Shown here in pieces: positions 1 through 64,000 of a DNA stretch of 64,000 bases. The stretch spans positions 64,569 to 128,568 of the forward strand of contig NZ_RRCN01000002.1 of the NCBI RefSeq assembly GCF_003863965.1. Direction: 5' to 3'. The notes beneath the pieces were generated by a model. That model was not told the DNA's origin. It ran no database searches and saw only the letters and a list, made by a program, of their open reading frames with translations. Origin of the DNA: Paenibacillus oralis. Its GTDB lineage: Bacteria > Bacillota > Bacilli > Paenibacillales > Paenibacillaceae. The translations under genes were made by a program, and so were the position numbers. Position 1 is the stretch's first letter, and every line of letters starts with the position of its first letter.

Positions 1-2
1 GT

Positions 3-80
3 TTGGAAGATCATATGCATCGTACTTCTTCCGAGCGCATGCTTGATCAAGCAGCGCGTTTGTTATCTCCTTTGTTATAA
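3..80 (+). CDS. C-terminal end of an unidentified protein (5' truncated by window)
   Basis: An open frame enters from the left edge and ends at TAA 78-80, giving 25 residues that end in SERMLDQAARLLSPLL. It is too short to identify. In related genomes dpaA is preceded by a peptidase or polysaccharide deacetylase gene, so this could be such a tail, but the sequence alone does not show it. About 165 bases without a gene follow before the YunC-like gene. Confidence 0.4.
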   Translation: MEDHMHRTSSERMLDQAARLLSPLL

Positions 81-246
81 ATCTCAAAAATTACATGGAA
101 TTGAATCGAAGTCCAATTTACACATGTATATGGCGAAGGGGGAGAAGGCTTCCAACGAATACAAGTAATATCGGATTTGGGCAACAGTCTATGGTGCAAA
201 TATCACGCCCGGCATATAGTGTAGAAAAAAAGGAGCTGCATCATAG

Positions 247-561
247 ATGATCATGATGAAACCGATTGAAGTTGAAGGTCATCAGGTTATAAGTATCGAG
301 GTCGCCCTGCCCAAAACAACACTTCTGGCCATCACAACCGATCACGGATATATCATGTGCGGCGCGCTGGATATCCGTTTGTTAAATGAGAAATTAAACG
401 ATCGCCGCATTGTCGCAGGACGCGCAACCGGGGTGCGAACCATAGAGCAATTGCTGGATGCCCCACTCGATATGGTTACTACAGAGGCGGAATTACGCGG
501 AATTCGCCCTGGAATGAAAGGAGCAGATGCGCTTTTAAAGATGGTAAGCGGGGGCAGGTAA
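247..561 (+). CDS. YunC-like DUF1805 family protein
   Basis: A 104-residue protein closely resembling the Bacillus YunC/DUF1805 family. The landmarks are DHGYIMCGALD, an LLNEKL segment, IVAGRATGVRTIEQLLDAPL and a C-terminal GMKGADALLKM. Length is normal for the family. The function of DUF1805 is not established; it is a small soluble protein. The start ATG follows an AAAGGAG site at about 230-236. The gene lies 37 bp upstream of dpaA in the same direction and could be co-transcribed with it. Confidence 0.8.
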   Translation: MIMMKPIEVEGHQVISIEVALPKTTLLAITTDHGYIMCGALDIRLLNEKLNDRRIVAGRATGVRTIEQLLDAPLDMVTTEAELRGIRPGMKGADALLKMVSGGR

Positions 562-598
562 TTGTTGAGTCCATTCTTAAGGAAAGTAGGGGGATTTT

Positions 599-1375
599 TT
601 GTTAACGGGTCTGCATATTGTCTTCCTTGGAGGCGATGCCCGGCATCTTGAAATCATTCGGTCATTCACTGACCTGGATGCAAATGTTGCGGTAATCGGT
701 TTTGAAGATTTGCACGAACAACTTCATGAAGTCCATTATTCCAAGCTTACGAAGGAGGTTCTTCGCAAAGCGGACATATTGATATTACCGGTTGTCGGTA
801 CAGACGACCATGGCAGAGTAGAATCTTCATTTTCAGCTGAAACGCTATTGCTGAACAAGGAATATATGTCTTCCTTGCCGAAACACGCAAAAGTCTATAC
901 TGGCATAGCCAAGTCCTACTTGAAGAACCTTTGCGCGGAACTGGGGATCGATCTGATTGAATTATTCAGCAGGGACGATGTTGCCATCTTCAATTCCATT
1001 CCCACTGCGGAAGGCGCCTTAATGATGGCCATTCAACATACGGACATTACCATACATGGTTCGCGTTGTATGGTGCTGGGCTTGGGGAGAATCGGTCTTA
1101 CGTTAGCCGGTATGCTTCACCGCCTGGGGGCACGCGTCAAAGCGGGTGTGCAGAAACCGGAGGAGTTTGCACGTGCCTGGGAGATGGGGATTGAGCCGTT
1201 TAATACGAAAGATTTGTACGATGAAGGCGTAAATGTGGATATTATTTTTAACACAGTTCCGGCGCATATTCTTAGTTCTCGTGTTTTAACCCGTATTCCG
1301 CATCACGCTATCATTATTGATTTGGCTTCCAAACCTGGTGGGACTGATTTAGCAAAACGGCTTTTTGCACCTTAG
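599..1375 (+). CDS. dpaA: dipicolinate synthase subunit A, C-terminally damaged
   Basis: Subunit A (SpoVFA) works with DpaB in the mother cell to make dipicolinic acid, the spore-core calcium chelator. The start is TTG 599 behind an AGGGGG site, and the N-terminus (LTGL..VFLGGDARHLEIIR) matches the family. A dinucleotide-binding motif is visible (VLGLGRIGLTLAG, about residues 158-170), as is the conserved IIDLASKPGGTD near residue 245. Family members run about 295 residues and end with a LAPGLPG..APKTAG tail. Here the frame stops at 258 aa right after LASKPGGTD..LFAP, and no dpaB follows. This suggests a frameshift or deletion with loss of the last 40 residues. The enzyme is probably inactive, unless the break is a sequencing error. 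Confidence 0.82.
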   Translation: MLTGLHIVFLGGDARHLEIIRSFTDLDANVAVIGFEDLHEQLHEVHYSKLTKEVLRKADILILPVVGTDDHGRVESSFSAETLLLNKEYMSSLPKHAKVYTGIAKSYLKNLCAELGIDLIELFSRDDVAIFNSIPTAEGALMMAIQHTDITIHGSRCMVLGLGRIGLTLAGMLHRLGARVKAGVQKPEEFARAWEMGIEPFNTKDLYDEGVNVDIIFNTVPAHILSSRVLTRIPHHAIIIDLASKPGGTDLAKRLFAP

Positions 1376-1587
1376 TTCCGGAACAACCGTGGTTCAAATG
1401 GCCCTAACCAGCGCGGTTCTTGCCGACCTGCATATAACGCGAGTACGTTATGTCAATTGATCCAGGACGAACGGAGTCGAAACCGAGAGCAAATGGACAT
1501 ACTTTCCTGTCCTTCCGGGATATGAGATCGTGAACACTGAATAACGAATCAATTGAAGGTGTGATTACTTGTGTATACTTGATCATA

Positions 1588-1611
1588 GAGGCTGGCAACT
1601 TTGCCGGCCTC
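1588..1611 (+). terminator. hairpin, possible terminator of the dpaA region
   Basis: GAGGC-T-GGCAA pairs with TTGCC-GGCCTC across a 2-3 nt loop, followed by a weak T-rich stretch (CGTCTTATTTTC). The rest of 1376-1740 shows no recognisable gene. It is the eroded end of dpaA plus intergenic DNA. Confidence 0.5.
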
Positions 1612-1740
1612 CGTCTTATTTTCGTAAGAATTCGGATGATGAAGTGCGTGGTGAAGCGGCTCTTTCGCAGATCACAAGTCGGTTCCGTTTCCATGGCTAG
1701 CGTTCGGGGACTCCAAGTTAAGTTGGTCTCGGAATCTTGT

Positions 1741-1769
1741 TCCAACTGTTACAAATGACCTATATAATA
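1741..1769 (+). promoter_or_regulatory. SigA-like promoter upstream of histidine kinase
   Basis: TTCCAA (1741-1746) and TATAAT (1764-1769) are separated by 17 bp. The pair lies about 80 bp upstream of the kinase start at 1851. Assigned by eye only. Confidence 0.45.
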
Positions 1770-1850
1770 GAGTACATACATAGGTTCTTAACAGAAGAAC
1801 GTTACGTATGCAACTATACGCTTATTGCACAGTCGGAGGTTACTTGCACA

Positions 1851-4025
1851 ATGGATATTTCAGATTTGCTTTCGCATCCTGTCGCCCACCACGCATTTCA
1901 TTATACACTTGTCGGAAAAGCTATGGTTCGGCTCGGCGGGGAAGTGGAAATGGTCAATCGCTCGCTATGCAACATGCTGGGCTATACAGAACAAGAACTG
2001 CTGCGAATGAGAATACATGATATCATTTATACGGAAGACGTTCCATTATATAACGGATCCATCAATGACTTGTTAGGCGGTAATTCCGATTATGTCGAAA
2101 TGGAAAATCGTTATATTTGTCTTGACGGCAGACACAAATGGGGAACGACAACCCTATCGATCATCGAAGTGGAGGAATATCCGGAAAGGATATTCTTGAT
2201 CCAGATTCAGGAGATCACGTATCGCAAAAGGCTTGTTGAATTGAACGAGGAATACGCGGATAAATTCAGAATGCTTGCTGACAATCATTCCGATCTTGTT
2301 TACGACGTCATGTTGGATGGAAGTATCAGCTATGTGAACCGCGCCTGCACGAAATTATTGGGCTATGACTTATACGAATTGGAAAGAACACTTGGAGACA
2401 TCATTTGGAAAAGTCTGGAGCACGTGACGGAAACGTATACCAATGCCCCGTTTGAAATGGAAACTTCAATTGAAGCGAAAGACGGCCAAATATTAAAATT
2501 CAGCGTATTGCATATCCCGAATTTCATTCAGAATGAACTCGTAGGGCTGCATTGCATCGCAAGGGATATTACCCTGCAATCCAGTATGGAAAAGGCCCTG
2601 AAGCACAGCGAGAAAAAGTATCGTTTGTTAGCGGACCACACGGGGGAAATGATTGCTACACTGAATATCAATGGCATTATCTACTACATATCGCCGGCGT
2701 GCAAACCATTGCTGGGTTATGATGCGACGGAATTGATAGGAAGACCTGTCTGGGAACTGTTCTATCCTCCCGATATAGAAAAATTGGACAACTCGCAAGA
2801 GTGGATGAATGAAGACGGTTATGTCAACATTTTGCGATTACGTCGAAGAGACGGCTCCTTTGTTTGGGTGGAGGTCGTAAGCAACACGCTACGGTACGAT
2901 TCGGGCAATGTTCGTGAAATAGTTAAGGTTTTTCGAGATATCACGAGCCGAAAGACGCTGGAAGACGTCCTGGCTACTCAAGAACGTGTCATGAGTGGTA
3001 TTGTCGAAATGATGGATGTCGGCGTTGTGATTTGTGATGAAAATGGGATATTGACAAGCATGAATAGAGCCGCAAGACAATTGCACGAATTCGTACAGAT
3101 ACCTCTTTCGCCCGAACACTGGAGTTCTGTATACGGATTGTATCAAACAGATGGAAAAACGCTGTTGAGCAAGGAACGCGTCCCGCTTTATCGGGCGTAT
3201 CGAGGCGAAAGTTTCCGGGATTTAGAAATGGTGGTTAAAAAGTCGAATGGCGAGCATCGCCTCATTCTCTGTCATGGGAAGCCGATCATTGTTCAAAATA
3301 AAATTGTGGGCGGCATTTGTGTCATGCATGATATTACCGAATTTGATGCAGCCAAGCAATCTGCTCATCAGGCAGACAAATTATCCATAGCGGGTCAAAT
3401 GGCCGCGGGAATTGCGCATGAAATTCGAAACCCGCTTACCGCGCTGAAAGGATTTCTGCAATTGTTAAGCGCCGGCAAAGAAAAAGGAAGTAAGTATTAC
3501 GATATTATGAAGGAAGAATTAACTCGTATCGAACTTATTCTAAATGAACTACTGGCTTTAGCCAAACCGCAAGAGATGAACATGACACAGCATGATCTTT
3601 CTGAACTGATTCAGGATATCGTCGTGCTACTTCAGACGCAGGCCACATTACATAATGTAGAAATTCACTCTCATCCAACCAAGGAACCCGTGCAGATCCG
3701 GTGCGATGGAAATAAAATCAAACAGTTATTTATTAATTTGATTAAGAATGCCATTGAAGCGATGCCTGAAGGGGGAACCGTCTGGATCGAACAAGTGCAA
3801 TGCGATGAATGGGTTAAAGTAAGCATAAGGGATAATGGTGTTGGAATTCCGCAAGAATTGTTGCAAAAGATCGGACAACCTTTTTTTACACAGAAAGAGA
3901 CAGGGACAGGTCTCGGGCTATCCATTTGTTATCAGATTGCAGAGTATCACAATGCGAATATTGAGGTTGCAAGCGAGGTTGGCGAAGGTACAACTTTTAC
4001 CGTATCCTTTCCCATCGCTCTGTAA
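1851..4025 (+). CDS. PAS-domain sensor histidine kinase
   Basis: A 724-residue cytoplasmic kinase with no membrane segments. Several PAS domains (NMLGYTEQEL, KLLGYDLYEL and PLLGYDATELIG mark three, and a fourth precedes the kinase core) are followed by HisKA and HATPase domains. The phosphoacceptor histidine lies in GIAHEIRNPL. The N box is FINLIKNAIEAMPEGG, G1 is RDNGVGIP, and the F/G2 region is PFFTQKETGTGLGLSI. Multi-PAS soluble kinases of this layout (KinA/KinE type) commonly feed the Spo0A phosphorelay in spore formers; that role is inferred. The start ATG at 1851 has a CGGAGG site 11 nt upstream. The longer open frame from 1737 would start inside the promoter region. Confidence 0.85.
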   Translation: MDISDLLSHPVAHHAFHYTLVGKAMVRLGGEVEMVNRSLCNMLGYTEQELLRMRIHDIIYTEDVPLYNGSINDLLGGNSDYVEMENRYICLDGRHKWGTTTLSIIEVEEYPERIFLIQIQEITYRKRLVELNEEYADKFRMLADNHSDLVYDVMLDGSISYVNRACTKLLGYDLYELERTLGDIIWKSLEHVTETYTNAPFEMETSIEAKDGQILKFSVLHIPNFIQNELVGLHCIARDITLQSSMEKALKHSEKKYRLLADHTGEMIATLNINGIIYYISPACKPLLGYDATELIGRPVWELFYPPDIEKLDNSQEWMNEDGYVNILRLRRRDGSFVWVEVVSNTLRYDSGNVREIVKVFRDITSRKTLEDVLATQERVMSGIVEMMDVGVVICDENGILTSMNRAARQLHEFVQIPLSPEHWSSVYGLYQTDGKTLLSKERVPLYRAYRGESFRDLEMVVKKSNGEHRLILCHGKPIIVQNKIVGGICVMHDITEFDAAKQSAHQADKLSIAGQMAAGIAHEIRNPLTALKGFLQLLSAGKEKGSKYYDIMKEELTRIELILNELLALAKPQEMNMTQHDLSELIQDIVVLLQTQATLHNVEIHSHPTKEPVQIRCDGNKIKQLFINLIKNAIEAMPEGGTVWIEQVQCDEWVKVSIRDNGVGIPQELLQKIGQPFFTQKETGTGLGLSICYQIAEYHNANIEVASEVGEGTTFTVSFPIAL

Positions 4026-4695
4026 CGGCTTATAGGTATAATCTTAGAAATCGGGTTCCACTTCGTGACGAGAAATTAGCTGGCTTGTTTACTGCAGTTT
4101 GCACATGATAAGTGGCCGGGAAGGGAGTTAATGGAGGAAGCAAATGGAGGACGTTAATAGAGATGAAGCAAATCGTAGAGTTCCTTATGAATTCCGATCA
4201 AATGGATATTGGACTGGCTGTCGTTGATTCAGAAGCCAGAATTTTATGGTTAAATACAACCATGAACACATGGTACTCAGTAACCCCCGAAGAAGAATTC
4301 CCTGCACACTCGGCAATACAAGCGATCGTGGGGCAAGTATTGCAGGATAAAAAGAATTACCCGGGAGTACTCGTACAAGAGAAGTTAGATGGCAAAGTGC
4401 GATCCATGATCGCCTATGTATACCCTCAGTTAAAAGGGGAATGTTTTGTTCTAATGGCCGATATCCAAGATTTTCAACAGTACGTGCAAATTCAATGTGA
4501 GAAAGAAAGAAGGGAAACGATTGGGCATATGGCGGCGGGCACAGCCAATATCATTTTAAATCCTTTAGCGGTAATCAAAGGGACGCTTCAACTTCTGGAA
4601 AAAAGTTCGAAGGATTGGATCGGCTACACTTAGTTGGACAATAAAAATAAGGGCTTGTAGAATAGACCTATCATACGAAGGAGCGGATTTCTACA

Positions 4696-4980
4696 ATGCC
4701 AAAACAACAACGACGTACCTTTACCGCAGATTTTAAAAGACAAATGGTGCAGCTCTATGAGAATGGGAAATCTAGGGCTGCGATTGTGGAGGAGTACGAC
4801 CTCACAGCTTCTGCTTTAGACCGCTGGATCAACCAAGCTCAGACTACGGGTTCTTTTAAGGAAAAGGATAATCGTTCGTCAGAAGAAACCGAACTAATGG
4901 CGTTACGAAAAGAGAACCAACGCTTGAAGATGGAGGTAGATATTTTAAAGCAAGCGGCGCTGATCATGGGACGAAAGTAG
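4696..4980 (+). CDS. IS3-family transposase OrfA (helix-turn-helix)
   Basis: 94 residues: an HTH DNA-binding segment (FTADFKRQMVQLYENGKS, YDLTASALDRWI) followed by a leucine-zipper-like coiled coil (ELMALRKENQRLKMEVDILKQ). OrfA binds the terminal repeats. Its 3' end overlaps the open frame of orfB in the -1 phase. T-TTA-AAG at 4944-4950 is a good candidate slip site for making the OrfAB fusion transposase, since the -1 frame is open from there through orfB. Confidence 0.9.
   Translation: MPKQQRRTFTADFKRQMVQLYENGKSRAAIVEEYDLTASALDRWINQAQTTGSFKEKDNRSSEETELMALRKENQRLKMEVDILKQAALIMGRK
4944..4950 (+). other. candidate -1 programmed frameshift heptamer in IS3 element
   Basis: In the orfA frame the codons TTA AAG (4945-4950) preceded by T form the slippery heptamer T TTA AAG. 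After a -1 slip the ribosome reads GCA AGC GGC and stays open into orfB. IS3-family elements are known to make OrfAB this way; the exact site here is inferred. Confidence 0.5.
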
Positions 4981-5021
4981 CTATCATTCGGAATAACCTC
5001 GATAAATACTCGGTATCAGCA

Positions 5022-5816
5022 TTGTGTAACGTCCTGCAAATCGCTAGAAGTACGTACTATTATGAAGCCAAAGAACGACAGAATGAAGATGTACTCGTAC
5101 AGGCGATTGTGGATATCTTCCATAAGAATCGAAAAGCCTACGGTACACGAAAGATCAAAACCAAACTCCAGGAACAAGGACTCACCGTGTCCAGACGGCG
5201 TATTGGCCGAATCATGCGCGAGCAGGGCTTAGTCTCCACCTATACCATAACCCAGTTCAAGCCCCACAAGACCGCCCCTAATGAGGCAGTAACGACGAAC
5301 GTGTTAGATCGTGAGTTTGATCAGGCTGAAGCTAAGCGCTTCGTGGTCAGCGATCTAACGTATGTTAAGGTTGGGCACCGCTGGCACTACATTTGTGTCC
5401 TCATTGACCTTTTCAATCGAGAGATCATTGGCCATAGTGCAGGTCCACATAAGGACGCTGCTCTAGTTTCGCGCGCCTTTGCTACGGTAGAAGGCGACCT
5501 GAGTCATATCCAGTGGTTTCATACGGACCGTGGAAGTGAGTTTAAAAACCAGAAAATGGACGAGCTTCTGAAAACCTTTGAGATCGGTCGATCGTTAAGC
5601 GCCAAGGGTTGCCCTTATGATAACGCTGTGGCAGAAGCTACCTACAAGGTTATGAAAACGGAGTTCATCTATCAGATGGAGTTCCAGAACCTTGATCACC
5701 TGCATTTGGAACTATACGACTATGTCAACTGGTTTAACAAGCATCGAATTCATGGATCATTAGGGTACATGACGCCAGTTCAGTATCGCCAAGCAGCCCT
5801 TAAAAAAGCTGTCTGA
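5022..5816 (+). CDS. IS3-family transposase OrfB (rve/DDE integrase core)
   Basis: 264 residues as a stand-alone reading from TTG 5022; the natural product is probably the OrfAB fusion, because the frame is open upstream to about 4950. An HTH_21-like segment (KAYGTRKIKTKLQEQGLTVS) precedes the DDE core. The visible acidic residues are D in VSDLTYVKV, D in WFHTDRGSEFKN, and E in DNAVAEATYKVMKTEF. Family length is normal. Confidence 0.9.
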   Translation: MCNVLQIARSTYYYEAKERQNEDVLVQAIVDIFHKNRKAYGTRKIKTKLQEQGLTVSRRRIGRIMREQGLVSTYTITQFKPHKTAPNEAVTTNVLDREFDQAEAKRFVVSDLTYVKVGHRWHYICVLIDLFNREIIGHSAGPHKDAALVSRAFATVEGDLSHIQWFHTDRGSEFKNQKMDELLKTFEIGRSLSAKGCPYDNAVAEATYKVMKTEFIYQMEFQNLDHLHLELYDYVNWFNKHRIHGSLGYMTPVQYRQAALKKAV

Positions 5817-6625
5817 TTTAATGTTGACAATCCAGGATCATGTTTCCGTTTTGCAATTTGCGGCATCTCCGCCTCATCAGAAAATGACAGGATACTTTAA
5901 GCTGCTCGATGAGCAAATTCAGACGATCGACAAAGCGTTGCAGCGGTTTTTGCTCTTTGGGAAACCTTTTGAATGGAAATTTGCTCCTGTTTCTGTCCTT
6001 TCGTTTATGCAAGAATGGGTCCCCGATATACAGGTTCAAGCGTTGGAGAAAACAGTACGTTTCGCTCTGGAATATCCGGAGCGAAACGGTTTTGTGTTTG
6101 GACACCCCAAGTTGCTGCGAGCGGCGCTGCAAGAAATCATTGACAACGCATTAGATGCAAGTCCCCCAGGTTCTGTCTTAACGCTCCGAATAAACATTAC
6201 GGATAATCATATCCACATCATTGTTCGCGATCAAGGAGCAGGAATTCCAAAAGATCTGCAGTCCCGAATCATCCTACCGTTTATTACAAGTAAACCGGAC
6301 GCTATCGGATTTGGGCTTAGTTTCAGTCATGCTATGATCGCAAAAATGGGGGGCTCTTTGAATTTCGAAAGCTCGGAGGTCGGCACAAATGTTATCGTTC
6401 AATTACCGACATTTACGGGAACAACTTAAAATTGTCGGTAACATTGCTGTAAATGCCAATGGCTACACAACAAACCCTCAAAAAATTTTTTCGGGGGCTA
6501 TTGCCGGGAGTTTCTGACCAAAGGCATATTCCAATTCAACTATGCAGGGTAGCAAAGAATAATATTTTCCGAAGAGTACAAAATAAAGCTGAAAAAAAAG
6601 ATAATGTGACAATGGAGGAACTTAC

Positions 6626-7063
6626 ATGCCGCTCATTCCTTGGGATTCGTTTCGCAATACCGATCTATGGAGAAGGGATTTGGAAAAAATTTTTAACGAA
6701 GGTTTTCCTGAAATAGGCGCGCGTCTGGGATTTGCTACCCCTCGTATTGATGTATTTGAGACTGAACATGAAGTGATTGCTTCTTGTGAAATCCCTGGTT
6801 TGGATAAAAAAGAAGACCTTCATATCGATGTGGATGAAAACATGCTTACAATTAGTGGGACCATAAAGCAAGCGAATGAAGTGAAGCAGGAACAAATACA
6901 TCGCAAAGAACGGTTTGTCGGACGGTTCCAACGGTCGGTGTCTTTGCCATCACGCGTTCAAACGGAAGGAACGACAGCCACGTACCGCAACGGTGTCCTT
7001 GAAGTTCGCATGCCGAAATTAAAAGCCGATACCCAACGGCAAATTGATGTGCAGTTTCATTAA
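6626..7063 (+). CDS. Hsp20/alpha-crystallin family small heat-shock protein
   Basis: 145 residues. The alpha-crystallin domain spans roughly residues 38-130: PRIDVFETEHEVIASCEIPG, LHIDVDENMLTISG, and GRFQRSVSLP followed by the A-x-x-x-NGVLEV motif (ATYRNGVLEVRMPK). It acts as an ATP-independent holdase. The start ATG follows AATGGAGGA with ideal spacing. About 195 bp upstream (6430-6625) holds no other gene; no CIRCE-like operator was seen. Confidence 0.9.
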   Translation: MPLIPWDSFRNTDLWRRDLEKIFNEGFPEIGARLGFATPRIDVFETEHEVIASCEIPGLDKKEDLHIDVDENMLTISGTIKQANEVKQEQIHRKERFVGRFQRSVSLPSRVQTEGTTATYRNGVLEVRMPKLKADTQRQIDVQFH

Positions 7064-7168
7064 AATGAATTGTGAGATCACAATATAGGCGTTACATGAA
7101 AAATGGGCGCTTGCACATAATAAGCTTTGGGGGATGAAGTCCTACCATATTGAAGGAGGTCAAAAATC

Positions 7169-7516
7169 GTGTATCAACAAAACCTTTCACAGCAAGCAAG
7201 CCAATGCGCGCAGATTATTCAACAGTTGATCCAGCAAACCCAGCAATCGAGCAACATGTATCAACAAATGTTGCAACAGGAGCAGCAAAACGCCGCCCAA
7301 CTGGATCAGCTGGCCCAGAAAGAACGTCAAGCGGTTCAAACCATTCAATCTGTTCTGCAAGGACATCAAACTGCCATACAGCAGATGCAGCAGGCGATGC
7401 AAATTTGTTCTCAGCTTCAACAAACAGCGCAACAACAACCCGGCTTGCAGAGTGCGGGCTGGCCAACGGCTCAGAGCTGGCAGAATCAGAATTTGCAGCC
7501 ACGGCAATATCAATAA
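7169..7516 (+). CDS. glutamine-rich helical protein of unknown function
   Basis: 115 residues beginning at GTG 7169, with GAAGGAGG eight bases upstream. About a third of the residues are Gln, in heptad-like helices (QQLIQQTQQSSNMYQQML and similar), and there is a low-complexity tail rich in Q, W and N. No signal peptide or membrane segment is seen. Similar Gln-rich proteins in spore formers are often small coat or spore-associated proteins, but nothing here proves that. A strong terminator follows immediately. Confidence 0.65.
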   Translation: MYQQNLSQQASQCAQIIQQLIQQTQQSSNMYQQMLQQEQQNAAQLDQLAQKERQAVQTIQSVLQGHQTAIQQMQQAMQICSQLQQTAQQQPGLQSAGWPTAQSWQNQNLQPRQYQ

Positions 7517-7522
7517 AACAGC

Positions 7523-7572
7523 AAGTGAAAACGATCGTATTCTTTAAAAAGAAGGCGGTCGTTTTTTCACTT
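7523..7572 (+). terminator. strong intrinsic terminator
   Basis: AAGTGAAAACGATCG (7523-7537) pairs with CGGTCGTTTTTTCACTT (7556-7572). The stem is symmetrical, with A and T tracts on both sides, so it may act in both directions. It ends the transcript of the Gln-rich protein. Confidence 0.8.
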
Positions 7573-7722
7573 GACGATGCGTATACCCCAAAACCATCCA
7601 AGCCAAGGCGCGCTGGTTTGCCCGGGATGCTGAAGGCGCTGGGCGAAGCAGAGGTGCAAGTCACGTTCGGCATGCTGCCTCTTGCGCGGCATTTGCGACT
7701 ATTTGCAAAGAAAACAGGGTAA
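7556..7722 (+). pseudogene. possible polysaccharide-deacetylase-like fragment
   Basis: The frame reads FSLDDAYTPKPSK, a short helix, then VQVTFGMLPLARHLR. This recalls the TFDDG...TP and VKATFF blocks at the start of NodB-type deacetylases. It has no start signal (it overlaps the terminator) and stops after about 55 residues. Read as a decayed N-terminal fragment; the resemblance is weak. Confidence 0.3.
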
Positions 7723-8880
7723 GCTTTTAGCGGCGGACATTTGTCCATCGCTTTTCTGGTTGCAAAAAGGAATTTCACTCCCGTGAAACTTGAATTGTTG
7801 AACCATGCCGAATTGCCCAGCAAGAGGCGAGGATCTGACCATTAAAAATGTGTATGTACCACGAACCCCGATTTTGTGGAACACGTGAACCGATACGTGA
7901 GGGATGTTGAGCAAGGAAGACCCGTTTAGCGGATTTTTCGAAGAATTTAGCGATATGGTTCAGCGAATTTTTCCAAATGTCCAGAGTAAATTGAATGAGG
8001 ATCCTGCCTTCATAGGCGGGGGATTTTTTTCGCCTATCTGATTAGGGATTTTGGTGCTAGGAAAAAGCAGATTGTACACTTCGTCCTTCATCTCGCGGCT
8101 AATTCGTATTTTTTGCGACGTGTTCAAAGCCTTCTTTGGCCAGGGCGTGGTATGATTGATAACCGGCTTGCCCGCCGGGACGGCGCGCAGTCCACTTTTC
8201 TCTGTCGGCCGCTCATACCGACGACGAACTAACCAATGCCGCCACCCGCATATGCGAAGGATACCATTAGAGTCGCTGTATCACTTCTCGTACAGGCTAC
8301 CAAGGCGCTGGCGCCGACAGCATTTATCGCATTAAAGTATCGCTGAAGGAGAGGATGAAAAACAGGAAACCGTCTACGGAAAGTTAGCGTATAGTATGAA
8401 AAATAACAGGACAACGAGGGCTTAGTACAAAAATTACATATACATCTTTCGTCTGGGAACGTTTAAATTTCTGCCTGTTTAGTTCTGGAGAGACAAATAG
8501 ACTACCATAACTAACAATCGTGGTAGCCTATTTGCTCTAAATGCAAGGAGGGGACTGTACCCCACCATTAGTATATACACCGAGGAGGTTGTATAAGTAC
8601 GTACAATTATCGAGGCGGAACGTGGCCCGATTAAACATTTGATTTTTAGATGTATTTGTGGTAATTTAAGAAAAGTGAATTCACGATTTACACAGCGACG
8701 TGTGTGTAATCAATAAAAACTCAATTAGAACAAGGGGTATTGGGGAATTACACAGTGTACGTTCTTCAATATTGCCATTTTGAAACACGAGAGCGTGAAA
8801 ACTGTAAAATGTCCTCTAACTCCATTTGTGCTGCGGTTATGGTTTAGATACTGTGTAATCTGGAACATCATTAGAATGAA
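7723..8880. other. gene-poor, degenerate stretch between chromosome-like and acquired DNA
   Basis: No convincing gene in 1.1 kb. Short open frames exist (for example 7907-8041, MLSKEDPFSGFFEEFSD...), but they lack spaced ribosome binding sites and run through hairpin-like DNA (CCTGCCTTCATAGGCGGGGG near 8008-8027). Several stretches look like eroded coding sequence. To the left the genes are chromosomal; to the right the phage/plasmid-like set begins, so this is the likely junction zone. Confidence 0.4.
8686..8859. repeat. TTACACAG repeats upstream of the acquired element
   Basis: Related sites occur at 8686-8695 (ATTTACACAG), 8701-8710 (TGTGTGTAAT), 8747-8756 (ATTACACAGT) and 8850-8859 (ACTGTGTAAT). 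The last two are exact inverted copies. They could be operators for the downstream gene or recombinase arm sites at an element end. Neither is proven. Confidence 0.45.
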
Positions 8881-8918
8881 TGAAAAAGCATTGCGGAGCA
8901 ATTAGACCAGGAGGCAAT

Positions 8919-9140
8919 ATGACCAGTCAAAAGTACCATCTTGATGCACTGAATATACGACTTTCACATGAACGGTCCTATTTAGCTCAAGCTAAAACTG
9001 AGAAGGAAAAAGAGATTCGCAAAGTGTGGATTAAACAAATTGAAAAAGAGATTGCAAGAGAGAAAAAAATACTCGGCATGGAAGAAGTTGAGGTAGATGC
9101 AATCAGTGATGATGATTTGTTGAACAGTTTGCTTTCTTAA
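8919..9140 (+). CDS. small charged coiled-coil protein, unknown
   Basis: 73 residues from ATG 8919 behind a CAGGAGG site. Almost entirely one charged helix (LAQAKTEKEKEIRKVWIKQI, EKEIAREKKIL) with an acidic tail DDDLLNSLLS. No family recognised. First gene of the acquired block and upstream of the transglycosylase-like gene, separated from it by an attenuator-like hairpin. Confidence 0.6.
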   Translation: MTSQKYHLDALNIRLSHERSYLAQAKTEKEKEIRKVWIKQIEKEIAREKKILGMEEVEVDAISDDDLLNSLLS

Positions 9141-9190
9141 GATTTTTTTCTCTGGCCTAGAAGGTACGGAGCCATTCGGTTGGTTTAAAC

Positions 9191-9263
9191 AACTCGACAT
9201 GAGGTTTAAGTCTGTCTTCAGACGACAATCCCCCAGGGATTAAACCTTGTGCCGAGTTTTTTT
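9191..9263 (+). terminator. attenuator-type terminator between genes
   Basis: AACTCGACATGAGGTTTAA (9191-9209) pairs with TTAAACCTTGTGCCGAGTT, ending in a run of seven T. The enclosed loop carries its own hairpin (GTCTGTCTTCAGAC) followed by CAATCCCCC. This is the same internal layout as the terminator half of the leader RNAs described below, but without their 5' hairpin. It would limit transcription into the transglycosylase-like gene. Confidence 0.7.
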
Positions 9264-9293
9264 AATTTTATTCTTCTGAAAGGAAACGATCCA

Positions 9294-10541
9294 ATGAATA
9301 AGTTTGACATTCGTGCCATTGAGCATGAGAGACATGCATTAAAGCAAATTAAGAAAACCGGCAGCTTATTTACATGCACAAATCGTGAAAACTTTATCAA
9401 AAAGGTAGATGGAAAATTCATTTACTTTCGGACTAATCACAGTAAATCTATACACAAAGTACCGCGAGAGCATGTTCGCAAGGCTATTTCATTCTTACTT
9501 TATAAGAGGAGTGTAACTAGACAACAACTCGAAAAATTCCACAACTTTAGTTCATTTCTTATGGGTTTCCTTCGTTTGGCGCTTGTGGATATTAAACAGA
9601 TCGCTCGAATCCAAGTTCTAAGAACTCGGGCATATCGCATTGTCATGAAGGCGATCCGTTTCTGGTTTGCTGGTCTCGATAGAGATCCACAAATGATGTA
9701 TATGGTGGGGGAATATACCCAGGCACCTGGTAACTGGATATTGATGAGTTACTGGAATCTACGTCATGATAAGCATGAAAACTGGAAGAAAAATGCCCGG
9801 AAACATAAATGTAAGATACTTTTGGATTCTGGAGAATTCTCGTACTTCAAGGCAAGAAGAAAATTAAGGGCTGCCCAACGTTTATTGGCAACGATGATCG
9901 AAGGCACATATCAATGGAGCCAGCAGCTTTTAATGATTGAGGAACTCAGACAAAGGGTTGCTCCAATTTCAATCAAAGAATACGCTGAGTTCGTTAAAAG
10001 ACACCAAGACATTTTGTTCGGATGCTTTAATCTTGATGTGGTCGGAAACCCAATTCGTAGCAAGATGAATGCGAATTTTTTAAAATCACAAGGTCTGAAT
10101 CCAATAGAAATCTGGCACCCTCAGAGTGGGTTTGAGGCACTAGGAAAGCTGGTGTCTGAGGATCACGATCTTATAGCTATTGGGGGGTTGGTTTTCCTCA
10201 GTGACGAAGAACGGACAGAGGTTCTTGACAATGTATTCGCTTTGTATCCAGACCAGCCGTTTCACATCCTAGGCTGCAGCTCAAGTGCATTATATCGGTA
10301 TCCCATTCACTCCAGTGACTCCACTGGTCCAATTATGGGCAGACGTTATCTATCTCTGATTACCGAGACCGGACATGACAAGGCAGATGTCGACCATAGT
10401 TGGCATGAATGGAACGAAGATGAGGCACTTGTCTTTAATATTCGCCAGCTTTCAAGGCTGGAGGAGGCTTACGATGGGGTTCAAATTGAATTAGTGACTC
10501 CGCCCGTTATGCATACTGGTGTTCAATTGACGATCTTTTAG
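9294..10541 (+). CDS. TGT-like / DpdA-like transglycosylase family protein
   Basis: 415 residues from ATG 9294 (AAAGGAAACG upstream). The C-terminal two thirds carry hallmarks of the tRNA-guanine transglycosylase fold as seen in DpdA-like DNA-modifying members: LDSGEFSYFK (substrate-binding Asp context), a CFNLDVVGNP strand, GLNPIEIWHP, a DLIAIGGLVFLS strand, and HILGCSSSALYRYP leading to SSDSTGP, where a catalytic Asp is expected. DpdA exchanges a guanine in DNA for a 7-deazaguanine precursor. No preQ0 pathway genes (folE, queD, queE, queC) were recognised in the window, so substrate and role are inferred. An N-terminal 130 residues of basic helices precede the fold. The gene belongs to the acquired block. 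Confidence 0.6.
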   Translation: MNKFDIRAIEHERHALKQIKKTGSLFTCTNRENFIKKVDGKFIYFRTNHSKSIHKVPREHVRKAISFLLYKRSVTRQQLEKFHNFSSFLMGFLRLALVDIKQIARIQVLRTRAYRIVMKAIRFWFAGLDRDPQMMYMVGEYTQAPGNWILMSYWNLRHDKHENWKKNARKHKCKILLDSGEFSYFKARRKLRAAQRLLATMIEGTYQWSQQLLMIEELRQRVAPISIKEYAEFVKRHQDILFGCFNLDVVGNPIRSKMNANFLKSQGLNPIEIWHPQSGFEALGKLVSEDHDLIAIGGLVFLSDEERTEVLDNVFALYPDQPFHILGCSSSALYRYPIHSSDSTGPIMGRRYLSLITETGHDKADVDHSWHEWNEDEALVFNIRQLSRLEEAYDGVQIELVTPPVMHTGVQLTIF

Positions 10542-10554
10542 AAGGAGGGAAAAG

Positions 10555-10719
10555 ATGATGGAATTTGTTAAGGCGCACTATTTTGATATCGCAGTTGTAA
10601 TTGTTGCGATTTATCTTTTGATGAAAGTGAAACGAATGGCACAGAAGGTAATTGGTATTACCTTCAGCTTGGCGGCAATCGCTCGGGTTATTGTGATCTA
10701 TACAAATCTTCATAACTGA
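10555..10719 (+). CDS. small membrane protein
   Basis: 54 residues from ATG 10555 with GAAGGAGGG six bases upstream, starting 13 bp after the transglycosylase-like gene. There is one clear N-terminal membrane helix (FDIAVVIVAIYLLM) and a second hydrophobic stretch (ITFSLAAIARVIVIY). No family recognised. Followed by a strong terminator. Confidence 0.65.
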   Translation: MMEFVKAHYFDIAVVIVAIYLLMKVKRMAQKVIGITFSLAAIARVIVIYTNLHN

Positions 10720-10744
10720 GAGAGTTTACACAACACAATGAAAA

Positions 10745-10788
10745 AAGAAGCTCTGTAGTTAAATGGACAGGGCTTCTTTACTTTTTTT
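10745..10788 (+). terminator. intrinsic terminator
   Basis: AAGAAGCTCTG (10745-10755) pairs with CAGGGCTTCTTT (from 10768), followed by a T-rich run. It ends the rightward operon of the transglycosylase-like gene. Confidence 0.8.
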
Positions 10789-10800
10789 CGGGTATTCAGA

Positions 10801-10838
10801 TGCCAGGTTCAACGAATTGAGTCTATATGAACCTGGCA
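10801..10838. terminator. perfect inverted repeat between convergent genes
   Basis: TGCCAGGTTCA (10801-10811) and TGAACCTGGCA (10828-10838) form an 11-bp stem. It lies between the rightward operon and the leftward gene ending at 10877. The T content is weak, but it probably helps terminate the leftward transcript. Confidence 0.5.
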
Positions 10839-10876
10839 TTATTTATCCGGAAACAAAATCTGAAGAGCCTTTTTTT

Positions 10877-11914
10877 CTATTTGTGTTTTGGTGGGAAAGC
10901 AACGACTTTTCCTTCAGAGGCTCCGGCAATTTCGCGGTTTTTCTCGATAATCCGTCGTCTATCTTGAATGCTTTGGTCAAAGAATGTTTTTTCAGCGGCA
11001 TCGGCACATTCCGGCACTTCTTCGCTAGGAAATGGTTTTGGAGCGAGCCCTTGACTTGTATATTCCATTCGGACAGGAATAGGTCGGCCGGATGCTTCGT
11101 ATGCCAGACGTTGCCTTCTTTCGCAGTCAGCTCTCCAAGCAAATAAAATAGATTCGCCATAAGGCCGATCCGGGAAAAGATCACGCCAAGTAATTTTAGG
11201 TTCTTCCTCGTCAAAATGCTTTTTGATTATCCCATAGGACTTATTTGGGTTTGCCATAGTGAAAGCTCTCAGGATATTGGCATTCTGAAACAAAAAGAAC
11301 GCAGCTACAGGGATGAATGCTTTTCCCCAACCTTCTGTAATGTTTGCAAATGGATTCATGTAGAGCATGCCGGCGATGATAAGTAGAATGGCAGTCGCGT
11401 TAACGAGAAACTGGAGCATCAGGGATTTACCAATGACCATCACTACTGACGGTTTGGAATAAGGGTCAAACTGTGTATATTTAGCGTTAATATACACACG
11501 GTCCCTGAAGTCAGAAACAACAGATCTATAAAATGGATCGAGAGCTTGGCTTTTAGCATCGCTGGTTAGTGCTACTGGAGGTGCCAATAGATAGTACAAA
11601 TGGAGTGGAGCAATATACGGCGTATCCTTCCAGCGATAGAATTCCAATTCATAGAGCCGGTTTCTCATCTCTTCTACATATTTGAAGAATTTGTCTCCAG
11701 ATCGGGTTAACAACAAGGTAGCAATTACGACCAGAATCCAATCCCAATAGTGGCCGAAGACATACCCAATGTAATGATTGTATTCGGTAAACGGTTTTTT
11801 ATCCTTGGAGAACCACTGAACAACCATAGTGACAGGATAGGCTGCGATCGCCAAGAGAATTGCATTTTTTATGATAAACCATACTGGTTTAAAAGCATCT
11901 CGCATCTTGCTCAC
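10877..11914 (-). CDS. multi-pass membrane protein of unknown function
   Basis: 345 residues. There are four likely membrane helices: AILLAIAAYPVTMVV and WDWILVVIATLLL near the N-terminus, then FLVNATAILLIIAGMLYM and AFIPVAAFFLFQNANIL at about 160-215. A cytosolic C-terminal region rich in charged residues follows. The layout recalls membrane subunits of conjugation/secretion coupling complexes, but no motif proves it. The start has AAGAGGTGAG upstream, and a TATAAT-like box on the minus strand (11939-11944) is the likely promoter. It is transcribed against its neighbours. Confidence 0.6.
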   Translation of the reverse strand: MSKMRDAFKPVWFIIKNAILLAIAAYPVTMVVQWFSKDKKPFTEYNHYIGYVFGHYWDWILVVIATLLLTRSGDKFFKYVEEMRNRLYELEFYRWKDTPYIAPLHLYYLLAPPVALTSDAKSQALDPFYRSVVSDFRDRVYINAKYTQFDPYSKPSVVMVIGKSLMLQFLVNATAILLIIAGMLYMNPFANITEGWGKAFIPVAAFFLFQNANILRAFTMANPNKSYGIIKKHFDEEEPKITWRDLFPDRPYGESILFAWRADCERRQRLAYEASGRPIPVRMEYTSQGLAPKPFPSEEVPECADAAEKTFFDQSIQDRRRIIEKNREIAGASEGKVVAFPPKHK

Positions 11915-11999
11915 CTCTTAATTTGATGATGTATTCTCATTATACCGTCACTTCGTCAAACCTGCACTTTTCAAAGGGATGGACATGAAAAAATGGTTA

Positions 12000-12200
12000 T
12001 GATAAGATCAAGATATACCTTGTTTTTATCTTTTGCCCTTCTCGGTGTCATGCGACTTATCCGAGTATTCTAATGATAATCAAACTTATTTTAACTTGAA
12101 AAATCGCGTTTTAATTAAAACGACCAAAGAGCCTGCTTTAGGCTGGATTTCCTTCTGGTTTTTTTAATTAGTACGCGTTTTTTTGCATTTAAAAAACAGA
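12000..12200 (+). ncRNA. leader RNA copy 1 (5' hairpin + attenuator)
   Basis: Stem CTCGG (12041-12045) / CCGAG (12061-12065), loop containing CATGCGA, then TATTCTAA (12066-12073). A long terminator follows: CGCG with T/A tracts near 12105-12118 against AATTAGTACGCG near 12166-12177, then eight T. The enclosed segment keeps the family pattern CGACC, hairpin AGCCTGCTTTAGGCT, TTCCTTCTGG. It precedes a small gene and the exonuclease gene. Confidence 0.7.
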
Positions 12201-12213
12201 AGGGAGAACGATC

Positions 12214-12339
12214 ATGAACAGCTATATTGAACAAGAGTTTCGTAAGTTGGTCAAAGTTTACGGCATTGCGGAAGTGAGCGCTGCTATTAGGAAGCTGCTT
12301 CCCCAACCCGCAAAACCTACCGGCGAAAAGAGAAAATAA
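12214..12339 (+). CDS. small protein, unknown
   Basis: 41 residues from ATG 12214 with AGAAGGGAG nine bases upstream, directly behind leader RNA 1. Sequence begins MNSYIEQEFRKLVKVYG and ends with a basic tail (GEKRK). Helical, no family recognised. A terminator (12390-12430) separates it from the exonuclease gene. Confidence 0.6.
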   Translation: MNSYIEQEFRKLVKVYGIAEVSAAIRKLLPQPAKPTGEKRK

Positions 12340-12389
12340 AAGGTGAGTTGTCGATTGTCTATTTTAAATGATCAATTGGAGTTTTACTG

Positions 12390-12430
12390 AGGGACTTATG
12401 CGAATCACAAAGCATAATGTCCCTTTTTTA
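12390..12430 (+). terminator. intrinsic terminator / attenuator before exonuclease gene
   Basis: AGGGACTTATGC (12390-12401) pairs with GCATAATGTCCC (from 12412), followed by a T6 run and more T. It lies 35 bp before the exonuclease start, so read-through would control that gene. Confidence 0.75.
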
Positions 12431-12465
12431 TTTTTTTCTTAACAAATTTATAGGAGGTCAAGAAA

Positions 12466-13785
12466 ATGGAGAATCGCATTGGTGTTTCATTTTCACCTAA
12501 CGGCACTGTAAACAGCACGATTGTCAGCTTTGAGAGTTTGATCAGACAACTCCCCAATATGTCAGCGAGGGTTTCACATGTATCTTTCGAGAAGAATTGG
12601 CTAAAAATCGTATTTGATGAACAGAAAGGAAGCTCCGACTATACGGTTCAACATGAGGGCTTGTGCTTAAGTATGACATTGAAAAACCTCACCATGAGTG
12701 CTCTCAAATGCACCATTTATGAATTCATGAATCTATTGTTTTCGCTTCAAGTAAAGTATGGGGGGATTTACGACGTACAAAATCTTGTACTTCAAGATGG
12801 GGTGTTCTCTTTGGAATTGAAAGAATCTAAACAAGAACAACAAAGTCGTAGTTTAGACTACAAAGATGAGGACAGCCATAAGGCCAAAGACCCCAAACAG
12901 TTTATGGATTTAGCTGGCCGGTTGCTGTTAATTGATTCAAGCAATCTAATCAATGCTTGTTATTATGCTACTGCTGGGGGGAAGAAAGAGGAGGAACTTA
13001 TGCGTTCTTCTGCTGGCGTGTACACCAATGCAATTAAGGCATTGATTGATCGATTCATAAGTATCGTTCGTATCTATGCCCCTACCCATTGTGTTGTGGC
13101 AATAGACCCGGAAAGGTCTGAGCTTTTCCGGAGGGATATTTACTCGGAATATAAAGCCAATCGTGATGGGAAAGAGAAGCCGAATTCCCTAGAAGAGCAG
13201 ATCCCATTGGCTTATGAACTTTTTGATGCAATGAACGTCCCGCAACTGAAAGTCGAGCGGATGGAAGCAGACGATACAATAGCTGCTCTTACAAAACGGT
13301 GGATACGAGAGAATCGCGGTGATGTCATTGTATTAAGCAATGATAAAGACTTATATCAACTTCTGGATGGTAATGTGATTCAAGTACTGAGTGGAAATGT
13401 AGAAATGACACGTGATTTGTTTATTGCAAAGTACAGCATTACCCCAGAACAATTAGCTGATTATAAAGCATTGTGCGGGGAAGTTAGCGATAACATTCCC
13501 GGTGTTCCTGGAATAGGAGATAAGACCGCAGTGAAGCTTTTGACGGAGTATCAGTCATTGGAAGGGATCTTGACTAATGTCGGGCAATTGAAGGGGAAGG
13601 TAAAGGAAAATATGGAGCTCTACGCTGAAGACGCAAAAATGAGTAAGCGGCTTGCAATCTTGTATACCGATCTTCCTCAACTCGAATCCATCAATCTGGA
13701 CGAACTGGTGATGAAAATTAACAAGGATGGCATGCGCAGAGTACTTGAGAAGTTAGAAATTAAATTAACTCGATCCGCTGCATAA
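12466..13785 (+). CDS. 5'-3' exonuclease (FEN/PIN-like, PolI N-domain type)
   Basis: 439 residues. Residues about 155-430 match the 5'-3' exonuclease domain found in DNA polymerase I and phage exonucleases. Metal-binding acidic residues are visible in LLLIDSSN, VVAIDPERSELFRRD, EADDTIAAL and VLSNDKDLYQLL. The helix-hairpin-helix motif is DNIPGVPGIGDKTAVKLL. An N-terminal 140 residues of unknown fold is extra compared with stand-alone phage exonucleases. Likely role: removal of RNA primers or flaps in replication or repair, working with the ligase encoded at 16532. Start ATG behind ATAGGAGG. Confidence 0.88.
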   Translation: MENRIGVSFSPNGTVNSTIVSFESLIRQLPNMSARVSHVSFEKNWLKIVFDEQKGSSDYTVQHEGLCLSMTLKNLTMSALKCTIYEFMNLLFSLQVKYGGIYDVQNLVLQDGVFSLELKESKQEQQSRSLDYKDEDSHKAKDPKQFMDLAGRLLLIDSSNLINACYYATAGGKKEEELMRSSAGVYTNAIKALIDRFISIVRIYAPTHCVVAIDPERSELFRRDIYSEYKANRDGKEKPNSLEEQIPLAYELFDAMNVPQLKVERMEADDTIAALTKRWIRENRGDVIVLSNDKDLYQLLDGNVIQVLSGNVEMTRDLFIAKYSITPEQLADYKALCGEVSDNIPGVPGIGDKTAVKLLTEYQSLEGILTNVGQLKGKVKENMELYAEDAKMSKRLAILYTDLPQLESINLDELVMKINKDGMRRVLEKLEIKLTRSAA

Positions 13786-13806
13786 GGCGAGAAAAGGGGG
13801 AAACCA

Positions 13807-14199
13807 ATGATTATTTTAAATCACAATGCCGTTCTTGAAGCATCTCAGGCATATTTCAAAATGGTCTATAAATATTGGATATGCGAAGCTTCCTTGCAAA
13901 AAATCACTGAAGAAGTCGCTAAAATCGAGCTTTCGAAATTCTCGGAAGGGTTCCTAAACGAATATGAATCCTTTAAGAAATTATATGAGCAACACGAGGG
14001 AGATCTAACTGATATAGAAGATGGGAAGTCTGCTGCAGCCGCTCTGTTTATGGAGATGGTTTTACGATTTACCGAGAGGTTGGCCAATGCTAGGGAAATC
14101 GCTCTTGAAATCACTTATAGCGACCCAGAGCAGTTCACAGGTGGGCTTTCGAAAGAGTGGGGGACGTTTATAACGGACATTAAAAATGAAGAAAGGTAA
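13807..14199 (+). CDS. hypothetical protein
   Basis: 130 residues from ATG 13807 (AAAGGGGG upstream), 21 bp after the exonuclease gene and probably co-transcribed. Mixed helical protein with acidic patches (EGDLTDIEDGKSAAAA). No motif or family recognised. Confidence 0.55.
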   Translation: MIILNHNAVLEASQAYFKMVYKYWICEASLQKITEEVAKIELSKFSEGFLNEYESFKKLYEQHEGDLTDIEDGKSAAAALFMEMVLRFTERLANAREIALEITYSDPEQFTGGLSKEWGTFITDIKNEER

Positions 14200-14211
14200 T
14201 TGCCAAACAAT

Positions 14212-14231
14212 GCCGTGCATTACTGCACGGC
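14212..14231 (+). repeat. 20-bp palindrome, left copy of IS target duplication
   Basis: GCCGTGCATTACTGCACGGC is the stem-loop of the terminator that originally followed the gene ending at 14199. An identical copy is at 16267-16286, where it still carries its T-run. The two copies flank the IS1182-family element, so the palindrome appears to have been duplicated as the target. Confidence 0.75.
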
Positions 14232-14679
14232 CAGCCTGTTGAGAAACCCTCAACAGGCTATTTTTCTGTCTCTGCTACTTATGCCGCAAATCGTTATGAA
14301 ATTGATGTGGATCATATTCTCCAACAATTTATTTCAGAAATCGAAACATTTGTATATCCACAAACGAATGATTTGTATAAAGTCAGGTTATTCCTGATTG
14401 CTACCCTGGCTTTTTATATGAATTATCGCTATATTTGCATCGTAAGGGTAATCACATCAAAGGATTTAGATATATGCTGCAAGGTTTAGAAAATTCAGCT
14501 ATGATCAATAAAATGGTGGTTATTAATAAAAGCTCAATACAAAACATACTGCTTAAAACTAAGAAATGAAAATGCGTTGGCTATAAATTTTCAATTTGAT
14601 TAACAATGTGGTGAGACTACACCCTTAGCCCTCGGTTGTAGTGCCTATGGAGTTATGGAGATATTGGATTGAGAAAAAA

Positions 14680-14709
14680 GACGGTTGAGTAAAATTCTCA
14701 ACCGTCTTT
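14680..14709 (+). terminator. terminator abutting the inner IS left end
   Basis: GACGGTTGAG (14680-14689) pairs with CTCAACCGTC (14697-14706), then TTT, followed directly by CAGCCTGTTGAG. Together with 14212-14231, this is the second case of this IS end sitting against a terminator stem. Confidence 0.7.
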
Positions 14710-14815
14710 CAGCCTGTTGAGAAACCCTCAACAGGCTATTTCTTTGTTTCTTTTCTTTATGTATTCACCGCGTTAATATGATATAATATAGTTATCCTAA
14801 CAAGGCGGTGGTTGC

Positions 14816-16173
14816 ATGCTTCGCTCCAATCCGAATGTGCAAAACAGCTACGAATTCGTTTGTTTAGAAGAACTTGTACCTCAAAATCATTTGCTTCGTA
14901 AGATCCATAAACACATCGACTTTTCCTTTATTCTTGAAAAAGTTAAACCTTATTATTGCGAGGATAACGGACGTCCCTCGGTCGATCCGATCATGCTCTT
15001 CAAAATGATGTTTATCGGCTATTTATATGGCATTCGTTCTGAACGCCAGCTTGAACAGGAGGTCCAACTTAATGTGGCCTATCGCTGGTTTGTCGGATTA
15101 GGTTTGACGGATCGCGTTCCGGACCACAGCACATTAAGCTTGAATCGCAAGCGACTTCAGGACAGCGATGTTGTTCAAGAAATCTTCGACCATATTGTAT
15201 TCAAAGCTATTGAGCTGCGGATGGTCGCAGGCCGTGTATTGATTACAGATTCAACCCACCTCAAAGCCAACGCTAACAAGCGTAAATTCGTCAAACAAGA
15301 AGTTGAAAAGAGCGTTAAAACCTATCTGGATGATTTGGACGAGGCCGTTCAAACCGATCGAGCGGCTCATGGAAAAAAGCCTTAAAACCCCGGAAGGAGG
15401 TGACCCAGACCAAAGAAACAAAAGTGAGTACAACAGACCCCGAGAGTGGATATATGGTCCGCGACGGTAAACCGGAAGGCTTCTTCTATTTGGATCACCG
15501 GACGGTTGATCATAAATACAACATTATTACCGATGTACATATTACGCCCGGAAATGTCCATGACTCGACGCCTTATCTTGACCGCCTTGAACTACAAATC
15601 GAGAAGTTTGGGTTTGTTAAGACATTGGAAGCCGTTGCCCTTGATGCTGGTTATAACACCGCCGATATCTGCAAGAAACTCCATACCCGGAAGATTTATG
15701 CCGTCATTGGCGGTAGAAGCTATACCCCAGTAAAGGGCTTGATCGCCAAGTGGCGATTTAAGTATGATCACGAACGCGACTTGTATATCTGTCCACAAAA
15801 ACAGGAATTGACTTATGCTACAACGGACCGGGAGGGTTATCGCCAGTACAAATCGGCCCCCCAGATCTGTAAAGACTGCCCGTTGCTTGGGGAGTGTACA
15901 CGTTCAAGGAACAAACAAAGGGTCTTGACCCGGCATGTCTGGCAAGACAGCAAGGAGTGGGTAAAGCAAAACGGGCGCTCTCGCTCGGGCAAATATTTGT
16001 ACCGCCTCCGATACCAAACGATTGAGCGAAGTTTCGCGGATGCCAAAGAGCTCCATGGACTTCGCTATTGCCGGTTTCGCAGCAAGAAAAAGGTCTTAGA
16101 GCAAGCGCTCATGACAGCCATCTGCCAAAACATCAAGAAGATCGCCAACCACCTGGCCAAGCTGGCTAGATAG
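14816..16173 (+). pseudogene. IS1182-family transposase, split by a frameshift
   Basis: The N-terminal part (14816-15385) has the DUF772-type start (YEFVCLEELVPQNHLLRKIH, RPSVDPIMLFKMM, DHSTLS) and the first catalytic Asp region VLITDSTHLKANANK. The C-terminal part (in frame from about 15379, open to 16173) has VSTTDPESGYMVRDGKPEGF, the second Asp region (AVALDAGYNTADI), a C-x-x-C pair (CKDCPLLGEC), and the Glu region RYQTIERSFADAKELHGLRY. The frames differ by one base at GGAAAAAAGCC (15371-15381). That site also contains A AAA AAG, so -1 recoding or a homopolymer sequencing error is possible instead of inactivation. Confidence 0.85.
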
Positions 16174-16266
16174 GGCGATCTTCTTGTTTTTTAATACTCG
16201 AACTTCAGGAATTCATCTAACTTTTTCAAACAAACTCAAAACCAACAGAGCTTTGTCAACAGCCTG

Positions 16267-16295
16267 GCCGTGCATTACTGCACGGCTTTTTTGGT
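16267..16295 (+). terminator. terminator, right copy of duplicated palindrome
   Basis: GCCGTGCATTACTGCACGGC (16267-16286) followed by TTTTTT. This is the original terminator of the exonuclease operon, displaced 2 kb by the insertion. Confidence 0.8.
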
Positions 16296-16329
16296 GCTCT
16301 GTAGCTACTTCCGTTTTAACTATTTTGGT

Positions 16330-18553
<2,224 letters not shown>

Positions 18554-18560
18554 CTACACC

Positions 18561-18600
18561 AGGTTGGAGGCATACTTTTTGCGCCCCAACCTTTTATAAA
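18561..18600 (+). terminator. intrinsic terminator after ligA
   Basis: GGTTGG (18562-18567) pairs with CCAACC (18586-18591), followed by TTTTATAAA. The stem is short but GC-adequate. Confidence 0.55.
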
Positions 18601-18630
18601 ATCCAAAGTACGATAAGAGGGGCTTTCTAA

Positions 18631-19205
18631 ATGTAGTGGGACAGGACTAATCCGGAACAACTATTTCCTAATTATTATCGACTGAGGGCAGAAGCAGAAT
18701 GTGACCGGGCGAGAACTGATCGTATTCGTTGGCAGGCATGCGGCGGTACGGATGTATCTGCTGAATGGTCCTCTAACGGCAATTTTTCATTGGTGATTAA
18801 TCCCGGAGAAGTGGGAAACCAATTCTGCTATGTCTGCGGCCTTCATTCAAAATTCACTGGTCGAGGAGCTTGGAAAAGGTCTTACTACACCCTTTATGTT
18901 GGTGTGAAGTATGACACGTTTTCAAGCGAGTGTATTCTTCGAGTCAAAGTCACAAATCGTAAAAAAGCCCTTCTCCAAGTGCTTGAAGCCATCCAACACT
19001 ATAAAAAGACAAACCACTTTTGGGGGGAGTATGGCCGAGAATTTGGCACCGAGACGCACGAAAAAAGCACATTTTTAAAGAGTAGCGGGAAGGGAGCCAA
19101 GTTTGGGTCTGCACTACCGGTGACGAAACATACAATGTGATCGATGGCAGCCATTTAGGAGAGAGGCCTTTGGACAGGTGTATTCTGGGTGTTCCAGCTC
19201 AATGA
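18631..19205 (+). pseudogene. hypothetical gene with amber codon 2 and a frameshift
   Basis: ATG 18631 is followed directly by TAG (18634-18636), then an open, protein-like frame (WDRTNPEQLFPNYYRL ... FCYVCGLHSKFTGRGAWKRS ... RVKVTNRKKALLQVLEAI). Near 19085-19100 the coding potential moves by one base to a frame reading VWVCTTGDETYNVIDGSH, ending at 19205. Two lesions in one gene mean a decayed gene or poor sequence. The uninterrupted part 18790-19140 alone is 116 residues. No family recognised; it has a C-x-x-C pair. Confidence 0.5.
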
Positions 19206-19432
19206 AGATTTTCGTTGGAGCGGCGATTCCTTGATTCTGTCGAATCGATCCTTTCATTGGGGGAGGCGTCATGTTACGGGAAGTTTGATTGGGACTTCAT
19301 ATCCTGGCTGCCCAATTGGAGGGGGAGCTGCCATAAACCAGATACAAGGATTGGTCGGCAAAGATCCGCTCGCAGTAAGTTTAAATCGCAGGGAATTGAA
19401 ACAGGGGCCCAGATAAGGTCCCTGTTTTGCTT
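19203..19432 (+). pseudogene. possible frameshifted small gene ending in a terminator
   Basis: MKIF from ATG 19203 continues, after a one-base shift near 19215, as LERRFLDSVESILSLGEASC and WDFISWLPNWRGSCHKPD. The frame runs into a terminator hairpin (AAACAGGG 19399-19406 / CCCTGTTTTGCTTT from 19420). Weak evidence; nothing known resembles it. Confidence 0.3.
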
Positions 19433-19459
19433 TGAAAAGGTGTGCAAAGTGAACACTCT

Positions 19460-19632
19460 TATGCTAATATTGTTTTATACCTATCATTAATATATTTTCC
19501 CTCTCTAGCAAGCGCACAAGAGAGCATTCTAACGTACTCAAAGCACTTTTTTAAGTGATTAAGGCTAAATTGCACGCTACCAGTGTGTTCTTTTACCCTT
19601 CACTTGAAAAAGTGCTTTTTTGCGTTTTAACG
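19460..19632 (+). ncRNA. leader RNA copy 3
   Basis: Promoter-like TAATATTGTT, then the 5' hairpin CTCTC/GAGAG (19501-19524) with loop TAGCAAGCGCACAA, then CATTCTAA. Terminator arms 19541-19557 and 19600-19616 (AAGCACTTTTTTAAGTG with its complement), followed by T6. The inner hairpin is CACGCTACCAGTGTG. It precedes a small membrane-protein gene. Confidence 0.75.
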
Positions 19633-19702
19633 GTTTTTCGTGTGTGAAGCATTTGCAGGCACTAGCCTGTTTTTATCCAATCCCAGTATAGGAGTGGTTG
19701 TC

Positions 19703-19888
19703 ATGCAATTAATCATTATCTGCTCATTGGTTTATGTTATCCTCACGGCGGCCCTGGTCTGTATGTTCAAACATGAATATAAAAAAGGGCGTATCTCTGC
19801 GAGGATGGTATTATTCCAATATGCCAACTTTCATGTTGTCGCATTGATTAGTATGGTTGCTGTGTATCAGAATGTAATTTTAGCCTAA
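19703..19888 (+). CDS. small two-helix membrane protein
   Basis: 61 residues from ATG 19703 with ATAGGAG nine bases upstream. Two hydrophobic helices (LIIICSLVYVILTAALVCMF and FHVVALISMVAVYQNVIL) flank a basic loop (KHEYKKGRIS). Holin-like size, but no holin motif is recognisable. Behind leader RNA 3 and ended by a strong terminator. Confidence 0.6.
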   Translation: MQLIIICSLVYVILTAALVCMFKHEYKKGRISARMVLFQYANFHVVALISMVAVYQNVILA

Positions 19889-19917
19889 ATACGGTTTATA
19901 CCGGCGCTTTAGAAAAG

Positions 19918-19948
19918 GATAGGTGGCTAGCCGCCTATCCTTCTTTAA
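19918..19948 (+). terminator. intrinsic terminator
   Basis: GGATAGGTGGCTAGCCGCCTATCC (19918-19940 region) folds on itself and is followed by TTCTTTAATT. Confidence 0.75.
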
Positions 19949-19957
19949 TTAAGAATT

Positions 19958-20032
19958 AAGAATGCTCGCAACAAGCGATCATTTTGTTTCTGAGGATTGA
20001 TCGTTTGTTGGGTGCATTCTTCACCCTACAAC
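19958..20032 (+). terminator. attenuator module without the 5' hairpin
   Basis: AAGAATGCTCGCAACAAGCGATCA pairs with TGATCGTTTGTTGGGTGCATTCTT; the smaller alternative CGC..GCG lies inside the left arm. It ends in the family tail CACCCTACAACCCAAC just before a ribosome binding site. It has the downstream half of the leader RNA family but no ATTCTA hairpin. Confidence 0.6.
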
Positions 20033-20052
20033 CCAACTTTTTAAAAAAGGAG

Positions 20053-20187
20053 ATGGAAGATGAGCAAGATCCCCCAATTCTGTGGAAGAGGTTCTCGGTT
20101 CGCGATGACATTGACTACTTTGAAGACTGGCTAGTAGTGAACCAAGGAACCACACCTGAACAGCTTCGTGAGTCTTTAATTGCGTAA
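20053..20187 (+). CDS. small acidic protein, unknown
   Basis: 44 residues in the frame from ATG 20053 (MEDEQDPPILWKRF ... DDIDYFEDWLVV ... EQLRESLIA). The strong AAAAAAGGAG site is better spaced for ATG 20060 in another frame, which stops after 24 residues. Either a short spacing is used, or a one-base shift separates the start from the body. Confidence 0.4.
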   Translation: MEDEQDPPILWKRFSVRDDIDYFEDWLVVNQGTTPEQLRESLIA

Positions 20188-20293
20188 GACAAGTCGTCGG
20201 GTCAAATTGGAAGTCATTTCGAATTCGAAAAATTGGTGCGAACAAAACCAGCTTCACCCAAATTGATTAATATCTATGAGGAGGAAAGAAACC

Positions 20294-20824
20294 ATGGCAA
20301 CTTTGGAATTGTCGTATAGCGAAATTATGGAATCGAATGTAACTGGAATTCACGCAACCATTTATGATGACAGCGGCCGCATCGTTGCTCGCTTTCGGAA
20401 TTTTGATCCTGAAGCCGGGGAAACTTACGGGAACCAAGCCGATTCCTTTTTCATCCCTTCAGTTGAAACGGGTCTCGCAATGATGCGAAGCAATAAGGGG
20501 TATCATCAAATTCCGTTGAAAGAAGAGGACTTGGAGCAGAATTCGAACATCTTCGGGGTCTCGTTTACCACGGATCAAGTGCAAATCAGTATCCTTAGCA
20601 GCATGGGGCTCGTTACCGCTCAACTGGAAACAGAGGAGTCTTATCCAGGAATTCAAATACTTGTCGATGGTAACCTTTCTTCAGTGGTTGAATGCTGCGA
20701 AGACGAAGGAAGACTTATGATTCGTAACTATGTGGAATCCCATGATGTTCCGGTCTCCGTGAATGTTAAGACAGCCGATATCTCGATTCCAAAGGACTGG
20801 CCGGCTGAAATCAAATCGGTTTAG
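20294..20824 (+). CDS. hypothetical protein
   Basis: 176 residues from ATG 20294 (GAGGAGGAAAG upstream). Beta-rich, acidic, with no membrane segment; phrases such as GIHATIYDDSGRIVARFRNF suggest a strand-rich domain. No family recognised. It begins a run of three similarly sized hypothetical genes (20294-21916) with good ribosome binding sites and short gaps, probably one operon. Confidence 0.6.
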   Translation: MATLELSYSEIMESNVTGIHATIYDDSGRIVARFRNFDPEAGETYGNQADSFFIPSVETGLAMMRSNKGYHQIPLKEEDLEQNSNIFGVSFTTDQVQISILSSMGLVTAQLETEESYPGIQILVDGNLSSVVECCEDEGRLMIRNYVESHDVPVSVNVKTADISIPKDWPAEIKSV

Positions 20825-20866
20825 TTTATCGGACGATTGAAAAAGATTAATGGAGGGAATAGTCGA

Positions 20867-21409
20867 ATGAATCACTACTTAGCAAATTATGAGCAGGGCA
20901 TCGGCGACTTCAGTGTCGAGAGTCAGTGTGTTATTACTACTAACGGAGATGTAATGGAAGCTATTTCGTCTGTGTTCTCTCAAAATTGGGGCGACGAAAC
21001 AATTCAGCATGATGGTGATAACTATCGGTGGTTTGATGCTGAGGAGGAATGCTATATCAAGGTTTTATCAATAAATCCGATCGGGGACGCCGATGCTGAT
21101 GTCTTGAAGCAGTACATTGGGCATCATGAGGTAACTCTTGGACCCGTTATCCGCCATATCAGTAATGCCTGGGATAACCTCAGCATGAGTGATGTACAGG
21201 AGTTCTTGAATAGTCTTAGCAAAGAGTTCCCGAACATGCCATTTTACTTTTATGATGTAGAAAGTGACCGGTTCAACGAAGTGGGTCTCATTGCTGCAAG
21301 TATTCCCATGACGACCGACGAGGCGATCGCATGGTATTTCGGCAAGTTAGAAGAGAATTATATCGCAACTGGGATGGAAGCTGCAGATTTGAATACTCTT
21401 GAGAAATGA
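20867..21409 (+). CDS. hypothetical acidic protein
   Basis: 180 residues from ATG 20867 (TAATGGAGGG upstream). Acidic, no membrane helices. Nothing recognisable; the middle part (PVIRHISNAWDNLSMSDVQ) and C-terminus are helical. Second gene of the 20.3-21.9 kb run. Confidence 0.6.
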   Translation: MNHYLANYEQGIGDFSVESQCVITTNGDVMEAISSVFSQNWGDETIQHDGDNYRWFDAEEECYIKVLSINPIGDADADVLKQYIGHHEVTLGPVIRHISNAWDNLSMSDVQEFLNSLSKEFPNMPFYFYDVESDRFNEVGLIAASIPMTTDEAIAWYFGKLEENYIATGMEAADLNTLEK

Positions 21410-21451
21410 TGAATTTGCAAAAGAGTTAAAAACATTCATGGAGGGCTCGAT

Positions 21452-21916
21452 ATGCCAAAAATCCATTGTAGAACAACCGGCGAAATATGGGAATGTGATA
21501 GATTAAAGCCACTTCAAAATGTTATCTCTGTACGTATCGTTGAAACAACTGAAGCTCAGAACAGAGATGACTTTGAAATAATAGAGGCGACAGAGGACCA
21601 GAAACAAAAACTAAATCATCATATCGGCCGCTGCTTAAGGTTTTCAAAGCAATTTTATGAAAATGAATTACGGTATGTTTTTTGTGAGGATTGGTTCATA
21701 TATGCCAAGGATCGGTGTGGTAAGCTTTATTTTATAAATACCGAGTTGTGGCATAACTGGGCAGACCTTTCGGAAGAACAGCAGGACGACGAGAAAGCCG
21801 TTGAAAAGTATATGCTGCCTATTGCCAGAAAGAATTGGAATAGTTTGCGTTGGATAAGAGCAGACGAGAACCATTTCTCCGAAGTAAGTTTTCTTTTGTT
21901 GAGGTATCCAGCCTAG
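21452..21916 (+). CDS. hypothetical protein
   Basis: 154 residues from ATG 21452 (CATGGAGGG upstream). One Cys pair separated in sequence (IHCRTTGEIWECD) and an aromatic-rich centre (YVFCEDWFIYAKDRCGKLYF). No family recognised. Last of the 20.3-21.9 kb run; ends in TAG. Confidence 0.6.
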   Translation: MPKIHCRTTGEIWECDRLKPLQNVISVRIVETTEAQNRDDFEIIEATEDQKQKLNHHIGRCLRFSKQFYENELRYVFCEDWFIYAKDRCGKLYFINTELWHNWADLSEEQQDDEKAVEKYMLPIARKNWNSLRWIRADENHFSEVSFLLLRYPA

Positions 21917-22027
21917 TAATCAGGCTTTAATACTCGATATGAAGCAGATATAATATCTCCTACAGAAGAAAGGTAAATTCATTTCAAAATAGTTTATATA
22001 AAAACAATGAAAATGAGGAAAAAGCCA

Positions 22028-22939
22028 ATGGAAATCTTTACACCTTCATCAAATATACTTAAGTCAAATTTGTATAGAGAGGTGATTGAATCAATTGAAA
22101 GTATAGGTATGAATTTAACATTCTTTATGAAAGATAATCAACCTGAGTCTGCGCTAACAAGGTATCTAGCAAATAAAGAGGTACAAATTATATTTAAATC
22201 TTCTGAAATCCATTACGAAGCGCTATATTATCATGAATTGCTTCATGTAAAACTAAAATTATTGGGCTTTCCACAAATACGAAGGTTTAACAAAGTGAAA
22301 ATTCCACTGTGGCTAAAAGAATCTATCAATTCGTTATCAAATACGTTAGATCATACTTACATCTTTGAAGAAATGAGAAAAATAGGCGTTAATCAATCTG
22401 AATTAAATCAGGCCTTTTTGAATGATGTACTCTTAACTGTTGAATTGGAGAATGTGGCCGACCTGTGTCATGCTGTTAACTTCCTGGAGTTAAACTTACG
22501 TAATGAGCAAGCATTCAATGAATTAAGAGATCAATTATCTCAAAAACAATATATTGGTTATAGGCTTTTTAAAGAAATGGAGAAACTTGTTGTAGATGTT
22601 TCAACACCTGAGAAAATGAGGGGGGCATACGCAAGTTTATTTAAATTGATTGATAGTTTTCTTTATGATCAATTTGGTAATAAACAGTACCTGGATTTAA
22701 TATACGCAGTAAATCCTGGGTACCCGAATGACTTTTTGTATAAAAACTCCCGGGAATTGTTATATACCAAAGAAGTTTCAGATTTTGGATCTTATGTTTT
22801 TGTTTTAGATAGGATACATCATCAGAACTGTTTCTTATTGAGTGATAGCAATGGAAATAGTGTATCTAAAGAAATAATAAATGACTTTCTGCAGGAACGT
22901 ACATTGGCAGAGGTTGTTGAATATTTTGAGCATAATTAG
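22028..22939 (+). CDS. putative zincin-like metallopeptidase (HExxH)
   Basis: 303 residues. The segment EALYYHELLHVKLKLLGF holds the H-E-L-L-H zinc motif. A downstream acidic/His segment (ENVADLCHAVNF) could supply a third ligand. The remainder is helical with no signal peptide, so a cytoplasmic protease or a protease-like fold is expected. Base composition is visibly more AT-rich than the flanking genes, pointing to separate acquisition. The start at ATG 22028 has GAGG nine bases upstream; ATG 22007 is an alternative. Confidence 0.55.
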   Translation: MEIFTPSSNILKSNLYREVIESIESIGMNLTFFMKDNQPESALTRYLANKEVQIIFKSSEIHYEALYYHELLHVKLKLLGFPQIRRFNKVKIPLWLKESINSLSNTLDHTYIFEEMRKIGVNQSELNQAFLNDVLLTVELENVADLCHAVNFLELNLRNEQAFNELRDQLSQKQYIGYRLFKEMEKLVVDVSTPEKMRGAYASLFKLIDSFLYDQFGNKQYLDLIYAVNPGYPNDFLYKNSRELLYTKEVSDFGSYVFVLDRIHHQNCFLLSDSNGNSVSKEIINDFLQERTLAEVVEYFEHN

Positions 22940-22954
22940 AAATACGTTTTTTCT

Positions 22955-22992
22955 TGAGAAAGGAGCTGCAATCTTACAGCTCTTTTCTCATA
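22955..22992 (+). terminator. intrinsic terminator
   Basis: GAGAAAGGAGCTG (22955-22967) pairs with CAGCTCTTTTCTC (22977-22989). It ends the HExxH gene. Confidence 0.75.
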
Positions 22993-23690
22993 TTGGTGGT
23001 TTGTACTCTATGTAAAAACAGACTTGTTATATCGGTGCTCCGTGGGCGTAGATATGTTGTTAAACTGATGGTCATGATGATGAACCTCGAGGGCTGACCA
23101 CCGTTGTTGAAGTCTGTTCGAAACCCTTCTGGTTGTTTGCCGAAGAACTGCTACAATTCCGAAATTAATGGGGAATATGTATAAAAGGAGGGATGAAACT
23201 TTGATAGCAATAGGCGACATTTTGAAAAAGTATCCAGTACACATAGTAACCTTATATTTTTAGGTTACTCTTCTTCAATATATAAAAATAAATACTTGAA
23301 GTTTTAGGTGCATTATTGGGACCCGTTACTATTAATTTCATAAAATATACTGCTTCAATATTCATTATGGGAGGAATGTGTGTGATCCACCTATTCGTTA
23401 GAAAGGATGTTCCTAACGTTTTGATTCGGTTATTTCGTCCCTTTCCGCTTTTATCTATTCTTTGATTGCTGGTGTTTATGCAGTCATTTCAATTTTGGGA
23501 GGACACATTGAAACTCTTTTTCCCTTTCGCCATGGGTTCTGTTAGTCACGACGCTTTTCACGAAAGCGATCGGTGCAGTTTGTATGGCTGTCATTGCTTT
23601 ATGCTTGTTGCAGGAGCGCCAAGCCAGATGGGATTAAGAAGGGGATTGTGCTATTCAATCGCAATCTTTTTTTCTTCAATCCTCTCCTTT
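22993..23690. other. 700 bp without an intact gene; eroded small membrane-protein gene
   Basis: A good start (AAAGGAGGG then TTG near 23201) opens only 20 codons (AIGDILKKYPVHIVTLYF) before a stop. Frames just beyond read LGALLGPVTINFIKYTAS and CVIHLFVRKDVPNVLIRLF with intervening stops, as expected for a decayed small membrane protein. A terminator-like GATTG...CAATC with T7 lies at 23644-23673. Confidence 0.4.
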
Positions 23691-23872
23691 ATGATATAAT
23701 ATTTTCATATCCTAATCTCTGTTAATTTGTTCTTCTCCCAGCATGCGCAAAGGGAGCATTCTAAGCCAACAAAACACCTGACAAGGTGATCAAGATTGAA
23801 ACTCACACGATTCGTGTGTCCTTCCTCCTTGGTCGGTTTGTCAGGTGTTTTTTGCACCTACAACACAATTTG
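23690..23872 (+). ncRNA. leader RNA copy 4 (duplicate of copy 5)
   Basis: TATAAT at 23695-23700. The 5' hairpin is CTCCC (23735-23739) / GGGAG (23752-23756) with loop AGCATGCGCAAA, then CATTCTAA. Terminator arms ACACCTGACAA (23774-23784) and its complement (23838-23848), then T6. The inner hairpin ACACGATTCGTGT sits between GTGATCAAG and CTTGGTC. Very similar to copy 5 at 26608. What follows is a broken copy of the methyltransferase start. Confidence 0.8.
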
Positions 23873-23890
23873 ATATAAGGAGTGACCAAG

Positions 23891-24000
23891 ATGAAACAGG
23901 AATTCTTGCGAAGCGGATAGAAGATGTAATTCAACAAAATGGACGGCCCATGAATTAAGGAAAATCGCATCCGTTGAGCACTACTGATCCTCGTAATGAG
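23891..24000 (+). pseudogene. remnant of a duplicated DNA methyltransferase 5' end
   Basis: From ATG 23891 the DNA parallels the start of the methyltransferase gene at 26807. Both have ATGAAACA(G/A)GAA, then GCGAAGCG or GCTAAGCG, then CAACAAAATGG(A/C)(C/A)GGCCCATG. Here a frameshift and stops break it within 40 codons. With leader copy 4 it forms a partial duplication of the 26.6-26.9 kb segment. Confidence 0.75.
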
Positions 24001-24152
24001 AAAATGTAAAACATTCGTCGTGATGGAAATAAGACGTTTTCTGCCTTGCTAAAGGAAAAGCCAACTGTGCAAAAACCCACATCATGTATTTGTGTGAGAG
24101 TGTCCATAATCAAGGAAATATCATTTCTATTAATAAAGAGCGGGAGGGCTTT

Positions 24153-24572
24153 ATGAATACAACAATCGGAAACTTTAAGATTTATGATTTGGTGGAAAAA
24201 TGTATTGTCGAAAATGATGTTGCCATTACATCGAACAATGATATCGCTACGGTGTCCAAGTTTGAAGAAATCCAAGAAGGGCTCTTTCTTCGAGCGATTG
24301 GCCGGCGTGATAGGTATGTATTAATACCTGAAGTACCGTTCAATGATATCGCATCCGGAGCCCCTTTATATTCCGGTGATATTTTAAGTAACGGAAAGAA
24401 TAACTGGGTCATTAAGTTCGACCTTGTGCGTGGCGTATTCTGCACGATGATCGAGTTCCCTGACGCATACAATCGATTGGAAGCCCTCCAGGAGTTTGGG
24501 TTTGAGAGGATCGGTAGTATTTTTTCTAATCCTGAACTCCTTACAGATAGGGAAATTGAGGTGTTCCTCTAA
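24153..24572 (+). CDS. hypothetical protein
   Basis: 139 residues from ATG 24153 (GCGGGAGGG upstream). Beta-rich, with no recognised motif. It abuts the next gene (stop 24570-24572, next ATG 24573), indicating translational coupling in a short operon with the 24573 and 24976 genes. Confidence 0.6.
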   Translation: MNTTIGNFKIYDLVEKCIVENDVAITSNNDIATVSKFEEIQEGLFLRAIGRRDRYVLIPEVPFNDIASGAPLYSGDILSNGKNNWVIKFDLVRGVFCTMIEFPDAYNRLEALQEFGFERIGSIFSNPELLTDREIEVFL

Positions 24573-24956
24573 ATGCAGTTCTTCTACCAGCAAATGCTAT
24601 GCCAAACCTGCCCTGACAAGAGAAGGGTGCAGCAAGCATTAGATGAAGCAAAGCGGATTACTAACCGCCTTCGGGAAATGATGGACGACAAGAGCAGAAT
24701 GTTGCATACTCAAAATGTACGGGCCACTCTTTTTCATACACCGATACAGTGCTCGGCGTCAGAAAATTCGTGCAATGAATTCAGCCAATATGAAAATGAC
24801 CTTCGTCTAGCCGTGCGGGAATTGGAAGCCACTTTCCTGGCCTTCCAAGAGGAACTACAAGGTCTTGAGGAGAAGAAAGCCTTAGCTCGTAAAGGCCGCG
24901 CTTTTGATCTGTTGAGGGGCTATTATCCTAAAGCGGCTTGTCTTATGCGAAGGTAA
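24573..24956 (+). CDS. helical protein with Cys pairs, unknown
   Basis: 127 residues starting immediately after the previous stop. The N-terminal C-x-x-C (MLCQTCPDKRR) is followed by long charged helices (ALDEAKRITNRLREMMDD, LEATFLAFQEELQGLEEKK), so a coiled coil with a possible metal site. No family recognised. Confidence 0.55.
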   Translation: MQFFYQQMLCQTCPDKRRVQQALDEAKRITNRLREMMDDKSRMLHTQNVRATLFHTPIQCSASENSCNEFSQYENDLRLAVRELEATFLAFQEELQGLEEKKALARKGRAFDLLRGYYPKAACLMRR

Positions 24957-24975
24957 GCAGAAGGGAGTCTTAAAA

Positions 24976-25485
24976 CTGAAATTCAAGGATATTCCCAAAT
25001 TCACTTCGGTACACGGTTATCAGATCAATGTTTTTCTTCATCAACTGAAAAGGAACATTGATGAGTATTTGGAGGCGGGACTTGAAATAAATCCCGATTT
25101 CCAAAGGGGCCACATTTGGACAGAGGATCAACAAATTCGATACGTGGAATATTTCTTACGCGGTGGAACATCAGCACGGATTATTTACTTTAACTCTCCG
25201 AATATCATGATGGGCGAGCTGCCGTTTGTCCTGGTAGACGGATTGCAACGACTTACCGCTCTTCTACGGTTTCTGAACAATGAAATCAAGGCCTTCGGAT
25301 ACTATTACATGGAGTTTGAGGGTCGGACCGATGTAAATCTGATTTTTGTCGTTAACGACCTTAAAACAAGGGAAGAAGTGCTTCAGTGGTATATTGAAAT
25401 GAATAGCGGTGGAACGGTTCACAGCGACGAGGAAATTGCTCGGGTGAAAATGCTCCTTGAGGAAGAACGACAAAAGGTAGGCTAA
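24976..25485 (+). CDS. DUF262/ParB-like N-terminal domain protein
   Basis: 169 residues if it starts at CTG 24976, eight bases after AAGGGAG. Without that, the frame's first usual start is TTG 25069, which would cut into the domain. Hallmarks are NPDFQRGHIWTEDQQIRYVE, LVDGLQRLTALLRFL and the region up to EMNSGGTVHSDEEI. DUF262 is the ParB-superfamily nucleotide-handling domain found in GmrSD and many phage proteins. The C-terminal nuclease domain of GmrSD (DUF1524) is absent. Follows the coiled-coil gene in the same operon. Confidence 0.7.
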   Translation: MKFKDIPKFTSVHGYQINVFLHQLKRNIDEYLEAGLEINPDFQRGHIWTEDQQIRYVEYFLRGGTSARIIYFNSPNIMMGELPFVLVDGLQRLTALLRFLNNEIKAFGYYYMEFEGRTDVNLIFVVNDLKTREEVLQWYIEMNSGGTVHSDEEIARVKMLLEEERQKVG

Positions 25486-25516
25486 TTTATCTAAAGTGAC
25501 AGGAGGCTTTATATCC

Positions 25517-25696
25517 GTGGTAATTGATATCGCTTTTGAAATGATGCGCGAACTCAACGGAGTGAAGTATATTTACAGCACGACTTTGACCGATTGTTTT
25601 CATGCGGTATGTAAAAAGTACGGGCTTGATCCAAAAGAACAAAATCAGGAAGACGCCGTTCAGAAAGTGCAGGCAGCCCTGCGGGTCACATACTAA
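25517..25696 (+). CDS. small protein, unknown
   Basis: 59 residues from GTG 25517, with ACAGGAGG about nine bases upstream. Compact helical sequence (VIDIAFEMMRELNGVKYIYS). No family recognised. Last gene before a bidirectional terminator. Confidence 0.55.
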   Translation: MVIDIAFEMMRELNGVKYIYSTTLTDCFHAVCKKYGLDPKEQNQEDAVQKVQAALRVTY

Positions 25697-25767
25697 ACAT
25701 CATCCTTCTCCCTTGGTTGGGATGAGTTGGTACAAGGGAGCGGAGCCCCGCTCCTTTGTAAGCAAAA

Positions 25768-25800
25768 AAGAAGCGGGTGGTCTCCCGCTTCTTTTTTTAT
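25768..25800. terminator. bidirectional terminator between convergent genes
   Basis: AAGAAGCGGG (25768-25777) pairs with CCCGCTTCTT, followed by T5 on the plus strand and by A-rich DNA that reads as T on the minus strand. It serves the gene at 25517 and the leftward gene ending at 25803. Confidence 0.8.
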
Positions 25801-25802
25801 AA

Positions 25803-26171
25803 TCAGAATTCGCTCGGATGCGTAAGTATCGAGATCGTTCCTGATGAAGAAACTTCGATATCCGCGTGTGATTGGATCACAATTCGCTTTTTCTGCTTTT
25901 TGACTTCAACCGTTGCCGGGATTTGATTAGAGAATAAGACATCTCCATTTTTAAATATTTGTATCGTGAGAAGAGTGAAGTCAGCTTTTGCCGGCATCAG
26001 AACGAATTGCTCGCATTCTCTTCCTCCGGAAAATGCAGTGCGAAAGACTCCGGTAAACATATCTTCATTTTTCATGTTTACAACCTCGATGACCCAAGGG
26101 GAAAACCCTGGCCTGTCGTAGATCATGCTGCAGGTTTCTTGCGTTTCATCCTCAACTACGTAGTTTGGCAT
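25803..26171 (-). CDS. hypothetical protein
   Basis: 122 residues in the minus direction, using the ATG at 26171-26169, which has GGAGG eleven bases upstream. Beta-rich (FVLMPAKADFTLLTIQIF, KKQKKRIVIQSHADIEVSS). No family recognised. Its upstream DNA carries the 19-bp repeats at 26276-26348, a likely operator region. Confidence 0.55.
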   Translation of the reverse strand: MPNYVVEDETQETCSMIYDRPGFSPWVIEVVNMKNEDMFTGVFRTAFSGGRECEQFVLMPAKADFTLLTIQIFKNGDVLFSNQIPATVEVKKQKKRIVIQSHADIEVSSSGTISILTHPSEF

Positions 26172-26275
26172 TTTGGAATAGACCTCCATTGTTTTTTATC
26201 TTTCCCAGTCTGAAGTAAGCTTCGAGAATTTCTTGAAATAGGCTTCGATTGATTCGTTGTTGGACTTTTGTTTCT

Positions 26276-26348
26276 GGTATCACATGATATTTTTGGTATC
26301 ACATGATATTTTTGGTATCACATGATATTTTTGGTATCAAATGATACC
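26276..26348. repeat. four tandem 19-bp GGTATCA-ATGATA repeats
   Basis: Units start at 26276, 26295, 26314 and 26333: three near-identical GGTATCACATGATATTTTT units and a last one that is the perfect palindrome GGTATCAAATGATACC. Each is a dyad, so repressor operators (or iterons) are likely. They lie between the leftward gene and the rightward promoter near 26360. Confidence 0.85.
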
Positions 26349-26607
26349 ATCATATTGACTGTTGAAAGTGTTTTTGTCAATTCTTTGCATACAAAGGTAC
26401 CTATGATAGATATATTTTGTAAGAAGTTATAAACGGATATATTTGTTTGAGAGGGAATGTGCTTTGAAAGGCATAGGAATTTTGATGAAGCACGTACTGA
26501 TCGTATATTTGCTCAACTCTTCTTTTTTTCATTATGTAAACATTATGAGATAAGGGCGAAGAAAGGGCCATTTCGGAGCAATCCATATTCTTCTTTCATC
26601 GTACCCT

Positions 26608-26782
26608 TTATGATATAATTCTCTTGTATCCTATTTCTCAATTTCTTCTCCCAGCGTGCGCATAGGGAGCGTTCTAAGCACATGAAGCACCTGACAAGGT
26701 GATCAAAAATCGAAATTCACACGACCCGTGTGTCTTTCTTCTTTGGTCGGTTTGTCAGGTGTTTTTTTTGCACCTACAACCC
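26608..26782 (+). ncRNA. leader RNA copy 5, upstream of DNA methyltransferase
   Basis: TATAAT at 26614-26619. The 5' hairpin is CTCCC (26648-26652) / GGGAG (26665-26669) with loop AGCGTGCGCATA, then CGTTCTAA. Terminator arms CACCTGACAA (26688-26697) and TTGTCAGGTG (26752-26761), then T8. The tail GCACCTACAACCC lies just before the ribosome binding site. The alternative small hairpin ACCTGACAAGGT shares the left arm. Confidence 0.8.
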
Positions 26783-26806
26783 AAAAAGGTTTAAGGAGTG
26801 AGCAAC

Positions 26807-27721
26807 ATGAAACAAGAAATTCTTGCTAAGCGCATCGCAGATGTCATACAACAAAATGGCAGGCCCATGCACATTAAGGAAATCGCAACCTACTTTCCCG
26901 ATAAGCCTGAATCGACTATTCGCGGAAGGTTATACACAAATCTTAAAAAGCGGTTTGAGCGTGTATCGAGGGGAGTATACATGCTGCTATCGGAAGATGG
27001 GGCCGCATTCGTTGTAGAAGGGGATGGAAGGAATCTTTCGGCTTTTGAGGATGAGAGCGTAGATGCCATTGTAACCGATCATCCTTGGAAAGATGAAGTG
27101 TCCAATAAAGGGACCAACCGTGTTTTTGACAAAACCTACGATCACACTTCGTTTCTCTATACCATTGAGGATTTTAAAGAAAAAGCGAGAGTCTTGAGGG
27201 AAGGTGCCTTCTTGGTCGAAATTCTTCCGGCAGAAAATGAAAATAACTGGAAGTATCTTTTTAAGATCAAGGCTATGGCTGAGGCAGTTGGCTTGAATTA
27301 CTACGCGAAAGTTCCGTGGAAGAAAGGAAAGTGTGTTTATAACACCGGTCGCAAGAGCAAAAATAGTGAGGATATCATGTTTTTCGTGAAAGGCAAGGCT
27401 CGACCTCTCCGTCCGGATAAACAACGTGGCGGTTGGATGAGTGGTACTTCCTATATGCTTCCAACAGAGTTTGATTTCGAGCCCATTCCCCCTAAGAAAA
27501 GGATTCATCAAGCCGAAAAACCGGTTGAGCTTTATGAGGCTATCCTTGAGGCAATTACGCTCCCAGGGGAAGTGGTAGTAGACCAATTTGCCGGAAGCGG
27601 GAACCTTGGCCGCGCGACGATGAGGAAAGGACGAATCGCCGTTTTATTTGAGATTCTGAAGAAAAACGTAAGCCGTATGATTCAAAATCTCTCCATTCCA
27701 GAGCTAACTTTACAAGTGTAA
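26807..27721 (+). CDS. DNA methyltransferase (N4/N6, beta-type) with N-terminal HTH
   Basis: 304 residues. An N-terminal winged-helix segment (RIADVIQQNGRPMHIKEIAT ... TIRGRLYTNLKKR, HARE-HTH/HB1-like) is followed by the catalytic domain. Motif IV reads VTDHPWKD (canonical DPPY is altered to DHPW), and the SAM motif I comes late as VVDQFAGSGNLGRATM. The order IV before I is the beta class. KPVELYEAIL is the usual helix before motif I. The substitution in motif IV could alter activity. ATG 26807 has AAGGAG seven bases upstream. Behind leader copy 5. Confidence 0.8.
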   Translation: MKQEILAKRIADVIQQNGRPMHIKEIATYFPDKPESTIRGRLYTNLKKRFERVSRGVYMLLSEDGAAFVVEGDGRNLSAFEDESVDAIVTDHPWKDEVSNKGTNRVFDKTYDHTSFLYTIEDFKEKARVLREGAFLVEILPAENENNWKYLFKIKAMAEAVGLNYYAKVPWKKGKCVYNTGRKSKNSEDIMFFVKGKARPLRPDKQRGGWMSGTSYMLPTEFDFEPIPPKKRIHQAEKPVELYEAILEAITLPGEVVVDQFAGSGNLGRATMRKGRIAVLFEILKKNVSRMIQNLSIPELTLQV

Positions 27722-27729
27722 AGGGAGGG

Positions 27730-27758
27730 AAGGTCTGCTATCCGCAGGCCTTTTCTTA
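27730..27758 (+). terminator. intrinsic terminator
   Basis: AGGTCTGC pairs with GCAGGCCT across a five-base loop, followed by TTTTCTT. Confidence 0.75.
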
Positions 27759-27781
27759 TCTTATTTAACATCTCCTGGTTT

Positions 27782-27960
27782 CGTGATATACTGAATACAT
27801 ACCATTTTTTTCTTTATGAACTCTTACTCTTCGGCACGAGCAGAGGAGCATTCTATTTAAGAAACACCTAACAAGGGTACTAAGGTTGAATTCACACTAT
27901 CCGTGTGTCTATTCCGACTTTGGTTGCTTGTTAGGTGTTTTTTATTTGCACCTATAACCC
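27782..27960 (+). ncRNA. leader RNA copy 6
   Basis: TGATATACT box near 27784. The 5' hairpin CTCTTC...GAGGAG (27828-27848) is followed by CATTCTATT. Terminator arms ACACCTAACAA (27864-27874) and its complement (27928-27938), then T6. The inner hairpin ACACTATCCGTGT is followed by TCTATTCCGACTTTGG. The tail GCACCTATAACCC is intact. Confidence 0.75.
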
Positions 27961-27985
27961 AATTTTCTTTAAAGGAGCGAAAAGG

Positions 27986-28182
27986 ATGAGAAATGCTTAT
28001 GTGACATTCACCCGAACGGTGAGAGTTGAAAACGTCAATAAATCTAGCCGAAGCAAATCCGGGAGCGAGCTGTACAGGTTTTCTACTAGGCGGAAATGGA
28101 TGACTTCTATGCGTCCGAAGCAAACATTCAATCCGTAGATATTGAGGAAAACGGTGAAGAAAAGAATGAAGAAGCAGGGTGA
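27986..28182 (+). pseudogene. small gene with frameshift and amber codon
   Basis: ATG 27986 (AAAGGAG upstream) opens MRNAYVTFTRTVRVENVNKS. The protein-like sequence then moves two bases over to RERAVQVFY, a TAG at 28087-28089, then AEMDDFYASEANIQSVDIEE, ending at 28182. One indel near 28045-28060 plus one C-to-T change would restore a 65-residue acidic-tailed protein. First gene behind leader copy 6. Confidence 0.5.
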
Positions 28183-28238
28183 TCAACCCACTTCACTTTT
28201 TTGTCCAAAAACCAAAACTAATCAAGGGAGCGATATTT

Positions 28239-29591
28239 GTGCAAAACAAAATGAATTTTCAACTTACACTGGGTTTATCCGACCCTATTCAAAACAAGGA
28301 AGAGGTTGCAAGAAACATTGCGAATGGTATCTTGAATCAAGTAATGGATTTTGGTATCACTGCCGAAGATGATGAGGGGTTTGCGAACGATATCATTATC
28401 GGATCTGAAGACGGTGTGCCACTTATTCATGCCGAAATTAGCCCCCATGACCTTAATCTAATTCCCATTTCCAATCTGACGGAGAATGAGGTTGCAGGGT
28501 ACATTCAGAGGGAGGCTATTCGGCGGGTATCTCGTGGATTATCGACGATTTCTAGACAGATGGAATCTGATGATCGGTTCCGCGAATGGATCGAAGCAAC
28601 GCCGTTCTTCAGCTTCTTTACGGGATGTATCGACGAAGTAAGCCGGGAAATTCTGCATATCGTCTCGGAATCTGAATCTGTTGAGGAAAAGCCGGTACCC
28701 GCCAATCGAATCAAAATTGATAATGTTCCCGTTGAGGGACTTATTTCGGAACAGACAAAGAAGGATACGCGGCCGGTGCTGGTTAGTCAAACCGGATTAG
28801 TTCATGAGCCGAAATATCAAGTGTTTTTCTCCCCGGTTCGCCAGCTCGAATCCGAGTTCGCCAAGTTTTTAAAAATGGAAACCGGACTTGACCTCACCAT
28901 TTCCTTGGCTGGCGATGAGTTTGGTAATCTGTCCTTAAACATAAAAGAGGAGAATAACTCCATTACCATTGCGGGCGAAGAAATGACGGTTGCTGAGTTT
29001 CTGGACAATAAACATAATTACACCCTGTACTGCAACGATGAATCTCAAACCGCTCGGGATGTTGCTGCTCACTTCTTCGATATTCACGTCAACGATCTTG
29101 CTCATCTTCAGTATTTAGAAGACGATGATAATTCAGATAAGTCAGAAGTTCGGTTCTCGATTGCATCTTTTGCGCTTCAGCCCAATGATAATGAGGAAAC
29201 GATCGGCGGGAGCTACATCGCACGCCGCGCGGTCAGCAATATGTTGTATTTCTTACTGAAAGCAGCTCAAGCTGAAATTAAACTTTCACTTTTGTACCCG
29301 GAATGCACTCACTTTGAGGACGTAATTTATGGGACAATATTAGAGTGGTCCAGTGATGTAGAGAAGCAGTCTTCTTCATGTGATCCGGCTTTTGATGCCT
29401 TCGAGGTCCTTCTAAAAGAAGAGCTTGTGGAGGGCACATACTTGGATGAGGGAGCTCAAAGTTTCCTTCAGAAAGTCGCGGCTGCTCTGGATCCCGGAAA
29501 CGTCGACCCCCAAAAACTCGTCTTTTACCAGATCATCGAACGCCTGGCACTAAAAGCCGAAAGAATCCGCAGCGAACGTGAAGAAAACTAA
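28239..29591 (+). CDS. large hypothetical protein
   Basis: 450 residues from GTG 28239 with AAGGGAG upstream. Acidic, no membrane segments, several helical blocks (GYIQREAIRRVSRGLSTI and the C-terminal KLVFYQIIERLALKAERIRS). No conserved motif recognised. Controlled by leader copy 6. Its size and intactness among decayed neighbours suggest a core element function. Confidence 0.6.
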   Translation: MQNKMNFQLTLGLSDPIQNKEEVARNIANGILNQVMDFGITAEDDEGFANDIIIGSEDGVPLIHAEISPHDLNLIPISNLTENEVAGYIQREAIRRVSRGLSTISRQMESDDRFREWIEATPFFSFFTGCIDEVSREILHIVSESESVEEKPVPANRIKIDNVPVEGLISEQTKKDTRPVLVSQTGLVHEPKYQVFFSPVRQLESEFAKFLKMETGLDLTISLAGDEFGNLSLNIKEENNSITIAGEEMTVAEFLDNKHNYTLYCNDESQTARDVAAHFFDIHVNDLAHLQYLEDDDNSDKSEVRFSIASFALQPNDNEETIGGSYIARRAVSNMLYFLLKAAQAEIKLSLLYPECTHFEDVIYGTILEWSSDVEKQSSSCDPAFDAFEVLLKEELVEGTYLDEGAQSFLQKVAAALDPGNVDPQKLVFYQIIERLALKAERIRSEREEN

Positions 29592-29698
29592 AGTCAATGG
29601 TGGAGGTCAGGCCTGCAATGCTGCAGGCTTGGCTACTTCTTTCGGAGGGAAGGTGCTGATTTCGATCTCACCAGCCCGTTGTAGTAACCTAGGAGGTC

Positions 29699-30026
29699 TT
29701 GAGGAACAGATTATACTTTTATGATGCTCCAATCGTTTTGATTAATGTCCTGACTGCAGAGTTTGCTCCGGTCCATTTGGGAGTGTTCTTGGCTTTATCG
29801 GTAACATGGTTGATCGGCTTTACTTTTCGCTTTGCGATTGGGTTCAGCATACTATCGGCGGAAAAAAAGACCAGTTTGGGCTATTGGCCTTGTGCTTGCA
29901 GCATCTGCTTTGAGTTCTCATTTGCTTGAGAATATACTTTATATTGTAGGAGCATTAGCGATTTCATTTCTTATTTCTGAGTCGGCAGATAGAGAATCTT
30001 TACAGGTTTTAAGACAAGCTTGGTGA
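29699..30026 (+). pseudogene. small membrane-protein gene with a homopolymer frameshift
   Basis: The first frame reads VLINVLTAEFAPVHLGVFLA and WLIGFTFRFAIGFSI. At A7 (29862-29868) it moves to a frame reading PVWAIGLVLAASALSS and ILYIVGALAISFLIS, ending at 30026. Removing one A gives a continuous protein of about 108 residues with four membrane helices. An AGGAGG site lies at 29691-29696. Probably either decayed or a sequencing miscount. Confidence 0.5.
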
Positions 30027-30200
30027 AGCGGATGTTGGTCAGCGGAACAGATGCCAGTGTATTGGATAGCTTTTTTATTTCGTGGGCGGTCGTATCTTCT
30101 GTCAATGCCGGACAGGTTATTGTGAAGACAAAGCCCCAGCTGCGAATGATAGAGAATAAACGAGCATATTTTAATCAAATAATAATGGGTGGTGCTGTCA

Positions 30201-30622
30201 TGCAAGTATTAGCAGAGAGAATAAAAGAGGTCAGAATGTTAAGAGGTAAGACGCAAGAGCAACTTGCGGAGGGTGTTGGGGCATCGAGTGCGACGATTTC
30301 TAACTGGGAACGAAGCATAGCTAATCCCGATCCAGATCAGGTTGTCAAGTTGGCAGCGTTTTTAAAAACATCAACTGATTATTTACTGGGGATTACGGAT
30401 AATCCTCTACTCCAGAGGAAGGAACCCAGCACGCTTTCGCAAATCGATTACGAAATTGATCAACTGAACAAACTTAGGGAATCACTCAAGAAAGCGGCAC
30501 TCGAGAAAAAAGTTGAGGAGTATGTTGATCAACTTACCGAAAAGCCGGCAACTGGAAAAGATGATTTGCGACGCATGTTGCGCTTTTTGGCCATGGACGT
30601 AAGGGAAATTGAGAAGTCCTGA
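30201..30622 (+). CDS. XRE-family helix-turn-helix regulator
   Basis: 140 residues from ATG 30201. The N-terminal HTH_3 domain (RIKEVRMLRGKTQEQLAEGV ... ATISNWERS) and the following PDPDQVVKLAAFLKTSTDYL helices are typical of Cro/CI-like repressors. The C-terminal half is a coiled coil (IDQLNKLRESLKKAALEKK) that could mediate dimerisation. The open frame extends upstream to 30020, but that part lacks domain character. It could be the regulator of operators such as 26276-26348; this is untested. Confidence 0.8.
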
Positions 30623-30749
30623 AAATAGTGAGATGCCCTTGCTATCGCAAGGGCTTTTTGATTTTACCCAAATATCTCAAAATCAACAAAAGTCGATACA
30701 AGTCTTTGCACTGAAAAAAGTTTTTTAAACTTTTACAATTACGGTTGTG

Positions 30750-30925
30750 ATGATATTATTGTTTTATACCTTATCTTAATTTTTTTGGTCCTGTCATGCG
30801 ACACATGGACCCATTCTATTTCGAAATGACGCTTAACGAAGCGTATCAATGCTAAATTGTGCAGGTCTGCACTTTTTTGGGGATTGATGCTTTTCGTTAG
30901 GCGTTATTTTTTGCCTAAACAACCC
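30750..30925 (+). ncRNA. leader RNA copy 7
   Basis: 5' hairpin GGTCC (30787-30791) / GGACC (30807-30811) with CATGCGA in the loop, then CATTCTATT. Terminator arms GACGCTTAACGAA (30828-30840) and TTCGTTAGGCGTT (30893-30905), then T6. The inner hairpin is GTGCAGGTCTGCAC. The tail GCCTAAACAACCCAA lies before the ribosome binding site of the 306-aa gene. Confidence 0.75.
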
Positions 30926-30941
30926 AAATACTTAGGAGAGG

Positions 30942-31862
30942 ATGAGAAAATTGATTGATGGTCAGTTATTGATTTTCGATGTTTTGCCAGCACATGAAAC
31001 TATTTCTGCAAGCGCAATTGAAAAGCCCGAAAACGTTGCAACTGAAGAGGTTAATGAACAAGAACCGAAACCTCTGGAGGATAGTGATTCAGGGTTTGAT
31101 TTCGACATCATGGCCAAGTTTGACGCTGTTAAAATTGGAGGCAACATGTTGATTTCTGATGAGGATAAAGAATTTTGTGAACAGCATCAGATTCGCATTG
31201 ATGCAGCGGTAGCACTCATTCTGAAGGCAAAACAATTTTACGTGGATAACGAAATGTCGAATATCTTTTTAAGTACGAAAAACCTCATCAAGGATCTCGA
31301 TGAGAAATTAACTTCCAAGATTGACTCATTTGTCAGCAAGATCGTAACGCATTTCCGGACGACGTACTCTGTCACGATTAATCGTGAGAAGTTCCGGAAG
31401 TATGATCATACGATCACATACAAGGATGTCGTTGACGATATCCTGCTGCAGATGGACGGGATGAATTTCTCCGAAAAGGCGAATGAGGAAATCAAAGAAG
31501 CTGTCCGGAATACAATCTATAATTCGTCGAAGGTAAAAGTTCAGTCGCTGAAAGTGGCTATTGCGGACTATCTTTATTTCGAATCATGGTTTTCTGGTTC
31601 TTGGCTTAACAAGCGAGATGAAAACCTCGCCAAGCTTCTTCGTGGGGTGGAATTGTTTGAGTCTGGAAAGACCACGACAAGAGACACTTTGGCAATAATT
31701 GCGAATGATCGGATTCGTAAAGACTGGTTTGATGAATTCAGTTTCACGTTCATGAACAAATTCGAATCCCTGAAATGCTTCAAGAATGGTAAGGTCGAGC
31801 TTAAGTTCAAAAGTCATGAGCTGGCCCTTCAGTTTGCAAAGGAATATTTGAAGTATACCTAA
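30942..31862 (+). CDS. hypothetical protein
   Basis: 306 residues from ATG 30942 (AGGAGAGG directly upstream; TTG 30951 is an alternative with longer spacing). The acidic linker (EKPENVATEEVNEQEPKP) is followed by helical domains (LIKDLDEKLTSKIDSFVSKI). The C-terminus (FKNGKVELKFKSHELALQFA) is a short alpha/beta unit. No family recognised. Directly upstream of the methyltransferase-helicase gene and under leader copy 7, so possibly its partner. Confidence 0.6.
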   Translation: MRKLIDGQLLIFDVLPAHETISASAIEKPENVATEEVNEQEPKPLEDSDSGFDFDIMAKFDAVKIGGNMLISDEDKEFCEQHQIRIDAAVALILKAKQFYVDNEMSNIFLSTKNLIKDLDEKLTSKIDSFVSKIVTHFRTTYSVTINREKFRKYDHTITYKDVVDDILLQMDGMNFSEKANEEIKEAVRNTIYNSSKVKVQSLKVAIADYLYFESWFSGSWLNKRDENLAKLLRGVELFESGKTTTRDTLAIIANDRIRKDWFDEFSFTFMNKFESLKCFKNGKVELKFKSHELALQFAKEYLKYT

Positions 31863-31883
31863 CCCAATTTATCCATTCCGGAG

Positions 31884-31929
31884 CGACACAGCAAACAGCA
31901 GAATTTATCTGCTTTTGCTGTGTTTTTTA
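31884..31929 (+). terminator. terminator/attenuator before methyltransferase-helicase
   Basis: ACACAGCAAACAGCAGA (31886-31902) pairs with TCTGCTTTTGCTGTGT, followed by T6. It lies 27 bp before the gene start and would limit read-through from the upstream gene. Confidence 0.8.
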
Positions 31930-31955
31930 TTGATCCGAACTTACGGGAGGCTAAT

Positions 31956-34720
31956 ATGAAATACAAACATTTGGGGCGAATTATCCCGCAAGAAAAGCGA
32001 AAAGAGATTAACGAGAAGATTCTCCATATTATCGAATCGAAGATGGATTTCGGGATTACTCAATCGGATATTTACCAGGCTTACACGGGTGATGGTGCCC
32101 TTCACGGTCTCTTGCGATCCAACTTCAGTAGTTACTTTGACTATTCTGAAGCCAAGAAGGATATTGAGCAGGGCCAGTTCTTCACACCTCATTCCTTCTG
32201 CGAATTTCTGGTTGCAGCTATAAATCCAAGTCAGGAAGATTTGATTGCCGATCTGACCTGCGGAATGGGGGCTTTTATAAACCAGGCTCCTGTTGAGTCC
32301 AATGTATATGGGAGTGAATTGGACATTAAGGCATACAAGGTAGCGAAACATCTTTTTCCTGAGGCTCATATCGAGTGCACTGATATTCGTCTTTACGAAC
32401 CGGAAGTACGATTCGATGTAGTGTTTGGAAACCCGCCATTCAATTTGAAGTGGGAGTACAAAAACGAACGATATCTGAGTCAATTGTTTTACTGCATTCG
32501 CTCCTTTGATCTCCTTCAGCCGGCGGGGTTTCTCGCTTTGATTGTGCCTAACAGTTTTCTAAGCGATAACTTTTCTGATGGCGGTATGATCGAGGAGATC
32601 AATAAGAGGTTCTCATTTATTTGCCAAATGGATTTGCCGGCGGATGCTTTCAAAATGTACGGCTTGGAGTCGTTCGAGACAAAGATGATGATCTTCCAAA
32701 AGAAGAGCGAACACCTATCGGCAGTTCCGTACTCTCAGGATAAGATCACGGTCCCTTCTTTCGATTTAGTCGGTGCGCGTTTTGTTCATGAGCGCTATAT
32801 TAAGCCGCTCTTGGAGGACAAAAACAAAATCCGTCATAAGATTTTGTTTGAACAGAAGCATCAGGATATAGAAGCGAATGAATTCACGTTTCAGGTGAAG
32901 AAGCTGCTCTTCGATATTAAGCGTCATCCGATACTGGCCAAACATTACTCAAAATCGGTGGACTACGTGAATCGTTTTTATACGGAGAAAATGCCGGATG
33001 GAATGAGTGTTAAGGAGTGGGAAAAGAAGCGTTTGACCAAAGGGAAAGTGCTCGCTTATTTACGGAGAGTGGTTAAGAATCAGCACGTGGTTCATAAGGA
33101 TGAAATCCGTCTCGTCAAAAGGAATTACAGCTTGAAGCTCAAGGCTTATAGTCCCAAAATGCAGGCAAAGTTGAACAAGCTGAAGACCATTACGGAGATC
33201 TCATTTAACGATATGGTTCTCAACGAGCGGTATCCCTTTGAAGACGAAAGCTTCATGAAGTTGGTAGATGAAAAGAAACTGGCTTACTTGAACCAATGCC
33301 AAGCCTTTGATTCCATGAAGCGAAACGCTGGCATTGACCAATATTTAGATCAGTTTCAAATCTTCGATTCGTCCCGGAATGAAGTCATTAAGCTGAATGA
33401 GAAGCAGCGGAACGATCTGGGGTTGGTCATGCAGAAGAGGTACGGCATTCTCAATTGGCAGCAGGGAAGCGGGAAGACGATCGCCGCCATTGCTTGGTAT
33501 AAGCGGCTCTTGGAGAAGAAGGCGGTTCGCAATGTGTTCGTTGTAAGCGCGGCACTTGCGATCCATCTTACCTGGGAGGAGAAGCTGGGACACTTTGGAG
33601 AGAATTTCATCGTGATCCGTTCACTAAAGGACATCGAAGCCATCCAACCCGGTCAGATTGTCCTAGTTTCCTTGAAGCGTCTGCAGAAGTATAAACGGCA
33701 AATTATGAAATACCTTCGGATGCAAAGCCAGAAGGTGGCGTTGGTGGTCGATGAATCGGATGAGGCATCCAACGCCCGTTCACTTCAGACAAAAGCAATC
33801 CTTGCATGCTTCCGGAGATCTAAGTATAAGCTCCTAACGACCGGCACAACCACACGTAACAATATCGTCGAATTGTACCCACAGCTTGAGCTGCTCTACA
33901 ACAACTCCATCAACATGATTTGCGATTGCGAATCTATTTATGAAGTGAACAAGGAAGGCGATATTGAGGAAAAGATGAACCCCGTTTTCAACCAGCCTTA
34001 TCCGGCGTATGGGGGACTAAGCTTATTCAAGCAGTGCTTCAGCCCGGCGAAGGTTACAGTGTTCGGGGTTAAGAAGCACAATCAGGATATTTTTAATAAG
34101 GATAGTCTGGTTCACCTCATTCAAAAGACAATAATTACCCGTAAATTTGTAGAGATTGTTGGAAAGAAAATCTACAATCACATCACCCATCGAATTGTTC
34201 AAAACGCTGCAGAAAAAAGTGTGTACAGCAAGATCATCCATGAATTTCACGAGATGATGCACTACTTCTCCAGCACCGGCAACGTCAAGAAGGATAGTAT
34301 GCTAAAGATTATGCGGCAGCTCCAGTTGCTGATCAAATCGACATCGTGCCCTCATTTGATGGACGAATACGGGTCGACGGTGCTGCCAAACAAGTATTAT
34401 CACATCATGTCTCTTGTCGACCAGTTCGATGAAAAGGTCGCGATCGGAACAGTTTTCCTTGAGACGGCAGCCGAATATCAGCGTTTTATGCAGGAACGGT
34501 TCCCAAATCGGCCTGTATTCCTTATTAAGGGGGATGTATCGTTCTCGAAACGAACACAGCTGATAAAGGAATTTGAAGCTTCTAGCAACGGAATTCTCAT
34601 AAGTACCCAGCAGAGCCTCAAGTCCAGCGTCAACATTCCGAGTTGTAACAGAGTCATCGTGGAATCACTTCAATGGAACATACCGAAATTGGAGCAATAC
34701 GGGCGGCAGATGATGTCTGC
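31956..34720 (+). CDS. N6-adenine methyltransferase-helicase fusion, 5' exon
   Basis: About 920 residues before the intron. Methyltransferase domain: SAM motif I region LIADLTCGMGAFINQ, acidic turn GSELDIKAYKVAKHLF, and gamma-class motif IV VVFGNPPFNL (NPPF). Helicase domain from about residue 490: Walker A WQQGSGKTIAA, Walker B-like LVVDESDEASN, motif III LLTTGTTTRN, then ILISTQQSLKSSVNIPSCN and the start of motif VI (QYGR at 34695-34706). Such fusions occur in phages and plasmids (for example P1 DarB) and are linked with anti-restriction or self-modification. ATG 31956 has ACGGGAGG upstream. The frame is cut by the group II intron; the 3' exon is at 37383-37652. Confidence 0.82.
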
Positions 34721-35263
34721 GTAGCAATGTAGAGAGCCTGTATTAATACGGGAATCTACCGCGACTGTGTAGAGTCGTGACCTAATCCCTCCCCACGAAC
34801 AAGAGCAAATCCTTGTATCGGCGGGTCAAGCTTGGAGGGTGAAAGTTGGGGCGTGAGCCGAAAGGATTGTAGGCAAGAGCGTCACTTCAAGGTGCGAATA
34901 TCTAAGGTTAATAGGTTATTTATGAAGCTGAGATGGATGGGGAATTTTCCGGGCTCTAGAGCGAAAGAATCCTTGAAAAGCTCTATTCATTCAATGTGGG
35001 GTACAGTATTGGCCTTGCAAAGCCGGCAAAGCTGGTAGGACGGAACACTACATATGTCACCGTCTGGATGAACATGAACGCCGATGGCGTAAACCATTTG
35101 AAGGCAACCTAAGGATATTCAATGCGTGCTACGTTTTATTGCACTTACAAACCCTAGTCGTAAATGTAGTCGATTATCTATTTTTCTTTTGCATCCCTGA
35201 GTGGGGGAATTTATTCAGACAATCTCCCACTTGAAAGGGATTGTTGAGAGGAGAATATTGAAT

Positions 35264-35458
35264 ATGAAAGCTGTATGTCCTTATGATAAAAATCACGATA
35301 AATTTGTAACGGTTGCACACGTAACTCAAGACTGGGTGGTAACACCAGAAGGTGAGTTCCTTGAGGTGCTGGCTACGGTGGAGACAACTCATGGTCCTGA
35401 CAAAGATAATACTTGGAGTTGCCACATCTGCGGAGCAGAGGCTATCATTACCGACTAA
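35264..35458 (+). CDS. small zinc-ribbon-like protein within the intron region
   Basis: 64 residues from ATG 35264 with AGAGGAG upstream. It starts MKAVCPYDKNHDKF and ends WSCHICGAEAIITD, so a C...C / C-x-x-C pair could bind zinc. A hairpin (CCCTGAGTGGGGG ... CTCCCACTTGAAAGGG, about 35195-35240) precedes it. It looks like a gene of the host element rather than an intron protein, so the intron region may be composite. Confidence 0.5.
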   Translation: MKAVCPYDKNHDKFVTVAHVTQDWVVTPEGEFLEVLATVETTHGPDKDNTWSCHICGAEAIITD

Positions 35459-35707
35459 TTACAATAGGGTGAAATAAGTGCAATAACAGATAACCTGCAA
35501 AGGAACCTGTATGGAGGGTGCTGGCTACCCTATGATAGACAGGTATCCGAAGGAAGCGTTAGAGTAATCGGGGCCAGGGAAAGCCTGTGCACACCTATGT
35601 CGAGGGACATAGGACACCTGCGCGGCGGTGACGCTGTGCACGGTGCTGGTGAATGACGCTAGGCTAATTTAAGCAATTCCGACCATTGAATAGGAGGTTG
35701 ATCCTCT

Positions 35708-37263
35708 ATGAATGTCATGGAACGAATTGCTTACCTGTCCAAAGTGGCTAAGGCGGACAAGAAGCACAGATTCAGCAAACTGTACAAAATCGTCCAGAAC
35801 GAGGCAATGTTATCGTACGCATGGGACTGCATAAGAAGCAACAAAGGCATCAAGACTGCAGGCGTGGACCGGATGAATCGAAGCGGGTTTGAAGAGCGAA
35901 GGGACGAACATATCCTTACTCTATCAGCCCAGCTGCGTAACGGTGAATACGTGCCGGCACCGGTCAGGCGTGTTGAGATCCCGAAAAGTAATGGTAAAGG
36001 TAAGCGGCCATTAGGGATTCCCGCCATTAAGGACAGACTTGTCCAACAGGCGGTGAAGCTCATTCTGGAAGCTATCTACGAGCCGTTGTTCTCGGATTCA
36101 TCTCATGGCTTCCGGCCACGTCGGAGCTGCCAAACGGCGATCAGCGAAATCGTTCCTAGAAAGTTCGACTGGGTAATCGAAGGAGACATCAAGGGTTGCT
36201 TTGACAATATCAAGCACTCAAAGCTTCTGAATGTCCTGCGTACCAGGATTGCGGATGAGCGGTTCATTCAACTCATCAATAAATTCCTGAAAAGCGGATA
36301 TCAGATGGGATTTGGCACAGACGGGTCCAATCCAGTTTTTGCTACCAAGGACGGGACTCCACAGGGCGGTATTGTTAGCCCCATTCTGGCCAATATCTAT
36401 CTCCATGAATTCGATAACTTTATGGCCCCGCGGCAGCAGAACATGGACCGGAAGAAGCGTAGAGACTCCAAGGAGTATGCGGACTTCCAGAACAAGTTGC
36501 GAAAACTGTCTAAAGCGTTGTCGGAGAATCGGACAACCTACAAGGTCGAACTGAAGGAGAATACGTCATCCAGTGAACACTCCGCGCGAGGGAATCAAAC
36601 GTATTAGGAGACGGCTACAGGCGTTAATGGAGCTACACTCCAACAATCCTGCCTTCGACATGATTGTGGCGATCAACAGGGTTGTAAGTGGGTGGAGCAA
36701 CTATCACCTGATAGCGAACAACTGGAGCTCAGTGGCCAACGCCTTGGGCAAGGAACTCTATTGGATGGTAATGCATTGGCTTGGACGGAAGCATAAGTGC
36801 TCGATTGCCAAGGTAATCGATTCTTACGTGGTCAATAAGATACACGTCTACGGAAAGACGAGACAGCGGATTCGTGCCAAAAGTGGAAACAAGCCGGTAT
36901 TCCTGCGCTATTTCAGCGACTATAAATACCGAACTCCTCTGGAGGTCGCGAATAAAATCCGAGATGCGTTCGAACAGCATGGATGGCATTCTACTGACGA
37001 TGACAAGGTGGAAAAGGAAACACTCGGCCGCCTAGTTCAGGGTAACTCACTGCGAGATAAACTTGAGGCTCTCCTCGGATGGTAGCTGTACAGAATGCGG
37101 TGGGGATATAGAAGTTCAACTCCACCACAAAAGAGTGGTCAAGAGGAATAAGCGGAGGGACGCACTCGCAGTAATTGCGGCGAGCAGAGACCTTCCGAAA
37201 CAAACTCTGTGCCCTGAATGCCACGCTAAGAAACACCCGAACACTCGGGTAATCAACGGATAG
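35708..37263 (+). pseudogene. group II intron reverse transcriptase/maturase lacking its YADD block
   Basis: The first frame (35708-36607) has RT blocks 0-4: VDRMNRSGFEERRDEHI, PLGIPAIKDRLVQQAVKLIL, SSHGFRPRRSCQTAI, WVIEGDIKGCFDNIKH and GTPQGGIVSPILANIYLHEF. It then jumps, through a shift near 36573, to the maturase domain (INRVVSGWSNYHLIANNW). A further shift leads to an HNH endonuclease end (CTECGGDIEVQLHH, LCPECHAKKH, to 37263). The segment that should carry YADD and the thumb is missing, so the protein cannot reverse transcribe. Confidence 0.85.
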
Positions 37264-37382
37264 GCTTAAATTAGTCGCGAGCCGTGTGCTGTGAAAGCAG
37301 CCCGCACGGTTCCAACGGGGGCTTGAGGGAAACATGCTTCGTAGTTAACCAGACTACGCTGTAATGCGTCCTCTCTCTACCC

Positions 37383-37652
37383 ACCTGCTTCCGGTTTATC
37401 CGGTACAACAGCACAGAACAAAAAGAAATCCATATGGTGACCTATGACCACACGATTGAACAAAATCTCCTCGCATTGCTTATGAGCAAGGAACGCATCA
37501 ACGAGTATATCAAAACCCTCGACTTCAAGGAGCAATCCGAAATTTACGACGAGTTCGGAATCGACTTGGATGTTCTCAATAGCGTTATTGAGAAAGAGGT
37601 GGATGAAGAAGGACGGGTGCGGTTGACTTGGGGGAACCAACAAGTCTCGTAA
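37383..37652 (+). CDS. 3' exon of methyltransferase-helicase fusion
   Basis: The open frame beginning TCFRFIRYNSTEQKEIHMVT continues helicase motif VI (G-R-x-x-R) and then the C-terminal tail (TIEQNLLALLMSKERINEYI, IDLDVLNSVIEKEVDEEGRV), ending at 37652. It has no start signal of its own and depends on splicing of the intron in 34721-37380. If the intron cannot splice, the fusion protein loses its last helicase motif and 80 residues. Confidence 0.7.
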   Translation, partial: TCFRFIRYNSTEQKEIHMVTYDHTIEQNLLALLMSKERINEYIKTLDFKEQSEIYDEFGIDLDVLNSVIEKEVDEEGRVRLTWGNQQVS

Positions 37653-37671
37653 CTATCCACGAATCGCTGAG

Positions 37672-37704
37672 AGAGCCGCGAAATATAACGCGGCTCTTTT
37701 TGCT
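37672..37704 (+). terminator. strong intrinsic terminator
   Basis: AGAGCCGCG (37672-37680) pairs with CGCGGCTCT (37689-37697), followed by TTTTTGCTTT. It ends the methyltransferase-helicase transcript. Confidence 0.85.
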
Positions 37705-37735
37705 TTCACTTATTTTTATGTTGAGTACAAAACGG

Positions 37736-37772
37736 AGCAAGGGTAATGCAATGATCCTCTTGCTTTTTTATC
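37736..37772 (+). terminator. short attenuator-like hairpin before ParB-like gene
   Basis: AGCAAGGG (37736-37743) pairs with CCTCTTGCT, followed by T6. It sits 20 bp before a ribosome binding site. The conserved 5' hairpin of the leader family is absent. Confidence 0.6.
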
Positions 37773-37793
37773 TTAATAAAATGGGAGATGAGT

Positions 37794-38282
37794 ATGGGAG
37801 CTCTTTCGTTTGAGAATTTTATACGGCCGGTCCCTTTACCCATTATTGAGTATCAGGCTTGCCGGCAGGCCGAAATGCGAATTCCCAGACACTTTGAGAC
37901 ACCTGAAATTAGTGCGACCTATACCGGAAAAGGATTTATCCGGCATGCCCGTGTTAAGGGATTTATCTACGCTGAGGTTCCGATCGATCTTCTGGAAATA
38001 TCCAAGACGGATTTAGCTCCAGAGAGAATGGGTCGTCTTGAAATGATCGGGGGTACTGATGATCCCATTTGGGTATTTATTGATCGGGATATGGAAAGTG
38101 ACGGCCTGATTTACAGTATCATGGACGGAAATAATCGTGCCCAGTATCGTTCGAGCCGTGGTATTGAGACGATTCCGGCATTTGTAACGGGCCACGACTA
38201 CCGGCATTTTTATGAAACGCTCAAAAATCGTGATCTATTAATCAATACCATTAAAAAGCTCGAAAAGATGGCACTTGCCTAA
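37794..38282 (+). CDS. ParB-like domain protein
   Basis: 162 residues from ATG 37794 (GGGAG six bases upstream). The C-terminal half has the ParB/sulfiredoxin-superfamily signature YSIMDGNNRAQYRSSRGIET-like turn (D-G-N-x-R) followed by IPAFV. The N-terminal half contains EVPIDLLEI, as in ParB entry strands. No HTH domain, so not a segregation ParB. Phages and plasmids often carry such isolated domains, some acting as nucleases or CTPases. Confidence 0.6.
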   Translation: MGALSFENFIRPVPLPIIEYQACRQAEMRIPRHFETPEISATYTGKGFIRHARVKGFIYAEVPIDLLEISKTDLAPERMGRLEMIGGTDDPIWVFIDRDMESDGLIYSIMDGNNRAQYRSSRGIETIPAFVTGHDYRHFYETLKNRDLLINTIKKLEKMALA

Positions 38283-38305
38283 TAAAAATATAGAGGAGAA
38301 TACCT

Positions 38306-39102
38306 ATGGAGAAGAACTACCGGGGATAAACGGATTGGGAGTTTATACTGCTTAAGGAGATTTTTGCAGAGAAGCTTTCCTTTGATGTGAAGTTTCATAA
38401 GGAGAAATACCTGGGCAGCTTGGTTAGCATCAAGCCCACCAAGAATGAGCGATATTATTGGAACAAAGCCCAGTTCGCTAAAGTTCTTGAATTGCTGGTG
38501 CAGCTTGGGGCCGAGTACAATCGAATTGGGGTACCGGAGAACATGATTCACTCGGTATATAATAACGAATTCTCTCATCTCGGATTCCGGTTTGATGGGT
38601 CCAATCAATTGTTCTTTCCCGGACTTGTGCCCAACATATGCATCAAACATGGATGTTTCGGAACCCGCTCTGCTGCTGAGAAATATAAGAAGAAGAATAC
38701 GGGGAAGTTGTGCTCCGAACTATTAATCGGGATGCATCCGAAGGACTGTTATGTCTAGTCCGCATGCAAGGATCGTATGAAACTGGGCAAGTGGGAAGTG
38801 AGGACAAAAGCTGAACTTCATATGGTCGACATTTGGAGAAAAGGAAAGTTCCTTAACGGACCCGTTCCCAAGCCTTTATAACCGGATTTACTCCCGTTAA
38901 GGGATTGGATGATGAAGGGCTCCAGTATACGTATGACGGGATCATGGTTTATATGTATTTCCGTGCAACTGGAACTGAACTCGTTGGGGAACGCGAATTT
39001 CTGCCCTGTTTTGGAGAAAAAGTCAGAAACGTGGATGTCTCTTCCGACTTAATCGGCGGTACCCGTAAAGCTACTAGAAAAAATCCTCCTCTTGTATTGT
39101 AG
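38306..39102 (+). pseudogene. disrupted gene with TAA, TAG and a frameshift
   Basis: ATG 38306 (TAGAGGAG upstream) reads seven codons to TAA 38327-38329. It then continues in the same frame through FAEKLSFDVKFHKEKYLGSL, LGAEYNRIGVPENMIHSVYN and GSNQLFFPGLVPNICIKHGC to TAG 38756-38758. Still in frame come MKLGKWEVRTKAELHMVDIW, a one-base shift near 38875, then FITGFTPVKGLDDEGLQYTY to 39102. Rejoined, it would be about 265 residues. No family recognised. Confidence 0.65.
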
Positions 39103-39126
39103 CCTGCCTTATCCTAATCAACACTC

Positions 39127-39165
39127 AGGAGATCCTGTAAGACCAGGGATCTCCTTTTGTTTTTC
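39127..39165 (+). terminator. intrinsic terminator
   Basis: GGAGATCCT pairs with AGGGATCTCC, followed by TTTTGTTTTTC. Confidence 0.75.
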
Positions 39166-39171
39166 TATCGT

Positions 39172-39355
39172 CTATGCTATATTAAATTCATGTCATGTCT
39201 TCATTTTCTTTTCCTGAGCCCTGGGGCGTGCAGGCATTCTAAGTTTTAATTCGATTCCCACAGGGATAACTTTGCCTATAATTTAATCCGCTTGAAGCGT
39301 AAGAGTGATCTATTAGAATCCAAACGGAATTCTAAAGGGTCGCTTTTTTTATTGT
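39172..39355 (+). ncRNA. leader RNA copy 8 (divergent)
   Basis: TATGCTATATT box near 39174. The 5' hairpin GCCC...GGC (39218-39234) with GGCGTGCA in the loop is followed by ATTCTAAG. The terminator half is rearranged: AGCG..GATC against GGGTCGCTTTTTTT (39335-39349), with TTAGAATCC/GGAATTCTAA inside. It precedes a broken small gene. Confidence 0.6.
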
Positions 39356-39383
39356 CCAAATATCCAATCCGGATGAAAGGAGT

Positions 39384-39540
39384 ATGATGATGAAGTTTTC
39401 TCAATATCGATCGACCTGATGTTAAGCTAGAGTCCAACGAAATTGTTCTCAGCACGACCGAAGAACACCATAAGTTGGTTCTCTTCAATAAAGCTGGTTT
39501 ACTGAATGTGTACGTGAAGCCATCCAAAATCCATGTGTAA
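39384..39540 (+). pseudogene. small frameshifted gene behind leader copy 8
   Basis: Three in-frame ATGs (39384, 39387, 39390) behind GAAAGGAG open MKFSQYRST then stop. One base over, the sequence reads NIDRPDVKLESNEIVLSTTE and HHKLVLFNKAGLLNVYVKPS to TAA 39538-39540. A single-base indel near 39400 explains both. Confidence 0.55.
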
Positions 39541-39561
39541 CGAAAAGAGGGAGGAGTTTTT

Positions 39562-40050
39562 ATGCGTTCTACAGCTAAAATGACGATTGAGCAAAGTATC
39601 AAAATAAATAAATTTGTCCCAAGGAAGCCCAACTATAAGGACGAGCAGTTCTATTACGCGGGAATCTGGTGGAATGTCAGCAGCATGCTGGAGTACATCG
39701 AAGCAAAAGGTTTGCAACCCAGGGAGTATGCGATGGTCCAGTTGAGGACAGCGAATGACCTTGTAGAAGTGGATCATGAGTACGCGCTTACTACTGACCT
39801 CTCAAAGCCGGGGATTATCATTCAACTGACTCGGGAACATAGCCTTATGGTGGATGGTCACCATAGATTGTACCGGGCCATTGTCGAAAGCCGTTCAACG
39901 TATCCCGCATACTATCTGTCACTGGACGAACAGATCCATTTCATCACTGATCGTGACGGGCTAAATCGACTCAACTCGTTCAGGAAGCTAAGTGGGCAGC
40001 CGTTTAATAATGGGGAGCGGGAAGATCTGAGATGGAACAGATACAACTAA
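39562..40050 (+). CDS. ParB-like domain protein
   Basis: 162 residues from ATG 39562 (GGGAGGAG upstream). SLMVDGHHRLYRAIVESRST carries the D-G-x-H-R turn of the ParB superfamily, preceded by a helical N-terminal region. No HTH region. It overlaps the next gene by 19 bp, indicating coupling with a small HTH protein. Confidence 0.6.
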   Translation: MRSTAKMTIEQSIKINKFVPRKPNYKDEQFYYAGIWWNVSSMLEYIEAKGLQPREYAMVQLRTANDLVEVDHEYALTTDLSKPGIIIQLTREHSLMVDGHHRLYRAIVESRSTYPAYYLSLDEQIHFITDRDGLNRLNSFRKLSGQPFNNGEREDLRWNRYN

Positions 40051-40238
40051 ACAATAAACGGAAATATCAAAGAAAAAAAGGAAAGCATATAGCCATCGTT
40101 GGTGCAGAAATTACCCGATTACGGAATGAAGAAGGCATTACGACGATTGAACTGGTGGAAGCCTGTGGCGTGTCTGACGCGTCCATATCGCGATATGAGA
40201 ATGACCTTTCAAAGCCAAGTCATAGAAGAGGGGAGTAG
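40032..40238 (+). CDS. small XRE-like HTH protein
   Basis: 68 residues overlapping the ParB-like gene. An HTH core (AEITRLRNEEGITTIELVEA, SDASISRYENDLSKPS) with a basic N-terminal arm (NNKRKYQRKKGKH). Short for a repressor and probably a monodomain Cro-type protein. Its C-terminus ends abruptly after the HTH (RRGE). Confidence 0.65.
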   Translation: MEQIQLNNKRKYQRKKGKHIAIVGAEITRLRNEEGITTIELVEACGVSDASISRYENDLSKPSHRRGE

Positions 40239-40345
40239 CAACCAGGTTGCTCCTTCTTATTGATCCGGCAATGCAACGGGAACCACTTCCTTTACATTTA
40301 ATCGCATACCCAATATGATATAAGTAATTGAATACCTAAACAGGG

Positions 40346-40398
40346 AAGTACCCTCTTACATTGATGCGTTTTGTCATGTTAGAGGGTACTTTGATTTC
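40346..40398 (+). terminator. large hairpin, terminator or attenuator
   Basis: AAGTACCCTCT (40346-40356) pairs with AGAGGGTACTT (40381-40391), then TGATTTC. A TATGATATAAG box lies about 35 bp upstream, so this could be a short attenuated leader. No gene follows before leader copy 9. Confidence 0.6.
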
Positions 40399-40454
40399 AT
40401 TATGGGGGTTAGCAACTTACCGTGATGGGATTTGCATTTGCTTTTCATCGGCAA

Positions 40455-40642
40455 TGGAAGGTGATACAATGAATGCTATACAGTTTCCTTTCATCCCCGT
40501 CTCTCGAGCATGCGCAAACGAGAGCATTCTAACTAAGATGCCTCTTCAAGAGTGATTAACTATGTCCAATTTCGGACGGAATCCCCACTTTTTTGTGGAG
40601 TTAATCAATGCTGAAGGTCGCATCTTTTTTTGCGCCTTAAAA
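40455..40642 (+). ncRNA. leader RNA copy 9
   Basis: TACAAT box near 40464. The 5' hairpin CTCTCG (40501-40506) / CGAGAG (40519-40524) has loop AGCATGCGCAAA, then CATTCTAAC. Terminator arms GATGCCTCTTCA (40537-40548) and its partner (40612-40624), then T7. GTGATTAACT/AGTTAATCA pair inside, around the hairpin CCCCACTTTTTTGTGGAG. The tail GCGCCTTAAAACC precedes the TTG start at 40675. Confidence 0.78.
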
Positions 40643-40674
40643 CCGGAAATTAATTCCAGAAAGGAAGATGAAGA

Positions 40675-41076
40675 TTGGAAAACAACAATTACATGGTCTG
40701 TTGGACAGATTCTGATGGACAGAAAAAGTGGGAGATCGTACCCGCCAAAGATGAAGTGCAGGTCGTTTCTGAACTCTTTTATCGTTCGCCATTGGTTTTT
40801 CCGATGTCAAGTGAATTGGATGGAAAGACGGATGGCGGTGTTGTAACTGTGGAGGCTCCACAGCACATTAAGACTCCCATTGGAAGTATTGCGGTTAACC
40901 AAACTAGCGATCCGAATTATCCTGGGGTTTATGTATCTGTCGATGACACCAGCTTGGTTTTGGTTGAATATGACCCAAGCCAAAGAAAACATGCTATTCG
41001 GGTTTGGAGCCAGGATGAGCCGGAGAATGATCCTGAGTACATTCAGATGATCGAGTCGAGATCTGCAGATCATTAA
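40675..41076 (+). CDS. hypothetical protein
   Basis: 133 residues from TTG 40675 with AAAGGAAG upstream. Beta-rich; IGSIAVNQTSDPNYPGVYVS and LVLVEYDPSQRKHAIRVWS recall strand-rich domains also seen in the protein at 20294. No family recognised. Behind leader copy 9. Confidence 0.6.
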   Translation: MENNNYMVCWTDSDGQKKWEIVPAKDEVQVVSELFYRSPLVFPMSSELDGKTDGGVVTVEAPQHIKTPIGSIAVNQTSDPNYPGVYVSVDDTSLVLVEYDPSQRKHAIRVWSQDEPENDPEYIQMIESRSADH

Positions 41077-41108
41077 TTGACCATACTTATACGGGGAGAG
41101 ATATACTC

Positions 41109-41423
41109 ATGGCTATTTTAACTGTAAATAAATCGGTCGATCGGAACGCATTGGAGCGTTTTGGTTTCTAGTTTGGAATCGCTGATTGGGTAGAGGCTAT
41201 CATAGAAAACGAATACCTCGAAACCAATAAATATGAAGCGATTTTAACTTGCGGGAATGGGGATCAACTGTCGGTAATGTTTTATTTCGATGAGGACTCC
41301 ACAACACTTTTGGGTGTAGACGAGGTGGTTCACGACCATGTATTGATGGGCTTCTCCTACAAACTGGAGACCACACCCGCATGGGATAAAATTCACACCG
41401 CCATTAAGGATTATGAGATTTGA
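41109..41423 (+). pseudogene. small gene with amber codon 21
   Basis: ATG 41109 opens MAILTVNKSVDRNALERFGF, then TAG (41169-41171). It continues in the same frame for 83 codons (FGIADWVEAIIENEYLETNK ... VMFYFDEDSTTLLGVDEV ... AWDKIHTAIKDYEI) to TGA 41421-41423. Apart from the single amber the frame is clean. Beta-rich, no family recognised. Confidence 0.6.
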
Positions 41424-41545
41424 GTTCATGCCGAACTTGATCTTTCATTCGAAAAGCGGCCCGAATTATACCCAGATGTTCGATTAAGGATTATTGGAGG
41501 AGGCAACGGTGTTTGGGAGCCTTCTTCTCCAATCGGAGGGGACAA

Positions 41546-41860
41546 ATGAATCGATACTGTGTTGAATTTGTAAATGGCGGCCATAGCATAATCGAAAACA
41601 AAGAACCTTCATACGCTCAGTATGAACGGCAACAAACTCGCGGCAAAGATGGCCGGTATACGGAAATGGCTAGGTGCGAGATTTGCAATAAACCGGTAGG
41701 AGCCAACTACTATAGCGATGAACGGGTAGATTCCAAGTTTCATGGGCTCGGTCTAACTTTATGCAAAAAGGATGCCTTTACGTTGGCTAACCATACGGAT
41801 GATGCAGCATACCGGATACTTCAAGAAGCTGAAGCGAAACGCAATCAATCGAAAGGGTAG
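41546..41860 (+). CDS. small zinc-binding-like protein
   Basis: 104 residues from ATG 41546 with GGAGGGG upstream. MARCEICNKPVG and LTLCKKDAFTLANH supply a C-x-x-C and a C/H pair that could hold one zinc. N-terminal strand segment YCVEFVNGGHSI. No family recognised. Confidence 0.55.
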   Translation: MNRYCVEFVNGGHSIIENKEPSYAQYERQQTRGKDGRYTEMARCEICNKPVGANYYSDERVDSKFHGLGLTLCKKDAFTLANHTDDAAYRILQEAEAKRNQSKG

Positions 41861-41941
41861 GTAACCAGCATGGTTAATTATTTTTTTTAATCTAAAGGGA
41901 AATAGTAATCGAGCTATTCTTAGCATGTTACAGTAGTTAGC

Positions 41942-42211
41942 GTGGGATTTCTTTTTCCAACGATAACCCATGTTAGGGACGAAGATTTCATCAATCCTGA
42001 ATTTGACCATTACCTGAGTGTACGCGAGACTGCAAGACTGTTTAGTTTGCCCAATTCCTTTTTCTTTTGTGGCAGTTTGACGGCCATTTTCGAGCACCTC
42101 GTGGATTACCGAACTTCTCACATTTTGGCAAAGATCATTAAAGATCAGGTGCATCCAATAATTAAGCGTGGGACTGTTTTGAACATAGAAAAACTTGATG
42201 AGATGTCTTAA
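41942..42211 (+). pseudogene. C-terminal fragment of a C5-cytosine methyltransferase
   Basis: The frame reads FDHYLSVRETARLFSLPNSF then FFCGSLTAIFEHLVDYR. This matches the Dcm-family block IX (R-Y-L-S/T-V-R-E-x-A-R-L-Q-S-F-P-D) and the start of block X, where Q-I-G-N-A-V is expected but lost. No start signal and no catalytic part. It is a relic of a canonical Dcm-type enzyme, distinct from the three C5-like proteins at 49-56 kb. Confidence 0.6.
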
Positions 42212-42255
42212 AATGATTTTAATTTCGAATTATGAATAAGGAGTTATATATAACA

Positions 42256-42474
42256 GTGAACAAAAAAATGATTATTGATAATCTAACGAATCAGGAACTG
42301 GAATTTGCATTCTGGGAGATTGTCTATTATCGGGAGAATAGTGGTAAAACAGTTGATGGTGTTATTAGTTCTACCATTTACTTTTCAAAGGAGGAGCATG
42401 GCATCGTTTGGGACAAAGAAGCGCTCATATGTGAGATCTTGTTTGAGATTGCTCGTCGCAAATATGCTACCTAG
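42256..42474 (+). CDS. small hypothetical protein
   Basis: 72 residues from GTG 42256 (ATAAGGAG twelve bases upstream; ATG 42232 is possible but has no ribosome binding site). NKKMIIDNLTNQELEFAFWE, a YYRENSGKT loop, and a helical C-terminus. No family recognised. Confidence 0.45.
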   Translation: MNKKMIIDNLTNQELEFAFWEIVYYRENSGKTVDGVISSTIYFSKEEHGIVWDKEALICEILFEIARRKYAT

Positions 42475-42603
42475 GGTGATAATAACCAATCATAAGGGCA
42501 AGCTGCCTATCACGAATTGTAACAAACAAATTGAGAAGAACAGGAGAGGAGGTACTTTTCCTGTTTTTCATTTTTATTCAAAAATTACGGAGGTAATCTA
42601 CCT

Positions 42604-43029
42604 ATGAAAAAGATTGCACTTATTAGCTGCACGAAGAAAAAGCAAACTTACGAGTGTCCGGCCCAAGAATTGTATCTTCCGTCATCCTTGTTTAAGAAGG
42701 CGAAGCTCTACGTCCAGCGGAAAGAGTATGATGGATGGTACATCCTTTCTGCTTTACATGGTCTTCTATCGCCAGATCAGGTTGTAGCTCCCTATAATCA
42801 GACCCTGAACAGCATGTCCATCGTTGACATTAGGGACTGGTCGAAAAAAGTTGCTGACCAGGTCATTTCCCTTAATCCGAAAGAAATCCACTTTTACGCA
42901 GGGGATAACTACCGAAAAGAGTTGATTCCTCGGCTGGAGAAAGCGGGAATCGTCTGTTATGTCCCCTTAAGGGGAAAGCGAATTGGTGAACAATTGGCCT
43001 TCTATAATGAAGAGTTAAAGGGCTTTTAA
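42604..43029 (+). CDS. DUF6884-like protein
   Basis: 141 residues from ATG 42604 (ATTACGGAGG upstream). It matches the DUF6884 pattern: KIALISCTKKKQ at the N-terminus, A-x-ELYLPSSLFKKA, GWYILSALHGLLSPD, PYNQTL, and a C-terminal IHFYAGDNYRKELIPRLE. This fold recurs in phages and plasmids. The conserved C-T-K-K-K turn and the S-A-L-H-G-L segment look like an active site. A link to 7-deazaguanine DNA modification through the DpdA-like gene at 9294 is possible but is inference. Confidence 0.65.
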   Translation: MKKIALISCTKKKQTYECPAQELYLPSSLFKKAKLYVQRKEYDGWYILSALHGLLSPDQVVAPYNQTLNSMSIVDIRDWSKKVADQVISLNPKEIHFYAGDNYRKELIPRLEKAGIVCYVPLRGKRIGEQLAFYNEELKGF

Positions 43030-43035
43030 TCGTTT

Positions 43036-43066
43036 AGAGAGGGGCCATCCCGGTACCCTCTCTTTC
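43036..43066 (+). terminator. intrinsic terminator
   Basis: AGAGAGGG pairs with CCCTCTCT, followed by TTCATT. Confidence 0.7.
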
Positions 43067-43084
43067 ATTACACTTATTAAGCAA

Positions 43085-43270
43085 ATGATGGTATGATAGA
43101 AACATACCATAAGTTATTTTTTTCATACTCCAAGCTTGGGCATATGGAGCTTTCTAATTCTTTAATGCGCTCTTCTTTCGAGTGACCGATCTGTCTTTAT
43201 GACAGAAATCCCTTCTATTCGGATTGGTCTCTGGAAAGGGCAGCGCATTTTTATTTTGCCCTAAAAACCA
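43085..43270 (+). ncRNA. leader RNA copy 10, upstream of Spo0E-like gene
   Basis: 5' hairpin CTCCA (43128-43132) / TGGAG (43145-43149) with AGCTTGGGCA in the loop, then CTTTCTAAT. Terminator arms 43165-43179 and 43234-43248 (GCGC / GCGCAT), then T-rich. The inner hairpin CTGTCTTTATGACAG is followed by AAATCCC, and GTGACC...GGTC pair around it. The tail GCCCTAAAAACC is present. Confidence 0.75.
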
Positions 43271-43293
43271 ATTCTATTTTAGGAGGTGTCTTT

Positions 43294-43497
43294 GTGGCCA
43301 TGCTTATTGAGAAAAAACAAGAAAGGAATATTACCATTGATTCTAATCGAGCGGAATCCCTAAGACAGCAGTTCACTACACTGCAGAAAGAAATGGTTAA
43401 TCTGGGGATGGAACTAGGGCTATCTCACCCATCTGTTATCCGGATTAGCCAAGAGCTAGATGAAGTTCATAATCAGATGTTGAGGGCACGCGTTTAG
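43294..43497 (+). CDS. Spo0E-like aspartyl-phosphate phosphatase family protein
   Basis: 67 residues from GTG 43294 with TAGGAGG eight bases upstream. The sequence LRQQFTTLQKEMVNLGMELG then VIRISQELDEVHNQML has the two-helix layout and the S-Q-E-L-D signature of Spo0E-type phosphatases, which dephosphorylate Spo0A~P and block sporulation. The usual C-terminal I-x-x-Y-x is replaced by VHNQML. On a mobile element it would let the element delay sporulation of its host. Confidence 0.65.
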   Translation: MAMLIEKKQERNITIDSNRAESLRQQFTTLQKEMVNLGMELGLSHPSVIRISQELDEVHNQMLRARV

Positions 43498-43536
43498 AGC
43501 ATAACCATTTATGTATGTGAGGAGTGTTTTGCGACT

Positions 43537-43983
43537 ATGACGAAGAATAATAGATCGAGGTTTGAGAGTAATGTCTCGGACGTAGTCTCTGAAGCGGGTG
43601 GCAGATTGAAGTGCTGTGTTAAGGACTGCTCGGTTAACGCTAAAGAAATATTAGGAATAATTGATGACGGTACGTTCAGAACGGTTCTATGTCCAAACGA
43701 CCAGGTCAAGTATGTGCTATGGATGTTGGAACACGAAAACATGGATCTAATTCCGTCATTACACACTGAAAAAAGCAGGTGTGAACTTTGTGAACAGAGT
43801 GCTATTCGCTTTGAAGTCTCAGAGACGACGTATGAGCTCTGTAGTCATCACTTGGAAAAGCTCATTCGACTGAATCTGAACCGAGAGGAATTCTCAAAAC
43901 TATATCTGAAGCACGGGGATACCTACTTCCTCCATGATGATTTTTACTCCGATGACGGTGAGGCGATACAACCGGTTGAATAA
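43537..43983 (+). CDS. multi-cysteine zinc-binding-like protein
   Basis: 148 residues from ATG 43537 (GTGAGGAG upstream). Cys/His pairs: LKCCVKDCSVN, TVLCPNDQ, SRCELCEQSAIRF and YELCSHHLEKL; the last three resemble a treble-clef or zinc-ribbon array. The acidic tail is DDFYSDDGEAI. No family recognised; a nucleic-acid-binding role is plausible. Confidence 0.6.
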   Translation: MTKNNRSRFESNVSDVVSEAGGRLKCCVKDCSVNAKEILGIIDDGTFRTVLCPNDQVKYVLWMLEHENMDLIPSLHTEKSRCELCEQSAIRFEVSETTYELCSHHLEKLIRLNLNREEFSKLYLKHGDTYFLHDDFYSDDGEAIQPVE

Positions 43984-44024
43984 GTTTAGTGAAGGGGAAG
44001 GATCATGCTTGATTCTTCTCTTTT

Positions 44025-44242
44025 CCTATCATATAATACAAACATACCATTTATTTTTTCATTTCTCCATCCTCTAGCCAAGGCATAAGAGGACATTCTA
44101 TGTTCCCTAATTCTTACCTTATTTAGGTATGTCTATATTTTTTAAAATAACGCTCGTTTGCAGCGTCCAAATCATTTATTCTCGATTATCGAGGTTGATC
44201 TTTGGGCTTTGCAAAGGAGCGTTTTTTTGCTTCTACAACCCA
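44025..44242 (+). ncRNA. leader RNA copy 11
   Basis: TATAATAC box near 44032. The 5' hairpin CCTCT (44071-44075) / AGAGG (44088-44092) with AGCCAAGGCATA in the loop is followed by ACATTCTATG. An extra hairpin (CCTAATTCTTACC..TTTAGG) follows, then terminator arms CGCTCGTTTGCAG (44150-44162) and TTTGCAAAGGAGCG (44209-44222), then T7. The tail GCTTCTACAACCCAAA is intact. Confidence 0.75.
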
Positions 44243-44273
44243 AAATCTAATCACATTTAGGAGGAATAATTTC

Positions 44274-44420
44274 ATGACTCGTGATCAACACATTGCTGCA
44301 TCCAAATGGGCACGTTGGCAGGCACTGAGAAATCAAAAAATACACGGAAATTTATTATTAAAAAGTGGTTCAAAGTCTCTCACAAGCGCGTTCAACGAAG
44401 CAATCAGTAATGCTCGTTGA
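44274..44420 (+). CDS. small basic protein
   Basis: 48 residues from ATG 44274 with TAGGAGG upstream, directly behind leader copy 11. Basic and helical (IAASKWARWQALRNQKIHGN). No family recognised. Confidence 0.55.
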   Translation: MTRDQHIAASKWARWQALRNQKIHGNLLLKSGSKSLTSAFNEAISNAR

Positions 44421-44498
44421 ATCCCTAATCATTTTTGAATCAACTCTCATAGTGCCGATAAAGGTAATTAGGAACTTACACTTTAGTTCCGACAGCAG

Positions 44499-44534
44499 GG
44501 CTTTGCTCATTTTGGGCAAAGCCTTTTTTATTTT
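44499..44534 (+). terminator. intrinsic terminator
   Basis: GGCTTTGC pairs with GCAAAGCC, followed by TTTTTTATTTTG. The following 240 bp to 44776 hold no recognisable gene. Confidence 0.8.
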
Positions 44535-44776
44535 GTAGATGCAACGCATCAGAGTGAATTTAGAGAAGAACTAATTTGAAGAAGATTTTTCGGATTTAAA
44601 TCCGTATGTATCCCCTTAGGATTTTCATTTCAATCAAAGCGAGGATAGCGCCGGCTCCAATCAACCATAGAGCGAACGTTGGGTTTTCTATTCGAAAGGT
44701 TTGTAGAATACGATAAGTAAAGACTAACGCAAAAGAACCATTAGAATAATGTCGAGGTTCAACCCGAAACAACCTT

Positions 44777-45265
44777 TCACTTCATGAAATCCGCTGCATT
44801 GCGGAAGATATTATACTCTATCGACTTAAGTTGATTTTGTAGCTGTTCCAATTCTGCTTCTTCGTCCCGAAGGATATGATAGGAGGACGATACCTCAGTA
44901 ATATCATCCAGAATGGAGGTTCTGCTGTAAGTATTTGCTTGAATCAGAATGAACGGACCATTTAGCTGGTGAGCTTTCTTAAAAAATTCTCTCTCTGCCT
45001 CCATAAGATCCAGAAGTTCCAGTATAAACCCTACGTTATCCTCCAATGTTGCCGGATGGTCCTTAAAGTATTGGTTTACTCGCTCGTTGAACTCAGTTTC
45101 TGCCTCCATGCTGTAAAAATCGAATTCTGTACAGCCATCTTCGCCTTCATTTTCAAAGATTCCAACCTTATGACCGTCCAACATAATATACCCCATATAA
45201 TACATACCACTATCCGTGACACTTTCAATGTATTGGTCAACGCTTATTCCTCGAATACTAGCCAT
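44777..45265 (-). CDS. hypothetical protein
   Basis: 162 residues in the minus direction. Acidic N-terminal strands (MYYMGYIMLDGHKVGIFENE) and helical C-terminal coiled coil (ILRDEEAELEQLQNQLKSIE). No family recognised. It is transcribed against its neighbours and has no leader RNA. Confidence 0.55.
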   Translation of the reverse strand: MASIRGISVDQYIESVTDSGMYYMGYIMLDGHKVGIFENEGEDGCTEFDFYSMEAETEFNERVNQYFKDHPATLEDNVGFILELLDLMEAEREFFKKAHQLNGPFILIQANTYSRTSILDDITEVSSSYHILRDEEAELEQLQNQLKSIEYNIFRNAADFMK

Positions 45266-45351
45266 AGATACTGCCTCACTCTCTACACAGATATCATTAG
45301 TATAGCAACATTAGGGATAATCAACCATTTTTGCTCTTAACTTTTCAAGGG

Positions 45352-45568
45352 AATGAAATAATGATAATATTGATCCATACCATTTTTCACTGTTCTTCTT
45401 TGTTTATTTTACTCCCCAGCATGCGCAGATGGGAGCATTCTATAAACGATTTGTTTCAATGCACTCTTCTTACGAGTGACTACCTGCATTCTTCTTATGC
45501 AGAACTCCCAATTGGTTTGGGTTTAGTCATTGGTAAGGGCAGTGCATTTTATTTTGCCCTACAAACAT
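45352..45568 (+). ncRNA. leader RNA copy 12
   Basis: TAATATTGA box near 45365. The 5' hairpin CTCCC (45412-45416) / GGGAG (45431-45435) with CAGCATGCGCAGAT in the loop is followed by CATTCTAT. Terminator arms ATGCACTCTTCTTAC (45459-45473) and GTAAGGGCAGTGCAT (45533-45547), then T-rich. The inner hairpin is CTGCATTCTTCTTATGCAG. The tail GCCCTACAAACA is present. Confidence 0.78.
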
Positions 45569-45599
45569 AATATCTCTAAGAGAGGAGTGAAACGCCCAG

Positions 45600-45894
45600 T
45601 GAACCTTAGAAAATTTCAGATGATCGAAAAGTCCGAGATCCCGCCTGTTAAAGCAGATGGTTTCCAGGTCAGTCGTGTGTAATAGTACACAACCCACGAA
45701 GATTTGCTACAAATCTAATGGCTACGCAAGTCGCCGCGATTAATTAAACAACTCGATCCACAACTTCTCAATTTATACCACAAGGTGTACTTCAATGCTC
45801 AGTTCGCACAATCCAAGCCGACCTTTAACTCAAAGGGCGTGGGAGGCATACGAGGAGTTGTGAAAATAATGATGATTCCTAAATTGGAGGTATG
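45600..45894 (+). pseudogene. decayed gene with several in-frame stops
   Basis: GTG 45600 (GAGAGGAG upstream) opens VNLRKFQMIEKSEIPPVKAD, then TAA-TAG and later a TAA. The same frame stays protein-like to the end (LRKSPRLIKQLDPQLLNLYH, FNAQFAQSKPTFNSKGVGGI, to TGA near 45892). About 97 codons with three stops; read as a pseudogene behind leader copy 12. Confidence 0.55.
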
Positions 45895-45900
45895 AACTAC

Positions 45901-47025
45901 GTGAGTGAAAATACTTACTTGGCAGTTCTTGAATCGATGCGAAAATCGATCGACGAGAAACTTGTCCCCATGCGGCAGAATTATGTATACCATATGGAGC
46001 GAATGGGAGGAGCGGGCTGGTTTCTCATTGCTCTTAACCGATCGCTGTTTGATTTTAAAGGCTACAAAGAAGTTCGTCCAGATAATGTCGGCGTTTTGAA
46101 ACAGTTTGCTGGATCGGCAGCAACAACCTATCTTGGATTCGCAGCGTTTAGCGGGCTTAGTTATTTGTTTCACTTCGAGCTCACTAACATAATGACTTGG
46201 ATCGTTCCCTTTTTATGGCTCGTATATCGTGTTCGAACGAATATTAAGGATATGTGTACGATCGGGAATCTTAAGTTCGATATCAGAGCCTATAAGTTCA
46301 AGAATAAAGAGGAGTTCGAGATTTTTTCATCATTCTTGCACCATAAAGAGTTTACCTATGAAGGGCTTTACTCGTGGATTCGAGATGAGCTTATTATTAA
46401 CGCATCCCGCCGCGGAAACGAGATCACAGAAATTCGTGAAGCATTCGAGAATAATGCTCAGGAACTCATGGAAAAGATCGAGGAGCTCTCAGCATACCAA
46501 GAGGAGAACGAAAAACTCAATCAGGTTATCAAACGGCTCGCTAAGTTAAGCAGACAAACACTCATGGCATATAAATACGCGATTAGTGAGCTGTACCGGC
46601 TACTTAAAGAGGAGGGGCTTTTTAATCCATATGACTTACGGATCTGCTCCGATTTCTCGTTGTTTGAATTACGGGGAGACTTGCTGTATCGTCTTTATGA
46701 GCAAGGGAACTCAACAACTCCTCGTGTGATATCAATTAACGATCCGAGATACCGCACATGGGCTGCGGTTCGGGTGATCCAACACCTTTCCTTCCGTGAA
46801 TACAGTAACCTTGATATAAACGGTGAAGGACGTTTTGTTGATTCATATCGGTTCGTGATTAAAGGAAGAACTTTTGTTTACAGCTTCCACTTTAATAACG
46901 AATCTAAAGAATTGAGAGGCCTAATTGAATCACGGGAAATGTACCGGCTGATTCAGGGCATTCTGCTCCATCTTGAAGAGCGAGGGATGTTGCTCAGTGA
47001 GGAGGCGATACGAGATGTCCAATAA
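45901..47025 (+). CDS. membrane-anchored coiled-coil protein, unknown
   Basis: 374 residues using GTG 45901 (ATTGGAGG ten bases upstream; ATG 45892 is too close to it). Two membrane helices (TTYLGFAAFSGLSYLFHF and IMTWIVPFLWLVYRV) near residues 75-115, then a coiled coil (NNAQELMEKIEELSAYQEEN) and a C-terminal globular domain. No family recognised. It overlaps the next gene by 11 bp. Confidence 0.6.
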   Translation: MSENTYLAVLESMRKSIDEKLVPMRQNYVYHMERMGGAGWFLIALNRSLFDFKGYKEVRPDNVGVLKQFAGSAATTYLGFAAFSGLSYLFHFELTNIMTWIVPFLWLVYRVRTNIKDMCTIGNLKFDIRAYKFKNKEEFEIFSSFLHHKEFTYEGLYSWIRDELIINASRRGNEITEIREAFENNAQELMEKIEELSAYQEENEKLNQVIKRLAKLSRQTLMAYKYAISELYRLLKEEGLFNPYDLRICSDFSLFELRGDLLYRLYEQGNSTTPRVISINDPRYRTWAAVRVIQHLSFREYSNLDINGEGRFVDSYRFVIKGRTFVYSFHFNNESKELRGLIESREMYRLIQGILLHLEERGMLLSEEAIRDVQ

Positions 47026-47218
47026 AAACGGGTTAAGAGGCCAAGAGGATATCATTAATGATATTCTCAAAGTGCATAACGTCAACCAACCAGAAAAACA
47101 TTCAGTTGGTAAAGGGGATGTAAAAACGATTTTCCATTCTCATGGTGAACTCATACGTAAACTGAAAGACATCGAAGCAGATATTAAGGCATCTCCAAGG
47201 AAAAGCGGAATTCACTAG
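47015..47218 (+). CDS. small hypothetical protein
   Basis: 67 residues from ATG 47015 with TGAGGAGG eight bases upstream, overlapping the membrane coiled-coil gene and probably coupled to it. Basic and helical (IINDILKVHNVNQPEKH, IRKLKDIEADIKAS). No family recognised. Confidence 0.6.
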   Translation: MSNKNGLRGQEDIINDILKVHNVNQPEKHSVGKGDVKTIFHSHGELIRKLKDIEADIKASPRKSGIH

Positions 47219-47307
47219 GAGAGGACCCTTAGGGTAGTCGGTTCTTTTGATTTTAGGGGTCTTGCTGTATACTAACCATAAGTATCATGAAGAGGACGGG
47301 GTTACTT

Positions 47308-47463
47308 ATGGCAGAAAAAGCTAAAATCATCCCAATAGATACAAGCCGACTTCAACTGGATAGCTTGGTTTCCATGGAAGATCAGATTGATGGGTGCGTG
47401 TATGACTATAAAAAAATTACTGATGTCTATAAGGCGAAACGTTCGAAAAAACCGTTGATGTGA
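47308..47463 (+). CDS. small hypothetical protein whose stop lies in its terminator
   Basis: 51 residues from ATG 47308 (MAEKAKIIPIDTSRLQLDSL ... YKAKRSKKPLM). A TTGATT / TATACT promoter-like pair lies about 50 bp upstream. The last codons form the left arm of the terminator, and the TGA is in the loop, so translation to the end would cover the left arm. Confidence 0.55.
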   Translation: MAEKAKIIPIDTSRLQLDSLVSMEDQIDGCVYDYKKITDVYKAKRSKKPLM

Positions 47464-47490
47464 ATTAACCATCAACGGTTTTTCTTTTTG
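47446..47490 (+). terminator. intrinsic terminator overlapping the gene end
   Basis: AAAAACCGTTGATG (47447-47460) pairs with CATCAACGGTTTTT (47470-47483), followed by CTTTTTG. Strong and nearly symmetric. Confidence 0.85.
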
Positions 47491-47574
47491 TTTTACTCCT
47501 CGATTATGCCATTTTTTTATCTCATGGTATTTCGACAATATATGCTACTATCCAAAAATTCAGAAAGGTGTTAA

Positions 47575-47735
47575 AATTTAACTATATCTTACGATTTATC
47601 TTTTTCCTTAGTCCCGGCAGGCGCTAGGACTCATTCTAACCGTTGAATACGCTTTATCTTAAGGCGACCAATCTGTCTTCTGACAGTAATTCCTTTTGGT
47701 TTATTAAGATAGGGCGTATTTTTTAATTCCCTTTT
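47575..47735 (+). ncRNA. leader RNA copy 13
   Basis: 5' hairpin AGTCC (47610-47614) / GGACT (47627-47631) with CGGCAGGCGCTA in the loop, then CATTCTAAC. Terminator arms AATACGCTTTATCTTA (47646-47661) and its partner (47702-47719), then T6. CGACCAATCTGTC...GACAG then TTCCTTTTGG is the conserved centre. The gene directly downstream (ATG 47761) is only two codons long before TGA, so its original target is lost. Confidence 0.75.
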
Positions 47736-47925
47736 TTAACTTGAGAGGAGTGAGTAATTCCATGCGAACCTGATTGAAGAAAAACCTTCTAATTTCGTAT
47801 TGTAGTTGCTTTTTCCTTCTAAAGAGGAAAAATACTTTAGCGAAGCTAATAATTATTAGAAGCGTCGAAACCAAATCATTTTAAGTTAAGGTAGGTAAAT
47901 TACATGTTGCTGGAGGTTAACAAAA
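47736..47925. other. gap after leader copy 13, target gene lost
   Basis: AGAGGAGTGAG and ATG 47761 look like a normal start, but the frame ends after two codons (ATGCGAACCTGA). No other frame is protein-like until the TTG start at 47926. Confidence 0.4.
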
Positions 47926-48147
47926 TTGAAAATCGAGAAGATCAAAAATTTATTGGAGGCGGGATTTCCCGATGTCAAATTTGTTGTTGAACATGACGAC
48001 TCAAGACCAATTGTGCGTTGGACAAACGGCCCTGGAACGGATGAAGTATATGATGCAGCATCATTAATCGGGATAAGAAAAAGTGAACTCATCTGTTTTA
48101 AAACAGAGATTATAGCTGAGGAAAATTCTTCGTGGAACAAGGAGTAA
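47926..48147 (+). CDS. hypothetical protein
   Basis: 73 residues from TTG 47926 (CTGGAGG about ten bases upstream). Compact alpha/beta sequence (IEKIKNLLEAGFPDVKFVVE, RPIVRWTNGPGTDEVYDAAS). No family recognised. Confidence 0.55.
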   Translation: MKIEKIKNLLEAGFPDVKFVVEHDDSRPIVRWTNGPGTDEVYDAASLIGIRKSELICFKTEIIAEENSSWNKE

Positions 48148-48575
48148 CGAGTAGTTTTGTAAATGAGATTACCTGGGTCGAATAATGCGTTATTCCACAT
48201 CGTAGGCACTGGGAGTTCTGTTATATTGACAAAGACTGAGGCGGAGAGTTGGGAAGTAAACGAAATTAGGAGTGGCGACAGAATATCTGGGGCAGATAGT
48301 CATTTAGTTTGACCCAACCGGTACATTAATGTGGTGGTAATTCTACATACGAGTTGCAGGTGGGGCCAAGAAGGTAATGATGAAAAACAAGACTTTATTC
48401 ACATCGTACCATCAAAAGAAATTGAGCTTAAAGCGGATATGGACGTTAATAACAACCGTCCATCTGCTAGCTTGCCCCAAATGTGGCACAGTAGGGATGT
48501 ATGGAGAATTTTATTAGAAAAACCCGGCTAATTGCGACGGGTTTTTCTTTTTGCAAAAATGTTTTCAACTACCAT
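48148..48575 (+). other. 430 bp of eroded coding-like DNA ending in a terminator
   Basis: Fragments such as HIVPSKEIELKADMDVNNNR appear in a frame ending at 48531, but no ribosome binding site or plausible start precedes it. A terminator lies at 48518-48552 (AAAACCCG / CGGGTTTTT then CTTTTTG), overlapping the frame's end, so a gene probably existed here. Confidence 0.4.
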
Positions 48576-48735
48576 TTTAAGTGGTAAAATAATGATATAC
48601 CTTATTCTTTCTTTTCTCAGTCTGGCCATGCGGCAGGACTCATTCTAATGACGAAATGCGCTTATTCGTAAGTGACCATTTGTGTCTTTTTGACACCCAA
48701 TGCGGTCATTTTACGGATAGGCGCTTTTTTGTTTG
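48575..48735 (+). ncRNA. leader RNA copy 14
   Basis: TAAAAT box near 48585. The 5' hairpin AGTC...GACT (48619-48639) with GGCCATGCGGCA in the loop is followed by CATTCTAATG. Terminator arms AATGCGCTTATTCGTAA (48655-48671) and its partner (48711-48726), then T6. The inner hairpin is TGTCTTTTTGACA, with GTGACCATT...AATGCGGTCAT around it. Confidence 0.78.
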
Positions 48736-48790
48736 TGAAAAGGGCAGAATAAGTTTTTTATTTTAACTCTAGATATAGGAGGCGAAACTC

Positions 48791-49207
48791 TTGTTGGATC
48801 AAATTAATCGCTATTCCGGCTGGTTTACAGAACGGGCACGCAGATCGTCATGGAAACGCTACGTTGTCTTTACAAAGCTAACGCTCCCTTTAGATTTCAT
48901 CATTCTAGTCCCGGAGCACTCGAACGATGTCTCTGAGATGCGTTTAATTCTAGATTCTCACGAGTTTCCGGAAATAACCCCCAAGCTTATTTTTGATCAA
49001 GAAGAACAGGTTGTTCTCCGGACGATGAACGGCGAATTAGTACTGAAACTGTTAATCCGAATTATAGAAAATGAACTAGCCGAATTCGAGGAAACAGGTA
49101 CATTAAGCGGTAATTGGCGACACAATCGTGTCCAATATTTTTCGAAACTCAAACCGATCAATTTGCTGGTTCAAGATGGCGAACCATTTGCCTTGAGTCT
49201 TCATTAA
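48791..49207 (+). CDS. hypothetical protein
   Basis: 138 residues from TTG 48791 with ATAGGAGG upstream. Segments FTKLTLPLDFIILVPEHS and ELVLKLLIRIIENELAEFEE suggest an alpha/beta fold. No family recognised. First gene of the DNA-modification block and behind leader copy 14. Confidence 0.55.
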   Translation: MLDQINRYSGWFTERARRSSWKRYVVFTKLTLPLDFIILVPEHSNDVSEMRLILDSHEFPEITPKLIFDQEEQVVLRTMNGELVLKLLIRIIENELAEFEETGTLSGNWRHNRVQYFSKLKPINLLVQDGEPFALSLH

Positions 49208-49309
49208 TGGGGTTCTTTAGCGAAGGAATATCGCTCGAAGCCAAGTAGGAATGGACTTTTAGTTCATTCCTTTTTATATTTTTATTCTGATCAGTAGTAG
49301 GTGAAAAGA

Positions 49310-50719
49310 ATGAAATCTATCAAAATGGTGAGGAACTTAAAGACGACCGAACGTGATGGCAATACCCGATTGTACTTCGAACCAAGTGTACTCGAGGAAG
49401 CCGGCTTTAATGTTGGAGAGTCTGTCAAAATATCAATTCAACAAGATAGTATTATACTTTTTCGTGCACCTGACGAACAAAATTCAGATGGTATCATTTC
49501 TCGGCGTTTACGTCGGGGGTGGGAAAAAGCAAGGCCGTATTTCGACCGCAGCAATGCAGAAATATCTTCGGTTCTTCGGGCCAAAGAGCGTATCGATATC
49601 ATCATTCGGGAAGGACATATAACAGTTCGTCATGAGCGTTCCTTTGACCTTACGTTATCGGAGGGCATGCTGCAGGGTGAGGAACTTCAAAAGCTTCGCC
49701 TATTGAGTCTTCCCTCCGGTATGGGCATGGCGACCGCCGCGCTTGTGAATACATCACTTTATGAGGCTGTAGGTGCCATCGATATGTGGCCGATTGCACT
49801 CGACGTTTACCGATTCAATTTCAGAAATGGTATTAGTCTGATGTCCGACATCAAACATTTGCATCCGGCTTATATACCACAAGCAGATGTTGTAATACTT
49901 TCCCCTGAATGTGATGAATTCAGCGCACTCGGGACCCAGAAGGCGAATGTTGCAACAGGGTTAGCCCCACATTATGCACGGCTAATTTGGGCCACAAATT
50001 GTAATGCGGTTTTGATTGAGCAAGTGGCTCCTTATTTCAAGTCTCGGGCTTATCACCAGTTGCGTACTTTGCTTATTGCCAGCGGATTCAACAGATTTTA
50101 CGAAACCCAAATATGTGCCCATGATTTTGGAAGCGTAGCTGGCCGAAGACGTGGTTATGCGGTTGCTTTTCATGGGGACATCAACTTTGTCTGGCCAACA
50201 CCACCTCGAATTCCAGATCGTTTTAGGAAAACAGTAGGCCAGGTTTTAGGTAATGGCTGGGAAGAACGAGGACAGTGGAGTACGATTGAAAACTCTCCTA
50301 TGGAGAAACTCCTTGCCAAAAAAAAGGAGAACAACAATTTTAACGCGGATCGCAACTATACCTTAGTTGATTTGGATTCGAAACGAATATCTGCAGTCAT
50401 AAGCGCTTATCGAAGAACGCAAGTGACGAGCTCATATCTACGCCATCCCGACGGAAAACATTGGCGACAGTTCACTTCGGATGAACTTGGATATGGATTT
50501 TTGAGTCTTCCGGATTGGTTTGAATGGCCTGACGGTGGGTACGTATCCGAGACCAGAAAAGTTGAACTCATTGGACAAGGTGTCGACTGTACTGTTTTGG
50601 CAGCAATCGGAAGCGAATTGGCCGTCTCCTTGATAGGGGAGAAGGTTAGGGCAAAACGAGAAGATATTGAGCCTTCATTATTACAAAACCGTTCCGGCCA
50701 ACTTGAATTAATCTTTTAA
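49310..50719 (+). CDS. C5-cytosine methyltransferase-like protein 1 with AbrB-like N-terminus
   Basis: 469 residues. Residues 1-55 resemble a SpoVT/AbrB beta fold (KMVRNLKTTERDGNTRLYFE, GESVKISIQQDSIILF), then a SRRLRRGWEKARPYFDR linker. The methyltransferase-like domain shows a motif I variant (LSLPSGMGMATAAL), AIDMWPIALDVYRFNF, motif IV SPECDEFSALG (catalytic Cys kept, but the second Pro of PPC is Glu), motif VI variant LIEQVAPYFKSRAY, motif VIII variant SVAGRRRGYAV, block IX RQFTSDELGYGF, and block X IGQGVDCTVLAAIG. Similar in length and layout to the proteins at 50786 and 54976. Probably modifies pyrimidines in DNA; the substitutions could signal a changed chemistry. Confidence 0.7.
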   Translation: MKSIKMVRNLKTTERDGNTRLYFEPSVLEEAGFNVGESVKISIQQDSIILFRAPDEQNSDGIISRRLRRGWEKARPYFDRSNAEISSVLRAKERIDIIIREGHITVRHERSFDLTLSEGMLQGEELQKLRLLSLPSGMGMATAALVNTSLYEAVGAIDMWPIALDVYRFNFRNGISLMSDIKHLHPAYIPQADVVILSPECDEFSALGTQKANVATGLAPHYARLIWATNCNAVLIEQVAPYFKSRAYHQLRTLLIASGFNRFYETQICAHDFGSVAGRRRGYAVAFHGDINFVWPTPPRIPDRFRKTVGQVLGNGWEERGQWSTIENSPMEKLLAKKKENNNFNADRNYTLVDLDSKRISAVISAYRRTQVTSSYLRHPDGKHWRQFTSDELGYGFLSLPDWFEWPDGGYVSETRKVELIGQGVDCTVLAAIGSELAVSLIGEKVRAKREDIEPSLLQNRSGQLELIF

Positions 50720-50725
50720 GACGAG

Positions 50726-50756
50726 TGGCGACTTCACATGGGGGTCGCTTTTTAAA
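50726..50756 (+). terminator. attenuator-like hairpin between the paralogues
   Basis: AGTGGCGAC pairs with GTCGCTTTTT across TTCACATGGGG. It lies 30 bp before the next methyltransferase-like gene. Confidence 0.6.
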
Positions 50757-50785
50757 TGAATTCTACTTGAATGGAGTGGAGTTAC

Positions 50786-52195
50786 ATGGGTACATGTAAA
50801 CAAGAATCCCCGAAAGTAAAACTGATTCGAAACATAAGAACCAGCGAGAAGGCGGGAAACACCTGGATTTTCCTTGAGCCGACCGTTTTAGAGGCTGCTG
50901 GATTTGAGATCGGTGATGGGGTAAGTCTCACTATCGAACGCGATGCTTTGATTTTCCGTAAAACGGATGATAAGACACACATTATTTCTAGAAGAAAAAG
51001 GGCTGGGTGGAAGAAGGCTCGGCCGCTGATGGATAAAACAAATAAGGAGATTAGCGCTGTGATCCGGGCCAGGGAGAAGATTGACATCCTTGTATCGGAC
51101 GGCATGTTAGTGATCCGGCACTCTCGCAGCTTTGATCTTGCCTTTATTCGGCAGCCTATGCTAATGGGGGGTGACCAAAAACAGATCCGGACCCTATCGG
51201 TCCCCGGAGGCGCTGGAGTGGGTATAGCTTGCCTGGTAGACACAGGATTTTTCTCCTCAGTAGGCTCCCTTGATCTTTGGGCAGAAGCGATAGATACCTA
51301 TCGACATAATTTCAGGGAAAGCCTATCTTTATTTACGGATTTGAGAAACGTTCATAACGACTATATCCCTGCAGCTGACATGGTACTTCTCACTCCAGAG
51401 TGCATAGAGTTCAGCATGCTTGGAACAAGGAAAGAAGATATTGCAACTGCACTGAGTCCTCATTATGCCCGCGTTGTATATGCTTCAGGCGCAGATTATG
51501 TGCTTGTGGAGCAAGTGGTTCCATACTACAAATCTCGCGCATTTGAGCAGCTCAACACGTTACTTCGCATCAAATTTCCTTACAGTTCAGGCCCGGTAAT
51601 GCTTGATGCATACGATATGGGTAGCGTAGCTGGTCGTCGAAGAGGGTACTGTGTCTACAGCACTCGGCCGCTTAATTCTTTCCAGATGCCGACACCTCCA
51701 AAAATCCCCGAACACCGCCGTCCTAATCTAAAGCAAGTTCTGAGCGGGATGGATGTATTGGAGGGGGATTGGAAACCAATTGAAGGCACAGTAATGGAGG
51801 GGCTTTTGAAAAAGAACGGAAATAACAATTTCCGTGCGGAGTCCAATCATACGTTGGTAACACTCGAAAGCACCCGTATTTCGGCTTTTGTCACCCATTA
51901 CCGGAAGGTACAAGTTACGAGTTCTTATTTAACTCACCCGGACGATCCAAGTATGTGGAGAATGTTTGAACCTCACGAAATTTCCAGGATTCTCGGGGTA
52001 CCGGAATGGTTCAAATTTAATTCTGAAAGCATCAGCGATGCTACTAAGACTAAGCTTCTTGGTCAAAGTGTGGATGGTAATGTCATAAGAGCGATCGGGG
52101 TAGAGCTTGCAACATATATCATGGGCAATTGGCTACGAGATCAAGTTGGCTCACCCCAATTCATTGAAGAACAAGGGCAACTGAGCCTTTTCTAA
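50786..52195 (+). CDS. C5-cytosine methyltransferase-like protein 2 with AbrB-like N-terminus
   Basis: 469 residues from ATG 50786 (TGGAGTGGAG upstream). Same layout as protein 1: AbrB-like start (KLIRNIRTSEKAGNTWIFLE, GDGVSLTIERDALIF), SRRKRAGWKKARPLMDK, then motif I variant LSVPGGAGVGIACL, SLDLWAEAIDTYRHNF, motif IV TPECIEFSMLG, motif VI variant LVEQVVPYYKSRAF, SVAGRRRGYCV, and block X LLGQSVDGNVIRAIG. Clearly paralogous to protein 1 (tandem duplication). The catalytic Cys is retained. Confidence 0.7.
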   Translation: MGTCKQESPKVKLIRNIRTSEKAGNTWIFLEPTVLEAAGFEIGDGVSLTIERDALIFRKTDDKTHIISRRKRAGWKKARPLMDKTNKEISAVIRAREKIDILVSDGMLVIRHSRSFDLAFIRQPMLMGGDQKQIRTLSVPGGAGVGIACLVDTGFFSSVGSLDLWAEAIDTYRHNFRESLSLFTDLRNVHNDYIPAADMVLLTPECIEFSMLGTRKEDIATALSPHYARVVYASGADYVLVEQVVPYYKSRAFEQLNTLLRIKFPYSSGPVMLDAYDMGSVAGRRRGYCVYSTRPLNSFQMPTPPKIPEHRRPNLKQVLSGMDVLEGDWKPIEGTVMEGLLKKNGNNNFRAESNHTLVTLESTRISAFVTHYRKVQVTSSYLTHPDDPSMWRMFEPHEISRILGVPEWFKFNSESISDATKTKLLGQSVDGNVIRAIGVELATYIMGNWLRDQVGSPQFIEEQGQLSLF

Positions 52196-52208
52196 TATTG
52201 CCACTAAA

Positions 52209-52235
52209 GGGAAGGTCCAACTGGGCCTTCTCTTA
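52209..52235 (+). terminator. short hairpin, weak terminator
   Basis: GAAGGTCC pairs with GGGCCTTC, followed by TCTTATC. Confidence 0.5.
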
Positions 52236-52273
52236 TCATAGGAGGAGAATAAGTCTCCAGGAGGGAAACTACA

Positions 52274-53569
52274 ATGAGCCAATTAACTGGACAACTAACA
52301 CTTTCTTTTGACTCGGAAGAGAAGGATATAACAGTAATTCCAGATGTAGAAGTGATTCGGGATCGGGATTGCACAATTGACACCCCAATATTACACGGTT
52401 ATCAGCCAGAATCTATATACGGAAAAGGTGTAGAGATTTACCCCGCTGTTCCCGGTAAGACAGATACGCCACACATGAAAAAGTATTATCTTAATAATCT
52501 TGATCCTTTGGAAAGCTATGATTATTTTTTTTCGCTATTTAGTGGAGGGAAAGACTCTGTAGCATCTGTATTGAACTTGCTTGAGCTAGGGGTTCCGAAA
52601 GATAAAATAATTTTGATTCATCACGATATTGATGGTGGATCTGAGAAAAAAATGGATTGGCCGGCAACAAAAGCATACTGTAAAGCCTTCGCAGCTGCCT
52701 TCGGATTGGAACTGAGGTTTTCCTTTAGGGAAGGTGGATTTTGGGGCGAAGTTTACAGGTATGGCTCTAAGCAACCTGTTCAATTTCAAGACGCTGATGG
52801 TACTATGAAACGCATTGTTCCACAAGCCTGGGCGAGAAGCTTAGAATTGAAAAAGTTGATGCGCAAAACTGAACTTGAAGATGACATGGAGCTTTTTAAA
52901 AGGTATGACGAAGAACTCCGCAGCTACGGCTATCGTTTTAAGTTTCCAGCTAAAGCAGCCGATCTTTCTTCAAGGTACTGCAGTGGTGTCTTAAAGATCG
53001 AAGTTGGCTCGGTAACGATCGCCCATCAGGTTGATACGAAGAAGGACTGCAAGATTATGGTTCTTAGTGGTGAACGGCGTGGGGAAAGCACTAACAGATC
53101 CAATTACAACATGATGGAATTACACAGAACGCATGCACCGGTGAGGAATAAACGGGTTGTTCACCATTATAGAAATATAATTGATTACTCTGAAAAGGAC
53201 GTATGGGAAATTCTAAAAAGGAATAAGGTGAGCCCACATCCTTGTTATTTAGCCGGGTGGGGGCGAGCGTCATGTGCTGCGTGTATCTTCAGCTCACCTT
53301 CACATTTTGCGGGGTTAAGGGAACTTCTCCCGAAATATTATGAACAAATTAAGAGTTCAGAACAAGAATTGAATTTCACCCTCGATAATAATAAGTCTAT
53401 TGATGAATTCGTGGGGAATGCTAAGAGTTGTGTTGATCATTCTCAAAAGAAAGCAATATACCAACTTGTTTCAGGAGACATAAAAATCGAGGATATAATC
53501 CTACCTGCGGAAGAAGAATGGACATATCCATCTGGCGCTTTCCGCCAAGGCGTGGGTGGTCCTTGTTAA
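52274..53569 (+). CDS. PAPS-reductase/DndC-like PP-loop protein
   Basis: 431 residues from ATG 52274 (GGAGGGAAAC upstream). The PP-loop SGGKDSVASVLNLLEL starts near residue 97, followed by LIHHDIDGG, an SSRYCSGVLKIEVG segment (second ATP/substrate loop, R-x-C), LSGERRGESTNR, and a C-x-x-C containing region (WGRASCAACIF). This is the phosphoadenosine phosphosulfate reductase/DndC superfamily, which activates sulfur or adenylates substrates. Lies right after two C5-methyltransferase-like genes, suggesting joint DNA (or nucleotide) modification. Confidence 0.72.
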   Translation: MSQLTGQLTLSFDSEEKDITVIPDVEVIRDRDCTIDTPILHGYQPESIYGKGVEIYPAVPGKTDTPHMKKYYLNNLDPLESYDYFFSLFSGGKDSVASVLNLLELGVPKDKIILIHHDIDGGSEKKMDWPATKAYCKAFAAAFGLELRFSFREGGFWGEVYRYGSKQPVQFQDADGTMKRIVPQAWARSLELKKLMRKTELEDDMELFKRYDEELRSYGYRFKFPAKAADLSSRYCSGVLKIEVGSVTIAHQVDTKKDCKIMVLSGERRGESTNRSNYNMMELHRTHAPVRNKRVVHHYRNIIDYSEKDVWEILKRNKVSPHPCYLAGWGRASCAACIFSSPSHFAGLRELLPKYYEQIKSSEQELNFTLDNNKSIDEFVGNAKSCVDHSQKKAIYQLVSGDIKIEDIILPAEEEWTYPSGAFRQGVGGPC

Positions 53570-53581
53570 TCCTATATGTAA

Positions 53582-53612
53582 AAAGAGCCCTTACAAGTAA
53601 AGGGTTCTTTTC
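53582..53612 (+). terminator. intrinsic terminator
   Basis: AAGAGCCCTT pairs with AAAGGGTTCTT, followed by TTCATTTATTTT. The following 220 bp (53613-53835) contain only broken frames such as RFDLNRKGDLLSVRELDCNT, with stops. Confidence 0.75.
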
Positions 53613-53837
53613 ATTTATTTTGGGAGGTATATGTTAATTGCAACGTTAGATTTGATTTAAATAGAAAAGGTGACTTGTTATCTGTTCGTGAGCTTGATTG
53701 CAATACTTGGTGTTTCTGAATTTAACCGGGACCTAAAAACAAATGAAGGTAATGACAGCTCTGTCGATAATCTTCTATGTGGGCATGCCTAAATAATTAT
53801 ATATATGAACTCTGTTGGATTAACATGTTTTCGAAAA

Positions 53838-53980
53838 AGTGGTATCATAGAGTCATACCTTATTTTTCTACCTCTTGTCCTGTCATACGACTCATGGACT
53901 GATTCTATTGCTTCGAAATGACGCTGAACCACAGTGTATCAATCTGTGGTTGGGCGTTATTTTTTTGCCCATACAACCCA
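53838..53980 (+). ncRNA. leader RNA copy 15
   Basis: TATCATAGA box near 53843. The 5' hairpin TGTCC (53876-53880) / GGAC (53896-53899) with CATACGA in the loop is followed by GATTCTATT. Terminator arms GACGCTGAACCACAG (53920-53934) and CTGTGGTTGGGCGTT (53944-53958), then T7. The shortest member; the tail GCCCATACAACCCAA is intact. Confidence 0.75.
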
Positions 53981-54006
53981 ATAACCCATTTTTAGGAGGA
54001 ATTTTT

Positions 54007-54864
54007 GTGGAGAATTATTTTTGTCAAAAGGTAGATTTAAGAAGTCGAGCAGCAATGGTTCAATTTCTAACTTCGCATTTTCGGTATAACACGATGAACT
54101 CGTGGAATAACAGCACGAGTTACGCGAACAATGTTAAGGTGAACCGAATTATCCCTCGCGAGCACCAGGATCAAGCGTACAATCTCTTAGAACAGGAAGC
54201 AGTGTTCCACCATATCCATGTTCTTTTTTCAGAGTGGGCAGAGCAGTATCATTACCGCTGGCATGCCGGTTTTAATGGGCGTAGCGGTGGATACATTGTT
54301 CTGTATCAAGGGCAAGCTGAAAGTCCAAAAAGTGGACCAAAATCGTACTGTTTGGAATGCGGTCAACACAATTTCAAATTGGTGCCACCCGAGAACCCTA
54401 CTCCAGAACAACGGTTAATTCTTCTTGTTCACCAGAATCAAACCTGGAGAGACGCTGTTATCTACGAAAATAACGAGGAACTCATTAAGAATCTTGGTTT
54501 TGAACGAGAAGCAGCGCTGGCCATATTTGCTGCCGAGAAAAGGAAAATTTCTCAAGGCGCTGGCGAATTCAGTTCATCTAACAAATGTGGAAAGTGCCAT
54601 GCTCCTGCGAGAGTTAATTACGAGACACCTCCTACGCGGTTTAACATATTCCCTGTTCGTTCGACGGATATGGGCGAAGACTTCCATTCCGAAGATTGGG
54701 ACATGGAATCACTGCGTGATAGGGTTCGACTTGTCCAGAGCTTTGATCAATTGTGTGACCAAGTTCGAGCTCTTTTCATCGCTTATTGCAAAGACTATAG
54801 AGTCGAAGAAGTAGAAGTCATGGTGCCACAGAAAAGAAAAATTCTTAAGCCTGTTGAGGTTTAA
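54007..54864 (+). CDS. hypothetical protein with Cys-rich zinc sites
   Basis: 285 residues from GTG 54007 with TTAGGAGG upstream. SYCLECGQHNFKL and NKCGKCHAPARVNY give two C-x-x-C pairs about 90 residues apart. WHAGFNGRSGGYIVLYQG is a conserved-looking strand pair. The C-terminus is helical and basic (QKRKILKPVEV). No family recognised. Under leader copy 15 and upstream of methyltransferase-like protein 3. Confidence 0.6.
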   Translation: MENYFCQKVDLRSRAAMVQFLTSHFRYNTMNSWNNSTSYANNVKVNRIIPREHQDQAYNLLEQEAVFHHIHVLFSEWAEQYHYRWHAGFNGRSGGYIVLYQGQAESPKSGPKSYCLECGQHNFKLVPPENPTPEQRLILLVHQNQTWRDAVIYENNEELIKNLGFEREAALAIFAAEKRKISQGAGEFSSSNKCGKCHAPARVNYETPPTRFNIFPVRSTDMGEDFHSEDWDMESLRDRVRLVQSFDQLCDQVRALFIAYCKDYRVEEVEVMVPQKRKILKPVEV

Positions 54865-54882
54865 GTTGGTATGGAAAGGAGC

Positions 54883-54915
54883 GAAGCAGCTGTCTTCGCT
54901 CTGTTCTTTCACTTT
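54883..54915 (+). terminator. intrinsic terminator
   Basis: GAGCGAAG pairs with CTTCGCTC across CAGCTGT, followed by TGTTCTTTC. Lies 60 bp before methyltransferase-like gene 3. Confidence 0.65.
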
Positions 54916-54975
54916 TTAATTCCAAAAAAATAAGGAGGAGGAAAGGGCCTTGTTTATTCAAATCGGCCGCCTACA

Positions 54976-56427
54976 ATGAGCGTAAAGGAAAATATCAAAT
55001 TGATCCTTCAAAAGGTGTATCAAATCAGTCGTAAGAAAGAGACTCCTCGCATTTGGCTGCAGCATCTTGTATGCGAAGCAAGTGGTTTTGTCCCAGGTCA
55101 GGAGATTTACATTAAATTGAACGAAGAGGATAAAGAGATTCTGATCCAGAATCGCGAATTCGAAGAAGGGGATTCGGAAAGCATTCATCAAGTCCATGTC
55201 TCCTCGAGAATCAACAAAGTAAGTGGGGAGGCAAGGCCTCTTGTTGATTCGGCACGGGATTCGTATGCTTCGGTGATTTCTGTACAAGATAAGGTTGAAA
55301 TATGCGTGTATAGTCTGGGCGGATACTCTCGCGTTGTTGTTCGACCGCTTCGCTTTAAGCTTTTCAACACTGAGACTTTCGAGACACCTAGCGACGAGAG
55401 AATTCGGCTTCTGAGCATTGCGGCAGGCGCGGGAATCGGAACGAGCTATTTTCGGTCTACCCAGTATTTCACCCCCGTTCAAGAAATCGAGATGGATGAG
55501 GATTCTGCAGAAAATCTGAAGCTAAATTATCCAAATTCTTTTTTGTTCCACGGTGACCTAAGAGACTGCAATGTCGTGTCGAAGGCTGACGTTGCGTTGG
55601 TAACGTTACCGTGCAATGAGCATTCCAGTTTGGGGGATGGGAACCAAGGGGTGTTTATCAACCTAACTTTGGCGGCGGCTAAGATTATTAAGGCTGCTGA
55701 ACCTCGAATCGTTTTTTTTGAAAATGTTCCGGCCTTTTATAAGACCCGAGCATTTACGGATCTACAGGCTTTGCTTATCAGAGATTACCCATATTGGATT
55801 GGGCCAGTAAAACTCGAAAGTCATGATTTTGGTTCCATCGCGAAGCGAGAGAGGAGCTATTCTCTTGCTTTTCGTTACCAGGAGGATATGATGAAATTCA
55901 GAGTCCCTTCACCTCCTAGCAAAGTTCGGAGAAAGAAGCTTAAGGAATTCCTTGATTCGAAAGAGACGGAACACGAGTGGAAGTCGTTGGAGAAGTGGCT
56001 TGCCTCATTCAATTCGAAGGCAGATAAAAACAATGCGTGGGCCAATCGTTCAACTGACCTAACGTTTGTGGACGAAAATGCGACGATGATCCAATGCATA
56101 CCTAAGCGTTACCGTTCCCATTGTGCCAGCAATACTTACGTTATGAATCCAGACAAGCAACAATGGAGATTCTTGACCGTTACCGAGTTGCGCCGCATTT
56201 TCGGTATACCAGATGATTTCAAGTTCTCCATCCATACGCCTCTCTGGAGGATTTATGAGCAAATTGGGCAGTCCGCATGTGGTCGTGTTTTCCGTGCATT
56301 TGCAAATGAAATTGCTGCAGTATTCTTCGAGGCTATGCTGAGAGTGCCTTCTCCTGAGAAGAAGGATGAGGATGTTCTTCCTTTTGAGCTGGACGCAGAT
56401 GGTCAGTTGCAGCTACTGATGATCTAA
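54976..56427 (+). CDS. C5-cytosine methyltransferase-like protein 3
   Basis: 483 residues. Its N-terminus is a shorter, diverged version of the AbrB-like segment (GQEIYIKLNEEDKEILIQ). The catalytic region is closest to canonical enzymes: motif I LSIAAGAGIGTSYF, EIEMDEDSAENLKLNYP, FHGDLRDC, motif IV LPCNEHSSLG (PC present), motif VI FFENVPAFYKTRAF (ENV present), GSIAKRERSYSLAF (R-E-R), and block X QIGQSACGRVFRAFANEIA. Paralogue of proteins 1 and 2. The strong AGGAGGAGG site serves a 9-codon frame from TTG 54950 whose TGA overlaps this ATG (ATGA), suggesting coupled translation. Confidence 0.75.
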   Translation: MSVKENIKLILQKVYQISRKKETPRIWLQHLVCEASGFVPGQEIYIKLNEEDKEILIQNREFEEGDSESIHQVHVSSRINKVSGEARPLVDSARDSYASVISVQDKVEICVYSLGGYSRVVVRPLRFKLFNTETFETPSDERIRLLSIAAGAGIGTSYFRSTQYFTPVQEIEMDEDSAENLKLNYPNSFLFHGDLRDCNVVSKADVALVTLPCNEHSSLGDGNQGVFINLTLAAAKIIKAAEPRIVFFENVPAFYKTRAFTDLQALLIRDYPYWIGPVKLESHDFGSIAKRERSYSLAFRYQEDMMKFRVPSPPSKVRRKKLKEFLDSKETEHEWKSLEKWLASFNSKADKNNAWANRSTDLTFVDENATMIQCIPKRYRSHCASNTYVMNPDKQQWRFLTVTELRRIFGIPDDFKFSIHTPLWRIYEQIGQSACGRVFRAFANEIAAVFFEAMLRVPSPEKKDEDVLPFELDADGQLQLLMI

Positions 56428-56436
56428 TATCTATGA

Positions 56437-56468
56437 ATTTGGGCCGGTGGGTTATCCGGTCCTTTTTC
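56437..56468 (+). terminator. intrinsic terminator
   Basis: GGGCCGG pairs with CCGGTCC, followed by TTTTTCTTTTC. Confidence 0.75.
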
Positions 56469-56484
56469 TTTTCAATTGTAAAAG

Positions 56485-56745
56485 TACATGATACAATAAG
56501 GCCATACCTTATCATTTTCTATCACATTTTTCTTATCCTCGGTCCCGGGACTTATGAGGAAATTCTACCTTACACTAATGCGCCTTCAAGCGAAAAAGAC
56601 TTAATTGGGGATCTGCGTCCTTTATGTCTGTACTTTGAACGACGTTTTTTATATGATAATGGAAAATGCGTTTATCAGAGTTACTAATCACTGTTTTTCA
56701 GGTATTAGTGGCCGTGATAGACGCATTTTTTGCGTCTTACAACCC
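56485..56745 (+). ncRNA. leader RNA copy 16 (long, divergent)
   Basis: TACAATAAG box near 56492, then CATACCTTAT as in other copies. The 5' hairpin (CCTC...GAGG, 56537-56559) is followed by AATTCTACC. AATGCGCC (56577) pairs with GACGCATT (56720), then T6. The inner part is longer than in the other copies. The tail GCGTCTTACAACCCAC is intact. Confidence 0.6.
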
Positions 56746-56770
56746 ACTTTATTCACAAGGAGAGGATGTC

Positions 56771-57120
56771 ATGAAACTTGCAAAAAGCCAAAAAAAAAGC
56801 CGAGTCGTAGTTCATGTCTCGGGGGTGTCGCAGACGTGGCGAGCACCAGAGGTGATGTTGAAGTCTGTTTGCTGGTTTTCGAAAATTTTGAAGAAACTCC
56901 AAACATGGGTGACAAGGATTCTCGCTTGATCAACTGTCCACATTGCGATAGAAACGGTAGCGTTTATGAGTGGAATGCCACGACTATCCATGCCAAAACG
57001 GATTCCGATTCCAGTGGGGGCGTTACTCGAATTCACGAAGCTGAACCTGAAGACGAATTTCATTGTCCCTATTGTTTTGAAGTTTCGACATTTGTCGATC
57101 TAAAAATCTTTAAGGAATAA
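56771..57120 (+). pseudogene. zinc-ribbon gene with a frameshift at an A9 tract
   Basis: ATG 56771 (CAAGGAGAGG upstream) opens MKLAKSQKK. At nine A (56790-56798) the coding character moves to the frame reading GGVADVASTRGDVEVCLLVF, EETPNMGDKDSRLINCPHCD and EDEFHCPYCFEVSTFVDLKI, ending at 57120. Two C-x-x-C pairs form a zinc ribbon. Adding one A would give a continuous protein of about 116 residues. It may be mutation, sequencing miscount, or transcriptional slippage. Confidence 0.55.
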
Positions 57121-57185
57121 GCAATTCACTTGCTCTTTCCAAAGAGCCATTTTAATGACAAAAATATCTTATGGAGGGAATTGAG

Positions 57186-57338
57186 ATGATTCAATTAGCA
57201 CTTTCTCTGGATGGATCAGCTACACTTGTCGAGGAGATCGTACCTATCTACATAGAAGATGGGGATTCTAAGGAAATGCTCGGTAACCCCGAGATTGAGG
57301 AAAATGTTTCTGATGCTCAACTTGCTTTCGCTTTTTAA
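57186..57338 (+). CDS. small acidic protein
   Basis: 50 residues from ATG 57186 with TTATGGAGGG upstream. MIQLALSLDGSATLVEEIVP, a IYIEDGDSKEML loop, and an acidic tail ending in AFAF. No family recognised. It ends just before a terminator. Confidence 0.55.
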   Translation: MIQLALSLDGSATLVEEIVPIYIEDGDSKEMLGNPEIEENVSDAQLAFAF

Positions 57339-57356
57339 TCCATGCATGGCGTGTCA

Positions 57357-57392
57357 AAGGCCCGGGAACTTTCAACCAGGCCTTTTTTATTT
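57357..57392 (+). terminator. intrinsic terminator
   Basis: AGGCC pairs with GGCCT across CGGGAACTTTCAACCA, followed by TTTTTATTTTTATTC. Confidence 0.65.
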
Positions 57393-57417
57393 TTATTCAC
57401 GATAAGGAGAATGCCGG

Positions 57418-57684
57418 ATGAATGGGATCATGGTTTTGTTTTATGACCCTAACTATGGACTCGCCATTGAAGATGCTCTTGAGAAATCAGGAGTTTCATA
57501 TTCAATGTTAAAGACACCTGAAATGTTGTTTGAGGTCGATCCTCTGTTTTGCAAAACGATGATCGAAGCAGATACAAATAAAGAAACGTTGAAGGGATTA
57601 AAGGATTCACGTCAGCTCAATATCGCAGGAGCTTTTGTGAAATTTAACGATCGGTATGAGTCCATCACTTTGGAGGCGATCTAA
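57418..57684 (+). CDS. hypothetical protein, coupled to DndC-like gene
   Basis: 88 residues from ATG 57418 (ATAAGGAG upstream). Thioredoxin-like length, but no C-x-x-C; the single Cys is in DPLFCKTM. N-terminal strand IMVLFYDPNYGLAIEDAL. No family recognised. The stop abuts the TTG start of the DndC-like gene, indicating coupling. Confidence 0.6.
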   Translation: MNGIMVLFYDPNYGLAIEDALEKSGVSYSMLKTPEMLFEVDPLFCKTMIEADTNKETLKGLKDSRQLNIAGAFVKFNDRYESITLEAI

Positions 57685-58548
57685 TTGGCGCAATTGACTC
57701 TATTTGCAGAGTGGGAAGAGAAGGAGAAGGTTCCCAATCTTACCCCGCGAACCATCGTCCAGGCTGAGCTAAAGCCTGTCTGTGACGAGGTTCGAGAGGT
57801 GATTGAACGGATCAAAGAGGCTTACCTCGATCCTACGATAAATCGGCCATGGGTCATCGCTTCGTCGATGGGAAAAGATTCGACGTTGCTTTGCTTGTGT
57901 ATTTGGATTGCATTATCAGAGATACCTTCGGTACAACGGACGCGGCAGGTGTATATTATCAGCAGTGACACGGGCCTCGAAAATCCAGGATTAAAGGCGT
58001 TTGTTCATGAATCTATTGAAAAGATGAAATTGAGCGCCGTTGAACAGGGGCTCGATTGTTTGCATGCTCAAATTGTCATGCCAGATCAGAAGAACAGATT
58101 CGCTGCGAAAGCAATTGCACATGGTGTACCACTTTCAACACCAGCTTCGCCTTTTAGATGGTGTACGGATTCCTTTAAGATATCTCCTACCGAAGTTTTT
58201 ATTAAGAGTCTGCTGGCCGAGTATGGGGAAGTCGTAATTTTTACCGGTGTTCGTAATGATGAATCCATAAATAGAGCAGCTTCCATCAAGCGAAATGGTG
58301 CGGACAAGTTCATTTTCCAAAAGTATAAACCGACCAAAGGAAAGGATGGAACCCATGAGCGTAAGCCCATGAAGGGAAGATTTGAGTGCCATCCTATCAA
58401 GGAGATTTCTGACGATGTATTGTGGGATACCTTGATGAAATGGTCTAAATTCCCTTGGAAAACCCGGTTTCTCCAACTTTACGCATTGTACCGAGATACG
58501 GGAGAGTGTCCGATGCAGGTGCGCTTTGTTCTCAGACAATCTGCGTAG
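57685..58548 (+). CDS. DndC-like phosphoadenosine phosphosulfate reductase family protein
   Basis: 287 residues from TTG 57685. PP-loop SSMGKDSTLLCLCIWIAL, a DndC-like ISSDTGLENPGLKAFVHES, a substrate segment TPASPFRWCTDSFKISPTEV (R-W-C-T), FTGVRNDESINRAASIK, and a C-terminal LYALYRDTGECPMQ. In DndC the last part runs into a cysteine-rich tail; here it stops shortly after GECP, so the C-terminus may be truncated. DndC activates sulfur for DNA phosphorothioation with DndD/E, which were not recognised here. Alternatively it serves a phage base-modification pathway with the C5-methyltransferase-like proteins. Confidence 0.75.
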   Translation: MAQLTLFAEWEEKEKVPNLTPRTIVQAELKPVCDEVREVIERIKEAYLDPTINRPWVIASSMGKDSTLLCLCIWIALSEIPSVQRTRQVYIISSDTGLENPGLKAFVHESIEKMKLSAVEQGLDCLHAQIVMPDQKNRFAAKAIAHGVPLSTPASPFRWCTDSFKISPTEVFIKSLLAEYGEVVIFTGVRNDESINRAASIKRNGADKFIFQKYKPTKGKDGTHERKPMKGRFECHPIKEISDDVLWDTLMKWSKFPWKTRFLQLYALYRDTGECPMQVRFVLRQSA

Positions 58549-58583
58549 AAATACGCAATAAAACTGGGGGAATTGACGGAAAA

Positions 58584-58612
58584 AGGGAGCAATCCATATT
58601 GAATCACTCCCT
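58584..58612. terminator. bidirectional hairpin between convergent genes
   Basis: AGGGAG (58584-58589) pairs with CTCCCT (58607-58612), with A-rich DNA on its left. It lies between the DndC-like gene and the leftward gene, whose stop is at 58604. Confidence 0.5.
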
Positions 58613-58918
58613 GCGAAGTCGGCGTATAAGGTCATCATTCAACAGTGAACTATACGTGATTAGATCTTCTTCTGATATTGAATTGAAGAGCACTACCTTA
58701 TCAGGGTGAGTTCTTCTTGCTTTCAAAACAGATAATACATCATCCAAAAGAATGTTTAAATGAAGGTCACTAAATCCGTTAAGTTCCGTCCGGGGTTCTG
58801 ATTTATGGCTGTCAGTAAAGCCGAGAACGATAGTCTTGAGATAGTCCACAAAATCAGAAAAACGTTGCTCTATGGTGTCTGGCGCAGACAAGTTATCTTG
58901 GATCTGATTAATCGACAT
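58604..58918 (-). CDS. hypothetical protein
   Basis: 104 residues in the minus direction, starting at the ATG ending at 58918 (AAAGAGG seven bases upstream). Helical and acidic (LNILLDDVLSVLKARRTH). A TATAAT-like box (plus-strand ATTATA at 58953-58958) is the likely promoter. No family recognised. Upstream lies the first of two tandem group II introns. Confidence 0.55.
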   Translation of the reverse strand: MSINQIQDNLSAPDTIEQRFSDFVDYLKTIVLGFTDSHKSEPRTELNGFSDLHLNILLDDVLSVLKARRTHPDKVVLFNSISEEDLITYSSLLNDDLIRRLRRE

Positions 58919-58989
58919 GACCATACCTCTTTCCTAGTGGGGTTTCGCACTCATTATAGCATATCAGTTCCAAGACCGTTGATTCTAAC

Positions 58990-59724
58990 TCAACATTCGA
59001 ATAGGTAGGGGCAGTTCCTACTATGGTTATAAGATCGGATAACTTTCCCTGATACTCCGACATGCATCATATCTTCCAATATGGTGTATGAAGCTCGGTG
59101 AAGACGGCGAAAAGCTGACCTGCGAAGTGGTAAGCGAAGTAGTCGGGGGGCCAAAAGGTTGCTATGTCGAGAATGTACCCACGCGGTACTGACGAACCTC
59201 CGAAAGTAAACCTCGAAAGGGCAGAAAGAGTTAAACAAGAAGCTCTTCCCCTCCACAGTGAGGATTAGTCGCGGCCGGCGTAGAACTGCATTGCGTGCGG
59301 CTGTAGGTATCTCGCAGAAGATACTTGCCTTACGTCCACCGATCACGGACAAAAAGGTGGCTAACGGGGCTAGGAGGCGGCTAAGGCAGTTGTTAAAGGC
59401 TAGAATGTTGGGAACAAAGGAAGTTCAGCTGGGAATGCGAACGGTGGAAGGCCGAATGTTCCACTCAGGTAGGAAATGACCTGAAAAGCTGAATGGCAGC
59501 AGCCCGTAGTAGTGTTGAAGCAGAGTAATGTCTGTGGAGCGAAGGGGCATAGCCGACATCTGCAAAATTTTTTCTATCATATAGGGAAAACTAGCAGTGC
59601 AATTTTGAATGATGTCGGTGGAACGCGGAATGACGGGAAACTGTCACGTTCCGTGTGAAGTGGGGGAAAAGTGGTTCCTAACGGGTAAAGTCGAGGAATG
59701 CCCTTACCTATCACTATGTTGGTG
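58990..59724 (+). mobile_element. ORF-less group II intron-like element (copy A)
   Basis: A domain I-like 5' region shares long blocks with copy B (GATACTCCGACATGC, GAAGCTCGGTGAAGACGGCG, CTGCGAAGTGGT, GTAGTCGG). The later AGGAAATGACCTGA and GTGGAGCGAAGGGGCATAG blocks are also shared. A domain V-like helix lies at 59621-59671 (GAACGCGGAATGACGGGAAA, TTCCGTGTGAAG, GGGGGAAAAG), followed by the ending CTTACCTATCACTAT near 59724. The domain IV ORF is deleted (only AT-rich remnants near 59570). Ends are approximate. Confidence 0.65.
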
Positions 59725-59817
59725 AAATGAAACAATCTTGCGGCACATCGAGGAACGGCTGTGTAATTTGCCTCTTTGTCGTGTGCCTTGTTACCGTACA
59801 ATCCGGGAAAGTTGGTA

Positions 59818-59943
59818 TTAAAGTTGTGTCCTGAACAATAAAGTTTTGTTCTGGATGCAATAAAGTTGTATTCTGAGCAATAAAGTTGTGTTCTGAATGC
59901 AATAAAGTTATGTACCCAACAATTAAGTTGTGTACTAGGCATC
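59818..59943. repeat. six 20-22 bp AATAAAGTTGTG repeats
   Basis: AAAGTT (TAAGTT in the last unit) recurs at 59821, 59841, 59863, 59883, 59904 and 59925 (spacing 20, 22, 20, 21, 21), inside units like CAATAAAGTTGTATTCTGAG. Regularly spaced 20-22 bp units with AATAAAGT are reminiscent of TnsB/MuA-type transposase binding sites at transposon ends. No such transposase was recognised nearby. Confidence 0.6.
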
Positions 59944-60662
59944 TAATACCAATGTCCATTCGTAGAAATACACGGTAAAAACGGTGTACCCGACCAAACG
60001 GGTATAACTCTACAGTCGAAATGGAAGGGGAAGTACCTTCCCGAGTAGAATGTTGGCTACTCCGCTCTGATACTCCGACATGCAATCATCATTACCGTTG
60101 ATTGTATGAAGCTCGGTGAAGACGGCGAAAAACAGACCTGCGAAGTGGTTAGTGAAGTAGTCGGGAGGCTATAAAGTCGCTATGCTTATGGGATTGCGAA
60201 AAGCAATAGCAAGAACCATCGGAGGTACGGTTCGTAAAGGCAGGAATACTGAAAATGAAGGTATCCACTCCTTAAATGGAGTTCAGCCGCGACTTGGGTA
60301 ATTACAAATGCTCATGTTGTATCGTTTCACAGAAACGGTGTCCTGCGCCCCCCCAACTACGGGTAAAAGGATGACTGACGGGTCATAGATGGAAGCTAAG
60401 GCGACTATGTAAAGCTAGACTGTAGGGAACAAGGGAAGCTCGGAAGGGGATGCCAAGTGCGGTAATGCACGATGACCCGAAGAGGTAGGAAATGACCTCT
60501 GAGTCCGAGCGGCAGCTGCCCGTAGTAGCGTTGAAGCAAAGTAATGTTTGTGGAGCGAAGGGGCATAGTCATAAACCAAAATGGGGAAATGATCTAACCT
60601 GTCAAGGAAGCCGTTGTGCATACCTGACTAAAGCCAAGCACGGTAATTCCTCGAAAGGAGGG

Positions 60663-62561
60663 ATGCCATTGGTACAAAAATTTGACTATCCAAACTCTGA
60701 AACAGAATTCAGAGCCTTACAAGACGAGATGTATCGCGTCTCACATGAGGCTGTCACACGAGGCACAAATGCTTCGTTTAAGGGACTCCTCGAAATCGTC
60801 TCGTCGGAGGCCGTCATTATGACTGCTATCCATAAGGTTAAAGCGAACAGCGGAAGTAAGACACCTGGACCGAACGGTAGGAACATCGACGATATCCTCC
60901 AGCAACCTTATAAAAAGGTCTGCGAGTGGTTCCGCTCGTACATCCAACACTATTGCCCAGGTCTCATACGCAGACAATTCATCCCCAAAAACGGAAACCC
61001 ATTAGAGGTTCGCCCTCTTGGTATCCCAGATATTGAGGATAGAATCGTCCAAGATTGCTTGAGATCCGTTCTGGAACCCATTCTCGAACCCCAGTTTTTC
61101 CGCCACTCATATGGGTTCCGTCCAATGCGGGACACCAAGATGGCATTAACCAGGGTTAACGGCACGATCCACAGAACCGGCTACCATTGGGTAATCGAGG
61201 GGGACATCAGCAAATTCTTCGACCGGGTTAACCATACCACTCTTCTCAAGAAGCTATGGGGCATGGGCATACGTGATCGGAGAGTTCTGATGATGGTCAA
61301 ATCGATGCTTAAAGCCGGGGTCATGGGAGAATCCACCTCTAATGAAATGGGCACCCCGCAAGGCGGTATCATCTCGCCCCTCCTTGCCAACGTTTATCTA
61401 AATGTATTTGATAAATGGGTGGTAAGAGAGTGGGAGGACAAGAAGCTCAAGCAACAACACTCAAGGGACGATTCGCGCTTCCGAGCAATGCGAAAATCCA
61501 CTAACCTCAAACCAGCCTATCTGGTGCGTTACGCAGACGATTGGGTACTCATTACCGATTCAAAGGCTAACGCAGAGAAGTGGAAACGCAGAATCGCTAA
61601 ATTCTTGTCGGTGAAGTTAAAGCTGCAGCTCTCTGAGGAGAAGACGAAGATCACCAACGTCACTAACTCTCCAGTAAAGTTTGTCGGCTTCAACATCAAA
61701 ATGGTAAAAGGGCAGGCAAGGCACGGATACATCACAAGAACCAGACCACCAAAGGAACGGCTTTCCACGAAAGTGGAGGAGGTTCGAAAAGCCATCAGGA
61801 GACTGAAATCAATCCCAATATTCGGGAAGGATCGGTTGGTTCACGAGATCAACGTGGTAAACTCCAAAATCCGAGGAATTATCGAATACTACAAAGCCGC
61901 CACCTGGGTCAACATTGACCTCAATAAGTACGCTGAGAGCCTACTTTACCTCGGACACCACGTTTTAAGGAAGTTCGGGGGAGAATGGACAAAAGCAAAC
62001 GAGGTCAATAATCTGGTGAGTGTCCATTCCAAGTACGAGACGAAGATTCCTGCTGTGTCACATGAGGGAATGAAATTTGGCCTAACCAGTTTAGCCTTCG
62101 TTAAATACGAAGACCCTCTAACAAAAGACCCGCTGGAATCACCCTACACCCCAGAAGGAAGTAACCGGTACTTCAAACGTACCGAGAAAAAATCCGTCCT
62201 CGCGCGTGCGGATGAACTGCTCAGTTTACACCTATCAAGTAAAATTGGGCACGATCAGACGTACGGCAAGAAGTTATATAACTTCGAATACTTCCTGAAC
62301 AGGGCATACGCCTTTAACAGGGATAGAGGGAAATGTAGGGTGTGTGGAGAACTCGTCTTCGCTTTCAACGTGGATATCCACCATGTCAGCCCGTGGCTGC
62401 CTGTTTATCTTGTGAACAAGGTTAAAAACCTTGCCACTTTACATGATACATGCCATGACCTAATTCATTCCGATAAGGATGTCTCATACCTACCTCAAAA
62501 AGAACAGGTCAAAATTCAGAGTTTTAGAGAAAAGTTAATCGCTACCCCATGGCGGATATGA
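60663..62561 (+). CDS. ltrA: group II intron reverse transcriptase/maturase with HNH endonuclease
   Basis: 632 residues from ATG 60663 (GAAAGGAGGG upstream). RT blocks: RPLGIPDIEDRIVQDCLRSV, HSYGFRPMRDTKMAL, WVIEGDISKFFDRVNH, MGTPQGGIISPLLANVYLNV, and the catalytic VRYADDWVLI. The maturase (X) domain covers about residues 390-480 (IRGIIEYYKAATWVN), and the C-terminal HNH domain has CRVCGELVFAFNVDIHHVSP ... HDTCHDLIH. Complete; it could mobilise copy B and possibly splice related introns in trans. Confidence 0.92.
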   Translation: MPLVQKFDYPNSETEFRALQDEMYRVSHEAVTRGTNASFKGLLEIVSSEAVIMTAIHKVKANSGSKTPGPNGRNIDDILQQPYKKVCEWFRSYIQHYCPGLIRRQFIPKNGNPLEVRPLGIPDIEDRIVQDCLRSVLEPILEPQFFRHSYGFRPMRDTKMALTRVNGTIHRTGYHWVIEGDISKFFDRVNHTTLLKKLWGMGIRDRRVLMMVKSMLKAGVMGESTSNEMGTPQGGIISPLLANVYLNVFDKWVVREWEDKKLKQQHSRDDSRFRAMRKSTNLKPAYLVRYADDWVLITDSKANAEKWKRRIAKFLSVKLKLQLSEEKTKITNVTNSPVKFVGFNIKMVKGQARHGYITRTRPPKERLSTKVEEVRKAIRRLKSIPIFGKDRLVHEINVVNSKIRGIIEYYKAATWVNIDLNKYAESLLYLGHHVLRKFGGEWTKANEVNNLVSVHSKYETKIPAVSHEGMKFGLTSLAFVKYEDPLTKDPLESPYTPEGSNRYFKRTEKKSVLARADELLSLHLSSKIGHDQTYGKKLYNFEYFLNRAYAFNRDRGKCRVCGELVFAFNVDIHHVSPWLPVYLVNKVKNLATLHDTCHDLIHSDKDVSYLPQKEQVKIQSFREKLIATPWRI

Positions 62562-62638
62562 TGGAACGCCGTATGAAGGGAAACTTTCACGTACGGTGTG
62601 AAGCGGGGGAAAAGGGCTCCTAGCGTTTAACCAAAACG

Positions 62639-62762
62639 TTGCCGCGAGTTGGATTGTTGAACCATAAGCTTGCCGCGAGTTCATTTGTTAAACCATATCA
62701 TTGCCAAAAATTCAAATCGGCAAAGTTATGCTTTAATACCCGGCAAAGTTATGCTTCAACTC
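62639..62762. repeat. two pairs of short direct repeats after domain V of intron B
   Basis: TTGCCGCGAGTT...ATT(G/T)GTT(G/A)AACCAT occurs at 62639 and 62670 (31-bp period), and CGGCAAAGTTATGCTT at 62718 and 62741 (23-bp period). The AAAGTTATG core resembles the AAAGTTGTG repeats at 59818-59943, so both intron copies are associated with similar repeat arrays. Confidence 0.65.
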
Positions 62763-62817
62763 GATGAAAGCTGGTTAGGCGTGGATGACTCTTACCTATC
62801 GCTATAAGGAAGACAGC

Positions 62818-64000
62818 ATGTTGAAGTACTTTGTTGAAAAAGGAGAAGAATGGGCCCATCCAATTCTCATTCTTCGATCGATCATGCGAAATATGCTTTA
62901 CGATGCCAATTTCCGTGAACCGATTAGAAAAAAACGTTTGAAGAAACTGGATTCTACCGATCCACTCACTAAAAAGGATCAATCGGAAGGACAAATCACA
63001 CTGATGGACTTGGAAACCCGGACATGTGGGCGAGATGGCGACTTACCATACGAGCCTCTTTGTCTTGACGGTAAACCGGCAAACCCTGATCTTGCATGCG
63101 CAAGTTTTACTTTGCAGGGGCGGATTTTCCTGCTGAAAACAGTGCTATACTTCCAGAAGCAAGCTGGAATGGAGCTTGTGACCCCGGAGGACATCGAGTA
63201 CATTAAAAAGGTTTGGAAGCAGGAGATGGGATGGGTTGAAAATGAAAAGGACCTCACACCAGAAGCTGTACCATACTATGGAGCACTTGTCCTCGATAAG
63301 GAATACCAGTTAAATGAAGCTGAAACAACCATACCCAATTTAGTTGTTGATCCTAAATACTATGCTCTTGAAGAGACGTTGCAGCTTAAAAACCGGTATA
63401 AGGAAGTCAAGGACTTGGTAAAACATGAAAGACTGAGAGTCCTCAATTCAACAAAGGATGCGACTCCGGAAACCTTGAATTTTATTTTCTATGTAACGAC
63501 CGATTTTGGCGGTGGTGAGGAAGAAATTTACGATGTTTTGAATCGAGCCAAAGTCAAGACCGGGCACAACATACCATTTTATTGGGTGCCAGTTGTGGCA
63601 AGAGAGAAAAACAGGAACGTGTTTTGGAATAACGTAACCTTTATAGTCTCAAGGCCAGACATTAAAACATCATCAGATGCAAGATCGTTTGTTAACTCCT
63701 TCATTGAAGCGGGGTGCAATCATCAGGAGGAAGTTTACAACTGCGAGAAGCACTTCTGGCAAATGCTCAAGGGGAAATCTACATTTGAAGCCAGAAAGAA
63801 GCTATTCATGCTCGGTATGCATCCAAATCAACTTTCGGAGGAACTGAAATTATTTGTAGGCGTAAATGATGAAGAACTCATGGTGGCTTATGCCATTAAG
63901 AGTTCCATTGGCGATGGTCTTTCCAGGATGGAAGCTGAAAAGGCGAAGAAATTATGTTGCTCTAGCCAATACTGGGACGAAGTATTCTGGACTCTGCTTT
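62818..64000 (+). CDS. large protein of unknown function (3' truncated by window)
   Basis: At least 394 residues from ATG 62818 (TAAGGAAG upstream), open to the window end. It starts MLKYFVEKGEEWAHPILILR. A middle segment reads NFIFYVTTDFGGGEEEIYDV and IPFYWVPVVAREKNRNVFWN, and the later part is helical (AYAIKSSIGDGLSRMEAEK). No family recognised. It begins 15 bp after the intron B end, so the intron sits in its leader. Confidence 0.6.
   Translation, partial: MLKYFVEKGEEWAHPILILRSIMRNMLYDANFREPIRKKRLKKLDSTDPLTKKDQSEGQITLMDLETRTCGRDGDLPYEPLCLDGKPANPDLACASFTLQGRIFLLKTVLYFQKQAGMELVTPEDIEYIKKVWKQEMGWVENEKDLTPEAVPYYGALVLDKEYQLNEAETTIPNLVVDPKYYALEETLQLKNRYKEVKDLVKHERLRVLNSTKDATPETLNFIFYVTTDFGGGEEEIYDVLNRAKVKTGHNIPFYWVPVVAREKNRNVFWNNVTFIVSRPDIKTSSDARSFVNSFIEAGCNHQEEVYNCEKHFWQMLKGKSTFEARKKLFMLGMHPNQLSEELKLFVGVNDEELMVAYAIKSSIGDGLSRMEAEKAKKLCCSSQYWDEVFWTLL

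Follow-up and report, generated by a model that had tools for sequence, protein, structure and literature searches.

A small folded RNA followed by a very long transcription stop precedes dozens of genes of a 518-kb, plasmid-like contig (C2), which belongs to a Paenibacillaceae genome of 8.1 Mb. Since the same leader RNA stands before dozens of C2 genes and recurs in related plasmids and phages, a shared signal probably decides when the leader-bearing genes are read. From sequence and predicted folds, we lean toward reading these leaders as conditional transcription terminators (attenuators) of a new family, carried by mobile elements of Paenibacillaceae and a neighboring family.

Promoter, 5′ hairpin, and AUUCUA motif of the leaders

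Curation of C2 yielded 43 leader copies. The window, i.e., the whole 64,000-nt stretch of DNA analyzed here, lies in this contig, and all 16 copies that an earlier sequence-only reading had placed there were found at those positions. The hexamer closing the 5′ region is ATTCTA in 14 of the 16, GTTCTA once (26671), and TTTCTA once (43151). Window coordinates of the 5′ hairpins, each including its hexamer, are as follows.

12041..12072, + strand, leader 1, ATTCTA from 12067; CTCGG t GTC atgc GAC ttat CCGAG t ATTCTA
16369..16397, + strand, leader 2 (ligA; NAD-dependent DNA ligase domains), ATTCTA from 16392
19501..19531, + strand, leader 3, ATTCTA from 19526
23735..23763, + strand, leader 4, ATTCTA from 23758
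26648..26676, + strand, leader 5 (DNA methylase N6_N4, Pfam), GTTCTA from 26671
27827..27855, + strand, leader 6, ATTCTA from 27850
30787..30818, + strand, leader 7, ATTCTA from 30813
39213..39241, + strand, leader 8, ATTCTA from 39236
40501..40531, + strand, leader 9, ATTCTA from 40526
43128..43156, + strand, leader 10, TTTCTA from 43151
44070..44100, + strand, leader 11, ATTCTA from 44095
45412..45442, + strand, leader 12, ATTCTA from 45437
47610..47638, + strand, leader 13, ATTCTA from 47633
48619..48647, + strand, leader 14, ATTCTA from 48642
53877..53907, + strand, leader 15, ATTCTA from 53902
56536..56567, + strand, leader 16, ATTCTA from 56562

The typical leader consists of a sigmaA-type promoter, a predicted RNA start at (C/T)AUACC, the 5′ hairpin, one base, AUUCUA, a long terminator, and often a start codon about 50 nt past the U-run. 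In 61 of 69 leaders, a YATAYM box is present upstream, and its spacing to the −10 element is 5 nt in 44 of the 60 scorable ones, 53 of which reach a promoter score of at least 8 of 12, versus 27% with the upstream bases shuffled. A pattern blind to the stem (−10, YATAYM, and NTTCTA) matched 60 sites on C2, 38 of them with the hairpin, versus 41 sites on the reversed C2 sequence, where the hairpin occurred at only 1.

The 5′ hairpin spans 22 to 25 nt and comprises a covarying outer stem, a short inner stem, and an NNRN tetraloop. The hexamer had been described as directly following the stem; usually, however, one base intervenes, which is C in 49 of 69 leaders. The loop, which had been called constant, is itself a mini-hairpin with an inner stem (such as GC/GC, GTC/GAC, or GCC/GGC) closing the tetraloop, and the third tetraloop base is a purine in every one of the 69 leaders (61 G, 8 A). 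With a closing C-G pair required by the parser, the tetraloops were ATGC (20 leaders), AGGC (13), ATGA (6), and 16 other types, including one TCGG; no TNCG occurred among the 69. The outer stem was lost when 3′ halves were exchanged between leaders; the leaders themselves scored 13.37, whereas permuted sets averaged 6.98 (0 of 5,000 permutations), in a test that leans toward the stem because the leaders had been picked for having one. An automated pair count on the model alignment gave a weak covariation signal.

Long terminators with alternative hairpins

Strong terminators (≤ −25 kcal/mol) with a span of about 80 nt follow 61 of 69 leaders, compared with 39 of 300 random places and 32 of 271 stretches upstream of other ORFs; the automatic search found none at 3 leaders and placed 5 more above −25 kcal/mol. 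The terminators of the window are listed below.

12099..12185, + strand, leader 1 long terminator, −27.3 kcal/mol, span 84
16402..16496, + strand, leader 2 long terminator, −44.7 kcal/mol, span 90
19540..19622, + strand, leader 3 long terminator, −35.4 kcal/mol
23772..23854, + strand, leader 4 long terminator, −40.8 kcal/mol; H1 CACCT/AGGTG; third arm GCACCT after the U-run
26684..26770, + strand, leader 5 long terminator, then third arm, −41.6 kcal/mol
27861..27944, + strand, leader 6 long terminator, then third arm, −38.6 kcal/mol
30823..30913, + strand, leader 7 long terminator, then third arm, −43.6 kcal/mol
39301..39350, + strand, leader 8 terminator, shorter (the automatic span overshoots)
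40535..40632, + strand, leader 9 long terminator, −32.9 kcal/mol
43164..43253, + strand, leader 10 long terminator, then third arm, −38.6 kcal/mol
44149..44229, + strand, leader 11 long terminator, −36.5 kcal/mol
45458..45551, + strand, leader 12 long terminator, then third arm, −40.1 kcal/mol
47645..47725, + strand, leader 13 long terminator, −31.3 kcal/mol
48653..48731, + strand, leader 14 long terminator, −34.9 kcal/mol
53915..53967, + strand, leader 15 terminator, then third arm, −26.9 kcal/mol
56664..56732, + strand, leader 16 terminator, −32.4 kcal/mol

Within the left arm of the terminator lies an alternative hairpin (H1). Behind the U-run, a third arm that the earlier reading had missed re-pairs with the right arm of the terminator to give a further hairpin (H3). 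Swap tests on the 57 of 69 leaders used gave 0 of 5,000 permutations for H1 and for H3, against 1,345 of 5,000 for a control window. A start codon with a ribosome site lies 30 to 65 nt past the U-run in 41 of 69 leaders, which leaves little room for a second promoter, so that these genes would be expressed only if the polymerase passes the terminator. In the other 28 the first likely start codon is outside this range or none was found. A Shine-Dalgarno sequence plus ORF within 450 nt accompanies 64 of 69 leaders, yet also 528 of 1,000 random places.

Gene-matched leaders and copies in other replicons

Matches outside the element, whose absence the sequence-only reading had itself named as evidence against its proposal, were found in three further plasmid or plasmid-like replicons (at least 24 copies in G131:C5, 22 of which were analyzed; 4 in pART37; 4 in pY5S7-1). 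Further matches, as lone copies, lie in prophage and integrative-element regions within the same order of bacteria. The leader family is thus not particular to the element in the window. One CRISPR spacer matches a leader.

Leaders of corresponding genes could be paired in 21 cases, with proteins 38 to 77% identical. Sixteen stem pair positions changed on both sides among these pairs, or 6, two of them sharing one leader, when four pairs of differing stem length are left out. Across the 16 C2-G131 pairs, the hairpin regions differ by a mean of 4.7 edits, versus 12.1 to other C2 leaders, and the ortholog is the closest or joint closest among the 43 C2 leaders in 11. These compensatory changes and the third arm behind the U-run are new observations. 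The analysis supports what had been proposed from the window alone, namely a family of leader RNAs that is under selection and covaries, with an alternative hairpin and with long terminators particular to each gene.

In prophage regions, the copy faces an HTH repressor-like gene encoded on the opposite strand and points at its 3′ end. No obvious gene lies behind the leader terminator there, so these copies may make a small RNA. Such units would also suit leaders that are not regulatory at all and only yield short terminated RNAs (decoys or by-products), with the genes read at a fixed low level of read-through; this is improbable, as the pair-specific H1 and H3 and the gene-specific conservation of leaders across plasmids need selection beyond a plain terminator.

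In line with the earlier reading, no Rfam family matches the leaders: of 4,227 families, only those of group II introns reached the gathering threshold, at other places in the window, and ten 3-kb leader loci gave a single irrelevant match at E ≤ 1. A structured 5′ leader with alternative hairpins and a terminator ahead of genes is what a small-molecule riboswitch family would present. Here, however, conservation is limited to about 25 nt, within which the stems vary freely, the gene blocks (DNA ligase, 5′-3′ exonuclease, methylases, AddB, primase-like, and transfer) have no common pathway, and single copies sit in prophage regions, which, with the Rfam result, makes a riboswitch highly improbable.

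Proposed mechanism

As attenuators, the leaders would work as follows. The sigmaA-type promoter should start the RNA at (C/T)AUACC, and the gene would be reached by read-through of its own leader terminator. The hairpin with AUUCUA may be the recognition site of a trans-acting factor, either host encoded or RNA polymerase itself, that would read it alike at all copies. H1 would form first and, if held, keep the left arm out of the terminator; H1 plus H3 would be how read-through transcripts fold, with H3 masking the U-run and the right arm as soon as transcription of the gene is under way. H3 only forms after the polymerase clears the U-run and therefore cannot itself decide termination. The default state would be off or low. 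On megaplasmids, many copies would put genes for replication, DNA modification, and transfer under joint control, whereas prophages have one. Against this attenuator reading, the terminator fold looks far more stable than H1 plus H3.

Candidate trans-acting factors

Comparison of C2 with ten single-copy stretches (6 to 40 kb each) revealed no common regulator protein; recombinases and scattered genes matched. The steering agent is thus no less likely to be a host factor, or RNA polymerase itself, than a regulator encoded by the element. NusG (PF02357) is encoded once in the genome studied, once in each of 10 of 12 other carriers, and twice in G275 and G213, i.e., a NusG paralog is absent from most carriers tested. 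This distribution, the sharing of only recombinases and scattered genes, and the finding that nine single-copy hosts of the family have no NusA besides the chromosomal one would all fit RNA antitermination of the put/EAR/canT type. There, the hairpin with AUUCUA would bind RNA polymerase and carry it past terminators without any element protein, the leader terminator serving as an insulator against polymerases started elsewhere; canT of Tn916 is a precedent in mobile elements, as described in PMC11658703. However, internal terminators are not enriched behind leaders (0.40 per kb versus 0.39 per kb in a leader-poor region, in a coarse test of simple terminators whose hairpins do not exceed 60 nt), which argues against processive antitermination and makes the leader's own terminator the likely target. 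In addition, many gene blocks are just 1 to 3 kb long, and constitutive read-through would leave the covarying H1 and H3 alternatives pointless. We regard RNA-only antitermination as unlikely.

The plasmid-borne NusA paralog is a further candidate. Besides the chromosomal nusA there is another on C2, with 58% identity between the two, and 17 plasmid-type proteins form a fully supported clade apart from 18 other NusA proteins. Plasmid-type NusA occurs in 3 of 394 family genomes, and all three bear several leaders on the same contig. It might act on the plasmid copies by replacing or competing with host NusA on hairpin-carrying polymerases, raising or lowering termination at the long leader terminators; NusA is described as strongly stimulating the dfn leader terminator of Bacillus velezensis (PMC12691694). 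Upstream of nusA, a leader is present in C2 (at 2.1 kb) and in pART37 and pY5S7-1 (at 0.9 kb in both), but the search in G131 found none there. Direct control of nusA is doubtful given these distances (0.9 to 2.1 kb) and the automatic search, which located neither a strong terminator at this leader (−10.7 kcal/mol in C2; none in pART37) nor a start codon behind it. The co-occurrence is explained just as well by a shared ancestry of the plasmids, and nine other family genomes with a single leader have chromosomal NusA only, so that the plasmid type is not needed everywhere. Its role as the trans-acting factor is therefore advanced tentatively. Similarly speculative is a replicon-wide antitermination regulon, in which one signal acting via one hairpin motif might open or close more than 40 megaplasmid operons (replication, DNA modification, and transfer) at once; a plasmid NusA lineage would be specialized for its very long terminators, and phages and integrative elements of related hosts would use the same RNA code.

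Comparison with known systems

Terminator-controlled leaders are usually known at one or few places per element, whereas here they precede dozens of blocks on a single replicon. The motif also recurs in unrelated mobile elements of the same order, which suggests that gene expression in mobile elements has a shared switch; this may be a host factor that these elements learned to read. As a test bed, C2 offers 43 natural variants that have the recognition hairpin in common but differ in their terminators. Other mobile elements or long operons have RNA antiterminators that act in cis, among them put of HK022 and EAR of the eps operon.

At dfn of B. velezensis, LoaP acts, as shown by experiment, on a leader with a small hairpin, then a terminator and the first gene (PMC12691694). 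That account shares with our leaders the promoter, the small 5′ hairpin, which is recognized there in the RNA, the intrinsic terminator before the first gene, and possibly an action of NusA at that terminator (PMC12691694); the same arrangement is seen here in the strong terminators (61 of 69 leaders) and the start codons 30 to 65 nt past the U-run (41 of 69). As described, however, LoaP is a NusG paralog, whereas the genome studied and 10 of 12 other carriers have a single NusG; the dfn hairpin is of the UNCG type, versus the NNRN loop of C2-type leaders; and LoaP serves two gene clusters, versus 43 copies on C2. Neither LoaP, in this genome and 12 carriers, nor a UNCG-type tetraloop, among 69 leaders, was found as a feature of the family. 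Likewise, plasmid-type NusA does not define a regulon common to all carriers (3 of 394 family genomes; nine single-leader genomes without it).

The conAn system of pLS20-family plasmids is, similarly, a plasmid-encoded RNA near a promoter that works on intrinsic terminators in Gram-positive conjugative plasmids (PMC8955417). It is described as combining a protein with an RNA component at the head of a single operon of >30 kb with >20 internal terminators (PMC8955417), whereas C2 leaders precede tens of mostly short blocks, and a long operon with many internal terminators was not found behind them (0.40 versus 0.39 per kb, hairpins ≤ 60 nt). canT of Tn916, a cis-acting RNA antiterminator of a mobile element, resembles them too (PMC11658703), but its activity was mapped to a 452-nt sequence present once per element (PMC11658703). 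Judged by the available descriptions, C2 leaders are set apart from canT and put by the lack of an Rfam match and of signs of processivity. The very long-stem terminators described for pLS20 share the unusual stem length and the Gram-positive plasmid setting, whereas those of C2 type form part of leaders that precede genes and harbor alternative hairpins that are pair-specific.

Distribution of the leader family on C2 and related plasmids

The sequence-only reading had listed 16 leaders in the window, each comprising a 5′ hairpin, ATTCTA, and a long terminator. All 16 were recovered by pattern and structural scans. Contig C2, which holds the window (C2:64569-128568), spans 518,225 bases of an 8.1-Mb genome in four contigs. 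A structural scan of both its strands returned 64 automatic matches, 38 of them with a YATAYC box upstream; the reversed sequence gave 17 and 1, respectively. Hand curation, in which loose-scan matches were dropped by eye before counting, left 43 accepted leaders (21 dropped), of which 39 are plus-strand and 4 minus-strand copies. The same curation reduced the matches from 32 to 22 in G131:C5, a contig of a related genome, from 22 to 4 in plasmid pART37, and from 13 to 4 in plasmid pY5S7-1. The stretch of C2 from 214 kb to 338 kb is free of accepted leaders, and three of the four minus-strand copies lie at 338-373 kb. That leaders head most gene blocks is, by impression rather than tally, fair for the window but less so for C2 214-400 kb. 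We regard the family as genuine, a set of RNA leaders belonging to mobile elements that is larger and wider than first seen, with additional copies in C2 and on other replicons.

Genes in the putatively gated blocks, as named by Pfam, encode a 5′-3′ exonuclease-like protein, DNA ligase, methylases, a helicase/methylase fusion, a PAPS-reductase-like protein, AddB, a CHC2 primase-like protein, and a TraG-type protein, along with many unnamed open reading frames (ORFs); some named genes are the second or a later gene of their block. The protein behind the leader at C2 129224 resembled a sliding clamp by eye, had no Pfam match, and was left unnamed. A phage-type replicon was considered for C2 and rejected: a near-DNA search with 24.9 kb gave no phage or plasmid match, and we prefer a conjugative-type megaplasmid because of the TraG-type gene and the plasmid relatives. 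Three C5 cytosine DNA methylase genes cluster in the window (49301-50719, 50771-52195, and 54976-56427); their N-terminal stretches resemble one another by eye, and one has a sub-threshold SymE-type match. Rfam group II intron parts occur at five places in the window (58984-59157, 59621-59717, 60003-60175, 62564-62805, and 37277-37385), close to ORFs that read like reverse transcriptases.

Plasmids pART37 (Paenibacillus sp. 37) and pY5S7-1 were found via NusA and carry four leaders each. Those of pART37 precede the CHC2 primase-like gene, transfer genes, and a DUF4257 gene, with the fourth at a distance upstream of nusA. Relatives of the window come from the Paenibacillaceae; in G103, a genome of the same family, a 543,320-base contig has nusA and leaders at coordinates identical to those of pART37. 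G131:C5 (223,240 bases), likewise reached via NusA, has 22 leaders by scan and two more by model. Plasmids of Pontibacillus, Priestia, B. velezensis (pAD3), and P. cellulosilyticus yielded no leaders under strict filters that also missed most pART37 and pY5S7-1 copies. The primase alignment, used as a protein query for further plasmids, found no match in genome contigs and only distant relatives in viral contigs.

Leader anatomy

Anatomy was assessed in 69 leaders (43 from C2, 22 from G131:C5, and 4 from pART37). Those of pY5S7-1 were left out because they are near-repeats of the pART37 leaders, and two true-looking G131 copies missed by the script, C5:531 (TTTCTG) and C5:49244 (ATTTTA), lie outside the set. 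A YATAYM box is found upstream in 61 leaders. Among the 60 scored for promoters, 53 have a −35/−10 pair reaching at least 8 of 12 (27% with upstream bases shuffled), and in 44 the −10 box lies 5 nt before YATAYM, so the RNA should start at (C/T)AUACC. There follow ∼20 to 35 U-rich bases, an outer stem of 4 to 6 bp, 0 to 2 unpaired bases, and an inner stem, whose second pair is GC in 49 leaders, TA in 13, and CG in 7, closed by a tetraloop with a purine at position 3 (61 G, 8 A). On the 3′ side come a bulge of 1 to 4 bases, the outer 3′ arm, usually a C, and then ATTCTA (56 of 69; TTTCTA in 7, GTTCTA in 4, and ATTCTG and ATTCTT in one each).

A terminator of −25 kcal/mol or lower with a U-run was predicted in 61 leaders, and one better than −15 kcal/mol in 64 (mean, −36.1 kcal/mol; median span, 80 nt). 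The left arm of this terminator is able to form a hairpin of its own (H1), and in many leaders the first part of this arm is repeated behind the U-run, where it could pair with the right arm (H3). For H1 and H3 alike, pairing is specific to the individual leader: across the 57 of 69 leaders used, none of 5,000 permutations reached the observed complementarity, versus 1,345 of 5,000 for a control window 30 nt further on, and in each of the two tests 45 of 57 leaders had an own value above the row mean. In 64 leaders, a ribosome site with an ORF of at least 40 amino acids begins within 450 nt; because this also holds for 528 of 1,000 random plus-strand places, it is the spacing of the start, not the mere presence of an ORF, that is informative. 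In 41 of the 69 leaders, the start follows the U-run at a distance of 30 to 65 nt (median, 51 over 67).

Indications of selection as RNA

The case for selection of the leaders as RNA rests on a stem-blind pattern, a half-swap test, and leader pairs of orthologous genes. The automatic pair count on A4, the alignment behind the leader model, was weak, since two inner-stem classes shift register by one: 74.8% paired, and sliding by −1 left nearly as many paired with a higher covariation score. It therefore gives no support for the structure by itself, and our own tests were used instead. At sites selected by a sequence pattern blind to the stem, the hairpin was present in 38 of 60 in C2 (1 of 41 reversed) and 16 of 36 in G131 (1 of 20), with 4 of 46 in pART37 (control, 1 of 68) and 5 of 37 in pY5S7-1 (control, 1 of 46). 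Hairpin halves were not interchangeable between leaders in a permutation test, which is biased by the selection of leaders with a stem. Because the parser used for this and the ortholog-pair test accepts only paired stems with a closing C-G, neither test can reveal broken pairs.

Matching by downstream protein similarity gave 21 pairs of leaders before orthologous genes of different plasmids. These showed 16 double changes, a number inflated by differences in stem length and by shifts of register, along with 7 single changes after which pairing is kept and 137 unchanged positions; 6 double changes are left once the four pairs whose stems differ in length are excluded. The stem before the primase-like gene reads GCCCT/AGGGC in C2, GTCCT/AGGGC in G131, and GTCCT/AGGAC in pART37, and the inner stem before the transfer operon is GCC/GGC in C2 versus GTC/GAC in G131. 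In 16 C2-G131 pairs, leaders were 4.7 edits from their orthologue versus 12.1 from their neighbors, the orthologue being closest or joint closest in 11; much of the leader set thus seems to predate the divergence of these replicons.

Single copies in other genomes

At an E value of ≤0.02, the search model R2 matched 12 of 394 genomes of the family: the source genome, G103, G131, and nine with one match each. A sample of 392 genomes of the order added G443 and G512, and in a class sample of 398 at an E value of ≤0.002 the source genome alone matched (0 of 397 others). Chance, the first reading of the single matches, was rejected once they were inspected, 10 of 11 showing the leader anatomy to varying degrees. 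Five of these ten have the strict YATAYC box, G015 has ATGCTA, and in eight a hairpin with a U-run behind it can be seen by eye, the one in G013 or G028 being weak or untypical. The copies in G191, G275, G249, G015, and G443 lie beyond an HTH repressor-like gene in regions that resemble prophages, by reading rather than profile; that of G191 is also carried by phage contig IMGVR_UViG_2744054636_000001. By a loose pattern alone, 91 viral contigs gave putative matches. Copies in G013, G180, and G213 adjoin recombinase-like genes, G150 has a full plasmid-type leader, and the G028 copy adjoins a lipoprotein gene resembling that of two prophage regions.

A small lipoprotein-like gene with the motif (Y/F)GM(S/T)(Q/R)xDAEK(I/V)LG immediately precedes the leader at three loci (L249, L250, and L247), two of them in prophage regions and one in a further genome. 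At L248, L251, and L252, the leader sits between one or two opposite-strand recombinase-like genes and, ∼500 bases downstream, a gene for a ∼300-amino-acid protein that looks alike at two of these loci; each locus is probably an integrative element with one leader.

The eleventh match, in G512, a genome from another family of the order, is a spacer within a CRISPR array (L243; G512:C5:274605-274637, minus strand). Its 33 bases are identical to the C2 primase-like gene leader, including hairpin and ATTCTA, so that host immunity seems to target related elements at this leader.

Candidate factors and a plausible gating mechanism

Where the start codon follows the U-run by ∼50 nt, transcription can reach the gene only through the terminator, and we therefore read each leader as a gate, a mechanism that the sequences make plausible. 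The terminator would be on by default; through the shared hairpin and AUUCUA, one factor, or the polymerase itself, would make read-through more or less likely at every gate. H1 would hold the left arm of the terminator, and H3 would stop a transcript that has passed the terminator from folding back. Everything from hairpin recognition onward is inferred. Processive antitermination was set aside as not indicated, internal terminators showing no enrichment behind leaders in a coarse test of simple hairpins.

A Blast comparison of C2 ORFs with the ten single-copy stretches revealed no common regulator, the matches being recombinases and scattered single genes; each stretch covers only 6 to 40 kb, so a distant regulator gene could be missed. 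LoaP was rejected as the common factor, the source genome having one NusG, like 10 of the 12 other carriers. It is tempting to assign the plasmid leader copies to a second NusA encoded on C2 (L044; C2:335570-336655, minus strand), which is 58% identical to the chromosomal NusA and belongs to a fully supported separate clade of 17 plasmid-type proteins. However, this paralogue is absent from the nine single-copy hosts of the family, the leaders upstream of nusA lack a strong terminator by automatic search, and common descent of the plasmids explains the co-occurrence.

The leader family is absent from Rfam, and the portion of the open-access literature covered by our searches held no published description of such an RNA; within these sources, it appears to be new. 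The gate that we propose has a likeness in the LoaP-dfn system, in which a small leader hairpin and a NusA-dependent leader terminator form a workable gate in Gram-positive bacteria (PMC12691694), the same combination of leader hairpin and leader terminator as proposed here.
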